The position numbers and the translations under genes were made by a program. Shown here one piece after another: positions 1 to 64,000 of a DNA stretch of 64,000 bases. The DNA comes from Sabellastarte sp. h YS-2021 (taxonomy: Eukaryota > Annelida > Polychaeta > Sabellida > Sabellidae): contig OZ024928.1 in the NCBI GenBank assembly GCA_964017235.1, positions 150,870,881 to 150,934,880 on the forward strand. The letters are read 5' to 3'. Position 1 is the stretch's first letter, and the number at the start of each line of letters is the position of its first letter. The notes beneath the pieces are model-generated. The model searched no databases, was not told the origin of the DNA, and worked only from the letters and a program-made list of their open reading frames with translations.

Positions 1-587
1 TCATGTAAGCGTTCATAATGTCTACAATATATCCTTTTTGGCAAGTTAAAGGATATCACAGAGAAGTCTTGTGATTTAATAATGCTTCAAAATTTTTTAA
101 GTGACCCAATTTATGTTATAAATGTGATAGTTCAGAAGCCGAAAAATTAATGCTGGACTAGATCTGCCATATAGGTACATAGATAAATCTGTATCTGCCA
201 GGCATGACCCAGCACATAGGCTTCACAAGGGTTAAATAAAAGTAAAAAAATTATGATTGTTAAAAGTGGGGTTACCCATATAATATAAAAGCTGCTAATT
301 TACAATTTGTACCCATCCATCTTTCACTGAAGAAAGACAGACAAAAGAAGGCCAAAGGAGGCAATAGGGGTGAAATAAACTCCTTCAAGTTACAAAATGT
401 GATTCATGTATATTATTGCGCTACAATAGCTTACACAGCCAATGCTAATTTGGAAGGTTGCCTCCTGGATGGGCAAATTTCTGGAAAAAAGAGCCAGCCA
501 TATTTAAGGCAAATCATTCATGCTTGTTTCTATTTGGTCCTCCGCCTTTTTACTGCCTGTCATGTTAAGTCTATATGGGTATTGTTA
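1..587. other. AT-rich non-coding sequence, no gene seen
   Basis: I see no coding signal, terminal repeat or tandem structure here. The one open frame (399-737) runs into the repeat element starting near 588 and resembles no protein family known to me, so it is not called. Confidence 0.5.
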
Positions 588-1908
588 GGCGGGTTGCGTG
601 TAACCGACCCGCCTATTAGATTGATGTGTCCGATGTCCGTCTGTCCGTCCACATTTTTGTTTCCGGACTCTAACTCGAAAATGATTTGTTCAATCGAATT
701 CAAACTTGACAGGGAGATAGATCACCATCATAGCTAGGTTCCTTTCGAAATTGGTGTAATTCCGCCTGTTTGTTTGTTTGTCCGTTTATCTGTCCGTCAA
801 CATCTCCATTTCCGGACTCTAACTCGAAATCCGTCAAAATTTCCGTTTCCGGACTCTAACTCGAAAACGGTTTGTCCAATCAAATTCAATCTTGACAGGG
901 AGATAGATCACCATCATAGCTAGGTTCCTTTTGAAATTGGTGTAATTCCATCTGTTCGTTTGTCCGTTTTTTGTCCATTTGTCTGTCCGTCAACATTTCT
1001 GTTTCCGGACTTTAACTCAAAAACGGTTTGTCCAGTCGAATTCAAACTTGACAGGGAGATAGATCACCATCATAGCTAGGTTCCTTTCAAAATTGGTGTA
1101 ATTCCGTCCGTTTGTTTGTCCGTTTGTCTGTCAACATTTCTGTTTCCGGACTCTAACTTGAAAATGCTCTGTCCAATCGAATTCAAACTTGACAGGGAGA
1201 TAGATCACCATCATAGCTAGGTTCCTTTCGAAATTGGTGTAATTCCGCCTGTTCGTTTGTCCGTTTGTCTGTCCGTCAAGATTTCCATTTCTGGACACTA
1301 ACTCGAAATCTCAAAATTTCCGTTTCCAGACTCTTAACTTGAAAACGGTTTGTCCAATCGAATTCAAACTTGACAGGGAGATAGATCACCATCGTAGCTA
1401 GTTTCCTTTCGAAATTGATGTAATTCCGTCCGTTCGTTTGTCCGGGTTTTTTCCGTTTGTCCGTCAACATTTCCGTTTCCGGACTCTAACTGAAAAACGG
1501 TTTGTCCAATCAAATTCAAACTTGACAGGGAGATAGATCACCATCATAGCTAGGTTCCTTTCGAAATTGGTGTAATTCCGTGTGTTCGTTTGTCTGTTTT
1601 TTGTCCGTTTGTCTGTCAACATTTCCGTTTCCGGACTCTAACTGAAAAACGGTTTGTCCAATCAAATTCAAACTTGACAGGGAGATAGATCACCATCATA
1701 GCTAGGTTCCTTTCGAAATTGGTGTAATTTCCGTCCTTTCATTTGTCCATTTATAGCATAGATACACTTATGTAACCTAAATTACAAGTTTTACATTTCT
1801 TAGCACGCCTAACACATTCACCTTAACTGGGTGACCTAATATTTCTTTCCTTGTTTCTAAATTTAATTACAGCAGTCGCTAACCTTATTGCTGCCTGAGC
1901 AACCCGCC
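588..1908 (+). mobile_element. Type-1 satellite-bearing TIR element, uninterrupted copy
   Basis: The left end starts with GGCGGGTTGC at 588 and the right end finishes with its reverse complement GCAACCCGCC at 1,899-1,908. The left end is also a self-complementary hairpin (GGCGGGTT / AACCGACCCGCC). Between the ends are about seven copies of a tandem unit (650-1,750) and an unrepeated 3' arm (1,750-1,908). A second copy in opposite orientation spans 19,206-26,334, so this is a dispersed element. Similarity between the copies continues about 20 bp past the right TIR, so the true end may be nearer 1,934. No transposase is present, so it is presumably non-autonomous; I cannot assign a superfamily. 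Confidence 0.7.
650..1750 (+). repeat. Tandem array, 140-185 bp unit
   Basis: Each unit contains the landmark GACAGGGAGATAGATCACCA, followed by a T/G/C simple stretch made of GTCCGT and GTTTGTCC words. Landmarks recur near 707, 893, 1,050, 1,189, 1,371, 1,526 and 1,675. Spacing varies (139-186 bp) mainly because the pyrimidine-rich stretch and the TTTCCGG...CTCGAAA segment are duplicated in some units. It lies wholly inside the type-1 element. Short open frames across it are by-products of the repetition. Confidence 0.85.
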
Positions 1909-1964
1909 TTTTGGGGCATTTTTGACCCTCTTGTTCTCACCTACATCATCCAACTGGGTGGGCA

Positions 1965-2270
1965 GTGGGTGCCAACTTTGGGCCAGGTCTCATTACGAAA
2001 TGTTTTCCTTGAGGGAAGTGGTTTTGGCTCTTTGAGTTTGGATTTGAAAACCTTGTCTAGGCCTGATCTCCACAACCGTAAGATGGAAGAAGTTCCTATT
2101 TAGCAGGGATGTTCCTTGAGGGATGTGGTTGTGCAATGCCATCTGTGATCTTTGACTTTTGTTCTTTGACTTCGGATTTGAAAAATTTATCTGGGGCTGA
2201 TCATCGCATGCACAACCGTTAGGTGAAAGAAATTCCATTTTGGCAGGGATGTGGCTTTGAAAGTATTGAT
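1965..2270 (-). repeat. Decayed monomers of the 139-bp (type-3) satellite, reverse orientation
   Basis: Read on the minus strand, two diverged units resemble the 139-bp unit of the arrays at 15.8-17.1 kb. The shared order is a GGGA(C/T) word, a GAAGTT-like word, an ACCGTAAG-like word and a CTTGTC-like word. No terminal hairpin or C-rich run is present, so it is a fragment. Confidence 0.45.
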
Positions 2271-2764
2271 TTCTCTGCACTCTGCAATGATGATCTGTTT
2301 ATAAATTGGGAAAGAAGCTTCCATGTATTTCTGGTTTCCTGTAACTGTATTGGTTTGTTTACATATTTTTTCTAGAATCTTCTAGATTTCCCAGCCATAA
2401 ATATAAAGCATAGAACGCCTGATACAGTTTTAGTTTTGAAATGGAGTGCTATATGGACAATAGTCTTGGAAACTACTATTTTTATTGTGAATTTATTTAT
2501 CTGCAGGCTTAATTGCTTACAAGTTTTCACTATGGATTTTTTTTTCTCGAGAGTATGAATGAGTTCATTTTATAACAGTCAGATATTGCACTCTCACTCT
2601 TCCTTCTGGGGAGGAATGCTGTCAGCAAATCATAGTGCACCAAGGAAGGATTTTGCACTAGGCCTAATCTGCGTGCTAACTGGATACAAACTGCTTGTTA
2701 TATGCATTTTGTGCTGAACTCGAACTGGATATACTGGATCTACCAAAGAGTTGATTGCTGAATA

Positions 2765-5001
2765 TGTTACAGTCAATCTGTGAAACCAGGGGCCGGTTTC
2801 ATGAAAGAACTTAAGTCTGGTCTCAGGCTCAAATCTGAGACTTTGGGCTCAAATGTTGTAAATATTTTGCTGAGTCTGTGGACTCAGACTCAAAGCATTT
2901 CACAAACAGGCTCAACTTGAGATTTGGCTCAGTCATGGGCTCAATTTTGAGCCCACCAAGGAGGTGTCTCAAATTTTGAGTCCAAAGTTTGTCATCCAAA
3001 TACTTGTGTATAAAGCAATATAATTTGCATGAAAATGAATTTGTTGAATCTTGAAATATTATATTTTTATTTTGCTTACTAATTGCAACTACATATTCAA
3101 TATTCATAATAAGAAAAGTCAATTGAATTGACATGCTTTTTTGATCGTTGTCAAGTGAATAGTTACAAAAGGGGACTCAAAGCTTGACTCGGTCTCAGTT
3201 GAGTCTCAAACAATTGGCTTGTTACCAATAATATTATATCAATTTTTTTTCATGTGTTATCAGCGTTAATGCAATTTAAATCGATATTGACCATGAAATA
3301 AATGCACTTGCATAAAAAACAAACCAAGGAAGTGTCTTAAATGAAATTTAAAAGTTGAGACTATGACTTGAGACCAGTCTCAGCTGATCCACCTTTTGTG
3401 AAATCCATTTGAGCCAAAAACTCAGCCGAGACAAAAGTCTCAGATTTGAGACCCAGACTCAGCCCAAAACTGGTCTCAAACTGAGACTTTTTATGAAACC
3501 GGCCCCAGTCATTTCGCATAATGACTGAAATGACCAGTCATTACACCTAATGACTAAAATTTTCAGTCATTTCACGTAATGACTGAAATCTAAGGTTCAT
3601 TTTTACACAGATTGACTGAATAGATTTCAGTCATTCTGTGTAATTGATTTAGAGTTGTTTTTCATCACAACCGTTGTATTATTCAAAACCTTTGCACATT
3701 GTTCCCCTGCATTGGGAACATTTGTGTGCTTGGGAACTGTTATGGATATTATGTATTGAACTATTTTAATCAAATTAATAACTTTGGAATTCTCACATAC
3801 TTTCTGCATTTATATTCAGGATTTTCAAACCTAAACCCATACTTTTGTAATTATAGACTCTATTGTCATTTTACAAAAATATTATTAAAATATTGAATGG
3901 TTAGATGTATTTAATTACTTTTTGAATGTTATGTGCATTCTAAATTCATATTTGTGCTTTTTAAAACTAAACTCATTGTCATACAATGAAAATATCTCTT
4001 TATGATCTATGAAATTTAGGTCTACTTTGAAGAAATAACCCTCAAGATACATGATTTACCCTCTATTCTTCATACATGTTAAAGAGAAGTTTAAATGTTA
4101 GCAAGAGTCTACATCAGTTTCCCATTCGTTAGAAATGCTACCTATCCATTGGGTCCCCTGTCATATTTTACTAGTGAGCACATGAAGGTCATTTATTATG
4201 ACATAAATTAAAAGTAGTGGGATAAGTTAAAACAACTGCAGAAGAGTTTGATAATTTGATCCTATCGAATATTTTCAAAATCTGAAGTGATAATTTCATT
4301 ACTCCTCCTTAGTAATCACATGAGAATGCAATTTGCTAACTAAAGTAAGGTCAGACAATTGCATCATTTAGTATAGAAACTATTAACTAAACCAGATAAT
4401 CAACCAATCAGATTAAAAGGCTAATTGAAACATACTGACATACAGATCTTGCAATTTACAAAGTCAAGGGCTATTTCCATACATGCATCTATACGGCATC
4501 CGGGTCCAGAATCTGGCTGATGTGTTTCTATATGCACTGACATAAATTGCTACTTAGCTGAATATATTTGATTTTCAGACAAATTTCAAAAAGATGGAGT
4601 ACATGAGCACAATGTTCATCTTTTGCAAATATTTAAAAAAAATGTATAACCCACACACAGAAAAAAACAACAAAAGATAAATATCATTAAAAACATATTT
4701 GAACAAAGTTTGTGTGGTTTTCATTAAATTAAAAGGGCCAGCTGAAGCAGGTATACATATAGAACAGGACATTACCATAAAACAGAAATTGTTCATTAGT
4801 CACTTAGTAATTTTATAATGGATGAATCTCATGAGGATCTATTTAAAGCTATTTATCACAATTCAGCCATTACGCGTAATGACTAGACCTTATTTTCAGT
4901 CATTACATGAAATAACTGAAAATTTTAGTCATTACACGTAATGACTGGTCATTTCAGTCATTACGCAAAATGACTGAAACTTTCACAGATTGACTGTAAC
5001 A
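2765..5001. mobile_element. TIR element with about 140-bp long inverted repeats, carrying a nested MITE
   Basis: TGTTACAGTCAATCTGTG begins at 2,765 and its reverse complement ends at 5,001. The inverted repeats continue inward as palindromic words of the type CAGTCATTACGTAATGACTG (left 3,507-3,600, right about 4,862-4,990). The left inverted repeat is interrupted at 2,789-3,506 by another inverted-repeat element. The direct repeat AATA flanks both outer ends and may be a 4-bp target-site duplication. The interior (3,640-4,860) has no recognisable transposase, so this is probably non-autonomous. Confidence 0.65.
2789..3506. mobile_element. Foldback MITE, TIR GGGGCCGGTTTCAT
   Basis: The left end is GGGGCCGGTTTCATGAAA and the right end is TTTATGAAACCGGCCCC, a near-perfect inverted repeat. 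Subterminal regions are filled with CTCAGACT / GAGTCTGA / TGAGTCTC words in both orientations, so the element could fold over much of its length. It splits the left inverted repeat of the surrounding 2.2-kb element, as comparison with the intact right inverted repeat shows. It has no coding capacity. Confidence 0.75.
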
Positions 5002-5119
5002 AATATAAGATGGTATTCATATGTTGGAGTGAACATCAGAAATTTGACAGACATATTGAACAGTTGGAAACATACATTTTGATCTGGTACATGAACACCA
5101 GATGGATCATATGACAGAT

Positions 5120-5310
5120 TGCTGTTGCAGTCTTAAATCAGTGATAAAATCTAAGACAAAATGTTGTCTTAGACCTTTGGTGAATCCAATTTTGTGTAAA
5201 CATAAAATTTGTCTTAACTTTTTGACAAAAATTTCAACATTTAAGATTTTATCTTAGACTTAGGACAAAACTTAGACTTTTTGACCTTTTGTGAAACCCA
5301 GCCACAAATA
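5120..5310. repeat. Partial foldback repeat ending in TTTGTGAAACCCAGCC
   Basis: Contains short inverted words (TAAGACAA / TTGTCTTA; GATAAAATC / GATTTTATC) and a right end resembling those of the inverted-repeat MITEs at 2,789 and 11,884. No matching left end was found, so it is probably a truncated member of the same group. Confidence 0.35.
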
Positions 5311-7611
5311 TTTGATTTTATCTCAATGGGCTCAGAACATACAGGCATGTTCCAGATTCCCGACCCCAGGGTATATGTTCTTTATCTGAAACCTGGGGTT
5401 TTGGCCTGTCACAAGCCTCCTTTTCGGAGAAATGTCATCCTAAGGGACCTTCTTATTTCCTACCAGTGAACAAAACTAATTGGGACTGAACCACTAACTG
5501 TCCTTTTCAGGAGAGGTCACAGGTTAACAGTTAAACAAAGTATGAGCTCCCTTGGTTGCTGTAAAAACTTAAATTTAGCTAAGTCGAATTTTTGACTTAA
5601 TATTTCCTAGGCATATACCAGTGCATTTCAAGGTGCAACAAAACTGTAGTAAGGACAGATGGACCAGGTGCAAACTTTAATCGGTTTGCCAAAGAACAAC
5701 TTGCAAGGGCACAAGCAAAAAAGGGTCTGGACTGCCAGAGCATTTAACATGGTTTAAGAGAATCTACACCTCATGGCAAACCATGGCCTTAAGAGGTAGG
5801 ATGCAGAAGTGGCAAAAGCTTATCCTGACCTTGACCTCATTTGTAGACAGCAGCTGCAAAACAAGCCCTCTGATGGTGACCCACCTATTTAAAACTCCAT
5901 TGGTCACAGAGGATGAGAAGTCATTTTGCTCACTGTAAAATACAGAAAATAGCCAAATACAGAAATTAGCTATTAAGGCAGACCTCAAAAACCAGGTGAC
6001 ATCTTGTAGGTACAGAGAAAATTAAAAAAATTACTGATAGCTGCACACAATTTCTGCAGAGATATCTCATGATCAAAAAATTTTGGGGTACATCCACTCA
6101 TCGCCAATACTATCAAAATCTCGAGCTGATTAGATTTTGGGAGCGAGTTGTACCATAATTGAGTGATTTAGGAGCATTTTTATACCTGGTAGTAATCAGA
6201 GAGCTTAAATTCATTAGAACCCCCCCATTACCTCCTTATCTGTTGCATTTAGAGCCATAAAATATATTGGGAGGCAATAGAAAACCGACCCTCCCATGGG
6301 TCAAACTGGGGTCATAAAATTACAGATTTTGTGTTTTTGGCTTTTATCGCCTTTATTATTATTGCTGTTAGAGTTTTTAAATGTTTTGGGAAGTCATAGG
6401 AAACCATATACAGGGAGTCTAGAAAGCTGGTCAGATTTAGCCCCTGGCCCCTCCTTATGGGTCAAACTGGGGTCATAAAATTGCAGATTTTGTGTTTTGG
6501 GCTTTTATCTCTTTCATTATTGTTTTAGAAGTTTTTTGGTGTATTGGGAGAAGAATGTTAGGCCACCATAATAGACCTTTTGACCTTTTTTGTACAAATA
6601 AAACATAAATGTTAGTTTGACTGTGATCTAATTTATTATTGTAAATGGCATTTATTGTTTGTATAATTGGGGTTTGTCATTATCTTTTTGTTGTTGAAAT
6701 ATGTGTATAAGCTAAATTGACTCAACAGTTATTCAGGTTTCAACAAAGACCAGTGTAAGAAAAGTAAAATTCAACAATAAAAGCATTGGACTTTCATAAA
6801 CAAGAACAGCATAAGTCGAACCAATTTCTGCAGAAATTTGAAAAAAAAAACAGTATCACTGTCATAACAGATGAACATGACAGATTTGAGTATCACAATG
6901 CACAAAACAGAGCTGTATATTTTGATGAGTCACTTCCGGATGTTGTTTTCATGTAAAGTTACTGGCCTGTTGTTGACACTAGAATCTGTTGGGAGGAAAT
7001 TAATTGTTATAAACACCTGCAAAATTCAAAAACCTGTCAAAATATTTACTCATTTCATAAATTAATTTTTTTCTGTGGTGGGCGGTTAATTTAAACATTT
7101 TGATTATACCAAAAAATAAAGTATAAATTTTAGTATTTGAAGGTTGACAACACCAAATAAGGAAAACGGCTTCCTGTAATTACTACCAATGAGGAAAGAG
7201 GAATCGTCCGTCACCCCAGAGAAATGAATGGTGTGGAAGTGGATCAATAACATCAGTGTTGTTGCTCAAGCAATAAACCTATTTATGGCTTTCTCACAGT
7301 TCCAGTCATTGCTGCTCAACTTTTTCGTATACAGATAATGATAATACCGGTATCTTTTGAAAGAATAGTGAATGGCCAGACATATTGGTATTTGATTGCT
7401 GATTAAAATCAAAAATATGCTTTCATAAATTGAGGTAAAAACTAAAATCTTAATTTGGTGATTATATTGGTGCTAAAATGTTTAACTTATAATGTCTGGA
7501 GTATCGAAGACAGTATATGTTAAAATTTTTTTGAAAAAAAAATCCAAAACGTATATTTCTGAAGTATTGCACACTACTACTGGAATGTACTGATCTATGA
7601 TAAAATTAGAA
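5311..7611. other. Non-coding interval with a short tandem dimer
   Basis: No gene recognised. At about 6,297-6,540 a 161-bp unit occurs twice in tandem (GTCAAACTGGGGTCATAAAA at 6,300 and 6,461). The rest is AT-rich sequence without clear structure; open frames here are short and match no family I know. Confidence 0.5.
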
Positions 7612-7779
7612 CAAGCAATCAGTGCCCCTGAATGGGCTCTGTGTCAGCTGACTATGTGTTTTGAGTTTCAAAGTAGAAGAGACAGAAGAAAAGGACATAA
7701 AAGTTGTGCCCTGCAAGTTAACTGTTTAGGTGTAAAAAGTAGGTTAAAACTTTTTTAAAGATAATACTGCAAATGCAAT

Positions 7780-10250
7780 AGTTTCGAGTTATAACTAATT
7801 TACTCAACAGTGAGAATCTCAAAGTAGTTTTTGCTCAGCTATGCAATCAGTTAAAAGGCTGCAATTTTAAGTAGGTAAATAACATATTCAAAGAAATGCT
7901 GTTAATGAAATAGTTTTCAAGGTATAACTGATTTACTCAACAGTGAGAACCTGAAAGTAGCTATTACTCAGCTATGCAAGGAGCTACAGGTGCACGATTT
8001 TGCTATTTTATATCTGACCCAAAAGTAGGTTAATAACTTATGTAAACAAAATACTGTAAATGCAATAGTTTTCAAGTTACAACCGATTAACTGAACAGTG
8101 AAAATCTAAAAATAGCTATTGCTCAGCTATGCCATGAGCTACAGTTCTACAATTTCACTATGTTATAGCTGACCCATAAGTATGTGAAAAACATATTTAA
8201 ACAGAATACTGTAAATGCAATAGTTTTCCAGTTACATCTGATTTACTCTACAGTGAGAACCTGAAAGTAGTTCTTGCTCTGCTATGCCATGACTTACATG
8301 TCTGCAATATAATTATGTTATAGCTGACCCAAAAGTAGATGAACAACATATTTATAGAAAATACTTTAAATGCAATAATAAAGTTACAACTGATTTATCC
8401 AATAGTGAGAACCTGAGAATAGCTTTTACATAGCTATGTTATGAGCTACACAACAGCAATTTTACAATAATAATATAACTATATTTCAGACATAATATTA
8501 CAGTATATTAGTCCATAGAAACATAAGTGTACAACATAGAGTGGTAGTTAAGAAGAACAAGATTTGTGTAATTAGTTCATATAAATATAAGTATGAAAAA
8601 CATGTACATGTACTAATAGAGAAAAAATAATGTATTTATCTATTGATCACATGGGACTGTTCTGTCCATTACATATATACATATTTGTTCCATATTTTAA
8701 GGATAGAAGAGAGTTTTACAGCACAGCTTGTTAAATATGATACCATAAGAGCATTATCACTTGTATTTATTCTTTGTAGCAAACTGTAGCAGGATATTCG
8801 ATGAATTTCTGGCAAAGAGCAAATATTTTTACTTACAAACATGTTGGAAGCACTGCAGTACATTGGTTGCTTAAATAGTATTCTAAATATGTTATTGTAG
8901 GAAACAACAAATTTTCTGTAGGTAGTGTTTGAGTAGTTACTCCAAAGTGACATAATATACATAGAATACATGTAAGTTTTAAAAAGAACATCTTTAACTT
9001 CTGAGGAGTTGTCTGAAAAATTATTACATAACATGTTTCCTTTAGCATAGTTAGCCTGAACCTGTCTTAAAATGTCCTTGTCATCTACCAGACTGCTGGT
9101 AATGTAATGTCCTAAGTATTTGTATGTGTCAACTAAGGATAAAGCTTTACCATTAATGTATATGTCAGGAAGTTGATTCTTACAGTGACAGTCAAATTTA
9201 CTTAAGGCTGTCATGTATACAGTTTTATTTTCATTGAAGCTAAGATCTAACTTATTACCCTCATGCACACAACAATTTATCAGTTCTTGTAAGCCTTTAG
9301 CTGAGGGGCAGAACAAAACAATATCATCAGCATACATAAGATGATTAATGCGCATTCCTTTGAAAGAGCAGCCTATAATTTTACTGTTTAACTTTTCACT
9401 TATTTCATTCACATAAATATTGAAGAATAGGGGAGAAAGTATTCCACCCTGTCTAACACCATTTATTGTCATGAAAGAATCAGACATAACTGAGCCCCAT
9501 TGAACACACACTTCACTATGAGAGAACCAGAAGACCAGAATTCGTAAGATGTAGAGAGGTATACCCTTTTTGTGTAGAATGTGTATCAATGTACCATGGT
9601 TCACTTTGTCACAATGTTATGCCAACTCAAAAGTAGATGAATAACATATTTAAACAAAATTCTCTGAATGCAATGGTTTTCAAGTAACAACTGATTTATT
9701 CAACAGAGAAAACTTCAAAGTAGCTATTGCTCAGCTATGCAATGAGCTACTGGTCTGCAGCTTTACTATGTTATAGCTGACCCAAAAGTAGGAGAACAAC
9801 ATTTAAACAAAATACTCTACATGCAATAGTTTTCAAGTTACAACTGATTTACTCAACAGTGAGAACCTGAAAGTAGCTTTTACTCAGCTATGCCGTGAGC
9901 TACAGGTCTGCAATTTTACAATGTTATAGCTGACCCAAAAGTACATGAAAAACATATAAAACAAAATACTCTAAATGCAACAGTTTTGAAGATACAAGCA
10001 ATTTACTCAACAATGATAACCTCAAAGTAGCTATTACTCGGCTATACAATGAGCTACAGGTCTGAAATTTTACAATGTTATAGCTGACCCAAAAGTAGCT
10101 GAATAACATATTTATACGAAATTCTCTAAATGCAATAGTTTTCAAGTTACAAGTCATTTTACTTATGACAGAAGTTACTGAAAAGTCCAAAAGTAACTAT
10201 TACTCACTTAGCTATTCAGATAGACACCCAAGTTACTCACCATGTTGTAG
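7780..10250 (+). repeat. 155-bp tandem array, interrupted
   Basis: Monomers carry GATTTACTCAACAGTGAGAA, CTCAGCTATGC.ATGAGCTACAGG, TATAGCTGACCCAAAAGTAG and AAATGCAATAGTTTTCAAGTTA in order. Spacing is about 153-156 bp where undisturbed. The array is broken by the LINE fragment at 8,469-9,610. Monomers here are more diverged from each other than those at 38.6-41.2 kb. Confidence 0.85.
8469..9610 (-). pseudogene. 5'-truncated LINE reverse-transcriptase fragment
   Basis: An open frame of about 311 codons (9,604-8,669, minus) encodes the C-terminal half of a non-LTR retrotransposon reverse transcriptase. Visible motifs are GVRQGGILSPLFFNIY at residues 49-64, and MYADDIVLF with the catalytic YADD at 91-94, followed by a thumb-like region. 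The frame begins abruptly inside the RT domain, with sequence reading DKVNHG just upstream, and there is no endonuclease or ORF1. The insertion is flanked by ACAAT (8,464-8,468 and 9,611-9,615) and splits a 155-bp satellite monomer, the pattern of target-primed reverse transcription with 5' truncation. The 3' end has an ATT-rich tail rather than poly(A). The clade is not assigned; Jockey/CR1-like groups are possible. Confidence 0.8.
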
Positions 10251-10829
10251 CTATGGAAAAAGTAGCTGATAACATATTTTAAGAAAATGCTCTAAATGCA
10301 ATACTTTTCAAGTTATAAGTGATTCAGTGTATGATTTCATGAATTTTAATACAATAAAAATTATTTAAAAAATTCATAAAAAAATAATTAAGAAAGATCC
10401 CGGTCTGATAAGTCAGCTGACATATAAAAAGCGCCAGGCCTGATACTCACACAAGGGAATCTACTAGTGGCCTAGTACATATAAGCAAGATAAGAGAAAA
10501 ATCCCTGCAATAGTCAATGAGAAAATAAGTGATTTAGTGCATGATTTCATGATTTTAATGCATTAAAATTATTTTAAAAATTCATAAAAAATTAAGATAG
10601 ATCCAGGTCTGATCCTCACACAAGGGAATCTACTTGTGGCCTAGTACATATATGCACAGCCTTCAATAGTCCATGAGAAAATTGTGATAAAGTGTTGACA
10701 TTTTCACACTTTTGGTGGGGGTACCTCTCTTGAAATGGCTCTTGGGCAAGCTTTCCTATCCATTTACATTTTGTGCAAATCTGTTTAAGCTAGCTGCAAT
10801 ATTTTAGGTAACAGAAAACATTAAAGATT

Positions 10830-11690
10830 TTAGAACAAACTTTAAGACCCAAATCTTTTAAAAGTTCTGCCATCGCAACAGTTGCCATTGGATACCCCCC
10901 AAAACCTAATCAGCTCTAGATCCTCTTGGGGTACACATATCCTGAAAATTTGGTGAAAGTGTTGCCATGGCAATAGTGGTAGCTGGATACCCCTCAAAAC
11001 TTAATCAGCTCTAGATCCACTTGGGGTAAACATATCCTGAAAATTTGATGAAAATACATCCAGGGGTTTAGGCTGTGGAACACAAACAAACTTTAAGAAC
11101 CGAAAATCTTATAAGTGTTGCCATGACAATAGTGGTAACCGGATACCCCTCAAAACCTAATCAGCTCTAGATCCACTTGGGGTAAACATATCCTGGAAAT
11201 TTGATGAAAATACATCCAGGGGTTTAGGCTGTGGAACACCCACAAACTTTAAGAACCGAAAATCTTAAAAGTGTTGCCATGACAATAGTGGTAACCGGAT
11301 ACCCACCAAAACCTAATCAGCTATAGATCCTATTGGGGTAAACATTTCCTGAAAATTTGGTGAAAATCCATGCAGGGGTTAAGGCTGTGGAACACTGACA
11401 ATTTTATATAAGTGTTGCCATGGCAACAGTTGTTACGGATACTCCCCAAAACCTAATCCGCTCTAGATCCTCTTAAGGTATACATACCCTAAAAATTTGG
11501 TGAAAATCAGTGCAGGGGTTTTGTCTGTGGAACACCCACAAACTTTAACACTTGAAAATTTTAAAAGTGTTGCCATGGCAACAATTGTTGCTGGATACCC
11601 CCAAAACCTAATCAGCTCTAGATCCTCTTTTGGTAAACATCCCCTGAAAATTTGAAAATCTGTGCTGGGGTTTAGGGTGTGGAACACCCA
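10830..11690 (+). repeat. 156-bp tandem array, unrelated in sequence to the 155-bp unit
   Basis: Units carry GTTGCCATGGCAA, GGATACCCC, AACCTAATCAGCTCTAGATCC, AAATTTG.TGAAAAT and GGCTGTGGAACACCCAC in order. GGATAC landmarks fall near 10,985, 11,141, 11,297, 11,437 and 11,593, giving 156 bp with one 140-bp unit. It is followed at 11,700 by a C-rich word (GCCCGCCGCTGCCCACAGCC). The other type-2 element lacks this array. Confidence 0.85.
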
Positions 11691-11883
11691 TAAGCTTTAC
11701 GCCCGCCGCTGCCCACAGCCTTTATGGGTTGGGGTTAAAAGTGAGCATGTCTGTAGGCCTTGTAGTTTTGGAGAAATTGTTCATACGGATGCGTGCGCCA
11801 CAGAGTGACAACATAATGTCAGCTGACTGACAAGTGTGCAGAATTTATTCTTAACTTTTATATATTTAACTTGATACATTATG

Positions 11884-12165
11884 GGCTGTATTCTCACAAG
11901 GATCAACCTAAGGCAACAACAGATCAAAGCTTACAGAAAATGGGTCAGCTAATCTTAACTTAAATTAGAATTCTTAAAGTTCAGCTGATTTTTGTTTCAA
12001 ATACAGAAAAGTCAACCATATTTCATTCCAAATTTCAGCCATGTAAAGGGATTAATTAAGTCAACACTTGTACAAAAATAACATCAATCCCGAAGTGAAT
12101 ACAAATCTTCATCCTGATTTAATTTTAGCTTAACTATATTGTTGATCACTTTTGTGAATACAGCC
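11884..12165. mobile_element. Short MITE, TIR GGCTGTATTC...
   Basis: The left end GGCTGTATTCTCACAAGG (11,884) is matched, imperfectly inverted, by CTTTTGTGAATACAGCC ending at 12,165, with GATCAAC / GTTGATC continuing the inverted repeat inward. Length is about 282 bp and there is no coding capacity. The ends resemble those of the MITE at 2,789. Confidence 0.6.
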
Positions 12166-12329
12166 GTAGCTTTTTAGGTAATTTTTTTCAAACAGAATGA
12201 GATGAAATAATCAGAATACATTGGGTTTAAACAACAAGGTTTGGTAGTGTAGTGAGAGTTTTTTAAAGTTTTATAAGTTAATACCCTATCCAATGGACAA
12301 TTGCTAATCCGGTCGGTACAGACCAGCCA

Positions 12330-13218
12330 CACTGTCTGGACCCTCTTTGGCCAGCTAGTTCTTGGAAAGAAAGCTGGGTGAGGGGTACAAAGATACTTTA
12401 GACCAGTCCAGTTGATGTCTGATGTTCTTGTTTTGCCAAGCATGGATCTCACTCCTGCATTTACCCAAACCCAGGGCCAAAAGGAAAACAGTCTTGAAGG
12501 TCAAATGCTTCAAAGAGGCCTCATTAAGTGTTTCGAATGGAGCCTTTGTCAACTGGTATAACACCAGGGAGAGGTTCCAGGAGGGAATGCCCCTCCAGCC
12601 TTGGGTCTGTCTCTGTGGAAACTATCCAGGAGACGAGTGAGATTGTCATGTTTGCTGACATTAATGGGTGAATTTCCCAGTTTGTCAGAGATGGCTGATC
12701 TATAGCCTTCAATGGTACTTGGCTGTAACTTCCTGTCCTGGAACAGGTATATTAGGAAGTTGGCTATTGACTTTACAGGGGGGTGCCCTAAAATCCACCT
12801 GATTACTGAGGCACCACTTTGTAAAAATGGTTGACTTGCCTCATAGACTGATCTGGTTGATCCTCTTTGAGGAGCCTCAATCCACTGTTCTTTGATAGCT
12901 GAGGCTCTAGGAGCCATGCATGTAGGTTTAGGTTTGTCAGATTCCTGAGGAGTCTGATTGAAGGGCTGTGTTAGCAGGTTGGGAAGAATGGACAGGCACA
13001 GGGGGATCTGGCTGGACATGGCCATTAGGTCCCAGAACCAAGGCATGTTGGGCCACCCTGGAGCAATCAGACTGATTCTCTTGCATGGGTACTTCTGCAG
13101 CTTCGCCACCACTTTGCCCAAGATGGCTGCTGGTGGGGAGGCATATGCATCCAGATTCTCCCATGGCAGGCTGAGTGCATTCCACTGCCCAGGTCAGGGG
13201 GTCCGGTACTGGTGACAC
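12330..13218 (-). pseudogene. DIRS-2 methyltransferase-like region and truncated tyrosine recombinase
   Basis: The frame at 13,121-12,549 encodes the region with LIAPGWPNMPWFWDL and continues without a stop into the recombinase N-terminus (EAPQRGSTRSVYEA, then a shifted stretch, then a part matching FLxxLFQDRKLQPSTIEGYRSAI). Frameshifts divide the rest. At 12,330 recombinase sequence equivalent to about 21,188 in DIRS-1 joins directly to the 3' terminal repeat. The recombinase part holding H-x-x-R and the nucleophilic Tyr, and the internal complementary region, are therefore deleted. The element cannot encode its own integrase. Confidence 0.7.
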
Positions 13219-14281
13219 AAACAGGGGTAACTTGTTGATCCTCGTGGCAAATAGATCTATTTAAGGCCGGTGCCACCTGCTGCATACTGACTGGAAGACC
13301 TCTGGAAAGAGAGACCACCCTGTATGGATGGTCTGGCCTAGCCTGGATAGCTTGTCTGCTACCACATTCAGCCAGCCTGGAATGTGTCAGGCTTTGAGAG
13401 TCACCTGTTTCCTGGAACACCAGGTCAGGATTCTCCACAGAAGGGTACACAGTGGGCCCGACCTCATACCTCCTTCCTTGTTCATGTATGACATCACCAT
13501 GTTGTTGTCGGTTTTAACAAGAACTATCTTGTCTGAGCAAAGGTACTGGAACTCTTTCAGGGCCAAGAAAAACCACTTTCAGTTCTAGGTAATTGGTATG
13601 CAGCTTACTTTCTGGAAGTTACCAGGTTTCCCCCTGCTGTATGCTCGTTTAAGTGAGTGCCCCATCCTTCTTTTGATGCGTCTGTAAAGATTTGCAGGGG
13701 ATGTTTTAGTGGGTGTAATGGTTGACCTTGAAGCACATTGTTTTCCTCCAGCCACCATTTAGAAGGGGATGCAGTGACTTGGAGATAGGGATCACCTTTT
13801 CTAGTGATTCTGGTACCCTCCAGTTGTTTTTGAGATGCCACTGAATGGGTCTCATTTGGAGTAGGCCAAGGTGAACTTGTTTTTCTGTGGCTGTTAACTG
13901 ACCTATCAAGGACATTAGCTGCTGGACCAGACAGGCCAGTCGGGAGAGTAGTTCAGTATTCTCTGTTGAAGAGTCTGCCACTTGCGAGCTGGACCCAGCT
14001 ACATCTGAGGTTGAACTGGTAACCTATGAAGTCAAAGATCTGTTTTGGGCCAGTTCTGATTTCTCCAAGTTTACTAGCCAACCTTAGGAGACAAGTTGGT
14101 GTGTCCTTATACGCATGTGTAAGACCATCAGATTCCCAGACCAGTTGTTGGGTTTGGTACCAAGGAATTTCGGCTGAAGAAGCCTATGTGTTCTGAGGTG
14201 TGACCAGTGCAACTGCATTCCTTGAAAATGCATGTCATGCCTCAATCTGGTATCTGTTCCTGAGAGGATGTACATGGCCAC
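13219..14281 (-). pseudogene. DIRS-2 reverse transcriptase / RNase H relic
   Basis: Fragments in different frames match DIRS-1: LTATEKQVHLG and QWHLKNNWRVPESLEKVIP (about 13,981-13,790), then LQIFTDASKEGWGTHL (about 13,690) holding the first RNase H aspartate. Further up, around 14,150, a degraded RT motif-2 region reads LVPNPTTG. Frameshifts and stops break it throughout and it is not functional. Confidence 0.7.
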
Positions 14282-15258
14282 TTATGAAGGTCAGTGATCT
14301 GATCAATTTGGTTGGATCCGGAAGGACGAGTGTGGTCTTCCATGAGGATTCTTCTGACCTTGGGGCCAGCCCCTAGGGCTTCTCATATCTTCCAAACTGG
14401 TGCAATCTGGCCCATCTAGGCAGATCTGGAGCAGCCAGGTACATTGGTGAGCCTTGGCAGAACTCAATTGATCTGCAACAAGTGACCTAATAATAAAAGG
14501 CTGATACTATTCTACACTGTCTTTGCTCCCGGTCAGTTGTATTCCACATACTGGGGCTATACAGTAATTGTTAAAACTGACAAACTGAATCTCTGGCCGG
14601 TCTTGAGGTGTAGATAACCTTTCTAGTGTCCATAGCTTACATACTGGTTGGTCGGTCCGGTCAGTTTCCTTCGAAGACTTCTGTTGTCCCTCATAAGGGT
14701 GACCAAGACCCTTCTAGTGAGACGACAATCCTGACTAGCCTTAGCTTTCAGAGTGTGGGAAATCTTTCTCTTCTTTTCAGGACACTCCCTGGGGTAGCCA
14801 GGCTCATGGGAGCCACCCTGCGTGCATCCAGTGTATTGAGTTTAATGCCAACTCCTAGGTGATGCAGAGTTGCTGGAAGTTTTCCTTTCCTCTGGTCACC
14901 TTATTGGTCGTGCCCAGAAGACTGACTGCAATGCAACAGGGGTTCTTCAATGCTTTTTCCCACTTCCTCAGGGTTTCTTGGGAGATGCGTCTGGACACTG
15001 GTGTAGGTGAAAAGATCTAAAAAAGGCTGGTTGTACTAGGACCAGTTGACTGGCGTTTCTCTGTAAACCAAGCATTTAGAGGGTAATGGGCCAGACTGAC
15101 AGGTTCTTTATAGTTGATCATCTGCCACCCTGGTAGGCTAGTGTTTCTCTATAACTAAAGTTTTTCAGAGAGCAAGGGTAACCCTTTATTGCTCCTTAAT
15201 ACACCTTTATTTCTGCCTGTAAGCCAGTCTGGTAGATCTCTCTGTAACTAAGAAAATA
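14282..15258. other. Degraded DIRS-2 interior
   Basis: No intact frame. By position between two DIRS-2 termini it should correspond to the RT N-terminus and gag, and GGTCCGGT-type words resemble the DIRS-1 gag region, but the match is too weak to place exact boundaries. Confidence 0.35.
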
Positions 15259-17217
15259 GCATCAGAGATGCCCGTATCCCACAGCCTGGGGAAAAAGTTT
15301 TCAACACCATGAGATATAGAAGTAGTGAAACAGTACACAGAATGGGATACTTTCAGAAGTGTCAGTGTCCAAATAATATTTAAGTAGAGAAAATAACATC
15401 TAAGAGAAAGAAACTGCATGTAAAGATTACGTATTAAACAGGACAATTCAGTTAACTAAAAATTATGAAGCTTTAAGACCATTTTCATATTCATTTGTAA
15501 AGCTGAATTATGGTTTGCAAGTTTTGAATATTATCCATACATACAGATGTGGCAACACATGCTTTTGTGTGGAGTTCGGGCAAAACCTGTGGCTCACTTG
15601 ATGCAATCCCATCTGTTACAATGGGAAGTTGCAAAAGTAAAACAGTTAATGAATTCTAATATGACTTTAACAGTGCTTAATCTACATCAAAAGACACCCA
15701 AAGGTGCAACAACCAAGATTCAAGTAAAAGATATAAGAGAGATAAAATAGCATCAGATATGCAAGATCAAAGGTCAAATCCAGGTCACACCATGACGTTG
15801 CACACATATAACCCCCGACCAATGTTCCTACCAAATATCAACTTCCAACCACCTTATGGTTTCCGAAATATAGCCCAGACAAGGCATTATAGGTCAAGGT
15901 CACTACAGCAAGGTCAAAGGTCAAATCAAGGTCACACCATGACGTTTTACATCCACACCCTAGCCAATGTCCCTACCAAGTATCAACTTCCTACACCTTA
16001 CGGTTTCTAAGATATACCCCGACAAGATTTTATAGGTCAAGGTCACTACAGCAAGATCAAATCAAGGTCAGGCCATGACGTTGCACACCTACACCGCCTA
16101 ACCAATGTCCCTACCAAGTATCAACTTCCTACACCTTATGGTTGCCGAGATATAGCCCGGACAAGATTTTGTAGGTCAAGGTCACTACAGCAAGGTCAAA
16201 TCAAGGTCACGTCATGACTTTGCATACCTACAACCCCTAACCAATGTCCCTACCAAGTATCAACTTCCTACACCTTACGGTTTCCAAGATATAGCCCGGA
16301 CAAGATTTTATAGGTCAAGGTCACTACAGCAAGGTCAAATCGAGGTCAGACCATGACATTGCACACCTACACCGCCTAACCAATGTCCCTACCAAGTATC
16401 AACTTCCTACACCTTACGGTTGCCGAGATATAGCCCGGACAAGATTTTGTAGGTCAAGGTCACGTCATGACTTTGCATACCTACAACCCCCTAACCAATG
16501 TCCCTACCAAGTATCAACTTCCTACACCTTACGGTTTCCAAGATATAGCCCGGACAAGATTTTATAGGTCAAGGTCACTACGGAAAGGTCAAAGGTCAAA
16601 TCAAGGTCAGACCATGATGCTGCACACCTACACACCCTTACCAATGTCCCTACCAAGTATCAACTTCCTACACCTTACGGTTTCCGAGATATAGCCCAGA
16701 CAAGATTTTATAGGTCAAGGTCACTACGGCAAGGTCAAACCCAGGTCACACCATGACATTGCACACCTACACCCCCTAACCAATGTCCCTACCAAGTATC
16801 AACTTCTTACACCTTACGGTTCCCGAGATATAGTCCGGACAACATTTTATAGGTCAAGGTCACTACGGAAACGTCAAATCAAGGTCAGACCATGACATTG
16901 CACACCTACACCCCCTAACCAATGTCCATACCAAGTATCAACTTCCTGCACCTTACGGTTTCTGAGATATAGCCTGGACAAGATTTTCAAACTCAAGGTC
17001 ACTATGGCAAGGTCAAAGGTCGAATCAAGGTCAGACCACGATGTTGGACATCTACACCCCCTAACCAATGTCCCTACCAAGTATCAACTTCCTACACCTT
17101 ATGGTTTCTGAGATACAGGCCGAACAAACTTCTTCCCGCCACCCACCCGCCCACCCATCCAGACACCATGGGTGAAAACAATACCCCGACAGCCCTTAAG
17201 GGCTGTAGGGTAAAAAC
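15259..17217 (+). mobile_element. Type-3 satellite-bearing element, copy a
   Basis: The 5' arm starts GCATCAGAGATGCCCGTA followed by TCCCACAGCCTGGGG and CACCATGAGATATAGAAG. The 3' arm is a C-rich run (17,131-17,158), then CACCATGGGTGAAAACAATA and the hairpin CAGCCCTTAAGGGCTG ending in GGGTAAAAA. The same arms bound elements at 33,018-34,422 and 61,825-62,770, all in + orientation. The core is a 139/146-bp tandem array. The 5' word TACCCCACAGCC (best seen in copy b) is nearly the reverse complement of the 3' GGCTGCGGGGTA, suggesting short terminal inverted repeats. No protein is encoded. Confidence 0.75.
15760..17100 (+). repeat. 139/146-bp tandem array
   Basis: The unit carries ACCAATGTCCCTACCAAGTA, TCAACTTCCTACACCTTACG, GAGATATAGCCCGGACAAG and one or two AAGGTCAAA words. 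Landmark starts are 16,101, 16,240, 16,379, 16,494, 16,640, 16,779, 16,918 and 17,064. Spacing is 139 bp, or 146 bp where a 7-bp AGGTCAA word is duplicated, with one 115-bp deleted unit. Confidence 0.9.
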
Positions 17218-17314
17218 CACCTGACAGCACTTTGCCAGCCAATTGTGTAGCTGATACCAGGATGGTCACCTCTGGCACACTTGAGGACCTGGAGTTCTTG
17301 TGACCAGTGTGTAG

Positions 17315-18101
17315 CCCAGTAAACATTTTGGGGTTTTGCAAACATTTGGTAAGAAATGTTTGACAAAGGTTAAAAAATGATGGGTACGAAAACCATTTAT
17401 AATATAATGCTTTTAAAATGTATTATGTATACCGTTTATGAAACATTTAATGATGTTAGGAAAACGTTACAAATGAATATATTAATATCTGAATGATAAT
17501 GGGGTCAGAGGTCAAATTCAATACCTTTTTAAGGTTGCTCACTAATGAAAATATTATTTTATGTCTAAAATTGTAAGATAGTGGCTTAAAAATTGTGCCC
17601 CCATTCAATTCTTACTTTTTGGGATTGCATGCCGGGCAATTTTTGACAAAGTCCTCTAAAATCCCCTATTATTATTGCTCACCGCCATCTTTGTTTGGAC
17701 ATGTTTGAAGGTGAAGGTTTAGCAAGCATTCTGAAAATATAGGTTTAAAAAACATTTTTGACAGAATGTTTTAAAACATTTTATGTGTACTGTCTATAAA
17801 ACACTTCATGATGAATGTTTGAAAAACATTTCTAACACAACCTTCATTTCATTAGCTATATTATAAATGTTTAAAAAATGTTTCCAGTCATACCTAGCTT
17901 TTTGAATTATTTTATAAATGTTATTAAACATTTTCAGTAAAAACGTTTGTATATAGAATGATTATAACACGTTTTTTAAGCATTACAGTATAAACATTTG
18001 CTTGGAAACTTTTAGAAAACCTTAAAGTAGGGTTTAAATGGGTTTTTAAAATGTTTTGTAAACATTTAAACCATTTTAAAACATTTCTAATGTTTACTGG
18101 G
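17315..18101. mobile_element. MITE with perfect 13-bp TIR CCCAGTAAACATT
   Basis: CCCAGTAAACATT at 17,315-17,327 is matched by AATGTTTACTGGG at 18,089-18,101. The 787-bp interior is rich in AAACATTT / AAATGTTT words in both orientations and has no coding frame. It lies within the DIRS-2 relic. A target-site duplication is not clear, so the superfamily is not assigned. Confidence 0.7.
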
Positions 18102-18224
18102 AGCTTGCACTACTTCAGTAGGCTCTGTTGCTGGTTGGACCCACCTGGTGAAGGGAATTCTTGTAGCTATTTCCTGTCCCTCTACCCTAGAATCAGACTA
18201 AAATATTTACAAATAAGGTTGAAA

Positions 18225-18483
18225 GTCCATGATAATCCACACTTTTCTTCAAACTTCTGGAGCTTGTCAAAAATGTGTCTGCACAATACATGCGCCAAGC
18301 GAAAAAGATGCTATGATGTCACTCTGTCTATTCACGAAGGAAGTAAAATGCCTGGCAAATGCACAGTACTGGACTGGCGTTTCAACGGAAAAACAGGATG
18401 GCCTTTTCTGTCGTTTGGGGGGCCGGTCTGTTCCGACCGGATTAGCAATTGTCCATTGGACAGGATGTATTAACGCAATAAAA
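18225..18483 (-). repeat. DIRS-2 5' terminal repeat and leader
   Basis: Matches the 5' end of DIRS-1 (25,920-26,175) through GCGCCAA/GCGAAAAAGATGCT, CCTGGCAAATGCACA and the terminal CAATTGTCCATTGGACAGG and ATTAACGCAATAAAA, with internal deletions. It marks the high-coordinate end of the relic element. Confidence 0.7.
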
Positions 18484-19205
18484 TGATGTATTTGTATTCA
18501 TATTTGTATTCATGAAGGGGGAAGTATTCATTTTTGAATACTTTTGAAAGTATTCACCTCAGGCCTGCTCTCGATCAGCAAATTTGCTTGAGTTGGCCGA
18601 GTGGGTGTGGTCTGAGAAAGCAGAAAGTCCCACATGGTAAGCTATTGTAGTGCAATAAAACATCTTTTCATTATCTTATTTCAATATCATTTACACTACC
18701 ATAAAACCCACGAGACAGAAGTGTCAAGAAATCTCCACTTTGGTGGCTGAGAGTAGTGTGTGCTGAAATGAGAAATAATGGATGTAAATGTGTGAATGAA
18801 AGGGAATAAGGTTTGGTCATTATTATGTCCATATAGCTATATCCATAATGAAATTGGCCCGAACCTTACGTTTTCTCTTGTCCAAGTGTTTCTTTGCTTT
18901 AACTGAACAAACACATTCGGACTGTTTGGAGTTCTGATCCGATCTTGGACTGAACATTCTCACCAAACTGTAGTGGTAAGGCAGGCCCACAGAAGTCTGT
19001 CTCCATGGGCTCATCCGAAGTTGGGATGTTCGGTTGAGTGTTCAGGTAAGAGGGCAAAGTCATCTGAATTAAAAATTATTGAAGCTGCAAATGATTTACT
19101 CATTGGCAAAATGTTAAAGTAGCTCTTACTCAGTTATTTATGGAGCTACAGTTGTGAAAATTCGCCAGAACACACATCAATAAGAGGGTCGGAGATGCCC
19201 CAAAA
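18484..19205. other. Non-coding spacer with one diverged 155-bp monomer
   Basis: No gene seen. Around 19,075-19,165 one degenerate unit of the type-2 satellite is recognisable (GATTTACTCATTGGCAAAAT, CTCTTACTCAGTTAT, GGAGCTACAG). Confidence 0.45.
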
Positions 19206-19228
19206 GGCGGGTTGCGCAGGCAGCAATA

Positions 19229-19460
19229 TTTATTCATTTGGGGTTTTACGTCGCTTTCAACACTGTACAGGTCATATCACGACGGGTAGTTGGAAGGGCA
19301 GAGGAAACCAGTACATACAGTTCGTTAGGGTTCTGTACTGTAAACTGCCGACCAACGGCAAGCAACTACCAGCTTTCCCACTTGAGGCTGTGCCGGGAAT
19401 CGAACCCCGGCCTCAGAGGTGGGAGGCGAGAGTGTTACCACTCTGCCACCGTGGCCCCCC
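19229..19460 (-). mobile_element. tRNA-derived SINE with 13-bp target-site duplication
   Basis: Minus-strand reading begins with a tRNA-like head holding an A box (TGGCAGAGTGGTAACACTC) and a B box (GGTTCGATTCCC), then a body of about 150 bp and a tail CGTAAAACCCCAAATGAATA. It is flanked by perfect direct repeats GCAGGCAGCAATA at 19,216-19,228 and 19,461-19,473. The uninterrupted target is visible in type-1 copy 1 near 1,890. Transcription would be by RNA polymerase III from the internal boxes, with mobilisation by a LINE in trans (family knowledge). Confidence 0.88.
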
Positions 19461-19998
19461 GCAGGCAGCAATAAGGTTAGCGACTGCTGTAATTAAATTT
19501 AGAAACAAGGGGAAATGTTAGGTCACTCAGTTAAGGTGAATGTGTTAGACGTGCTAAGAAATGTAAAACTTGTCTACAGGATCGATGTATCGTAGATATA
19601 TGCAGAAGAAGACGGTAATAGTGGTCATGAACCTACCAAAATATGTTCATAATTTTTAGAAAATGGACGGAATTACACCAATTTCAAAAGCAACTTAGCT
19701 ATGATGGTGGTCTCCCTGTCAAGTTTGCATCCGATTAGACAAAGCGTTTTCGAGTTAAAGTATGGAAACGGAAATGTTGACGGACAAACGAACAAACAAA
19801 CAAACTGAATTACACCAATTTCGAAAGCAACTTAGCTATTATGGTGATCTATCTCCATGTCAAGTTTGAATTCGACTGGACAAAGTGTTTTCAAGTTAGA
19901 GTCTGTAAACTGAAATGTTGACGGACAAATGGACAAAAAACGGACAAACAAGGACACAGAATTTTGCAAATTTAATACGTAAATTAAATTTTTATAAG

Positions 19999-20176
19999 TT
20001 AATACCCTATCCAATGGACAATTGCTTTACCAGTCGGCGCGACCAGTCCCGCCAAACGTCAGAAAAAGACGTCCTGTATATACTACCGGCAGGACCAGTC
20101 ACAGAGTGTGCATTCGCCAGGTGGCGCATCGTACTTCATTTCCTGTTTACCTATTGACGTCATAGCATCTTTTTCG
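19999..20176. repeat. DIRS-1 3' inverted terminal repeat
   Basis: Reverse complement of 25,986-26,162 with a handful of differences. Both contain GACGTCCTGTATATACTACC and CAGGTGGCGCATCGTACTTC. The outermost bases differ between the two ends (AAGTTAATACCC here, GCGTTAATACATCC at the other end), as expected of DIRS elements. Confidence 0.88.
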
Positions 20177-20238
20177 TGTCTAATCCTAGTAAGACCCCTA
20201 GTAAGCTGATAGCGGGGCCGGTCGGGTGGGCCTTGCCT

Positions 20239-20334
20239 GTCCATTGGATAGGGTATTAACTTATAAAAATTTAATTTACTTATTAAATTTGCAATTTTAT
20301 TGCGTTAATACATCCTATCCAATGGACAATTGCT
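20239..20334. repeat. DIRS-1 internal complementary region
   Basis: The first half (to about 20,295) is the reverse complement of the outer 3' terminus (19,964-20,020). The second half (TTTTATTGCGTTAATACATCC onward) is the reverse complement of the outer 5' terminus (26,140-26,175). The junction reads TTGCAA|TTTTATTGCG. In the DIRS replication model this region templates joining of the cDNA ends into a circle before recombinase-mediated integration. Confidence 0.88.
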
Positions 20335-20718
20335 GAATAACTACCGCTTGGTAGGCGGGTAAGCAGCTAGGGACTTATGTGAACTCATAACAACAAATTT
20401 GAACAGGCCCATTTGACCTAGGGTCAGAGAACCCTGAAAGGTCAGGGTCGGCCACTAACTCACCGGTTAACCGGGAGCCTACCGACGTTGCCCCCCCCCC
20501 CTTTTCTTTCCTTCCAGAGTTGGTCTGAGAAGGGAAAGATAGAGAGAGAGAGGGGCTGAGTTCAGTCCCAGAAGAAATAAACTTCCCAAAGGAAGCAAGT
20601 CACAGTTTTTTTTTTCTTGTTTTTTTTTTGAAAATATATGTACATTCAACATATTTACATTATGTACATATCTAACATATTTACAATATGTACATATTTA
20701 CATATATACAACATCCCC
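20335..20718. other. DIRS-1 3' non-coding region
   Basis: Between the internal complementary region and the recombinase stop codon. Contains a C run (20,491-20,501), a purine-rich AGAGAGAG stretch, T runs and ACATAT / TACATATT repeats. No coding signal seen. Confidence 0.6.
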
Positions 20719-21741
20719 TCACTTCTGGGCCTGGTGGTGCACCTGCTGGGCAGCCACTACAGGTCCCAGGTGGAAAAGCTCTGAGTCAGCCCAGGCAACA
20801 TCCTTCAAATAGAATTGGGTGAAGGTGTTGTGAGATTTCCAGTGGCAGGCTGACAAGATCTGATCTAAGGAGATCCCTGATTGGAAAGCCTTAGAAGCAG
20901 CAAAGGCCCTAACATCATGGGCTTTAACCTGATGTAAGGTGAGGGCCTCCTGCTCAGAGAGCTCATAGCACAGAACCACAGTCTGTTTGATCCATGAGGA
21001 GATGGTGGCAGGTGAGATGTCTTTATCAAAACCCTTCTTGAAGGAGACAAAGACTAACTCCTTATTCTGCTGGAGGTCTGCAGTCCTGTCCAAGTAGTAG
21101 CGCAGGGCTCTAACTGGACATACGGACCTGTCACCCTTGAGTGACCTATCCAGAGATGGTGCCAGGGCTGGGATGACCACTGGCGCCACACTATCTGGAC
21201 CTTCCTTAGCCAGCTGGTTCTTGGATAGGAAGCTGGGTGAGGGGTACAAAGACACCTTAGACCAGTCTGACTGGTGTCTGATGTTCTTATGTAACCAAGC
21301 ATGGATCTCACTCCTGCGTTTACCTGAACCCAAAGCCAGCAAGAAAACAGTCTTGAAAGTTAAATGTTTCAAGGAGGACTCTTTCAGGGGTTCAAAAGGA
21401 GCCTTTGTGAGCTGATGTAAAACCAGTGAAAGGTTCCAGGAGGGGATGCCCCTCCTGCCCTTAGGTCTGTCTCTATGGAAACTATCCAGGAGACGAGCGA
21501 GATTCTCATCTTTGCTGACATTATTGGTGGAATTGCCCAGTTTGTCAGCAATGGCGGATCTGTAGCCATCAATAGTGCCTGGTTGTAACTTCTTGTCCTG
21601 AAACAAGTGCAGGAGGAAGTCAGCAATGGCTTTCAGAGGTGGTGCCCTGAAGTCCACCTGATTACTGAGGCACCACTTTGTGAAAATGGTCCACTTTGCC
21701 TCATAGACAGATCTGGTTGATCTTCTTTGAGGAGCCTCAAT
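20719..21741 (-). CDS. DIRS-1 tyrosine recombinase (integrase)
   Basis: The tyrosine recombinase integrates the circular double-stranded cDNA of DIRS elements without target-site duplication. The open frame starts after a TGA at 21,742-21,744; no in-frame ATG is obvious at its start, and the first near-cognate codon leading into the core is GTG at 21,657. Numbered from that GTG (312 codons) there is an N-terminal SAM-like part (LFQDKKLQPGTIDGYRSAIA, residues 18-37). The catalytic set follows: Arg in GSGKRRSEIHAW (114/115), H-x-x-R in AHDVRAFAA (His247, Arg250), Trp in SACHWKSH, and the nucleophile Tyr283 in TFTQFYL. All key residues are present. The frame is the same as that of the upstream methyltransferase-like region, so the two were probably one ORF. 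Confidence 0.88.
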   Translation of the reverse strand: MEAPQRRSTRSVYEAKWTIFTKWCLSNQVDFRAPPLKAIADFLLHLFQDKKLQPGTIDGYRSAIADKLGNSTNNVSKDENLARLLDSFHRDRPKGRRGIPSWNLSLVLHQLTKAPFEPLKESSLKHLTFKTVFLLALGSGKRRSEIHAWLHKNIRHQSDWSKVSLYPSPSFLSKNQLAKEGPDSVAPVVIPALAPSLDRSLKGDRSVCPVRALRYYLDRTADLQQNKELVFVSFKKGFDKDISPATISSWIKQTVVLCYELSEQEALTLHQVKAHDVRAFAASKAFQSGISLDQILSACHWKSHNTFTQFYLKDVAWADSELFHLGPVVAAQQVHHQAQK

Positions 21742-23769
21742 TCATGCTGCCACTGCCTCAGAGAAGCCTTGCTCCTTGATTGCTGGCTCTAGGAGCCAGG
21801 CATGTAGGTTCAGATTTGACAGGTTCCTGTGAAGGACCTGGTTGAATGGCTGAGACACTAGGTTGGGTATGCTGGGCAGACACAGTGGGATCTGGCTTGA
21901 CATTGCTACCAGGTCCCAAAACCAGGGCATGTTGGGCCACCCTGGGGCAATCAGGATTATTCTGTTGCAGGGGTAGTCCTGGAGCTTCTCCACCACTTTG
22001 CCCAAGATGGCTGCCGGTGGGAAGGCGTATGGGTCCAGGTCCTCCCAGGAGAGACTGAGTGCATCCACTGCCCAAGCCTGGGGGTCTGGCACCGGTGACA
22101 CAAACTGGGGCAGTTTGTTGTTGAATCTGGTGGCAAACAGGCCACTTGTGTCTGGTGCCACCTTGAGCATATGGCTTGGAACACTGCTGGATGAAGTGAC
22201 CACTCTGTTTGAATGGTCTGGCCAAGTCTGGATAGCTTGTCTGCTATCACGTTCAGCCGGCCGGGGATGTGACGTGCCCTGAGGGTTACCTGCTGTCTGG
22301 TGCACCAGGACAGGATTCTCCACAGTAGGGCACACAGTGACCCCGACTTCATCCCCCCTTCTTTGTTGATATAGGCAACCACTGTTGTGTTGTCTGTAGC
22401 TATCAACACTGTCTTGTTGCAGACCAGGGTTCGAAACTCCTTTAGAGCTAGAAAAACTGCTTTTAGCTCTAAGTGGTTTATGTGTAACTTGCTCTCTGGA
22501 AGGGACCAAGTTCCCCTTGCAGTGTGGTCGTCCAAGTGAGCGCCCCACCCTTCGTTTGATGCGTCTGTAAAGATCTGCAGAGCATGTTTTAGAGGGTGTA
22601 ATGGTTGACCTAGTAGCACATTGCTTTCCTCCAGCCACCACCTTAGATGGGGGTGGAGGGACTTGCGGACCGGGATCACCTTTTCCAGTGACTCTGGGAC
22701 CCTCCAATTGTTTTTCAAGTGCCACTGTATGGGTCTCATGTGGAGTCGCCCTAAGTGGACTTGTTTTTCTGTTGCTGTGAGGAGACCTATGAGGGACATG
22801 AATTTCCGGACCGGACATACCGGATCCGACATCATTGATCTGATCTGGTCTGTCAAGGCCTGCCAACGTTCTTCTGTTGGTCTGACCTTGCCCTCTTTCA
22901 GGTCGAACTGGTAACCTACGAAGTTGAAGACCTGTTTGGGTGCCAGTTCTGACTTTTCCTTGTTCACCAGCCACCCTAGTTCCTGACAAAGTGTGACCAG
23001 GGTTTGAGTATGCTGGAGACAGGTATGGAGGGTAGAGGCTCTCACCAGCCAGTCGTCTAGGTACTGGTGGATCCTTATACCCTTCTGAAGGGCCATGAGT
23101 TTGACCTCTTTGGCCACCACTGTGAACTCCATGGGAGCTGTAGAAAGGCCAAAGGGAAGGGCTTTGAGCTGATAGGACCGATCCTGGAGGTGAAAACGCA
23201 TGTACTTCCTGGACTGACTGTGAATGGGTATATGGAAGTATGCATCTTTGAAATCTATGGATGTGACCCACTCCCCTACTTGGAGGGAGGTTCTTATGGT
23301 CTCTGGGGTCTCCATCTTGAACGACCCTGTGTTTAAAAAGGTGTTCAAGGTGCTCAGGTCTAGGATGGGTCTCCACCGGTTGTTGGGTTTGGGTACCAAA
23401 AATAGCCGGTTGTAAAACCCCAATAAATTTGGATTGTCCACCGGTTCGACTGCATTTTTGTTTATCAGCTGATACAGTGCCTCTATAAGGAAGGACTGTT
23501 TGGTTGGATTGTGGTAGTTGCTTATTACAGTCGGTGACCTTGTCAAGTGGGGTCTGAACCGGAAGGGGAGCGTGTAACCCTCCCTCAGAATGGTTACCAT
23601 TTTTGGACTTGAACCCAGGGTTTCCCATTTCTTCCAACACTGATTTAACCTCGCCCCTACAGGGGGATCTAAAACAGCATGTTGGGCATTGGTGACAAGC
23701 TTTACAGAAGGTAAGTGACCTACACAAGAAACATCTTTCACATATTTTATTTCTGTGTACAATTGACAT
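21742..23769 (-). CDS. DIRS-1 ORF2: long frame overlapping RT, ending in a methyltransferase-like region
   Basis: A 675-codon frame begins with ATG at 23,769 and overlaps the RT/RNase H frame for about 1.6 kb in another frame of the same strand. Its first part (C12, C15, C19, C23 and further Cys) and Pro/Gln/Arg-rich middle resemble no domain I know and could be a by-product of RT codon constraints. After about 22,150 it encodes the region that in DIRS elements follows RNase H: LFATRFNNKLPQFVSPVPDP, DALSLSW, YAFPP and LIAPGWPNMPWFWDL. I interpret this as the Dam-like N6-adenine methyltransferase-like domain, with YAFPP at the (D/N)PPY position. It ends at TGA 21,742-21,744, directly in frame with the recombinase. 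DIRS-2 reads through at this point. Confidence 0.6.
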   Translation of the reverse strand: MSIVHRNKICERCFLCRSLTFCKACHQCPTCCFRSPCRGEVKSVLEEMGNPGFKSKNGNHSEGGLHAPLPVQTPLDKVTDCNKQLPQSNQTVLPYRGTVSADKQKCSRTGGQSKFIGVLQPAIFGTQTQQPVETHPRPEHLEHLFKHRVVQDGDPRDHKNLPPSRGVGHIHRFQRCILPYTHSQSVQEVHAFSPPGSVLSAQSPSLWPFYSSHGVHSGGQRGQTHGPSEGYKDPPVPRRLAGESLYPPYLSPAYSNPGHTLSGTRVAGEQGKVRTGTQTGLQLRRLPVRPERGQGQTNRRTLAGLDRPDQINDVGSGMSGPEIHVPHRSPHSNRKTSPLRATPHETHTVALEKQLEGPRVTGKGDPGPQVPPPPSKVVAGGKQCATRSTITPSKTCSADLYRRIKRRVGRSLGRPHCKGNLVPSREQVTHKPLRAKSSFSSSKGVSNPGLQQDSVDSYRQHNSGCLYQQRRGDEVGVTVCPTVENPVLVHQTAGNPQGTSHPRPAERDSRQAIQTWPDHSNRVVTSSSSVPSHMLKVAPDTSGLFATRFNNKLPQFVSPVPDPQAWAVDALSLSWEDLDPYAFPPAAILGKVVEKLQDYPCNRIILIAPGWPNMPWFWDLVAMSSQIPLCLPSIPNLVSQPFNQVLHRNLSNLNLHAWLLEPAIKEQGFSEAVAA

Positions 23770-23915
23770 ATATTGGGATTTACACCTTTTCTTTGTGGCA
23801 ACCCGGTGACAATATGAGCATCTGCAACATGAGAGTCTACATTTAAAGTCAATTTGCTGTTCTTCTGATCTGTCACTGGTGGTGGGTTAAAAACCCTCCA
23901 TCTTGTTGGATACAA
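21957..23915 (-). CDS. DIRS-1 reverse transcriptase / RNase H
   Basis: Copies the element RNA into cDNA. The frame has no ATG at its start (first in-frame codon TTG, 23,915). Motifs by residue: LFLVPKPNNRWRPILDL (171-187), SIDFKDAYFHIPI with catalytic Asp (219-231), ALPFGLSTAP (252-261), HQYLDDWLV with the YxDD box at 285-288, LGWLVNKEKSEL, and FVGYQFD (332-338). RNase H follows: FTDASNEGWGAHL (Asp451), HINHLELKA (Glu483), IATDNTTVVAYINKEGG (Asp508) and ARHIPGRLNVIADKLSR (Asp559). All catalytic positions are present. Beyond about residue 590 (near 22,140) the frame departs from the family pattern and the methyltransferase-like region continues in the ORF2 frame, consistent with a 1-nt loss. 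The last 60 or so residues here are therefore out of frame. Confidence 0.9.
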   Translation of the reverse strand: MYPTRWRVFNPPPVTDQKNSKLTLNVDSHVADAHIVTGLPQRKGVNPNICQLYTEIKYVKDVSCVGHLPSVKLVTNAQHAVLDPPVGARLNQCWKKWETLGSSPKMVTILREGYTLPFRFRPHLTRSPTVISNYHNPTKQSFLIEALYQLINKNAVEPVDNPNLLGFYNRLFLVPKPNNRWRPILDLSTLNTFLNTGSFKMETPETIRTSLQVGEWVTSIDFKDAYFHIPIHSQSRKYMRFHLQDRSYQLKALPFGLSTAPMEFTVVAKEVKLMALQKGIRIHQYLDDWLVRASTLHTCLQHTQTLVTLCQELGWLVNKEKSELAPKQVFNFVGYQFDLKEGKVRPTEERWQALTDQIRSMMSDPVCPVRKFMSLIGLLTATEKQVHLGRLHMRPIQWHLKNNWRVPESLEKVIPVRKSLHPHLRWWLEESNVLLGQPLHPLKHALQIFTDASNEGWGAHLDDHTARGTWSLPESKLHINHLELKAVFLALKEFRTLVCNKTVLIATDNTTVVAYINKEGGMKSGSLCALLWRILSWCTRQQVTLRARHIPGRLNVIADKLSRLGQTIQTEWSLHPAVFQAICSRWHQTQVACLPPDSTTNCPSLCHRCQTPRLGQWMHSVSPGRTWTHTPSHRQPSWAKWWRSSRTTPATE

Positions 23916-23959
23916 TTACAGAGTCCTTCAATCCGACCACATTTGAAACACAATAATTG

Positions 23960-24991
23960 TCATTTATGCTTCTTAAACCCTTTGGCCGGCTTCTGGTTGA
24001 AGTTTGAGGCTTTACCCCCACCTTTCTGACCAGTTTGCCGGTCTCTGATTTGTTTCCAAGCCGGTGTAGTGGGTTTCTGGTCCGGCTGGTGTGAAGGTTT
24101 AGTACTGGAGGGAATGTACGGATGAAAACGTCCGGGTTTCCTCTGTGTGTTACCCATAGAACGCCTCTCCTCACTACGGGAAATCTCATCTTCTGCCTTG
24201 ACCAGTAAGCTGTCCGGGAACAGTGAGAGTAAGTGGACTGGAGATGTACGTAAGGCAGTTAAGGTGTCAGGTTTAACTCCACCACGGATAAACTCCAGAT
24301 AGCTATCATGACGTGCTAGAGTGAGGTTGGCCATGCTGATGAAAACTCCCTCTGAGAGATCCTGCATGGTGCGCTGCATAGCTTGGGAAATTGACTGGTT
24401 AAAGGTCACCAGATATTCAAGTTCTTCAATAGCCTGCTGCGTTCTCTCAGCACTCTTGCCCTTTGATGAATCTGACCGGAGAGACTTCAGCTGGGTAACC
24501 ATTGAGTCCTGTACTTTAGTAAGGCATCTAGATAGACCAGCAGCGTGATTACACATCACGGATTGCTCCCTGAATGCCTTCTCCCACCTTCGAAGGGTAT
24601 CTTGGCTGAATGTACGGGAAGCTGGAGCAGAAGGTAAACTTCTTCTTGCGACCCTAGAGAACATGCTGTTCAGCTTTGCCGGTTCCGGAGACCAGTGGGA
24701 TACAGCCTGGGTAGACGCGTCGCCCTTCTTAACTGCTTGCATGTCGTACCACTTGGAAGAACGTGGAGTCTTTACAAACTGGTCATGTAGCAGTCCACTG
24801 GTTTCAGAATTTCTAGCCGGATAACCTTCAGCAATAGTTACATTCAGTTTCTCCAGTTTTTTGCAAAGCCATTCATCGACCGGCAATTTAACTGACACTT
24901 TACCGGTAGTCTTCACTCTAAAACCGGCAAAAGGATTATCATCCATAGAGGCAGCTGAGTTGTCATAATCCGGGATGTGATGCCAGTTCAT
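23960..24991 (-). CDS. DIRS-1 gag-like protein, C-terminal part
   Basis: A 343-codon frame with ATG at 24,991 (MNWHHIPDYDN). It has a central helical region (LCKKLEKLNVTIAEGYPARN; later RCLTKVQDSMVTQLKSLRSD) and a strongly basic tail (GRFHPYIPSS ... GQKGGGKASNFNQKPAKGFKK) suited to nucleic-acid binding. This is the structural gag-equivalent of DIRS elements, inferred from position and composition. It lies in the same frame as the N-terminal gag segment (25,861-25,232), but about 240 bp between them read in another frame, so gag is broken by at least two indels. The RT frame begins 45 bp downstream. Confidence 0.7.
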   Translation of the reverse strand: MNWHHIPDYDNSAASMDDNPFAGFRVKTTGKVSVKLPVDEWLCKKLEKLNVTIAEGYPARNSETSGLLHDQFVKTPRSSKWYDMQAVKKGDASTQAVSHWSPEPAKLNSMFSRVARRSLPSAPASRTFSQDTLRRWEKAFREQSVMCNHAAGLSRCLTKVQDSMVTQLKSLRSDSSKGKSAERTQQAIEELEYLVTFNQSISQAMQRTMQDLSEGVFISMANLTLARHDSYLEFIRGGVKPDTLTALRTSPVHLLSLFPDSLLVKAEDEISRSEERRSMGNTQRKPGRFHPYIPSSTKPSHQPDQKPTTPAWKQIRDRQTGQKGGGKASNFNQKPAKGFKKHK

Positions 24992-25231
24992 GAAACTTCT
25001 AACCCCTCTAATAGTTTCCCTGTAATTGGCGTCTTCAGAGAGGTCCTGATCTGTAGCTGTAGCGTAGTTTCAACACCGGCAGGTAGAATCTCAGGACCCG
25101 CACCAGGAGCCTGTGTAGGCTGGGTGGCCGTCCCTGCACCGGGAACCAGTAAAGGTTGGGTGGCTAACACTGTAGAGGTACCGGGGCCCTGAACAGGGTG
25201 GGTAGCACTCTCAACACCATCTCTCTCAGCC

Positions 25232-25861
25232 TCAGTACCGGGAATCCCCCAGCGGAGGTTGGGTAGCCGTCAACTGCGTAGCAACGTCACCAGTGCCCTC
25301 AGAAGACATAACACTTGTAGAAGCACCCGGATCAAAGAAAGGGTGTTCTCTGGGCACCACAGAGGCAGAGGTCACCGGTCTCACCGGAACAGCAAAGGAT
25401 TGGTTTACCAGCATAGCTTCTAGACGTGAAAATCTCTCACTCCACTTGTCATCAAGGGACTTGAGGTCGTCTGAAGTAGGTTTGCTGCTATGCTTCCGTT
25501 TACTCAACCTTGGAGAGCCATCCGAATGCTTCTTCTTTGGAGCAGAATCAACAGGGGAGGACTTGTCACAGCTAACACGTCCCAACAGTGTAACTTCTGA
25601 AGGGTCCACTAGAGTGGGGGTCGTGCTTGCATTACCTTCAGCCCTCTTCTGCTCAGAACGTTCCTTCCTTTCCTTGTAGGTCGGAGTTGCTAACTGGTGG
25701 ATCTGCGCAGGCGTAAAAGACTTACAGATCTGGCAATCCAGCTTTTTAACACAGGGGTCGTCCCCCACCCCCTTGTCACGACAATGTGCGCATTTCTGGT
25801 GGTTGTCGAAAAGGGCCATAACGTGCCCGCAAGAACCTCGTTTCTGTCCAGGAGACGACAT
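25232..25861 (-). CDS. DIRS-1 gag-like protein, N-terminal part with Cys/His cluster
   Basis: Starts at ATG 25,861 (MSSPGQKRGSCGHVMALF). Within the first 46 residues is a Cys/His cluster (Cys11, His13, His21, Cys24, His26, Cys27, Cys37, Cys43, Cys46), probably metal binding. A charged segment (YKERKERSEQKR), a Ser/Lys-rich basic stretch and a Pro/Thr-rich tail follow. The frame is open upstream to 26,140, but that part lies in the 5' terminal repeat and is unlikely to be translated. It stops at 25,232. The low-complexity ATQP-rich continuation lies in another frame (about 25,240-24,990), indicating frameshifts. Function as a capsid-like protein is inferred from position. Confidence 0.72.
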   Translation of the reverse strand: MSSPGQKRGSCGHVMALFDNHQKCAHCRDKGVGDDPCVKKLDCQICKSFTPAQIHQLATPTYKERKERSEQKRAEGNASTTPTLVDPSEVTLLGRVSCDKSSPVDSAPKKKHSDGSPRLSKRKHSSKPTSDDLKSLDDKWSERFSRLEAMLVNQSFAVPVRPVTSASVVPREHPFFDPGASTSVMSSEGTGDVATQLTATQPPLGDSRY

Positions 25862-25985
25862 AATGATCAGTAACGTTGTATAAATACTCCGTACTAATAA
25901 AAAACAAGAAACTTGGAACAGTTCGTTGTAAAACTTCAAAAACGTATCTCTGAAGAAAATCTTCTGCACACTCTTTCGCGCCAAA

Positions 25986-26162
25986 CGAAAAAGATGCTGT
26001 GACGTCAATAGGTAAACAAGAAATGAAGTACGATGCGCCACCTGGCAAATGCACACTCTGTGACCGGTCCTGCCGGTAGTATATACAGGACGTCTTTTTC
26101 TGACGCTTGGCGGGAAGGGTCGCGCCGACCGGTAAAGCAATTGTCCATTGGATAGGATGTAT
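25986..26162. repeat. DIRS-1 5' inverted terminal repeat
   Basis: Reverse complement of 19,999-20,176. On the minus strand it would carry the transcription start of the element. A TATATAC word lies in the CTGTATATACTACC segment, but I cannot confirm that it acts as a TATA box. The outer end runs to 26,175. Confidence 0.85.
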
Positions 26163-26334
26163 TAACGCAATAAAAACACCATTTTACGAAAGCAACTTAG
26201 CTATGATGGTGATCTATCTCCCTGTCAAGTTTGAATTCGATTTGACAAAGTGTTTTCCAGTTAGAGTCTGGAAACAAAATGTTGACAGACAGACACATCA
26301 GTCTAATAGGCGGGTCGGTTACATGCGACCCGCC

Positions 26335-28170
26335 TAAAAATCATTTATCATAAGGAGAATCGAGGGATGGTGAAGGTCAGTGATCCGGAGTTATGAGTGT
26401 AACCAAAAGGGAAGGAGAGAAGTTGGGAAACTGGAGTTAAAGAGGTGGGTTTTGAGGTGTTTCCTGAATGATATGAAAGAGGGGTTATTTCTTATTTGGA
26501 AGGGGAAAGAGTTCCAAAGAACTGGGGCATAGTGACTGAAAGAATTAGAAAAGTGTTTAATTTATGAACTCTACGGTCAAAAGTGGGGGTATGAAGGACC
26601 TTAAGTTTGTGGGTGCTTTGCCTTATATTTCTGGAAGAGGTGTGGGGTGAACTAATTATCTTACGTAAGCTGGTTGATCTTGGTTGAGAATTTTGTGTGT
26701 AATGAGGCCTATTTTAAATTGTACCCTGTACCTGACTGGGAGCCAATAGGGTTTTTTCAGTTGAAGGGTAATGTGTCAGAATTTAGAGGAACGGGGGACA
26801 ACCCTGCAGAGTGAGTTTTGGACCCGGCTATATCACTACATTGCTGGAAACTTAGTGGAAAGTGGAGCAAATATTTTACATGTCCCCCCACAGGTAGCAC
26901 TTTAAAATCACCTTCCAGATGAGCTGTCATGAGATTGTAAGCACCTTTTTAAGGGATGTTAAATTACTTTTATTTTTTGAGAGGTTATTGAAACAATGGA
27001 CAGGGAATGTGACAGATTGTAAATACACAAAATTCTTAAAAAGTTATGGTTTCTTACAATGAATAAGAGTTTTGGCATTTTTATAAATTCGCCTGTTATT
27101 TGCCTATATGGTACCGACACAAAGAGTACCTAGTGATTTGCCTGCTTGGATTATGGGGGCCGAACGTCCATTCTCTCAAGCAATGGGTCTGAATCCCAGC
27201 TACAAGGTCAATCAGAAAATTTCTTAGATGATCACAGTGCAAAATCTTAGAATAAGACAAGTGACATTAAAACTGCCACCTTCACATTCATGTCAGCGAA
27301 ATACCTGAATAAAACAATAACACATGGCTGTTTTTACAAAATTTAATGCATCATTTATATTGATAAGTATATGTATAGAATATACATGAATATATAATAT
27401 TAATAATTTATTTTATGCAATATAATTTAACATACAGTATCAAAAGTTCCAAACTGCTGACCTCAATCTATCCTCCATGATACTTAAACACAATGGATTG
27501 AGATAAATAAAATTGTAAAACTGTGAAAACAGAAAGTTCGCTATCAAAAGTACACAAGGCTTCATAATACTAACGAATAACATTATAAACCTAGGAAAAC
27601 AACAATGAAACCTGTTAAAACAAAAATGAAACCTGTCAACAATTTTATAAGTTATAAAGTGATGGCAAAATTGAAAAAAAAAAACAACAAAATTATATAC
27701 TGGATGTTTGCAGACTGGGAAGCCTATTGACATTTTAACACTGGAATGTTATATTAAACTGCTAATATTGAAAAAAAAAAGAGAAGCTTTTTCTGACATT
27801 GTCCGCAATAGCACCCATGGGCCCTTCGCTGCAAAGACAGGAAATGCTGGGGAGGGGCGATAATGTGAGCATGGGTGTCTAGGTGAATGTAATCATATCC
27901 GTTAATGCTTGTAAATATGATCAAAAGTACTACGTATAAACAGATTTCACAGTACACCTCACAATATTACAGAATAATGCATTTAATTCAACAATCTATG
28001 TCTGAAATCCCAGTATTTTTCTTTACAAAATAAATGTATTGCTCATCTAACAACACCCAATCACATTGTACCTGCCACATTCATGCTTAGCCAATCAAAA
28101 CCCTTGAAACGTTCCTGTATGGGGAATTTCCACTTTTAATTTGTGGTTATATTTATGCTTTGCAATGGTA
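26335..28170. other. Non-coding interval
   Basis: No gene recognised. The first 450 bp (26,380-26,830) are G-rich and look like an old diverged interspersed repeat, but no terminal structure or protein similarity could be established. The remainder is AT-rich. Minus-strand frames at 27,440-27,957 are composed of Phe/Cys/Ile-rich sequence typical of chance frames in AT-rich DNA. Confidence 0.4.
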
Positions 28171-29159
28171 AACTAGATTGGGCCAACTCGGCGCCAACAT
28201 ATCCCCAGACAGGTCATCACTCACGCCACAGGTTTTGATCGGGAATTTTTTAAAACATAATTACCCATTATTATATGAACTTCAGCACACCAATCTGCTC
28301 TGTTTATATCTCCCCAAGGAAGATGGTGTATCCCCAGACGCCGAATACATAACTGAAATTATATTTTCAATCTTCCTGCAATGATAACTCTAAACCTATT
28401 TTCAAAGTATTTAAATGATTGATGATTGAATGTCCATTCTAAAATAATAATCCCAAAAGAGCATATCTGTTTCTATATTTGTTGACAAATAAAATATTAT
28501 TTTTAACTCAACTCATCATATTTTTCAATCTTCCTTCAAAGTATTTAAATGATTGATGATTCAATGTCCATTCTAAAATTCATAATCCCAAAAGCGCATA
28601 TCTGTTTCTATATTTGTTCACAAATAAAATATTATTTAAAAAAAAATTATTTATATTATTATTTTATTATATTATTTTTAGAATTTGCAAATTGTTTTCA
28701 GTTATTCATTTCCTCTATACCTATATATGTGGTCCATATATATGCAACCTAAATATGTGACACAATCTCAGTTCTGACTCCCCTTTGTGTTATATGTAAT
28801 GAAGCCCACCACCTCCCACCCCCACCCCTCTCCCCTTCTCCACACCTCTCTCACTATTACACAAGATCTGCAACCCCATTGAGTTCTTTGTTTCTCATCT
28901 GATATCATTAAATACCTTTGTTTATTTAGTGTCACTCAATATAGCTGGAGGTCCCAGAGGTGGGTGGGGGGAATCCGGGTGGGGGGATGTGGGTTGAGCA
29001 TAAATGGTAAACAAACAATCTATATAAAAGGGGTACTCAAATACAAAAAGAATTGAGAATTTTAAGTATGTGATTATCAACTGAAATGAGTTCATAACTG
29101 TAGGAGCTGTGCCAAAATTAACTGAGGCAAGTTGAATAAAACTGGGCTAGTTGAGGGTT

Positions 29160-30930
29160 AAAAATCCCCTAGTTTTACTACATAAGGATATAATTTCATT
29201 AATATTGGGACTTAAAGCTCACTTAAAGTGTCCATTTTGTCTACTTCAATATGTTTCACCAGTTTCATTTTAAAAAGTGAAAAACTCAGCAAGCAGAGGT
29301 ATAACACACAAAAATAAGTTCTTAAAAGACTAAGATAGCCATAACATTATTAATATTCAAAATTTAAATAGACAGGCATTTCCTTTTAAAAATTCAAAGA
29401 TTTCAGCTCTATAACCCACATAGTTTGACAGTTACTGGGCTTTAAAGTGGCATAATATCCATAAATTGGGTTTCTGTGAGCATTTTACAATTGTTAAAGA
29501 GACCTTAGCAATTAAACTACAGATCTGAAACTTTTTGGGGGGACATACATAACAAACAAAAATCATATATAATACAGTTTAAGACTTGTCACACTAAGCA
29601 TTTCCAAATAACAGGGCAAAATACGGAAAAAATGTCAAAAAAGGCACTTGGGCGAGTGTCTATGGCCCTCATACACAGGTTAAATGTCTACTAAAAACCT
29701 TGATTTTCGGCATATGTAAAAAGGACATAATAATGCATTCCCAGATGGGATTTCAGCTCCATCAATCACATAGTTTAACAGTTACAGGGCTTAAAGGTGG
29801 TAAAAAGTCCAAATATTGGGTCATTGTGGGCCTTTTAGAGATCTCGATGTGGCTTTCAAATTAAAGCTTCAGACTTAAAATTTGTTACATACTAAGATTA
29901 CACATAGAATATGTATCTAATAAAGTTTGAAACTTCTCAGACTTACCATTTCCAAGTTACAGAGCAAAATATGTGAAAAATGTCTTAAAAGGGTCACTCA
30001 GGTGGGTGTTAAAGGTCCTCATACACAGGTTAAATGTCTACTTGAAGCCTTGATTTTTGGCACATGTAAAAAGAACATAATAATGTATTCCCAGATGAGA
30101 TTTCAGCTCTATCAGTCACATAGTTTAACAGTCACAGGCCTTAAAATTGGCAAAAAGTCCAAATACTGGGTCTTTATGGGCCTTCTAGAGACCTAAATGT
30201 GGCCTTCAAATTAAAGCTTCAGACTTAAAATTTGTCACATACTAAGATTACACATAGAATATGCATCTAATACAGTTTGAAACTTCTTAGACTTACCATT
30301 TCCAAGTTACAGGGAAAAATATGTGAAAAATGTCTAAAAATGGTCACTCGGGTGGGGATTTATGGTCCTCATGCACAGGTTAAATGTCTTCTTAAAGCCT
30401 TAATTTTTGGCACATATAAAAATAACATACTAATATCTTCTCAGATAGGATTTGAGCTCTATCAGTCACATAGTTTGACAGTCACAGGGCTTAAAAGTAG
30501 CAAAAAGTCCAAATATTGGGTCTTTGGGAGCCTTTTAGAGACCTCAATTTGACCTTCAAAATTAAAGCTTCAGACTTAAAATCTGTTACATACTAAGATT
30601 ACACACAGAATATATATCTAATACAGTTTGAAACTTCTCAGACTTACCATTTCCAAGTTACAGGGAAAAAGATGTGAAAAATGTCTTATAAGGGTCACTC
30701 GGGTGGGTGTTTATGGTCCTGATACACAGGTTAACTGTCTATTAAAGGCCTAAATGTTGGGGCACATATAAGAAAACACATAGATATATTCCCAGATGAT
30801 ATTTAACTTAGATGAGAGACATAGTTTGAAAGCTACAGTGCTTGAAAGTGGCAAAAAGTGCATAAATTGGGTCTCTGTGGGCACTTTTGAGACCTTAAGT
30901 CGACCCCTTTGGGTAAACCTACAGCCCTAA
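29160..30930 (+). repeat. 351-bp tandem array
   Basis: Units share TTAAAGCTTCAGACTTAAAA, CTCAGACTTACCATTTCCAA, CACAGGTTAAATGTCTA and TCAGTCACATAGTTTGACAG. Landmarks at about 29,512 (diverged), 29,863, 30,213 and 30,564 give 350-351 bp spacing. Outer units are more diverged than central ones. Confidence 0.88.
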
Positions 30931-31370
30931 AATTTTCTACAGACAAGGATTACATATCAAAGTTATACCTAGCGCAGTTTGAGACTCATCAGAATTATCA
31001 CTTCCAAATTATAGGGCAAAATATGTGTAAAGTATAGCAAAAAATCCCTAAGTGGGGGTATTTATGGGCCTCAAACACAATTTTCTCCTCAACTTAAAGT
31101 CATGATTTTCGGCACATGTACTAAGAACATATTAATGTGTTGTCAGGTAAAATTTCAGCCAGCTGAGCATCATAGTTTGTGACCTACAGGGCTCTAAGTG
31201 GCCAAAAGTGCAATTTCTGACCTTAAGGTGGCCATAAGTTCTTTTTTACTGGGAGTTTAAGGTCACCTTAAAATAGGGATCTTCCTTTGGGCACCCTTAA
31301 CATGTGTACCAAGTTTGAAAAAAAAATATTAATTTGTTTTTGAGTTATCGCGTCCACAAGGAAATTTCTA

Positions 31371-31397
31371 CGGCGGCGGCGGCGGCGGCGGCGGCGC
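31371..31397 (+). repeat. CGG trinucleotide run at type-4 3' end
   Basis: About eight CGG units followed by CGCGACGGACC. The same run occurs in the second copy near 43,220-43,246. It is the only strongly GC-rich block in the element. Confidence 0.9.
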
Positions 31398-31448
31398 GAC
31401 GGACCTGAATCCAATATATCCCCGACTTTCGTCTGGGGATATAATTAT

Positions 31449-33017
31449 GCACTTTTCATGACATAAAGAGAATGACACTTGAGTAAAATATGCATTAAAA
31501 TTCCACATACAATCTAGTCTCTGGTTTTTGTTGGAAAGGATGGGCGTTTATGCATATTTCACATGTTTTGGGGGATGGGCGATAATACGAACATGTGTGC
31601 TTCCGTGGATGATTTCGTTACTTACTTACAAATGATTCAATAGCTGGTCACTTTACAATGAGATACTCCTCAAGTAGTTATTTTTCCCAGAAGCAAACTT
31701 TCTTGTGATCAAGCGGATGATACACTTGATAAAGGTGATTTAATGACAGATACGCAACAATTATCTGGTACCTTTCATAGAAGCATTAGTATGGCAAATA
31801 ACGGCATGTTTGAGACTTTATATATTGAAATACTAGATAATAATACATATCTGATAACTTGAAGTTAAGACTTAATTTCCTAAATTATGGTTAAACAGTG
31901 ATGAACAACAGCATAACTTAAAATTCTTAGGCTTCATTAAAGTCCTTTCTATCTCAGGACATTTAAATACATATTGCTTTATTAATACTGCACTACATGG
32001 GATACCTGTGAATATAAATAAATTTTTGTTTTCATGTAAAATGAATACAAGTAACTTGTTATGCTCAACACATTGAAAACAAATGTATAGGTTGGTCTGT
32101 ACTATTTATTTGCCTAGTCCTCTGTACACGTGCACACTTCTACATATGCACTTTGTGCACACACAGAGGCCCACTTAGTTGGCAGGAGGCTAGGACAAAG
32201 CTGGCAGGCATCCAAATGAGATTTGCAGAGTCTTTGTGTGGCTTGCACTAGTGTTGAGCTGATTCACTGGCGGTGTGTTGAAACCACACAGTGTACAGTG
32301 TACAGGACCAGACCTTATGTACACATACACAGTGTTTCCCAGTCAGTGTTAGAAACCTGTACAGTTTGTAACAACTATAATCAGATCCGTCAAGGAAAAC
32401 AGTAACTTTTGGCAACATCCTTGAATTAATTTTGAAACGTCTTGTCTGACAATAAATATTAATAATGCATATGATTATTGAAATAATTTATAATACTTCT
32501 ACAGTTTCTTATATATTTATTATTATATGATTTGTAGGAAAAAAAATGTTAATTCATAAAAAATTTGGGGACTCTATTTTCACATAAAATGGGGTAATTC
32601 AATTCACATTACATGTAATAAAATATAAAACTCATTTCAATTCTAATCATTTGGAGTTTCTTATTTCCAATATTATTTGGGCCTGTTTTACTTCTAATCC
32701 ATGAACATAACAATATGAATAACAAAGAATAAAATAAATATGTACAAAACATTAGTCTGAAATAAGAAAATAACTTTTTTTTTGTTTTGCAATAACAGAG
32801 ATATGTACAAAATTGATAACCACATTTATTGCATATACAAACACAAAGGTACAATTTACAGTCTTACTGTCTGTACCCAATAACCACGTCTACCAGATCC
32901 AAAAATTATAGAAATATTTGCAATATGTTTTGGTCACAACTGAAACCATGGTATGGATTAAATGGGAAGGATTATTGCAAACATAGCTAAAGCACTGGAG
33001 CTTAGCAATAAAAAAAA
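31449..33017. other. Non-coding interval
   Basis: AT-rich, with a short CA/TG-rich patch (32,130-32,350). No gene, terminal repeat or tandem structure seen. Confidence 0.5.
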
Positions 33018-34422
33018 GCATCAGAGATGCCCGTACCCCACAGTCTGGGGAAATAAATTTCAACACCATGAGATACAGAAGTAGTGAAACTGAACAAAGA
33101 TCGGGATACCTTCAGAGCAGTGTCAGTTATATAAAGGTCCAACTAATGTTTAAGTAGAGAAAATAAAGTTTAAGACAAAGAAAATGTATGTAAAGATGAA
33201 GTATTAAAACAAGCAATTGAACAGCAAAATGACAACATTAATCAGTAAACTAAAAATTATGACGCTGTAAAATTTATTAACTGGAGAATGGATGTCAATG
33301 GAAAATAGCATGATTATGTAAAAGTACATATAATAATCAGTTGCAGCAATCCATATATCTTTGTCAAAAGAGAAACATGTCTCAAACATGGCAGGTGAAC
33401 ACACTTTGGCAGAGCTAAAGCTAAAGATCACACCATGATGCACACCTACACCCCCTAACAGGGTTTGAAATTAACAAAAAATCTGCCAGTCCACGACCCA
33501 CAGAAATACCTTCAGGTCAAAAAGATTAAGAACCTGCAAGTCTGATTGTTCTGCAAGCTGTTTATGTACACACATCTTGCATGGTGGAATTATGGTTGGG
33601 ATGTTTTGAATATTGTCCAAACATACCAAAGTGACCTAATACATTTGTGTTTGGATTTAAAACCTCTCCCATCTTTATACATGTTTGCATGGTTGAATTA
33701 TTGCTTGAATTTTTTTAATACTACCCATACATACAGATGTGGCAATACAATGTCCCTACCAAGTATCAACTTCATATACCTTACGGTCTCTGAGATATAG
33801 CCCGAACAAGATTTTATACGTCAAGGTCAAATCAAGGTCACATCATGACGTTGCACACATACACCCAATACCAAGTATTAACTTCCTACACCTTATGGTG
33901 TCCGCGATATAGCCCAGACAAGATTTTATAGGTCAAGGTCACTACGGCAAGGTCAAAGGTCAAATCAAGGTCACACCATGATGTTGCACACCTACACCCC
34001 CTAACCAATGTCCCTACCAAGTATTAACTTCATACACCTTACGGTTAGCGAGATATAGCCCGGACAAGATTTTATAGGTCAAGGTCGCTATGACAAGGTC
34101 AAATCAAGGTCACACCATGATGGTGCACACCTACACCCCCTAACCAATGTCCCTACCAAGTATCAACTTCCTACACCTTACGGTTTCGGAGATATAGCCT
34201 GGACAAGATTTTCAAACTCAAGGTAACTGCGGCAAGGTCAAATCAAGGTCAGACCATGACGATGCACACCCGCACCCCCTAACCAATGTCCCTACCAAGG
34301 ATTAACTTCCTACATCTTACGGTTTCTGAGATACATCCCAGGTAAACTTTTTCCTGCCCGCCCACCGGACACCATGGGTGAAAACAATACCCCGACAGCC
34401 CTTCAGGGCTGCGGGGTAAAAA
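33018..34422 (+). mobile_element. Type-3 satellite-bearing element, copy b
   Basis: 5' arm GCATCAGAGATGCCCGTACC then CCACAGTCTGGGG. The core has about five 139/146-bp units (33,750-34,330). The 3' arm has a short C-rich run (CCTGCCCGCCCACCGG) and the hairpin CAGCCCTTCAGGGCTG ending in CGGGGTAAAAAA. The 5' TACCCCACAG and 3' CTGCGGGGTA are inverted with one mismatch. Confidence 0.78.
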
Positions 34423-36047
34423 ACTGCAGATTTTGTTTGGTTAATGATTGGGTAAAAATGTAACCCCATTAACTGACGAAAACAAGTCCTCCATCTGATA
34501 AAGAGGTCCATGAAAATATATGACTCAGTTTCTTTAGAAGCAAATACTATAAGGACGCTAAAAATATGAAAATGTATTTTAGGAACCAGTAAATGAATCC
34601 AGAATCTTTTATTTACGCAATTATGGGTGATTATGAGGATAGTGGTAAAAGTTTTACTAGGCACTAACTGGGCCTAATGTCACGCTATTTGTCACACTCC
34701 CAAAAGGGGATTATTTTCTCCCTTCTTGCAATCATTGATTCTGCAAGTAAAAACAAATTTTGATTCTGCAAGAAAAACAGGTCGTATTTTCAGTGATTGG
34801 GAAGGGGGGGGGGGAAGAGACAAAAAATACTGCCTTAATAATACTACCTAATCTCACAGTAATTATGACGGCTGGAGCAAGAGATGTGAAACTCGTAAAA
34901 AAAATATACATATATATTACTATTCACTTGTGTAGCATTAAACTTAAGAATAGAAAATTTGAAATTTTGCAAGAGTTTTGCTTCATTCATCCAATTTGTA
35001 CAATTTTTTTTTTAACATATAGGGGTTGCCACAATGGGGAATTTTCCCATCACTTATTTCATGTAATACCCTCCTGAACACACCCACTTTAAATATATTA
35101 CCCTTTTGATGTTTTGAGTAAAAGTCACAACCGTTATACTTACGCAAATGTAAACAACTTTGAAGGAATTTATTCCCTACTTAGTCAGTTCCTTGGAAGA
35201 AAAAAAAACATACAGCTAATGCACTTTCAGTAATCTGTATGTACACTACACTATGTACAAAATAATCTTTGATTTTCACTTTGATTACATACAATGATAC
35301 AAGTATGATGTAACTTATAACACAATTCCAAAGTAATAAATATCTATACTACAGAAGCAATACTGTTATAATTTTCAGCAAAAATAAGTTAACAGTTGCT
35401 ACTAGAGCTAATAAATAATTTGCATATTTCACCCATAAATTGAGAGGTCCAAAAAAGGCAACTCCTTAGCCAGTTCCAAATTTCAACTTATTTTTATCAC
35501 GGATGCATACTTGATTTATCAAAAGCCTGCAGTGTCACCTTTATATTGTTATAGTACTATCTGCAGAAAATTATGTTTAATATGAAAACCTATTTTAAGT
35601 TGACAAGTACACATAAAAACTGTCTACACATCTGCTAATGTATGCAAAATGCAAATAGGTACAAACTGAATGATAAATGAAAATACAATGAAAGATTACA
35701 GTCAGTAGATATTCACCAAAGTGGTGTATTAATACTAATGAGAATGAGGCTTGAGTTCCCGTAAAACTCCCACAAATATTGAGAACAAAACAGATGAAAA
35801 GGGGACCATTGCTGGAAACAATATACATTTAATTGTCACAAATGTGAACAAAAGCAGCTATAGGTGATAGCAAAATAGGGCTATTCACCAAAATCTTTAA
35901 GACAATTATGGAGGGGTAGATGGGCTATTTGGAATCCCAGACCATGGTTGGTTTTAAACTACCTCACAATACTTTCTGTTTAAGCTACAAACCCAATTTG
36001 CATATTCAATAACATACTGAACCTGTATAAGGTCCTAACTGTGATAA
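34423..36047. other. Non-coding interval
   Basis: AT-rich, with a G run at 34,804-34,814. No recognised gene or repeat structure. Confidence 0.5.
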
Positions 36048-37796
36048 AACTAGATTGGGCCAACTCGGCGCCAACATATCCCCAGACAGGTCATCACTCA
36101 CGCCACAGGTTTTGATCGGGAATTTTTTAAAACATAATTACCCATTATTATATGAACTTCAGCACATCAATCTACTCTGTTTATATCTCCCCAAGGAAGA
36201 TGGTGTATCCCCAGACGCCGAATACATACCTCAAATTATATTTTCAATCTTCCTGCAATGATAACTCTAAACCTATTTTCAAAGTATTTAAATGATTGAT
36301 GATTGAATGTCCATTCTAAAATAATAATCCCAAAAGAGCATATCTGTTTCTATATTTGTTGACAAATAAAATATTATTTTTAACTCAACTCATCATATTT
36401 TTCAATCTTCCTTCAAAGTATTTAAATGATTGATGATTCAATGTCCATTCTAAAATTCATAATCCCAAAAGCGCATATCTGTTTCTATATTTGTTCAGAA
36501 ATAAAATATTATTTAAAAAAAAATTATTTATATTATTATTTTATTATATTATTTTTAGAATTTGCAAATTGTTTTCAGTTATTCATTTCCTCTATACCTA
36601 TATATGTGGTCCATATATATGCAACCTAAATATGTGACACAATCTCAGTTCTGACTCCCCTTTGTGTTATATGTAATGAAGCTCACCACCTCCCACCCCC
36701 ACCCCTCTCCCCTTCTCCACACCTCTCTCACTATTACACAAGATCTGCAACCCCATTGAGTTCTTTGTTTCTCATCTGATATCACTAAATACCTTTGTTT
36801 ATTTAGTGTCACTCAATATAGCTGGAGGTCCCAGAGGTGGGTGGGGGGAATCCGGGTGGGGGATGTGGGTTGAGCATAAATGGTAAACAAACAATCTATA
36901 TAAAAGGGGTACTCAAATACAAAAAGAATTGAGAATTTTAAGTATGTGATTATCAACTGAAATGAGTTCATAACTGTAGGAGCTGTGCCAAAATTAACTG
37001 AGGCAAGTTGAATAAAACTGGGCTAGTTGAGGGTTAAAAATCCCCTAGTTTTACTACATAAGGATATAATTTCATTAATATTGGGACTTAAAGCTCACTT
37101 AAAGTGTCCATTTTGTCTACTTGAATATGTTTAACCAGTTTCATTTTAAAAAGTGAAAAACTCAGCAAGCAGAGGTATAACACACAAAAATAAGTTCTTA
37201 AAAGACTAAGATAGCCATAACATTATTAATATTCAAAATTTAAATAGACAGGCATTTCCTTTTAAAAATTCAAAGATTTCAGCTCTATAACCCACATAGT
37301 TTGACAGTTACTGGGCTTTAAAGTGGCATAATATCCATAAATTGGGTTTCTGTGGGCATTACAATTGTTAAAGAGACCTTAGCAATTAAACTACAGATCT
37401 GAAACTTTTTGGGGGACATACATAACAAACAAAAATTATATATAATACAGTTTAAGACTTGTCACACTAAGCATTTCCAAATAACAGGGCAAAATACGGA
37501 AAAAATGTCAAACAAGAGGAGAGTGCCCGTGAACGGGCACTGTGTCAGCTGACTGAATGTTTTTGATTTGTGATGGTGATAATGAGAGGAAAGCATAATT
37601 ATCAGGGAAAGGGCTGTACAGAAATACAGTAAATGGTAACTGAACAGCATGTTCGAAAGATATTCCGAAGCTGACAGAAGAAAAGGACAAAAAAGTTGTG
37701 CCCTGCAAATGGTATTATGAAATAAAGTAACAAGGTAATTGTTTAAGTGTAAAAAGTAGGTTAAAAATATTTAGAGAAATACTATAAATGCAATAT

Positions 37797-38612
37797 CCTC
37801 GTTCGACCATGAAGAAGGGGTCCAAAGGTCAAATCTGACCATACCAAAAGATTCCCAGCCAAAGAATTTAGGATGGTTTACCATCCCAAACCTCTCGGAC
37901 CAATAATAAGTGAGTCATAGGCACTTTTTAAGTTTGGCTATCCTTGTTTGACCTTGACGGAGGGGTCCAAGGTCAAATCCGACCACACAAAAAAATTCCC
38001 AGCCCATGATTTCCTGTAGCTTGTTTACCATCCCAAACCTGTAGGACCAATAATAAGCGAGTTCTAAGCAATTGTAAGTTTGGCTATCCTCAATTGACCT
38101 TGAAGGAGGGGTCCCAGGTCAAATCTGACCACACCAAAAGAATCCCAGCCCATGATTTCCTATATGTTGGTTTACCATCCCAAACCTCCAAGACCAATAA
38201 TACGCGAGTTATAAGCACTTTAAGTTTGGCTATCTTCGTTTGACTTGGAAGGAGGGGTCTAAGGTGAAATCCGACCACACCAAAAGATTCCCAGCCCATG
38301 ATTTTCTATAGGTTGGTTTTCCATTCCAAACCTCTAGGACCAATAATAAGTGAGTTATAAGCACTTTTAAGTTTGGCTATCCTCATTTGACCTTGAAGGA
38401 GGGGTCCAAGGTGAAATCCGACCACACCAAAAAATTCCCAGCTCATGATTTTCTATAGGTTGGTTTTCATTCCAAACCTCTAGGACCAATAATAAGCGAG
38501 TTATAAGCACTTTTATGTTTGACTATCCTCATTTGACCTTGAAGGAGGGTTCCAAGGTCAAATCGGACCATATTAACAGATTCCCAGCCCATGATTTCCT
38601 ACAGGTTGGATA
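37797..38612 (+). repeat. 146-bp tandem array private to type-2 copy 2
   Basis: Units share GACCTTGAAGGAGGGGTCCA, GAC(C)ACACCAAAAGATTCCCAG, GGTTTACCATCCCAAACCTC, GGACCAATAATAAG and AAGTTTGGCTATC. GACC-GGAGGGG landmarks fall near 37,951, 38,096, 38,242, 38,388 and 38,533, about 146 bp apart. It stops abruptly at a junction with the 155-bp array. Confidence 0.88.
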
Positions 38613-41250
38613 CAATGATTTACTCAACAGTGAGAACCTGAAAGAAGCTATTGCTCAGCTATGCCATGACATAGAGGTCTGCAATTTCACTATGTTATAG
38701 CTGACCAAAACGTCTGTGAATAACATATTTAACAAAATACTCTAAATGTAATAGTTTTCAAGTTACAACTGATTTACTCAAGAGTGAGAACCTCAAAGTA
38801 ACTATTACTCAGCTATGCAATGAGCTACAAGTCTGAATTTTTGCTCTGTTATAGCTGACCTAAAAGTAGGTGAACAACATATTTAAGCAAAATACTGTAA
38901 ATGCAATAGTTTTCAAGTTACAACTGATTTACTCAATAGTGAGAACCTGAAAATAGCTATTGCTCCGCTATGCCATGAGCTATAGGTCTGTAATTTCACT
39001 ATGTTATAGCTAACCCAAAAGTAGGTGAACAATATATTTTAACAAAATACTCCAAATGCAATATTTTTCAAGTTATAGCCGATTTACTCAACAGTCAGTG
39101 CCTGAGAATAGCTATTGCTCAGTTGTGCCATGAGCTACAGGTCTGTAATTTCACTATGTTATAGCTGACCCAAAAGTAGCTGAATAACATATTTGCACAA
39201 ATTTCTGTAAAGGCAATAGTTTTCCAATTACAACTGATTTACTCAACAGTGAGAACTTCAAAGTAGCTATTACTCAGCTATGCAATGAGCCACAGGTCTG
39301 GAACTTCACTATGTTATAGCTGACCCCAAAATAGGTGAATAACATATTGAAACAAAATACTCTAAATGCAATAGTTTCCAAGTTATAAGTGATTTACTCA
39401 ACAGTGATAACCTAAAAGTAGCTATTACTCAGCTATGCCATGAGCTACAGGTCTGAAATTTTACTATGTTATAGCTGACCCAAAAGTAGCTGAATAACAT
39501 ATTTATACTAAATTCTCTAAATGCAATAGTTTTCAAATTATAAGTGATTTACTCAACATTGAGAACTTCAAAGTAGCTATTACTCAGCTATGCAATGAGT
39601 CACAGGTCTGGAACTTCACTATGTTATAGCTGACCCCAAAATAGGTGAATAACATATTGAAACAAAATACTCTAAATGCAATAATTTCCAAGTTATAAGC
39701 GATTTACTCAACAGTGATAACCTAAAAGTAGCTATTACTCAGCTATGCAATGAGCCACAGGTCTGGAACTTCACTATGTTATAGCTGACCCCAAAATAGG
39801 TGAATAACATATTGAAACAAAATACTCTAAATGCAATAGTTTCCAAGTTATAAGTGATTTACTCAACAGTGATAACCTAAAAGTAGCTATTACTCAGCTA
39901 TGCCATGAGCTACAGGTCTGAAATTTTACTATGTTATAGCTGACCCAAAAGTAGCCGAATAACATATTTATACTAAATTCTCTAAATGCAATAGTTTTCA
40001 AATTATAAGTGATTTACTCAACATTGAGAACTTCAAAGTAGCTATTACTCAGCTATGCAATGAGTCACAGGTCTGGAACTTCACTATGTTATAGCTGACC
40101 CCAAAATAGGTGAATAACATATTGAAACAAAATACTCTAAATGCAATAATTTCCAAGTTATAAGCGATTTACTCAACAGTGATAACCTCAAAGTAGCTAT
40201 TACTCAGCTATGCCATGAGCTACAGGTCTGAAATTTTACTATGTTATAGCTGACCCAAAAGTAGGTGAACAACATATTTAAGCAAAATACTGTACATGCA
40301 ATAGTTTTCAAGTTCCAACTGATTTACTCAATAGTGATGACCTAAAAGTAGCTATTACTCAGCTATGCCATGAGCTACAGGTCTGAAATTTTACTATGTT
40401 ATAGCTGACCCAAAAGTAGCTGAATAACATATTTATACTAAATTCTCTAAATGCAATAGTTTTGCAATTACAACTGATTTACTCAATAGTGAGAACCTCA
40501 AAGTAGTTATTACTCAGCTATGCAATGAGCTACAGGTCTGAAATTTTACTATGTTATAGCTGACCCAAAAGTAGGTGAACAACATATTTAAGCAAAATAC
40601 TGTAAATGCAATAGTTTTCAAGTTACAACTGATTTACTCAATAGTGATGACCTAAAAGTAGCTATTACTCAGCTATGCCATGAGCTACAGGTCTGAAATT
40701 TTACTATGTTATAGCTGACCCAAAAGTAGCTGAATAACATATTTATACGAAATTCTCTAAATGCAATAGTTTTCCAATTACAACTGATTTACTCAATAGT
40801 GAGAACTTCAAAGTAGCTATTACTCAGCTATGCAATGAGCCACAGATCTGAAACTTCACTATGTTATAGCTGATCCCAAAATAGGTGAATAACATATTGA
40901 AACAAAATACTGTAAATGCAATAGTTTCCAAGTTATAAGCGATTTACTCAACAGTGATAACCTAAAAGTAGCTATTACTCAGCTATGCCATGAGCTACAG
41001 GTCTGAAATTTTACTATGTTATAGCTGACCCAAAAGTAGCTGAATAACATATTTATACGAAATTCTCTAAATGCAATAGTTTTGAAGTTATAAGTGATTT
41101 ACTCAACAGTGATAACCTAAAAGTAGCTATTACTCAGCTATGCCATGAGCTACAGGTCTAAAATTTTACTATGTTATAGCTGACCCAAAAGTAGCTGAAT
41201 AACATATTTATACGAAATTCTCTAAATGCAATAGTTTTTAAGTTACAAGT
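38613..41250 (+). repeat. 155-bp tandem array with higher-order structure
   Basis: About 17 monomers in strict 155-bp register: the GATTT landmark is at 39,236, 39,391, 39,546, 39,701, 39,856, 40,011, 40,166, 40,321, 40,476, 40,631, 40,786, 40,941 and 41,096. Monomers fall into sequence variants (GATAACCTAAAAG type, GAGAACTTCAAAG type, and CACAGGTCTGGAACTTC versus TACAGGTCTGAAATTTT). These recur in order, with a 465-bp (3 x 155) block at 39,391-39,855 nearly repeated at 39,856-40,320. Confidence 0.92.
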
Positions 41251-43297
41251 GATTTTACTCATAATGGAAGTTACTGAAAAGCCCAAAAGTAGCTATTACT
41301 CACTCAGCTATTGAGACAGGCACCCAACTTACTCACCATATTGTAGCTATGAAAAAAGTAGCTGAATAACATATTTTAACAAAATGCTCTAAATGCAACA
41401 CTTTTCAAGTTATAAATGATTTTGTGCATGATTTCATGAATTTTAATGCATTAAAAATTAAAAAAATTTATTAAAAAAAAAGTAAGACAGATCCAGGTCT
41501 CATACTCACACAAGAGAATCTACCTCTGGCCTAGTACATATATGCAAGATATGAGAGAAATCCCTGCAATAGTCACTGAGAAAATTGTGATTAAGTGTTG
41601 AAATTTTCACACTTTTGGTGGGGGTACCCCCCTTGTAATGTCTCTAGCAAACAGACGAACAGACAGATTTGCATGCCTTGAACAATTTTTCATCCTCGAT
41701 AGATAAGGTATCTTTTAAAAAAAACAGCACGTCTCTAGGCCTTGTAGTTTTGGAGGAGAAGTTGTTCACGCGGACGCGTACGCCCACGCCGCAGAGTGAC
41801 GACATAATGTCAGCTGACTGACAAGTCAGCTGACATAAAAAGGCACTTGGGCGAGTGTCTATGGCCCTCATACACAGGTTAAATGTCTACTAAAAACCTT
41901 GATTTTCGGCATATGTAAAAAGGACATAATAATGCATTCCCAGATGGGATTTCAGCTCCATCAATCACATAGTTTAACAGTTACAGGGCTTAAAGGTGGT
42001 AAAAAGTCCAAATATTGGGTCTCTGTGGGTCTTTTAGAGATCTCGATGTGGCTTTCAAATTAAAGCTTCAGACTTAAAATTTGTTACATACTAAGATTAC
42101 ACATAGAATATGTATCTAATAAAGTTTGAAACTTCTCAGACTTACCATTTCCAAGTTACAGAGCAAAATATGTGAAAAATGTCTTAAAAGGGTCACTCAG
42201 GTGGGTGTTTAAGGTCCTCATACACAGGTTAAATGTCTACTTGAAGCCTTGATTTTTGGCACATGTAAAAAAAACATAATAATGTATTCCCAGATAGGAT
42301 TTGAGCTCTATCAGTCACATAGTTTGACAGTCACAGGGCTTAAAAGTAGCAAAAAGTCCAAATATTGGGTCTTTGGGAGCCTTTTAGAGACCTCAATTTG
42401 ACCTTCAAAATTAAAGCTTCAGACTTAAAATCTGTTACATACTAAGATTACACACAGAATATATATCTAATACAGTTTGAAACTTCTCAGACTTACCATT
42501 TCCAAGTTACAGGGAAAAAGATGTGAAAAATGTCTTATAAGGGTCACTCGGGTGGGTGTTTATGGTCCTGATACACAGGTTAACTGTCTATTAAAGGCCT
42601 AAATGTTGGGGCACATATAAGAAAACACATAGATATATTCCCAGATGATATTTAACTTAGATGAGAGACATAGTTTGAAAGCTACAGTGCTTGAAAGTGG
42701 CAAAAAGTGCATAAATTGGGTCTCTGTGGGCACTTTTGAGACCTTAAGTCGACCCCTTTGGGTAAACCTACAGCCCTAAAATTTTCTACAGACAAGGATT
42801 ACATATCAAAGTTATACCTAGCACAGTTTGAGACTCATCAGAATTATCACTTCCAAATTATAGGGCAAAATATGTGTAAAGTATAGCAAAAAATCCCTAA
42901 GTGGGGGTATTTATGGGCCTCAAACACAATTTTCTCCTCAACTTAAAGTCATGATTTTCGGCACATGTACTAAGAACATATTAATGTGTTGTCAGGTAAA
43001 ATTTCAGCCAGCTGAGCATCATAGTTTGTGACCTACAGGGCTCTAAGTGGCCAAAAGTGCAATTTCTGACCTTAAGGTGGCCATAAGTTCTTTTTTACTG
43101 GGAGTTTAAGGTCACCTTAAAATAGGGATCTTCCTTTGGGCACCCTTAACATGTGTACCAAGTTTGAAAAAAAAATATTAATTTGTTTTTGAGTTATCGC
43201 GTCCACAAGGAAATTTCTACGGCGGCGGCGGCGGCGGCGGCGGCGCGACGGACCTGAATCCAATATATCCCCGACTTTCGTCTGGGGATATAATTAT

Positions 43298-45049
43298 ACA
43301 ATATGTGCCCAAAACGGTCAATTTCAGCATGTTTTTTTTTTTACTAAATGGTAATCAATCACCCTGCACATTGGTTAATTATGGCTCATTTGGTCTGAAA
43401 TTTAGCTCACACCTAGAATTTGATATGAGGAAAGTACTTCCCACATTTTGTTATTTACTTCTCTTTCTGAGAAAGCAGAAGGAAAATATTTTTTGATCAT
43501 GTGACTTTGATAAAGGAGAAATTTATACTAGTCAAAATTTTCATAATCCTACAGATGAAAATTGCCAAAAATCATTTTGACAAACCTTCTATGGAGGGAA
43601 ATATTAAACTTAGAACATATTGTGACTGCACAGGAAGTCTGCAAACTGGGGGTGAAACCAGTAAGTGTCCCCTTTTCAAGGGTTGCTTATTCAGCACAAG
43701 AATGCTATTAACTAGTTACTTGAAATTTAACTATCAAACTGTACTTTTTTTTAATCAGTAGGATTTAGAATATTGTGGATAAAAACAATTTGTGACTGCT
43801 AACTTCTTGTTTCATTTTTACATAAACTGTATTATCTTGTAGTTTTCCCAATATAGCAGGACAAAGTCAAATTTATGCTTTAACATATATTTGTTCCACC
43901 TCCCCTCCCCTCCCAGTCAGTCTGCTTGGACCGATTTCACTGTGACACAAACAGAAACTAAAAGTATTAAGCATAACACATCCCATAAAAATGAGAAGAG
44001 ATATTTTGTACATAGACTTGTATAACATATTATATATAGGAACATACTGTTACAACTATAAAGATATTGCCGTTATCAAAATGAGAAATCTTTTGAGACA
44101 GAGCTGATTGTCATAGTCCATTGTTACACTTAACCTACAGATAATTTAACTACTGCACCCATAGTTTGTTTTGAAGCAAACTATTTCTTCGTGACACAAT
44201 CAACAAATGCAATGTTTCCGTGATATAACAATCACAACAGATAACAAATTGAAGAACCAGCTGTGACATCAGTCATTCATATATTTTTTGTAAATTCTTC
44301 AGTTTTCAGGTGCAAACAGACAACAAAGAAGAAAACGTTCAAGACTAAATATTGAGCCTCCTCATAATGAACATTGTAACTGATTTCAGCAGGTTTAGCC
44401 GAGATATGTGATACCGCTGATCAGTAGCATATGACAAAGTCATATTAGCACTTTGATGTCTGGACAATACATCACTTTGGGCAGTGTTTATCACTCTTAA
44501 CCAAACAAGCAGGACCAAGCACCTGCCACTGTCACTGCGGCTTAATTAAAGCTTCAAAATATAACAATTATTTAGGTCAGTAGCCACAATAAGATTTGGG
44601 TCAATGTTTGACCCATAGTTCTTCAAAACATATGGTTTCTAAACATTGGCTGACCTTCTTGATCAATGCTCATTAACTTCATTGTTTTTGTTTCCTCAGT
44701 ACTACTGAAATGTGAAATCCGTAAATTGCACAAGAACAAGCAGCTAAAACGCAGCTAAAAGTCTGACCAGCAATAACGTATAGAGGAATAGACAACACCA
44801 AACTGTTGTGGAAAAAAAATCCAATATAAATAGATGCTTTATCCTAAATATGATAGTTCTTGTAACCAAGTGTCAAATACGTTCGACATATAGCCAACAC
44901 ATAAAAAAGTCAGTTTTATAAATATCCCCTGTATAAATCATCCTAAATTAAAAAATATAAACATATAAAAAGAATGTCTGTAAAAAGTAGTATTGCCTAA
45001 GTTTCAAACATTATGTATGATCATAGTATTAGAAGCTTTATGAAGAATT
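43298..45049 (-). other. 3' flank and probable 3' UTR of the SERTA-domain gene
   Basis: No second gene seen. The part adjacent to the stop codon (45,050) is presumably 3' untranslated sequence on the minus strand. I found no convincing AATAAA complement; one ATTAAA-type complement (TTTAAT) lies near 43,749. The 3' end is therefore undefined. Confidence 0.4.
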
Positions 45050-46324
45050 TTAAATGCCAACCACAATCTGCATGATTCTGTCCAACTCATCCCCATGTGA
45101 ATCAGTCTTAGGATTAAGCAGTGAGGGTGTAGAATTACAATTTGAACCAAATCCCACATCAGGACTTGGTAAGGAATGTAACAAGTCTTCGTGATTCAGC
45201 TGTGTCAGTTTCATACTGGGCGATAGTGACGGTAAGAAAAGATCAAAGTCAAATGAAGTACAGTCAACATCCCCAAAGATGTTTTGGGACTCAACATAGG
45301 ACGATTCCTGCCTGCAACTAGTGGCGCTTTGAGCATGGAGAGGTGATGTGGGTGAGGAGAGACCTTGAAATGCCGGGTTCCAATCCGAAATGGCCTGAGG
45401 TGGTGGAGACACTGAGGAGGTGAGATGGCTAGAGTCTGTGAGGCCCACTCCAAGGCCTGTACAGTTGTGATAGGGACTACTTGAACTACTGGCGAGGTGC
45501 TCTGATGAACTATTGCTCCACGAGTACTCACACATGTCTGAAGACTGCTGCTGACTATCAATACTGGAGGAAGACACCTCATCTGCAGACTGAGACCAGC
45601 TTGGTGGCCGGTAAGGTGTGCTCCGTGTTAAGTTCTTACTGCACAAACAGCTGATTGGAGGAATGCCCTCAGTCGTTTGTGAGACGGATGGTGTATTTGA
45701 ACTGTTGCTGTTATTATTAAGGTTACTGGTATCATTGCTGGTGTTTACTATATTACTGCCGGTCAGCAGCTCATTGTTGTCCAGTTCAAAGAGTGACGTG
45801 AAGCTAGCCACAGAGACGAGTTTGTCACTGCTTAGAATGGAATCCAAGATGAACTTGGAGGTGTCGCTGAGCACTGATTCTTGGCACCCTGGCGTGTTCT
45901 CTGAACATCCACCACTACAACCATTTTCATTACAGGATGGCGGCCGCAAGGTCACAGGGTACATATGAGCCGACGGGATGCTGGAGGACGGAGGTTCAAG
46001 TTCACTAGGACCATATGAGCAGGTTTTGACTGGAGGACACTCACCGTTGTAGTTCGCCTTTGTCTGGCCAGTGTCACATGTGACTGGACTACTAGTGGTG
46101 TTGAGATTGTAGTGAGAGGCATTGATATGGTGTGAATTGGTGCTATAACTGGTGCTGTAAGAGGCTGAGCTGTGAGCAGAGTGTGGTAAAGCTGAGGTGA
46201 CAGAGGAGGAGCAGACTACACCCCCAGTCTGCTGGTAGTCCATAGGATCTCCATGTGTGTGGTAATGTGGTCCACCCTGTGCATTGGGAAGAGCATCAAG
46301 GATATCTTCACTGGATGCAGGTAC
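45050..46324 (-). CDS. SERTAD2-like: SERTA gene terminal coding exon
   Basis: Acceptor CCTAG|GTACCT at 46,325/46,324. 424 codons plus TAA at 45,052-45,050. An internal ATG at 46,243 opens a 397-codon frame, but 27 further codons upstream (VPASSEDILDALPNAQGG...) join in phase to the previous exon. Poly-Asn/Ser tracts (NTSNDTSNLNNNSNSSN) lie mid-exon. The acidic activation-type segment and terminal ELDRIMQIVVG lie within the last 100 residues. Confidence 0.92.
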   Translation of the reverse strand, partial: VPASSEDILDALPNAQGGPHYHTHGDPMDYQQTGGVVCSSSVTSALPHSAHSSASYSTSYSTNSHHINASHYNLNTTSSPVTCDTGQTKANYNGECPPVKTCSYGPSELEPPSSSIPSAHMYPVTLRPPSCNENGCSGGCSENTPGCQESVLSDTSKFILDSILSSDKLVSVASFTSLFELDNNELLTGSNIVNTSNDTSNLNNNSNSSNTPSVSQTTEGIPPISCLCSKNLTRSTPYRPPSWSQSADEVSSSSIDSQQQSSDMCEYSWSNSSSEHLASSSSSPYHNCTGLGVGLTDSSHLTSSVSPPPQAISDWNPAFQGLSSPTSPLHAQSATSCRQESSYVESQNIFGDVDCTSFDFDLFLPSLSPSMKLTQLNHEDLLHSLPSPDVGFGSNCNSTPSLLNPKTDSHGDELDRIMQIVVGI

Positions 46325-49300
46325 CTAGGAAGCACAATAACAAATGGATATATTAAGCAAATCTACTGAATTCCTGAAATTAGATAACAATTTCCTGCAG
46401 TTTTAGTATTTTTACTTATTAGGGCATATCCACTAATTATACTGTATGTCTCAGCAAAACTCTTATCGGCATTATGCTACAATTATAAATGGTTCTCCTT
46501 ACTAACAAGAATGTTTCTACAATATAATACACTGCAAAGTCGAACCAATCTTATAACATTTGTATGCTTCTCAAAAAGTGATAATACACCAATGTTAACA
46601 CACTAATTTTAGTTAGATTTGAATGAATTTGGAAAATTTAATAGTAATTTAAATTTTTATTAGAAATACTTACCATTTCCTAACAGTAGCTATTTGTTGG
46701 AGCCATCCAACCCAATGGCCAACGCAGAGATGCGATTTTTAAGGTTATATAACAACCTTAATAAAGCCATTGGGTTACAGTAGTCCGTCCTCCCGCCAAT
46801 TAGGTCACATGACCACATTGTTTACTTCATTATTTTTGTTGCACGTAAAAGAATGACTTGCGGGGAGGCGGGAGGGAAATATGAGTGTTAGGAAATGGTA
46901 AGTATTTCTAATAAAAATTTAAATTACTATTAAATTTTCCAATTTTATAGCGAAATACCCTTACCATTTCCTAACAGTAGCTGAATTCAGCCTTGTAGGA
47001 TGGAGGGAATTCTTTTAAGAAAAACCACTACCCAACCTACCACTGAACAACATGAGAACTTCACAATGGAATTTACATGCATTAGCCACATATAAACTTC
47101 CAACAATCACAACATACAACTCCCAAAAACTGAAAGTATGTAGTTGTAGTTCTCACAAACTGCTGACAATATTGGTGTTGTAAAAGGATGTCATAAATAG
47201 ATAGCCCATCTACATTGTAACATCCGACCCCAAGACAAGGTCAAACCAACCTGAAAGTGTCATCAGCATACTGCCTAATCCTTCTCAAGTAAGATTTAGG
47301 CAACATTGATATCTACTACAATACATCCAGCATTGCAGAAATAACAGCCACAACTACAAATGTACAGATATAAGTATGAAACACATACTTATAAAGTAAC
47401 AAAACTGTAACTGCAACTGTAGGACCCAATTTCAAATCTGACCCTATGACAGCAGAGGTTTGGTATACATACAATGGAATTTCCAATAACATGAAACAAG
47501 AAACTCATGTAAGGAAATCACCTATAAAAACTAGAGATGCAATCAAAACATACATCAATAGCTTCTGTGACTCAATGTTGACTGACTCAAGATGAAATAG
47601 GTGCCAAAAGAGAAGACCTTTTCAGAAACTTCTTAATGTCAGAAAAAACAAAAGATTTGTTCTATTCCAAACCTTTTGATCACTAAACCCTTAACAGGAC
47701 AAACAGACCCATATTGAGCAAAAAACTGTTGTCCAAGGAGCTAAAAGCTGGCATGACACAGGCTTAATTGCAGTAGGCCCATCCAAAGCCAACTGATTCT
47801 GGCAATTGAAGGGACCAGAGTAACTTGTGACTCATTCTCCTTAACTAAAGGAAGAAAATGTCCAAGCATTAATGTCACTACTTTACCATGATTCTGTAAT
47901 CCACAGAGACAAAAATCACTGACTTAATTACAGTAATCGCAATAGGCCCATCTGAAGCCAAACTGGTTCGTGGCCAAAAACCGTTAATGGGCCAAAGTTA
48001 CCGTGACCAAATCTCCCTATAACTAAGGGAAGGGTTCACTACTTTACCTGAAGTCAAAACCAAAGATAATCTTGAAAGGTAATAACTTCAAGAAAGCCTT
48101 CCTCACAGGCTCAAAGGTTGCTTGATAAGACAAACTATTGGTTTGTCTCTTACTAAAAGTTACTGATCTATTATTTATCTCAACTTTTATATACTTCTTG
48201 ACCCTTTAGGCCCCAAACCATCAGCAATTGCTCCTGTATAACACCCAATAGTGGATAGTATTAGGCATCTGCAATTGCTGTTCTATATTGTATGGCATTA
48301 GGAAGTTTCCTTAAACTACTATTTCAGGAAATGTGCTAATGTGGAATAGTGGGGTCTGAGATATATACATGACTCTCTACACACCACTTCCCAAAATACA
48401 ACAATTGATTCTCCTTGAGGAGTGCTCCTTCATTGTTTCACCACTTCCTCTGGGAATCTTCCATAATATTCATGCTGGACTCCAGATGGCACACATGAAG
48501 ATTCAAGTAAGCTAGATTGTTGTGAAATCTGTTGCTTAATGGTTGAGTCAACAGATTCACCCATTTAGAAGGGGTTTTGTGGACAGATCCACCAGACCCA
48601 AAACCAAGACATCCCTGGCCACCCTGGTACAATATGATGATTCTATACCTGAAGGTGGTCATCTGTTGAATCACATGAGGGCCACTGGACATAACTGACC
48701 AGACCCTCCCCAAAGACATTCCATGCATCGTTCCCCAAGCCCGACTGTCTGGGACATGAGACACGAGGACCAAGACCCTGGTCAAATACACGTCTGTCCA
48801 TACTATCACAAGAGGTGTTCAAGCACCTTTTTCCCAAGCCTGACAGCAGACCTACCTAGGAAACTTGTGAGTCATCTTGTTGGAAACACATCAACCACTG
48901 ATTGATGGCAGCAATGTCTAATTTGATTGAAAAACCTGGCGATTCATAACCGCTTTGGTCTTTTTTGCTTTTATCTTCCTAGACAAGGAATCTGCCAGAA
49001 CATGTAGATTCCCTGGAATGAATTTCCCTGAATCTGAATCATTCTGGCATTGGACTAACCCATAACTCTACAGATTAAGGTACAAATTCCCTGAGTGGAT
49101 GCCTCCCTGCCTGTTCATATAGGCAACCACTAAAGAATTGTCTGTGAAAATCAACTGATTTCAACTCAAAACTGATTTCTGAATCATTTAAAGCTAACAA
49201 CATTGCTTCCAGCTGTATAATGTTATGTTATGAGGAGTCTTGACTCTTCCTGATGCCACAGACCAATGGCTGTGGATGACTCGAGAGAGCACCCCAACCC

Positions 49301-52300
49301 ATTAGGGAAGCTTCTGTGAACGGAGAGAAACTGCGCTCCTGAAGGAGTGGTGTATCCTCCTTCAAAATTAAACTATTGGTCCACCACTGACGAAATTCCC
49401 TGAACCAAAGACCCAAGAAATGGAACATCCAGAGACTGAAGATATCAGCAATGTTTCCAGATACCATTGGAGCAACTTCATGCTCAGATAACTCAATGGT
49501 ATAGTATTCCCCATTGAAGCCATGCTTTCAAAGTGACATGAGCTTCCCTGGAGATAGGTGAGAAGCTTTCAACATGGTAAGTGTCTTTCCAAGAAGACAA
49601 TAGATTTCCTTTGAGTTGGGAAGACTAGACCTACCCTGAGGTCAAATTGTAACCATAAATTTGATTAGCGGAGTTGGAAATAAATCTGATTTTTAGAAAT
49701 TTGTGATCCAACCCAGGCTTTCGGCAAGATGCACCACCCAATGGGTGTATCCCTGGCATTGCTGTTTGAGCTTGTTTTCATTAGCCAACCGTCTATATAC
49801 TGGCGAATACTGATGCCTTCTGCAAAAGCCATCAGCTTCACCTCTTTTGCTACCTTGGTGATCTGAAGAGGAACTGTAGTAATATTGCAGGGTAAGGCAG
49901 TGAACTGGTAGAATCTGTAGCCTCCAATGATGCGAAGATACCTTGTTAGCTGGGTAAATCGGTGAATTATGTACTACACCCACAAATTCTAGTGATGTCA
50001 TACAGTCGCCTTCTTAAAACGAATGCCGAATATACTGCCACAATTCATATTAAGTAAGATACATGCAAAGCTTGTTTACCTGACCTTAAGTGTCATTGAA
50101 AGACATTTCTTCCTTACTATTCCCAAGAAATAGACTGAAACTGAAACTTTCCAGCGATGTGACTGGTGTTATCGCCCTTTTGTCGATCATTTCATAAACA
50201 GCTTTCTATCAAAAACACTGTTTCTCCCGGTTTTTTTTTTTTTTTTTTTTTTTTTTCTTTTCCAAACCTCACTTCTGAAAGGTTTGACTGAATAGTAGCC
50301 TATTTCCAAGACTTGTATGCAAGCTACACTGGGCAAAGAAGAATACCTAAAAATTCCTGGAAGCAACCTACTATCCCTGCTTCCATGGGTCTGAATAATC
50401 AAGAATGCCCCCCCTTGTAACTAGCTAAGGAGAAGAAGGCACTTGTAACTGTTTTTAGACGTAATGTACAGGGACCAAAAACTATTGTGATGACTGTTGT
50501 TCCCTTTCTAGGAGCATGTTATTTCCATAACTATAATCATTCTTATAGAAATGAAAAACATTGTATGAAGTTCCTCTGAACATCTAACAATATGTCCAGC
50601 AGGAAACTTCATAAGGAGCAAGAAATGCATTCAAAGTTACCTCCCTCCTGTTGAGTCACTTGTTCTTAGACATGGTGAAACTCCAACAAGAAGATTTGAA
50701 CCCAGTCCAAGGCATTATTGAAGACTGTAACATGTCATGGTGATCCCTAAGAACCTTTAAATTAGACCTTAAGGAACAATCTACACTTGGTTTCTGCTAT
50801 AGTCTTCTATAAGGGAACTTGTTCCCACAGTGTCTGAAGTGATCTTCCTGCAGACCTCCTACAACTAAGGAGCTGTCCAGGAAAATGATTATGTAAGGAA
50901 GTCCAAGCAAAAACTTCTTCCTGCATGAGTGCTCTTAACAACAGAGGCTTCAAAAACTCATTGAAACCGAAAATAAGGACCACATTCAATTCTGGCTGTA
51001 CACCTAAGGAATGTGGGAATTCCAAGATGTAGGTAAATGTGACCAAACAAGGGAGCATTCACACTGGCTGTGACTGTTGTATCAACATCTAGCCACTTAA
51101 TAATAGAATTCTTGGGATGAATCACAATCCCCATCACCTGACAACCTGAATTCTAAACCTTTTGAAAGGTATAGAAACCCGATTGTACTAAATTCTTGTG
51201 CAAAACCATTTAATCAAAAGCCTCTCCTTATAGTTAATGAGTGACACTCCCGGACATCTGACAACCAGAATTCTGACCTTCTGAGAGGTATAGAATACTC
51301 GATTGTGCATGGATGTTTTGACTGGACCTCAACGGAAGTGTTTTCCGAAGAAATAGTCTTTCCTGCATTCAAAACTCCTCCACGATGCCGTGTCCATGGC
51401 AACGTAAATGGCTGCCCCCAAGGGAGATTCCTTCTTCTGACAATTAGAACCCGACGTGAACAGCAATAAGGGCCACTCAAATTGTCCTTCTCATCCAAGA
51501 TGGCGTCTTCCATATCGCTTCTGTTATTGAAGAGTACATTCTTTCTAAACATGTATGCTGCAAAATTATAGCTTCCAACGTCCAGCAAACTGAACTGAAT
51601 GACTGGCAAGCTATATAAAAATATTATAATTGTTGATTTATTTCCTCGAGGTTGAAGAAGATGAAACCTCGAAGTCGCCATCCAAAAGTCCTTTATTTAC
51701 ATATTATAATGCATACCTTCGAAGATTTAACAAAGGTATAAGTTCTGTATGATATACATGTAAAATAAGAAGTGAGATTGACTAAAAATCTCAAAAAATA
51801 AATAAAACCTTGACAAAACTTCTTCTAATTCCCAAAAACGTCCTTACTGATGATGGCCAACAAAAATAATGAAGTAAACAATGTGGTCATGTGACCTAAT
51901 TGGCGGGAGGACGGACTACTGTAACCCAATGGCTTTATTAAGGTTGTTATATAACCTTAAAAATCGCATCTCTGCGTTGGCCATTGGGTTGGATGGCTCC
52001 AACAAATAGCTACTGTTAGGAAATGGTAAGGGTATTTCGCTATAAAATGTCGCTTTTAACACTGTGAACCTCATAATGCTTCGATTGTAAAATGCTAAAA
52101 CTGTAATGTGATGTTTAGTGTATAATCAAAAGAGAAAACAAAATTCAATCAAATTTGGATTTGTTTTAGCAGTAGCCTTCCTACGAAATGTTTTGTTGGT
52201 GTACACGAGACATAATACAACCCTAAAATACTGTTTATTTGAAAATAAAACTGGATATTTAAGTTACTACATATTGACAAAAATAATAAAAGTAGAGAAT

Positions 52301-55300
52301 ATTAAGCTTTCCTGTGCAATATTTTATGCACTGGCTGTTACATATACTTCTCTTTTGAAACTGGTGTAATGTTAAAGCACCCCCCCATAAATTACCCCAG
52401 GGGGTTTATTTTCTAGAAATCTGTGATCTAATTTCATTTATAGTCGCATGAACTGTCACTTAGGTATCCAGTTTATTATCTTTTACAATGAGATCTAGCA
52501 ACATATATCAATGGATATACTGTTACCACTGGAGATGAAAACTCACCTGTAGTGCAGGCACCAGATTTGAGACTGTGTCGGCTGTAGATGTCTTTGGCAC
52601 ACAAACACCTTCTAATTTGAGCTGGTTTTCTATATTCTTGAGCGTGTTAAAAATAAGTACAGACCGACGCAGAGAAGGCTCAACCTAAAAAATGAGACAA
52701 ATTGAAGGAGCTATCAATTAGTACAGTATGTATACCACAAAACTCTGCTCTACTGGAGCTATAGGATTCAAGATGTTTAGTTTTGCTTAAGGCCCAAAGT
52801 CAAGAGGTCAAATAGCATTTGAAATCAGGTTACTCCTCAGTCAAATGTGATGCTAAACTTCTTACCATGTACATGGCAAGTACCATATAGATATACATAT
52901 CAAAGCTGTAACACTGCTGTGAATATAAAGGTTAAGAGAGGATTTCACTGTCAGAGGATGCGTCCCCAGGAGGTGCAAAGAAATATGATGCATTCGCAAG
53001 ACGACTAGCAGCTTACAGGATAACAACAGAATATTACAAAATCAGGAGAGGTCTTGTGAATTGAATTTATAAAAGTTTTTAGTTTGGATATTTGAGGAGG
53101 GGGACACAGGAGGTATCTTTTAATTTTATTTTGTAAAGGCTAAATGGGGGATGTGGAAGCAAAAGGTGTGTGTTTAACTCAAAATTGCTCTATCTTGTTC
53201 CATTTTCAAGATATCAGCCATTTTTTATTTTTTAAATTGATTTTTGGGTCCTGTGACTCTGAGACACCCAAATATGGAAAAAGCTGATTGATCATATATG
53301 ATGCACAGTATACTGGCAGAGCTCTAGTGGGTCAAAAACTCACTCAAAATCACTATCTTGCTCTGTTTTTGAAATACTGACAATACAAGACAATTAGCCA
53401 AGTAAAATAACAAATTCCAAATTACTCAGGCATCGTGGATCATTGCAGTCCCCAAAGAGACTGGGCCCTGTATTTTGACCTCAAGAAGCCCCCCCTACCA
53501 AATTTAGAATCCAGACTCTTTGTACTTTGTGAGTAAGTAACGCTGAATGGCAAATGTGATTTTCGGGTCATATGATATTGAAAATACCAAGATTTATAAA
53601 AATATCTTCACCAAATTCATAGGGAATGTTTATGGCTATGAAAACCAGTCTGTGCAAAATTTTGGCCTCATTTTGAAAAACAAAATGGCCACCAGAGCGA
53701 ATTGTTTGAAAATCATAAAGGTGCTCTAAATCTTGAAATATTCCAGTTAGCTTCAACAAATTTGTACAAAAGCTATATGGCTAGAAAAGCTAGCCTGATA
53801 GTAATTTTGGCCTAGTTCAAAAAACAAAATGGCCACCATATCACATGTTTAATGTTAAACGGGGTTATCCTATTAAAAAGGCCTCATCTCTCCCCTAATA
53901 TTGCTTCTTGAGGTTCGAAATGTGAAAACAACTTGTAGGAAGTCATGGCCTGGAAATCTTTTCCAGGTGTTGAATTTGACCTTTGACCCCTGCTTCAAGG
54001 TTGAATGGAGTCGTCACATTAAAACTTTCTTATTTCTCCCTTATTATTGTATTCTGTGGCTTTAAAATGTAAAGACAGTGAAGGCCATGGTTGGGAGATT
54101 ATAAAACGTTCGTCACGTTTTTACATAAACCTTAAAATCTCATTCATATGTAAAGATACCTTCACCAAATTTGCAGGCAATGTTTAGGGCTATAAAAACC
54201 TGTCTGTGCAAACTTTTGGCCTAATTTTGCAAAACAAAATGGCCGCCATAACTAATTGTTTGAAAATCATAAAGGTGCTCTAAATCTTGAAATATTCCAG
54301 CTAGCTTCATCAAATGTGCATAAAAGCTACATGACTAGAAAAGCTAGTCTGATACTAACTTTGGCCTAGTTCTAAAAATAATAATAATAATAATATTGCT
54401 CCTTGAGGTTCGAAATGTGAAAACAACTTCGAGGAAGTCATGGCCTGGGAATCTTTTCCAGGTGTTGAATTTGACCTTTGACCCCTGCTTCAAGGTTAAA
54501 TGGGGTTATCACACTAAAACGTCCTTATTTCTCCCTTATTATTGGTGCTATGGCTTCAGAATGTAAAGGCAGAGCATGAAAAGTCCTGGTCTGCACATAT
54601 TTTGCCTTAGAAAAATTTGGGCTTTTATTTTGAAAAACAAAATGGCTGCCATAGCCAATTATTTCAAAATCCTTAAGATGCTCTACAGCTTGAAATATTG
54701 TAGCCAAATTTGCACAAAAGATATATGGCTAGGAAAGTTAGCCTGATATTAATTTGGCCTAGTTTCGAAAACAAAATGGCCGTCATATCACATGTTTAAT
54801 GTTAAATCAGATTATCCTATTCAAAAGACCTTATATCTCCCTTATCATTGCTACTAGGGGTTCCAAATGTGAAAACAACTTAAAAGAAGTCATAGCCTGA
54901 GACTCTTTTCCAGTTGCTGACTTTTACCTTTGACCCCTTCTTCAATGTCAAGTGGGGTTATCTTTGTACAAAGGGCTTATATCTCCTTTAGTTCTCCATT
55001 ATTACTGATTCTAAAGCGGGAAATAACCGCTGCGGCAGTGGCCTTGTTACTACAAGAATTGAGACTGAACAGATTCAAATTAAATATTACCTTAAACCCA
55101 ATTAGACAAATCTACACAAATATAATCATAACATTTCCAAACGTTTAAAAAATTTAATAAAAACTTATGACTTCATATCTTACTTTATCTCTTTTTATCT
55201 TTGATTGGCCTTTTTCTGTGATTACTTTATTGACAGTGGGAAATATGTAATTACCTTTTCTCTTCAACAGGCTGGCTGACCACAAAATTAGATGGACTGC

Positions 55301-55513
55301 TTGAGTCTTAAAACTGGCAAGGCCTTAACCTTGAGTTACATTTCATAAAAGAATTGAATAGGAGCTCTGACCTTTCTATGCGGACTAGTGCGTAACTTGG
55401 TCATGGAGATGTCTAGGATGTTCTTGCGCTGCTCTGTTGGGGATGTGTTCAGCTTCTCCTCCACCTCCTCAAACTTACGCTTGCAGCTCACTGACATGAT
55501 GGACGTCACATCG
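45050..55513 (-). CDS. SERTAD2-like: SERTA-domain transcriptional co-regulator, whole gene (three visible coding exons)
   Basis: SERTA-domain (TRIP-Br/CDCA4) proteins are nuclear co-regulators of E2F/DP-dependent transcription; the Drosophila member is taranis. The spliced frame is ATG 55,497 to 55,372 (42 codons), 52,684-52,547 (46 codons), and 46,324-45,050 (424 codons plus stop), all phase-0 junctions with GT/AG borders; about 512 residues. Residues 5-65 hold the KRKFEEVEEKL start and SERTA motif (QRKNILDISMTKL | VEPSLRRSVLIFNTLKNIE). The long middle is Ser/Asn/Thr-rich and likely disordered. The C-terminus has the acidic IFGDVDCTSFDFDLF segment and a final ELDRIMQIVVG box, both matching the vertebrate family ends. 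It is longer than vertebrate members (about 200-315 residues). Orthology to one paralogue cannot be decided here. An upstream non-coding exon must exist because the first visible exon has a splice acceptor 5' of the ATG. Confidence 0.92.
46886..46982. repeat. DIRS-3 internal complementary region
   Basis: The first half, GTTAGGAAATGGTAAGTATT onward, complements the 3' outer end (46,629-46,684). The second half, ATTTTATAGCGAAATACCC onward, complements the 5' outer end (52,005-52,048). The ends overlap by about 3 bp at the join. Confidence 0.88.
48438..50001 (-). pseudogene. DIRS-3 RT / RNase H / methyltransferase-like remnants
   Basis: Near 49,786-49,811 the minus strand reads RQYIDGWL, the YxDD box region with the second Asp replaced by Gly. 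Upstream, EVKLMAFAEGI matches the equivalent DIRS-1 segment. FTEASLMGWGAL (about 49,330) is the RNase H start with Asp changed to Glu. GQGCLGFGSGG and PLSNRFHNNLAYLNLHVCHLE (about 48,640-48,480) match the methyltransferase-like end of DIRS-1. The segments lie in different frames and key residues are lost. Confidence 0.7.
51214..51681 (-). pseudogene. Unassigned 155-codon frame at the DIRS-3 5' end (possible gag remnant)
   Basis: Begins just inside the 5' terminal repeat, where DIRS gag would lie, starting MATSRFHLLQPRGNKS. I recognise no domain and the Cys/His cluster of DIRS-1 gag is not evident. It may be a degraded gag start or a chance frame. Confidence 0.3.
52547..52684 (-). CDS. SERTAD2-like: SERTA gene exon with second half of the SERTA motif
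   Basis: 46 codons between acceptor TTTTAG (52,686-52,685) and donor CAG|GTGAGT. It encodes VEPSLRRSVLIFNTLKNIE, the best-conserved part of the SERTA motif, then LKLEGVCVPKTSTADTVS. The exon is too short to stand out as an open frame; I found it by following the protein family and splice signals. Confidence 0.92.
53460..54960. repeat. Diverged tandem repeat in SERTA gene intron 1
   Basis: Two to three imperfect units of roughly 500-560 bp share CAAAATGGCCNCCAT, CATAAAGGTGCTCTAAATCT, GAAATATTCCAG, CATGGCCTGG..TCTTTTCCAG and TTTGACCTTTGACCCCTGCT. Units begin near 53,570, 54,150 and 54,590. They have no coding potential and lie between exon borders 55,371 and 52,685. Confidence 0.65.
55372..55513 (-). 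CDS. SERTAD2-like: SERTA gene exon with start codon and first half of the SERTA motif
   Basis: Acceptor TTTCAG precedes 55,513 and donor AAG|GTCAGA follows 55,372. The ATG at 55,497 (MSVSCKRKFEEVEEKL) is chosen because family members start with a short segment then KRK. The 16 bp before it are 5' UTR or an upstream reading-through exon. It ends with DISMTKLRTSPHRK. Confidence 0.88.
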
Positions 55514-58500
55514 CTGAAACAAACCACAACAACCATTAACATGTTGTAAATACACACAGGAGTCCTTCACAAAATCTGACACCATACAGACACCGCAATA
55601 CTTTCACATTAAAACAATGTTAATGAATTTAGCAGGTAAACTATTTTAGGTATGCAGTAAATAGTTTACAAACAAGAAAGAAGATATTCTGAGCAGCGAG
55701 GGCCCATTAAATCTTAAATCACATGAGACTTTCTTGTTTAAAACTGTGTTCTCACGAGTATTACTTTCAAACCCCACAATCCCAAAAGTTCTTCACTCAT
55801 AAAAATTACTTTTAGTCAAAGTGAAAATCAATAAACACCTTACTCAGGCTTACTGTATTGTAAATTTGATAAAATTCTCATTGTACAATTTTTCACAATG
55901 ACATGGTGCCTTTGCAGCCTTTCTCTTGGCAATCAGTAGAATGTAGAATCTCCAGAACTCTGGTTATCTAGGGTAATAGCAGGAAAACATTATACTAAAT
56001 GAACCATGTCACAGCCCTAACTTTATGTAGAGTCAAACTTGTGCTTGTAAAATTTTTACTACATACTCGTGATACTGTGACACAAGAAAGCACACACTAT
56101 TGTCTCACTGTCATTTATAATTAATTCATTTAACTATTCTTCAATTTCATTATTAAAATACCACCTGCAGAAAAACTTTCTTACCATTGATTTGCTATCA
56201 GAATTGATTATTAAGTTCATATATCTGTTAGCCACTATTGCTAGAATTAGTGAATAATAGTTTCTGATGAACAAAACTTCTCACAACTGTGAGTGCTTCT
56301 TGACAGTTTAAAATCCAGTGGAAAACCGGAAATACTTTTTAGGAAATAATTTACCACAAACTTTAATCCAACACATAAGAGAGTTAAAATTAACACAATG
56401 AATCATATTTCCAAGTTTCGGTTTAGTTTTATGAGGTACACATTTTTTTGTGATATTAAATACAAACTATTCATACACTGCCAAGTGTTTATTTGCAGTT
56501 TTACAGTTAAATAATTATAACCACATTTTATAAATCCTTTATACATATTCCACCAGTTAATCAGCTAATTTAGCATTGATCATCTGATGTAAGAACAAAC
56601 AACAGAATTGCTTATGCAAGATATTTCACTAAGGAGGTGCAAGTGATATTCCAACACTGCAAAAATTGGGTCAATAAAACAGTACTAAGAGTCGCCAAAC
56701 ATAAACCTTCAGCTTGGGAAAGCCCCTCTGTATACTCTGATATTTCCTGTTCTATTTTAAACTTTTATTATTCTCTGAGGAAGTTCCGTCATTATCCAGA
56801 AACTTCGGCCATACAATTTTCAGGAAAATAATTCAGTGCAAAATAACAACTGAGAGGGGAAAAAACAAAAAGTCCAAATTAAACACCAATGGGAATAATC
56901 TGCTACATAATGGAAACAGTGACATAAAGAATTACATTTCAATTATTTGGCAAACTATTCTTTTATTTAAAAAGCTTGAAAGAAAAAATATATCTGTAAA
57001 AGATAATGTCCCACAGCATTATACAAAGGGCGAAGTACACAGAGGATAAATTCAAAGTGCACAGACAGAAGGGCAACTATGAACTTAGTATTAAGGCCCC
57101 GATATCTCTCAGTAAGTACAGGCCCATATCTCAAAACTGCTCTCATTTGGACAAACTGCCAACAAAAGACTTGACAAATCCTTAAGTTTAGCCTTGCTGA
57201 GAGATAGCAAAGACTTTGTCAACAGTCCAATGTTGCTAACCCTTTATAGAGCAACTATGTGGTGTGGGTGCTGAGCTGTCTCTTTTAGTTTAAAATTATT
57301 CATAAAGGTATTCATCAAGTAGATTAACATTTGGATCATATATACACATTTGGATGAGGAAACTGTACTTGGTTATCCTATGCTTTGGAGCCTCTGGAAG
57401 GCTTCTTATTCCCTGAACTGTGTCACAAAAGACAGTGTCCCATATTTGTGGTTTCAACCTACACACCAAAGACTAGTTCTGACAAGATTTCTGTAAATAC
57501 TTCCCTGCACTTGAAAATTTTGAAAAAGCTACAGCCCTTCAATGAAATAAACTGAAACAATAGTACATCAGAAATCTGTAACAACTGAACAGTAATGACC
57601 TGTAGTAACCTCACACAATAATGGATTTATCTTCATTTATTGACTGGAGTATATTGGAAGTAACATGGTAATGTCCTGCACTAATCAAAAAGGTAAAGGA
57701 ACTGACCAGTCAACACAGCCAGCAAATCAATAATCAGCATTAATAAATTAGCTCCCATGAACTAGCATAGACAGCTTGTTGTCAATGAAGGACTCCCCAC
57801 TAATGGAAAGCTATTTTGACTGCCTGACGTCAATTGTATGGCTAATGTTAATATTAATTCAGAAAGATTTTGCAAAGAGTAAACAACAGCAAAAGATTTA
57901 GAATATAAGTTCAAACAAATAACCCATACTTTATACCCGAATTTGAGCTACCGGTAACTGAAATTTTAGGAAGCAGAAATACCCCATATGGATACTTTGA
58001 TTAGAATGCTTCTAAACATGGATCAAATACTCACCAAAACTGTCTTTACAGATTTCTGGCTCATCACTTTAAACTTAACTGTTTTCATCAATAGCTGCAT
58101 ACCAAAAAATATAGCTATTTTATGATGACAATCTGTCAAGTGAAGATTTTCTGGACATTCTACTGTCAATGGTCAGCAACAATTCAGAATGTATGTGTTG
58201 TAACTTTTTATCCTATCTGTTTCTTTGAAGGGATTATTTCCTAAAACTATGTCAAGGATAACCTCTACTATTAATACAGTAAATCATCACAATTACGGTA
58301 ATATATAGTACAACCTGAGAGCAACTTTCATTTTAGGATAAAAGAAAACATAATTGTACACATAGAAAACCTAATGCCTGTACAGATTACATGTTGTACA
58401 AGTGATTCACACTTCACTACCACCTCATACTAGGCTCATAGTAAAGCCATGGAGGTCTTATCCAACTGGATTTCTGCCATCTACAAGCCTAAAAAACAAG

Positions 58501-61500
58501 CCCTATTTCTACATAGAACATCTCTTGCTCTCACCTTCATCAACTTAACACAACTACACTGTTACATATCAGGGGGAGGCCCGTGCATTGCCCATAAAGC
58601 ATTGGAAAATAAAGCATAGAATCTACACTGAGCTCCGCAAAACTTTCACCACAGAACAAAGACTGTACAGAGACTTTTGGACAATTTCCAAGGTGAGTGA
58701 GTTGCTTTGCACCTTATGGCAGAATTGTGATTTGTGACATGTGCAGTTCATGGAGTTCCTAGTACCAGGTCAACTTCATTAATTCATGTATTTGAACAAG
58801 CTGTAATGAGGATTTTGCTAATATTACAATGTGTTATAAAACAGAATAGTTATTACACAACATATACTGGTATACTGAACGTATATATTCAGGAGAGTTA
58901 AAATGGTTCTACTCACATACTGTTTTCCATAGTATTTTCTTATATTTTGTTGTTACTACACTTCCTTTCACTATTACAAGAGTACTAGAATTTAAGAGAT
59001 TAGTTTCCCCAAAACTTTTTGGAGGGGGGATGGGGGGGCTATCATTCTACTAAGCAGTAAGCATGGCCATTTTTGAACAAACAAAATATATTTTTTTTAA
59101 TATTTATCCATCTTTACACTTAATTTAACCAGAATTTAATAAATACAAACATTGGAGATCTATTAAAATGAGAATTTAACCTAATGTAATATTAAATCTT
59201 TATGTTAAACTTAATATATTTTAGAGTATTCCAGCAAACAAAGTGTTACATAAAAATATATATTTTACAGAACATGTAATTAGAATTCCCAGACACTAAC
59301 AAAATGAATGTAAAATGGAAACCAAATAAACCCACGAAACTCACTTCACATTTTTACACAGCCAAATGTATTTAAGTAATTTTCTAACTTTCTTATTTAC
59401 ATATATTCTATTTAATAAATATTAACTTTGTACAATAAAAATTGAACTAAAGTGTGAACTCCTACAGATCCTATAAACTCAATTGTTTTCCTGCAGAGCA
59501 TATTCCAACTGAATTCTGAGTGAAAATAATTACCACTACAGAATCTACTCTTGAAGTTATATTATAAATTTACATTAACATAAAAAGAAAAATATTAACA
59601 CATAAACCTACATGCAATAGTTACTTGGGAAGTAGACAATTCTACTTCCTTGTCCCATCGTCCCCACTGAAGACACTGAACTGAACAGGATTATGTTTAA
59701 ACTGATACAACTTCTCAGTACATCTGCACACAAAAGTCAAAGTCCACTCAGATTATCTATGCTTGTTTAAACAACACTGAAAATGTGTCTTCAATCCCTT
59801 TATATTTTATCCAAATGTGTTGTCAATCAATTACAAAACATGCTGTACATCAACTATCTATCAATAAATAACACAGTAGTAAGTGGCTAAATTCCTTCAC
59901 AATGTAGAGTTCTGTTGCTGTTTCATATATAGTTATTTCATCTTTGTCACAGTGTGATTGTAAGTCATCAACAACTAGTAATTTGAAAATACCCAGAAAG
60001 CAAAGCAGGAAGACAAGTCGTCAAACCTTACATAAGCCTGCACAATAATAATGAAAATGTTAATTCTTTGCCTCTCATTAACTTAAGTCAATCTTTCCAC
60101 AAGCTTCTTATCCTTTAACACCATTAAAAATGATTGAAAGTTGACAAATGCTCCCTTTCAATAATATAGCAATATTGTATCCTTCACATAAAGACAACTT
60201 TGAGTCTTAGACAAGTATCCTTGTGTGTTGTTCACGTCAATTCTCTAAGTGGACCCACAACAAATGAGCCTCCATCAGGATTCACTGAACAAGGCTAATG
60301 ACCTTAAAAGCAAAGAAGGTATTGTAGGCCTCTTTACACACATCACACTATACATCAGGTCACTGCCACCATGGCCATGAGTTGACCACCACTAGAAAGG
60401 CTTGTCATTCACAAAATAGCAGCACACTTCATTCACAACTTCCACTGATCACTCTACAACTGAAATCAATGACTCTCAGTGACTACTGACAAGGAGTTAT
60501 CTATATAATTCTCTTACAAGCACTCACATATACAGGACATATGAATATAGTGACAAATACCGTCTGATATTGTTTACAAATTAAGAGTTTCTCCCTAAAT
60601 ATAAAACAGAATTTAGAAATCTATTAGAAATGAACACAAAGTTTACCATGTCACTGTTGACATTTTAACAGCGGCCATATGTAAATGATACAACATTAAC
60701 ATCAGCCCACACTTGTGCTGTGCACATGACAAAAGCACCCAAGATGACATCAATAACTGGTGCTGATAAACTGAAGACTACTTCAGTCAATCCTCTCATT
60801 GAACAGCAGGCTGTGTGTGTGCTCCATAAGGTAATATAGATCTGCCAGAGCAGCAGAGCAACTGGGCTCTGGGTTCCCAATACCAATCTCATTCCTGTTA
60901 GTTCTCCAATGCTCTATAGCTTCTTCCCCAATAGGTCCCCCCTGCTCAACCCTCAAAACAGTAGATTTCTTGTACCCAATAATGGATTACCAAACTGTGT
61001 TGTTTTCAGTACAAAGTGGACTCCACTGGTAAACATGTCTTTGGAAAAAAAAACCAACAGATTATTTGTCTCACAAATAGTTGCAAAATAACCTGTTTTT
61101 GTTTACACTGTTGAATGTGATGCAATGAAAACTTTTTTTTTCATTCAGTATATTAACTCCTAAAAAAATATCAGCTTTGCTAGCATACAAAACAGAAATT
61201 GTGCAAATTTTATAAGTTTTCTCTTATTTTCACCATCATAGAAATTTAGGTGTAGGTTTTTAAAATAAAATTTACATTAAAATTCTCTGACATCACACAC
61301 AGCTACATAAAAAATACAAATCATATGTGAAGTTACTTATCAAAGTTTCAATATTTTTAAACTAGCATTTTTAGTATAATCAGTGCAAACTTCAAAAGGT
61401 AACTATTGTGGGGCTTGGCTTTTGGATCATTCAGCATCATGTGTCCTATATCACAGTGGATGAAGTATACAAGTTGTGACAACTTTTTTTCTTGCAACAA

Positions 61501-61824
61501 TTTAACATCTTTTCATACACATTTCATAATTTATTCCTGCTCCTTTGCCTCCAACAAGCCATTTAATTTCCTGAAGTGTAATTAAGAGAGTTCATACAGG
61601 CTCTAACATTTGCATATACCTAGGCAACACTGCAACAGTCAATTGCAATTGTATTCAGTTCAAAATTATCCTCTGAGGATGATCTGGAAACCACAATTTG
61701 TATGAAATAGCTCATCTGTGTCTTTGGATAAGTGGGTTTATCGATAATGGAAATATTGACTGTTTTGGGAAAGAGTTGCAAAAAAAAAAATGTCTGAATA
61801 TCAATGTTGCCATTTTAAGAAAAT
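55514..61824. other. Upstream region / 5' intron of the SERTA-domain gene
   Basis: AT-rich with no recognised transposable element or further coding exon. Because the first coding exon is preceded by a splice acceptor, an upstream non-coding exon and the promoter should lie here or beyond. I could not place them. It is the longest stretch without identifiable repeats in the window. Confidence 0.45.
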
Positions 61825-62770
61825 AGCATGCCCATATCCTACAGCCTGGAGAAATTGTTTTCTACACCATGAGATATAGAAGTAGTGAAACAGCACAAAG
61901 ATCGGGATACTTTCAGAGCAGTGTCATTTATATAAAGGTCCAATAATGTTTTAATAGAGAAAATAACGTCTAAGAGAAAGAAAATGTATGTGAAGATTAA
62001 GTATTAAAACCCCAAAAAATAGTAAACTAAAAATTATGAAGCTGTAAAATTTATTAACTGGAGAATAGCTGAAAATGGAAATATCACAATTATGTAAAAG
62101 TACATATAATAATCAGTTGTAGCAATCCATATATCTTTGTCATAAGAGATCTATGTCTCAAACATGGCAGGTGAACACACTCTGGCAGAGTTAAAGTTAA
62201 AGGTGACACCACGTTTCTACACCTTACCGAATCCAAAAAATAGCCCGAACAATACTTTAAAACTCATAGTCACTATGACAAGGTCAAACATCAAATCAAG
62301 AACACACCATGATGTTGCATGCCTACAAATCCTAAGCAATGTCCCTACCAAGTATCAACTTCCTACACCTTATGGTTTCCGAGATCTAGCTCGGACAAAA
62401 TTTTATAGGTCAAGGTCAATACGGCAAGGACAAAGGTCAAATCAAGGTCTCACCATGATGTTGCACACCTGCACCCCCAAACCCATGTCCCTACCAAGTA
62501 TTAACTTCCTACACCTTATAGTATCCCAGATATAGCCTGGACAAGATTTTATAGGTCAAGATCACTACTGCAAGGTCAAAGGTCAAATCAAGGTCACACC
62601 ATGACATTGCACACCTACACCCCTCAACCAATGTTCCTACCCAGTATCAACTTCCTGCACCTAATGGTTTCTGAGATACAGCCCAAACTTTTTCCCGCTG
62701 CCCGCCCGCCCGCCCGCCCATCTGGACATCATGGGTGAAAACAGTACCCTGACAGCCCTTAGGGGTAAAA
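61825..62770 (+). mobile_element. Type-3 satellite-bearing element, copy c (short array)
   Basis: 5' arm GCATGCCCATATCC then TACAGCCTGGAG and CACCATGAGATATAGAAG. The core has about three 139/146-bp units (62,270-62,690). A C-rich run (GCTGCCCGCCCGCCCGCCCG, from 62,697) is followed by GGACATCATGGGTGAAAACA and a degraded hairpin ending AGGGGTAAAAC. Its fewer units relative to copy a show array-length variation within the family. Confidence 0.75.
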
Positions 62771-63018
62771 CCTGTAAGGGGTGTGGCATGATAACATGAC
62801 CCAAAAGTGTTTACTGGAGGTGAAATTTTAAAGTCTTTGGGAGATTAAACCTAACTGTTTATTTAGATACTACTATGACCCTTGTATCTATTTCCAATAA
62901 TGAAAAGATAACTTTTTGTCGTTTTGTATATTTTAACTTGAAGAATATAAAGGTGTGTCTGGAAACTCTTCAGATGTGACACATCATGAAATTCTCATTT
63001 TTAATAATTTTAAAACTT

Positions 63019-64000
63019 AACTAGATTGGGCCAACTCGGCGCCAACATATCCCCAGACAGGTCATCACTCACGCCACAGGTTTTGATCGGGAATTTTTTA
63101 AAACATAATTACCCATTATTATATGAACTTCAGCACATCAATCTACTCTGTTTATATCTTCCAAGGAAGATGGTGTATCCCCAGACGCCGAATACATAAC
63201 TCAAATTATATTTTCAATCTTCCTGCAATGATAACTCTAAACCTATTTTCAAAGTATTTAAATGATTGATGATTGAATGTCCATTCTAAAATAATAATCC
63301 CAAAAGAGCATATCTGTTTCTATATTTGTTGACAAATAAAATATTATTTTTAACTCAACTCATCATACTTTTCAATCTTCCTTCAAAGTATTTAAATGAT
63401 TGATGATTCAATGTCCATTCTAAAATTCATAATCCCAAAAGCGCATATCTGTTTCTATATTTGTTCACAAATAAAATATTATTTAAAAAAAAATTATTTA
63501 TATTATTATTTTATTATATTATTTTTAGAATTTGCAAATTGTTTTCAGTTATTCATTTCCTCTATACCTATATATGTGGTCCATATATATGCAACCTAAA
63601 TATGTGACACAATCTCAGTTCTGACTCCCCTTTGTGTTATATGTAATGAAGCCCACCACCTCCCACCCCCACCCCTCTCCCCTTCTCCACACCTCTCTCA
63701 CTATTACACAAGATCTGCAACCCCATTGAGTTCTTTGTTTCTCATCTGATATCATTAAATACCTTTGTTTATTTAGTGTCACTCAATATAGCTGGAGGTC
63801 CCAGAGGTGGGTGGGGGGAATCCGGGTGGGGGATGCATAAATGGTAAACAAACAATCTATATAAAAGGGGTACTCAAATACAAAAAGAATTGAGAATTTT
63901 AAGTATGTGATTATCAACTGAAATGAGTTCATAACTGTAGGAGCTGTGTCAAAATTAACTGAGGCAAGTTGAATAAAACTGGGCTAGTTGAGGGTTAAAA
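63019..64000 (+). mobile_element. Type-4 satellite-bearing element, copy C, cut by the window end
   Basis: Starts AACTAGATTGGGCCAACTCGG and follows copy A closely for 980 bp, including ATATCCCCAGAC and the doubled TTTAAATGATTGATGATT segment. A deletion (GGGTTGAG missing near 63,834) and scattered substitutions distinguish it from copies A and B. Confidence 0.88.

Follow-up and report, generated by a model that had tools for sequence, protein, structure and literature searches.

How can two copies of one transposon come to carry different satellite arrays? This question is raised by a window of 64,000 nucleotides from the annelid Sabellastarte sp. (the whole stretch of DNA analysed here), which contains two elements that share their arms and a 155-bp array but hold a different second array, of 156-bp units in copy 1 and of 146-bp units in copy 2 (Table 1). 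Tandem Repeats Finder and self-comparison agree on this arrangement, which had been proposed in a preliminary description made from the letters alone. The span given there is 7612..41836; the elements themselves extend over 7611-11836 and 37512-41837, with other sequence between them. The arms co-terminate, as had been claimed: both left ends start with ACAAG and ATAATGTCAGCTGACTGACAAGT is common to both right ends, with the outermost ~13 bp at the right missing from copy 1. The reverse-transcriptase insert at about 8469-9608 of copy 1 is an addition to that description.

The three units resemble each other no more than shuffled sequence, in keeping with what had been judged by eye. The best local scores of the pairs among the 146-, 155-, and 156-bp units are 18, 17, and 15, where shuffled sequences average 17.2, 17.0, and 17.6, and the observed scores are reached by 75, 106, and 190 of 200 shuffles. 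Most probably, the extra arrays came from elements of the same build—here called D and B—which inserted into the shell that carries the 155-bp array (shell A) and were then eroded, after which the composite multiplied.

Table 1. Features of the two shell copies and of the empty site of copy 2 (window coordinates).
Feature	Position	Strand	Remarks
Copy 1 of shell A, HINE-type	7611..11836	minus in Helentron reading direction	old-type left end
Copy 1 left arm	7611..7735		decayed hairpin 7622-7639; subterminal repeat TGTCAGCTGAC 7642-7652
Copy 1 155-bp array, part one	7735..8468		Tandem Repeats Finder core 7737-8450
Reverse-transcriptase fragment within copy 1 155-bp array	8469..9608	-	Pfam RVT_1, E 3.5e-19
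Copy 1 155-bp array, part two	9609..10324		Tandem Repeats Finder core 9611-10152
Copy 1 right arm	10325..10738		partly duplicated; ends at fusion with element B
Truncated element B in copy 1	10739..11741		inner part, 156-bp array, and B right end (about 11713-11741)
Copy 1 156-bp array	10834-11699		by unit homology; Tandem Repeats Finder 10956-11699
Copy 1 right end	11742..11836		carries TGTCAGCTGAC at 11817-11827
Copy 2 of shell A, young, most eroded type	37512..41837		precise insertion into 350-bp-array element (empty site)
Copy 2 left arm	37512..37794		hairpin GTGCCCGTGAACGGGCAC 37523-37540; subterminal repeat TGTCAGCTGAC 37543-37553
Copy 2 146-bp array, element D remainder	37794..38609		Tandem Repeats Finder; left fusion AAATGCAATA|TCCTC
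GGATACAA, final remnant of D right end	38608..38615		adjoins 155-bp array
Copy 2 155-bp array and divergent last units	38616..41422		Tandem Repeats Finder 38611-41261
Copy 2 right arm	41423..41837		A-tract 41717-41724; palindromic subterminal repeat 41808-41835
GCGGAC/GCGTAC microsatellite-like stretch, copy 2 right arm	about 41766-41789		variable, as judged by eye
Empty site of copy 2 in paralogous 350-bp-array element	29539..29758	+	219/220 identical

Judged by its sequence features, shell A appears to be a non-autonomous element of the Helentron type (HINE) that holds a 155-bp array. In PMC4067079, HINE/DINE-1 elements are characterized by palindromic subterminal inverted repeats of at least 11 bp, a 3' hairpin near the end, a T-rich target that is left unmodified, optional microsatellites and tandem repeats, and the absence of coding capacity. 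Shell A resembles them in its subterminal repeats, 3' hairpin, T-rich target, optional repeats, and non-coding nature. In copy 2, the 11-bp subterminal inverted repeat TGTCAGCTGAC is found at 37543-37553 (plus strand) and 41825-41835 (minus strand) with no mismatch. Read on the minus strand, the shell begins with the palindromic 5' subterminal repeat, which folds in the right end of copy 2 at -14.1 kcal/mol (z -7.97, equalled by 0 of 200 shuffles), and a nearby short microsatellite, continues with the central tandem arrays, and ends at a TT target with the subterminal repeat once more and, some 11 nt before the 3' terminus, a hairpin (8-bp stem, -10.9 kcal/mol, and z -4.15 in copy 2). The corresponding left-end hairpin of copy 1 is decayed (z -0.49, with 55 of 200 shuffles folding equally well). 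Neither copy contains an open reading frame of at least 150 aa besides that of the reverse-transcriptase insert.

These ends are conserved across 22 copies, namely 20 fetched from the genome and the two in the window. Their left ends read ACAAG (ATAAG once), followed by the hairpin and TGTCAGCTGAC, and the intact right ends follow the pattern ATGTCAGCTGAC-TGACAA-GTCAGCTGACATA with small variants. An A precedes all 23 left ends, two of which occur at one locus, and follows all 15 intact right ends; for the latter count, six of the 22 copies are without an intact right end, and the match in copy 1 is internal and was dropped. When the flanks of copy 2 are joined (100 + 120 bases), 219 of the 220 positions are identical to 29539-29758, with neither a gap nor a target duplication, and copy 2 is consequently a precise insertion of 37512-41837. 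The flanking A counts and this empty site define the target as TT (AA), with no target duplication. On the other hand, PMC4067079 describes Helentron partners for these elements, whereas the search for an autonomous partner here revealed no GTCAGCTGAC near four of the 24 genome-wide matches to Rep (PF14214), covering 1.5 kb around two of them and pieces of about 4 kb on either side of the other two. The 155-, 146-, and 156-bp arrays and the high order of nesting also distinguish the present genome from the elements described there.

The 1.79-Gb genome contains 14,845 matches to the left-end motif of shell A (up to 2 mismatches; reversed control 0). From 100 of these places that were listed, the survey took the first 20, which follow one another along contig C1 at 0.7-6.8 Mb and each match the end motif without a mismatch. 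Fourteen of them have a young left end, and every one of these 14 holds a fused 155|146 junction (up to 2 mismatches), which sits further in at L027 because the arm is interrupted there. Seven of the young copies keep the end motif of D, five show an eroded junction like that of copy 2, and two (L010 and L014) have neither. Among the six copies with an old left end, two hold a complete D with the 146-bp array and four lack the 146-bp array. In total, this array is carried by 16 of the 20 copies—14 in fused form and two inside a complete D—and the 156-bp array by none. The notion of a single shell with different arrays in different copies is therefore borne out, and since the other copies also differ in their arrays, capture must have occurred, and more than once.

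In two of the surveyed copies, located on the same contig (L015 and L008), the 146-bp array lies inside a complete element D, which starts with ACTAGACCTA, a hairpin, and AAATTGTATCCACC, and ends with CCGGTGGATACAA or near it. This element measures 1,691 bp in L015 and, with other sequence included in it, 5,241 bp in L008. After its excision in silico, the restored 155-bp unit aligns over 160 bases with no gaps and 93-94% identity, so that the complete D in these old shell copies is a precise insertion that splits a 155-bp unit. D also exists independently of the shell: the motif of its left end occurs at 5,495 places (3 mismatches; control 0), and four loci hand-picked from 100 listed of these places show no A arms over the 2.8 kb read, with 146-bp arrays present in three and absent in one. 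The junction between A and D recurs at 449 places (2 mismatches), which indicates that the nested pair has been copied as a unit.

The fused 155|146 junction is present at 8,475 places (1 mismatch), the right end of D abutting the 155-bp array at 7,653 (2 mismatches), and the junction form of copy 2 at 4,204 (2 mismatches), each with a control of 0; since the mismatch limits differ (1 for the fused junction, 2 for the shell left end, the A-D junction, the D end next to 155, and the form of copy 2, and 3 for the D left end), these counts are not to be subtracted from one another. In the young copies, the left half of D is missing (AAATGCAATA|TCCTC), the right end of D meets a different phase of the 155-bp unit than in the old copies, and the internal deletion of D is unlike the one seen in old copies. 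Copies of the same type as copy 2 have lost the spacer too, and the eight bases GGATACAA are the sole remnant of D's right end there. The differences in phase and deletion favour, as the simpler reading, that D entered A at least twice; a single insertion followed by extra deletions could also have yielded both the young and the old copies, a possibility against which these same differences weigh without being proof.

Arm identity is 99.0% among eight copies of the copy 2 type (including L047 and L014, the right junction of which did not fit the pattern), 94.6% among six of the seven copies that keep the end of D (L027 left out), and 92.6% among four old copies (L012, L019, and L021 left out). 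These values agree with an order that runs from the whole D, through forms keeping its end, to the form of copy 2. The 146-bp block is 816 bp long in seven of the eight copies of the latter type and 669 bp in L011.

Similarly, the 156-bp array belongs to another transposon. When the junction between shell and 156-bp array of copy 1 was used as a query, 39 of the 40 best places, that is, all others than copy 1 itself, matched only from 10739 on; these loci, which are best matches rather than a random sample, define element B, delimited by the end motifs AACCCCAGCC and GGCTGGGGTT and carrying the 156-bp array as cargo. That shell A regularly contains the 156-bp array is ruled out by this query together with the absence of the array from the 20 surveyed copies. 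At L046, the right-arm A-tract of a shell A contains a B that has both ends; the right hairpin of this B is shortened, and B itself has been hit by an element with a 139-bp array. The joined flanks of L046 align to another shell with 81% identity and 15 gap positions in 217 columns, three of them in the A-tract. In copy 1, the right end of B stands at the location that corresponds to the insertion in L046, and on the other side the shell (...AATGG) is fused to B (CTCTTGGGC...), with CTCT at the fusion point found in both parents. From this correspondence, B appears to have inserted in the right-arm A-tract of A, with an empty site in L046 that is not clean. L046 is the one place besides copy 1 where the right junction from 156-bp array to shell was seen and read.

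A possible further place with this junction is C5:91177105. The counterpart of the A-tract at 41717-41724 of copy 2 receives other elements in other shell copies as well, and in two A copies (L024 and L027) another A starts in the right-arm A-tract, with the left junctions alone seen.

The occurrence of the 146- and 156-bp arrays in D and B bears on the other half of the preliminary proposal, namely that arrays were born in situ, which would mean tandem duplication of sequence already within the shell. The number of 155-bp units ranges from about 2 to about 35 per copy, which shows that array length can vary within the shell, and such an origin is possible for the 155-bp array itself. For the 146- and 156-bp arrays it is ruled out, given that both are cargo of other transposons with their own, different ends; as the units are moreover mutually unrelated, in situ birth as a general explanation is highly improbable.

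It has also been considered that recombination or gene conversion between HINEs with common flanking modules set a second array beside the first, an idea that is among those put forward for oyster double arrays in PMC7492417. A, B, C, and D are all present together at high copy number, and some fusions, such as 155|146 in the young copies, consist simply of a break from one repeat to another. However, where A contains a complete D, both D ends are there and the empty site is free of gaps, which marks an insertion product, and the ends of A, B, and D are unrelated, so that the shared flanks on which the explanation depends are not there. It is therefore regarded as very unlikely.

A somewhat less remote explanation, although still an unlikely one, is differential loss, in which an ancestral shell held the 146-, 155-, and 156-bp arrays in this order, with losses that differ between copies 1 and 2. 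It draws on family C, a shell with other ends found at five places (L032, L034, L036, L048, which extends L033, and L049, which extends L037) that contains 146-like (75-83%), 155-like (71-77%), and 156-bp arrays in precisely this order. The 146-155 pair of family C may represent either an older composite of like kind or common descent, and the array order also fits an old common origin of this pair, against the nesting account. Nevertheless, in both family C loci read at length (L048 and L049), the 156-bp part opens with the left end of B itself, and is hence nested there too. In addition, the 156-bp array of copy 1 bears the right end of B and lies in the A-tract that in L046 accommodates a B having both ends; D in A is a precise insertion that splits a 155-bp unit; and the 156-bp array is found in 0 of 20 sampled A copies.

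Nesting, erosion, and amplification thus remain the preferred route, and several of its stages are seen: a complete D in A, B with both ends in A, and partly and almost wholly eroded forms. Along this route, A would receive D, with its 146-bp repeats, inside a 155-bp unit and B, with its 156-bp repeats, in the right-arm A-tract, each at an A|A (T|T) site and with no duplication of the target. HINEs tend to land in T-rich sequence, which their own arrays and tracts would supply, so that a HINE inside a HINE would constitute a shell with two arrays. Internal deletions would then strip the ends of the inner element and leave a bare array, while the outer element, its ends intact, would spread as one unit together with the foreign array. 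The 146- and 156-bp arrays of copies 2 and 1 would look captured because later deletions removed most of the inner element. Movement is expected to proceed by the rolling-circle activity of a partner's enzyme, as in the rest of the family; the eroded forms probably arose through deletion, with short shared bases at the breaks, rather than through recombination; and the divergence of the arms suggests the order of insertion, erosion, and burst.

A cluster at C1:92.81-92.83 Mb fits rolling-circle movement. In the 8 kb read there (L047), a complete A joins, 15 bp before its right end, the middle of a further 146-bp array the left end of which is absent. Six matches to one 155-bp unit are spaced by 3,623-3,629 bp in this cluster, which suggests that it holds at least five further units. 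The multimer resembles the rolling-circle multimers of truncated Helitrons described in a 2025 review (PMC12628747).

The closest known counterpart is Cg_HINE from the oyster Crassostrea gigas. By comparison with PMC7492417, both share a non-autonomous Helentron anatomy, a TT target without duplication, many copies, and central arrays, mostly of 140-180-bp units, with double arrays that may be related or unrelated; their sequences differ as far as can be judged without direct sequence comparison. Unrelated arrays in related flanks (group 2) and elements with two arrays are reported in the same text, where recombination, capture of junction fragments, and a filler-DNA model of multiple insertions are weighed. 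Array differences among related HINE shells have therefore already been published for the oyster, and the addition made here is the junction-level route: the intermediates of array gain, which that paper treats as hypotheses only, are visible in this genome as whole, half eroded, and nearly erased inner elements. By description, the pearl family of bivalves is also similar, with modular shells, short arrays of ~160-bp units, and many copies (PMC7492417 and PMC5139131). According to PMC12628747, shuffled oyster loci arise through insertion, deletion, tandemisation, and recombination, and elements inserted in other elements are mentioned. The shuffled Helitron-satellite loci described there are alike in having several array types per element and one array type across elements, and in that array-bearing Helitron parts are inserted, deleted, and tandemised. 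Unlike these loci, a single composite junction has here been multiplied to thousands of copies.

Among the loci read, no long free satellite of 146-, 155-, or 156-bp units was found, some arrays exceeding the locus or being unassigned; the longest run, of ~34 units of 155 bp, lies within a shell copy (L016). A wider reading, held as possible rather than probable, would be that HINEs offer landing pads to other HINEs in their arrays and A/T tracts, that nesting and erosion of the inner ends are the main source of new combinations of shell and satellite, that units may pass between transposon families without a free-satellite stage, and that eroded composites can outgrow simpler shells.

For double unrelated arrays in one transposon, the oyster work (PMC7492417) left several ideas open. 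In the present genome, the stages survive together, with the inner element whole, half eroded, or reduced to eight bases, and with a copy number for each junction, which makes the route testable in any genome that holds these elements. They also carry a warning: what seems to be a satellite picked up by a transposon may be what erosion has left of a second transposon.

In the window, shell A, a HINE-type (non-autonomous Helentron) element with a 155-bp array, has its second copy inserted in the second of three copies of a HINE-like element that carries a 350-bp array. The copies of this host element are 96–99% alike in the self-comparison of the window, and one of them is cut by the window end. 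Within the right arm of the first copy of shell A, AGTCAGCTGACATATAAAAAG (10411-10424) resembles the right end of the shell, and is perhaps the trace of a further nested copy.

Elsewhere in the assembly, shell A appears to form a multimer of at least six units spaced at 3.62 kb (locus L047), with a single left end and a right end that is fused into the middle of a 146-bp array. Element D, the separate element carrying the 146-bp array, is present twice, head to tail, at locus L053, where the right end of one copy adjoins the left end of the next.

The 139/146-bp arrays of the window share AAGGTCAAATC..CACACCA motifs with element D's 146-bp unit, and such arrays were found adjoining or within other elements as well (genomic loci L009 and L046). 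A repeated block at 53597-54990, outside shell A, exhibits 73–75% similarity on the minus strand to the 146-bp unit.

Features of the window and of the shell A multimer
Feature	Position	Strand
139/146-bp arrays	15770-17127; 33738-34366; 62200-62791	
RT + RNase H ORF, DIRS-like element	21957-23915	-
Inverted arms, DIRS-like element (172 nt)	20006-20177 and 25985-26156	
Stretch related to DIRS-like element	12326-14084	
Shell A multimer (L047)	G000:C1:92808600-92816600	
HINE-like element with 350-bp array, 3 copies	28170-31451; 36047-37511 + 41838-43300; 63019-64000	

From its sequence, we read 20006-26156 as a DIRS-like retroelement; its phage-integrase match, in 20719-21657 (minus strand), is weak (24.7 bits, below the 27.1 cut-off). 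Arrays of the 152-bp type (581-1754, 19661-19963, and 26176-26298) lie to either side of this element and are oppositely oriented. Finally, two 173-nt inverted repeats (46669-46841 and 51858-52030), 100% complementary and separated by 5.0 kb, may be the termini of a recent DNA transposon.
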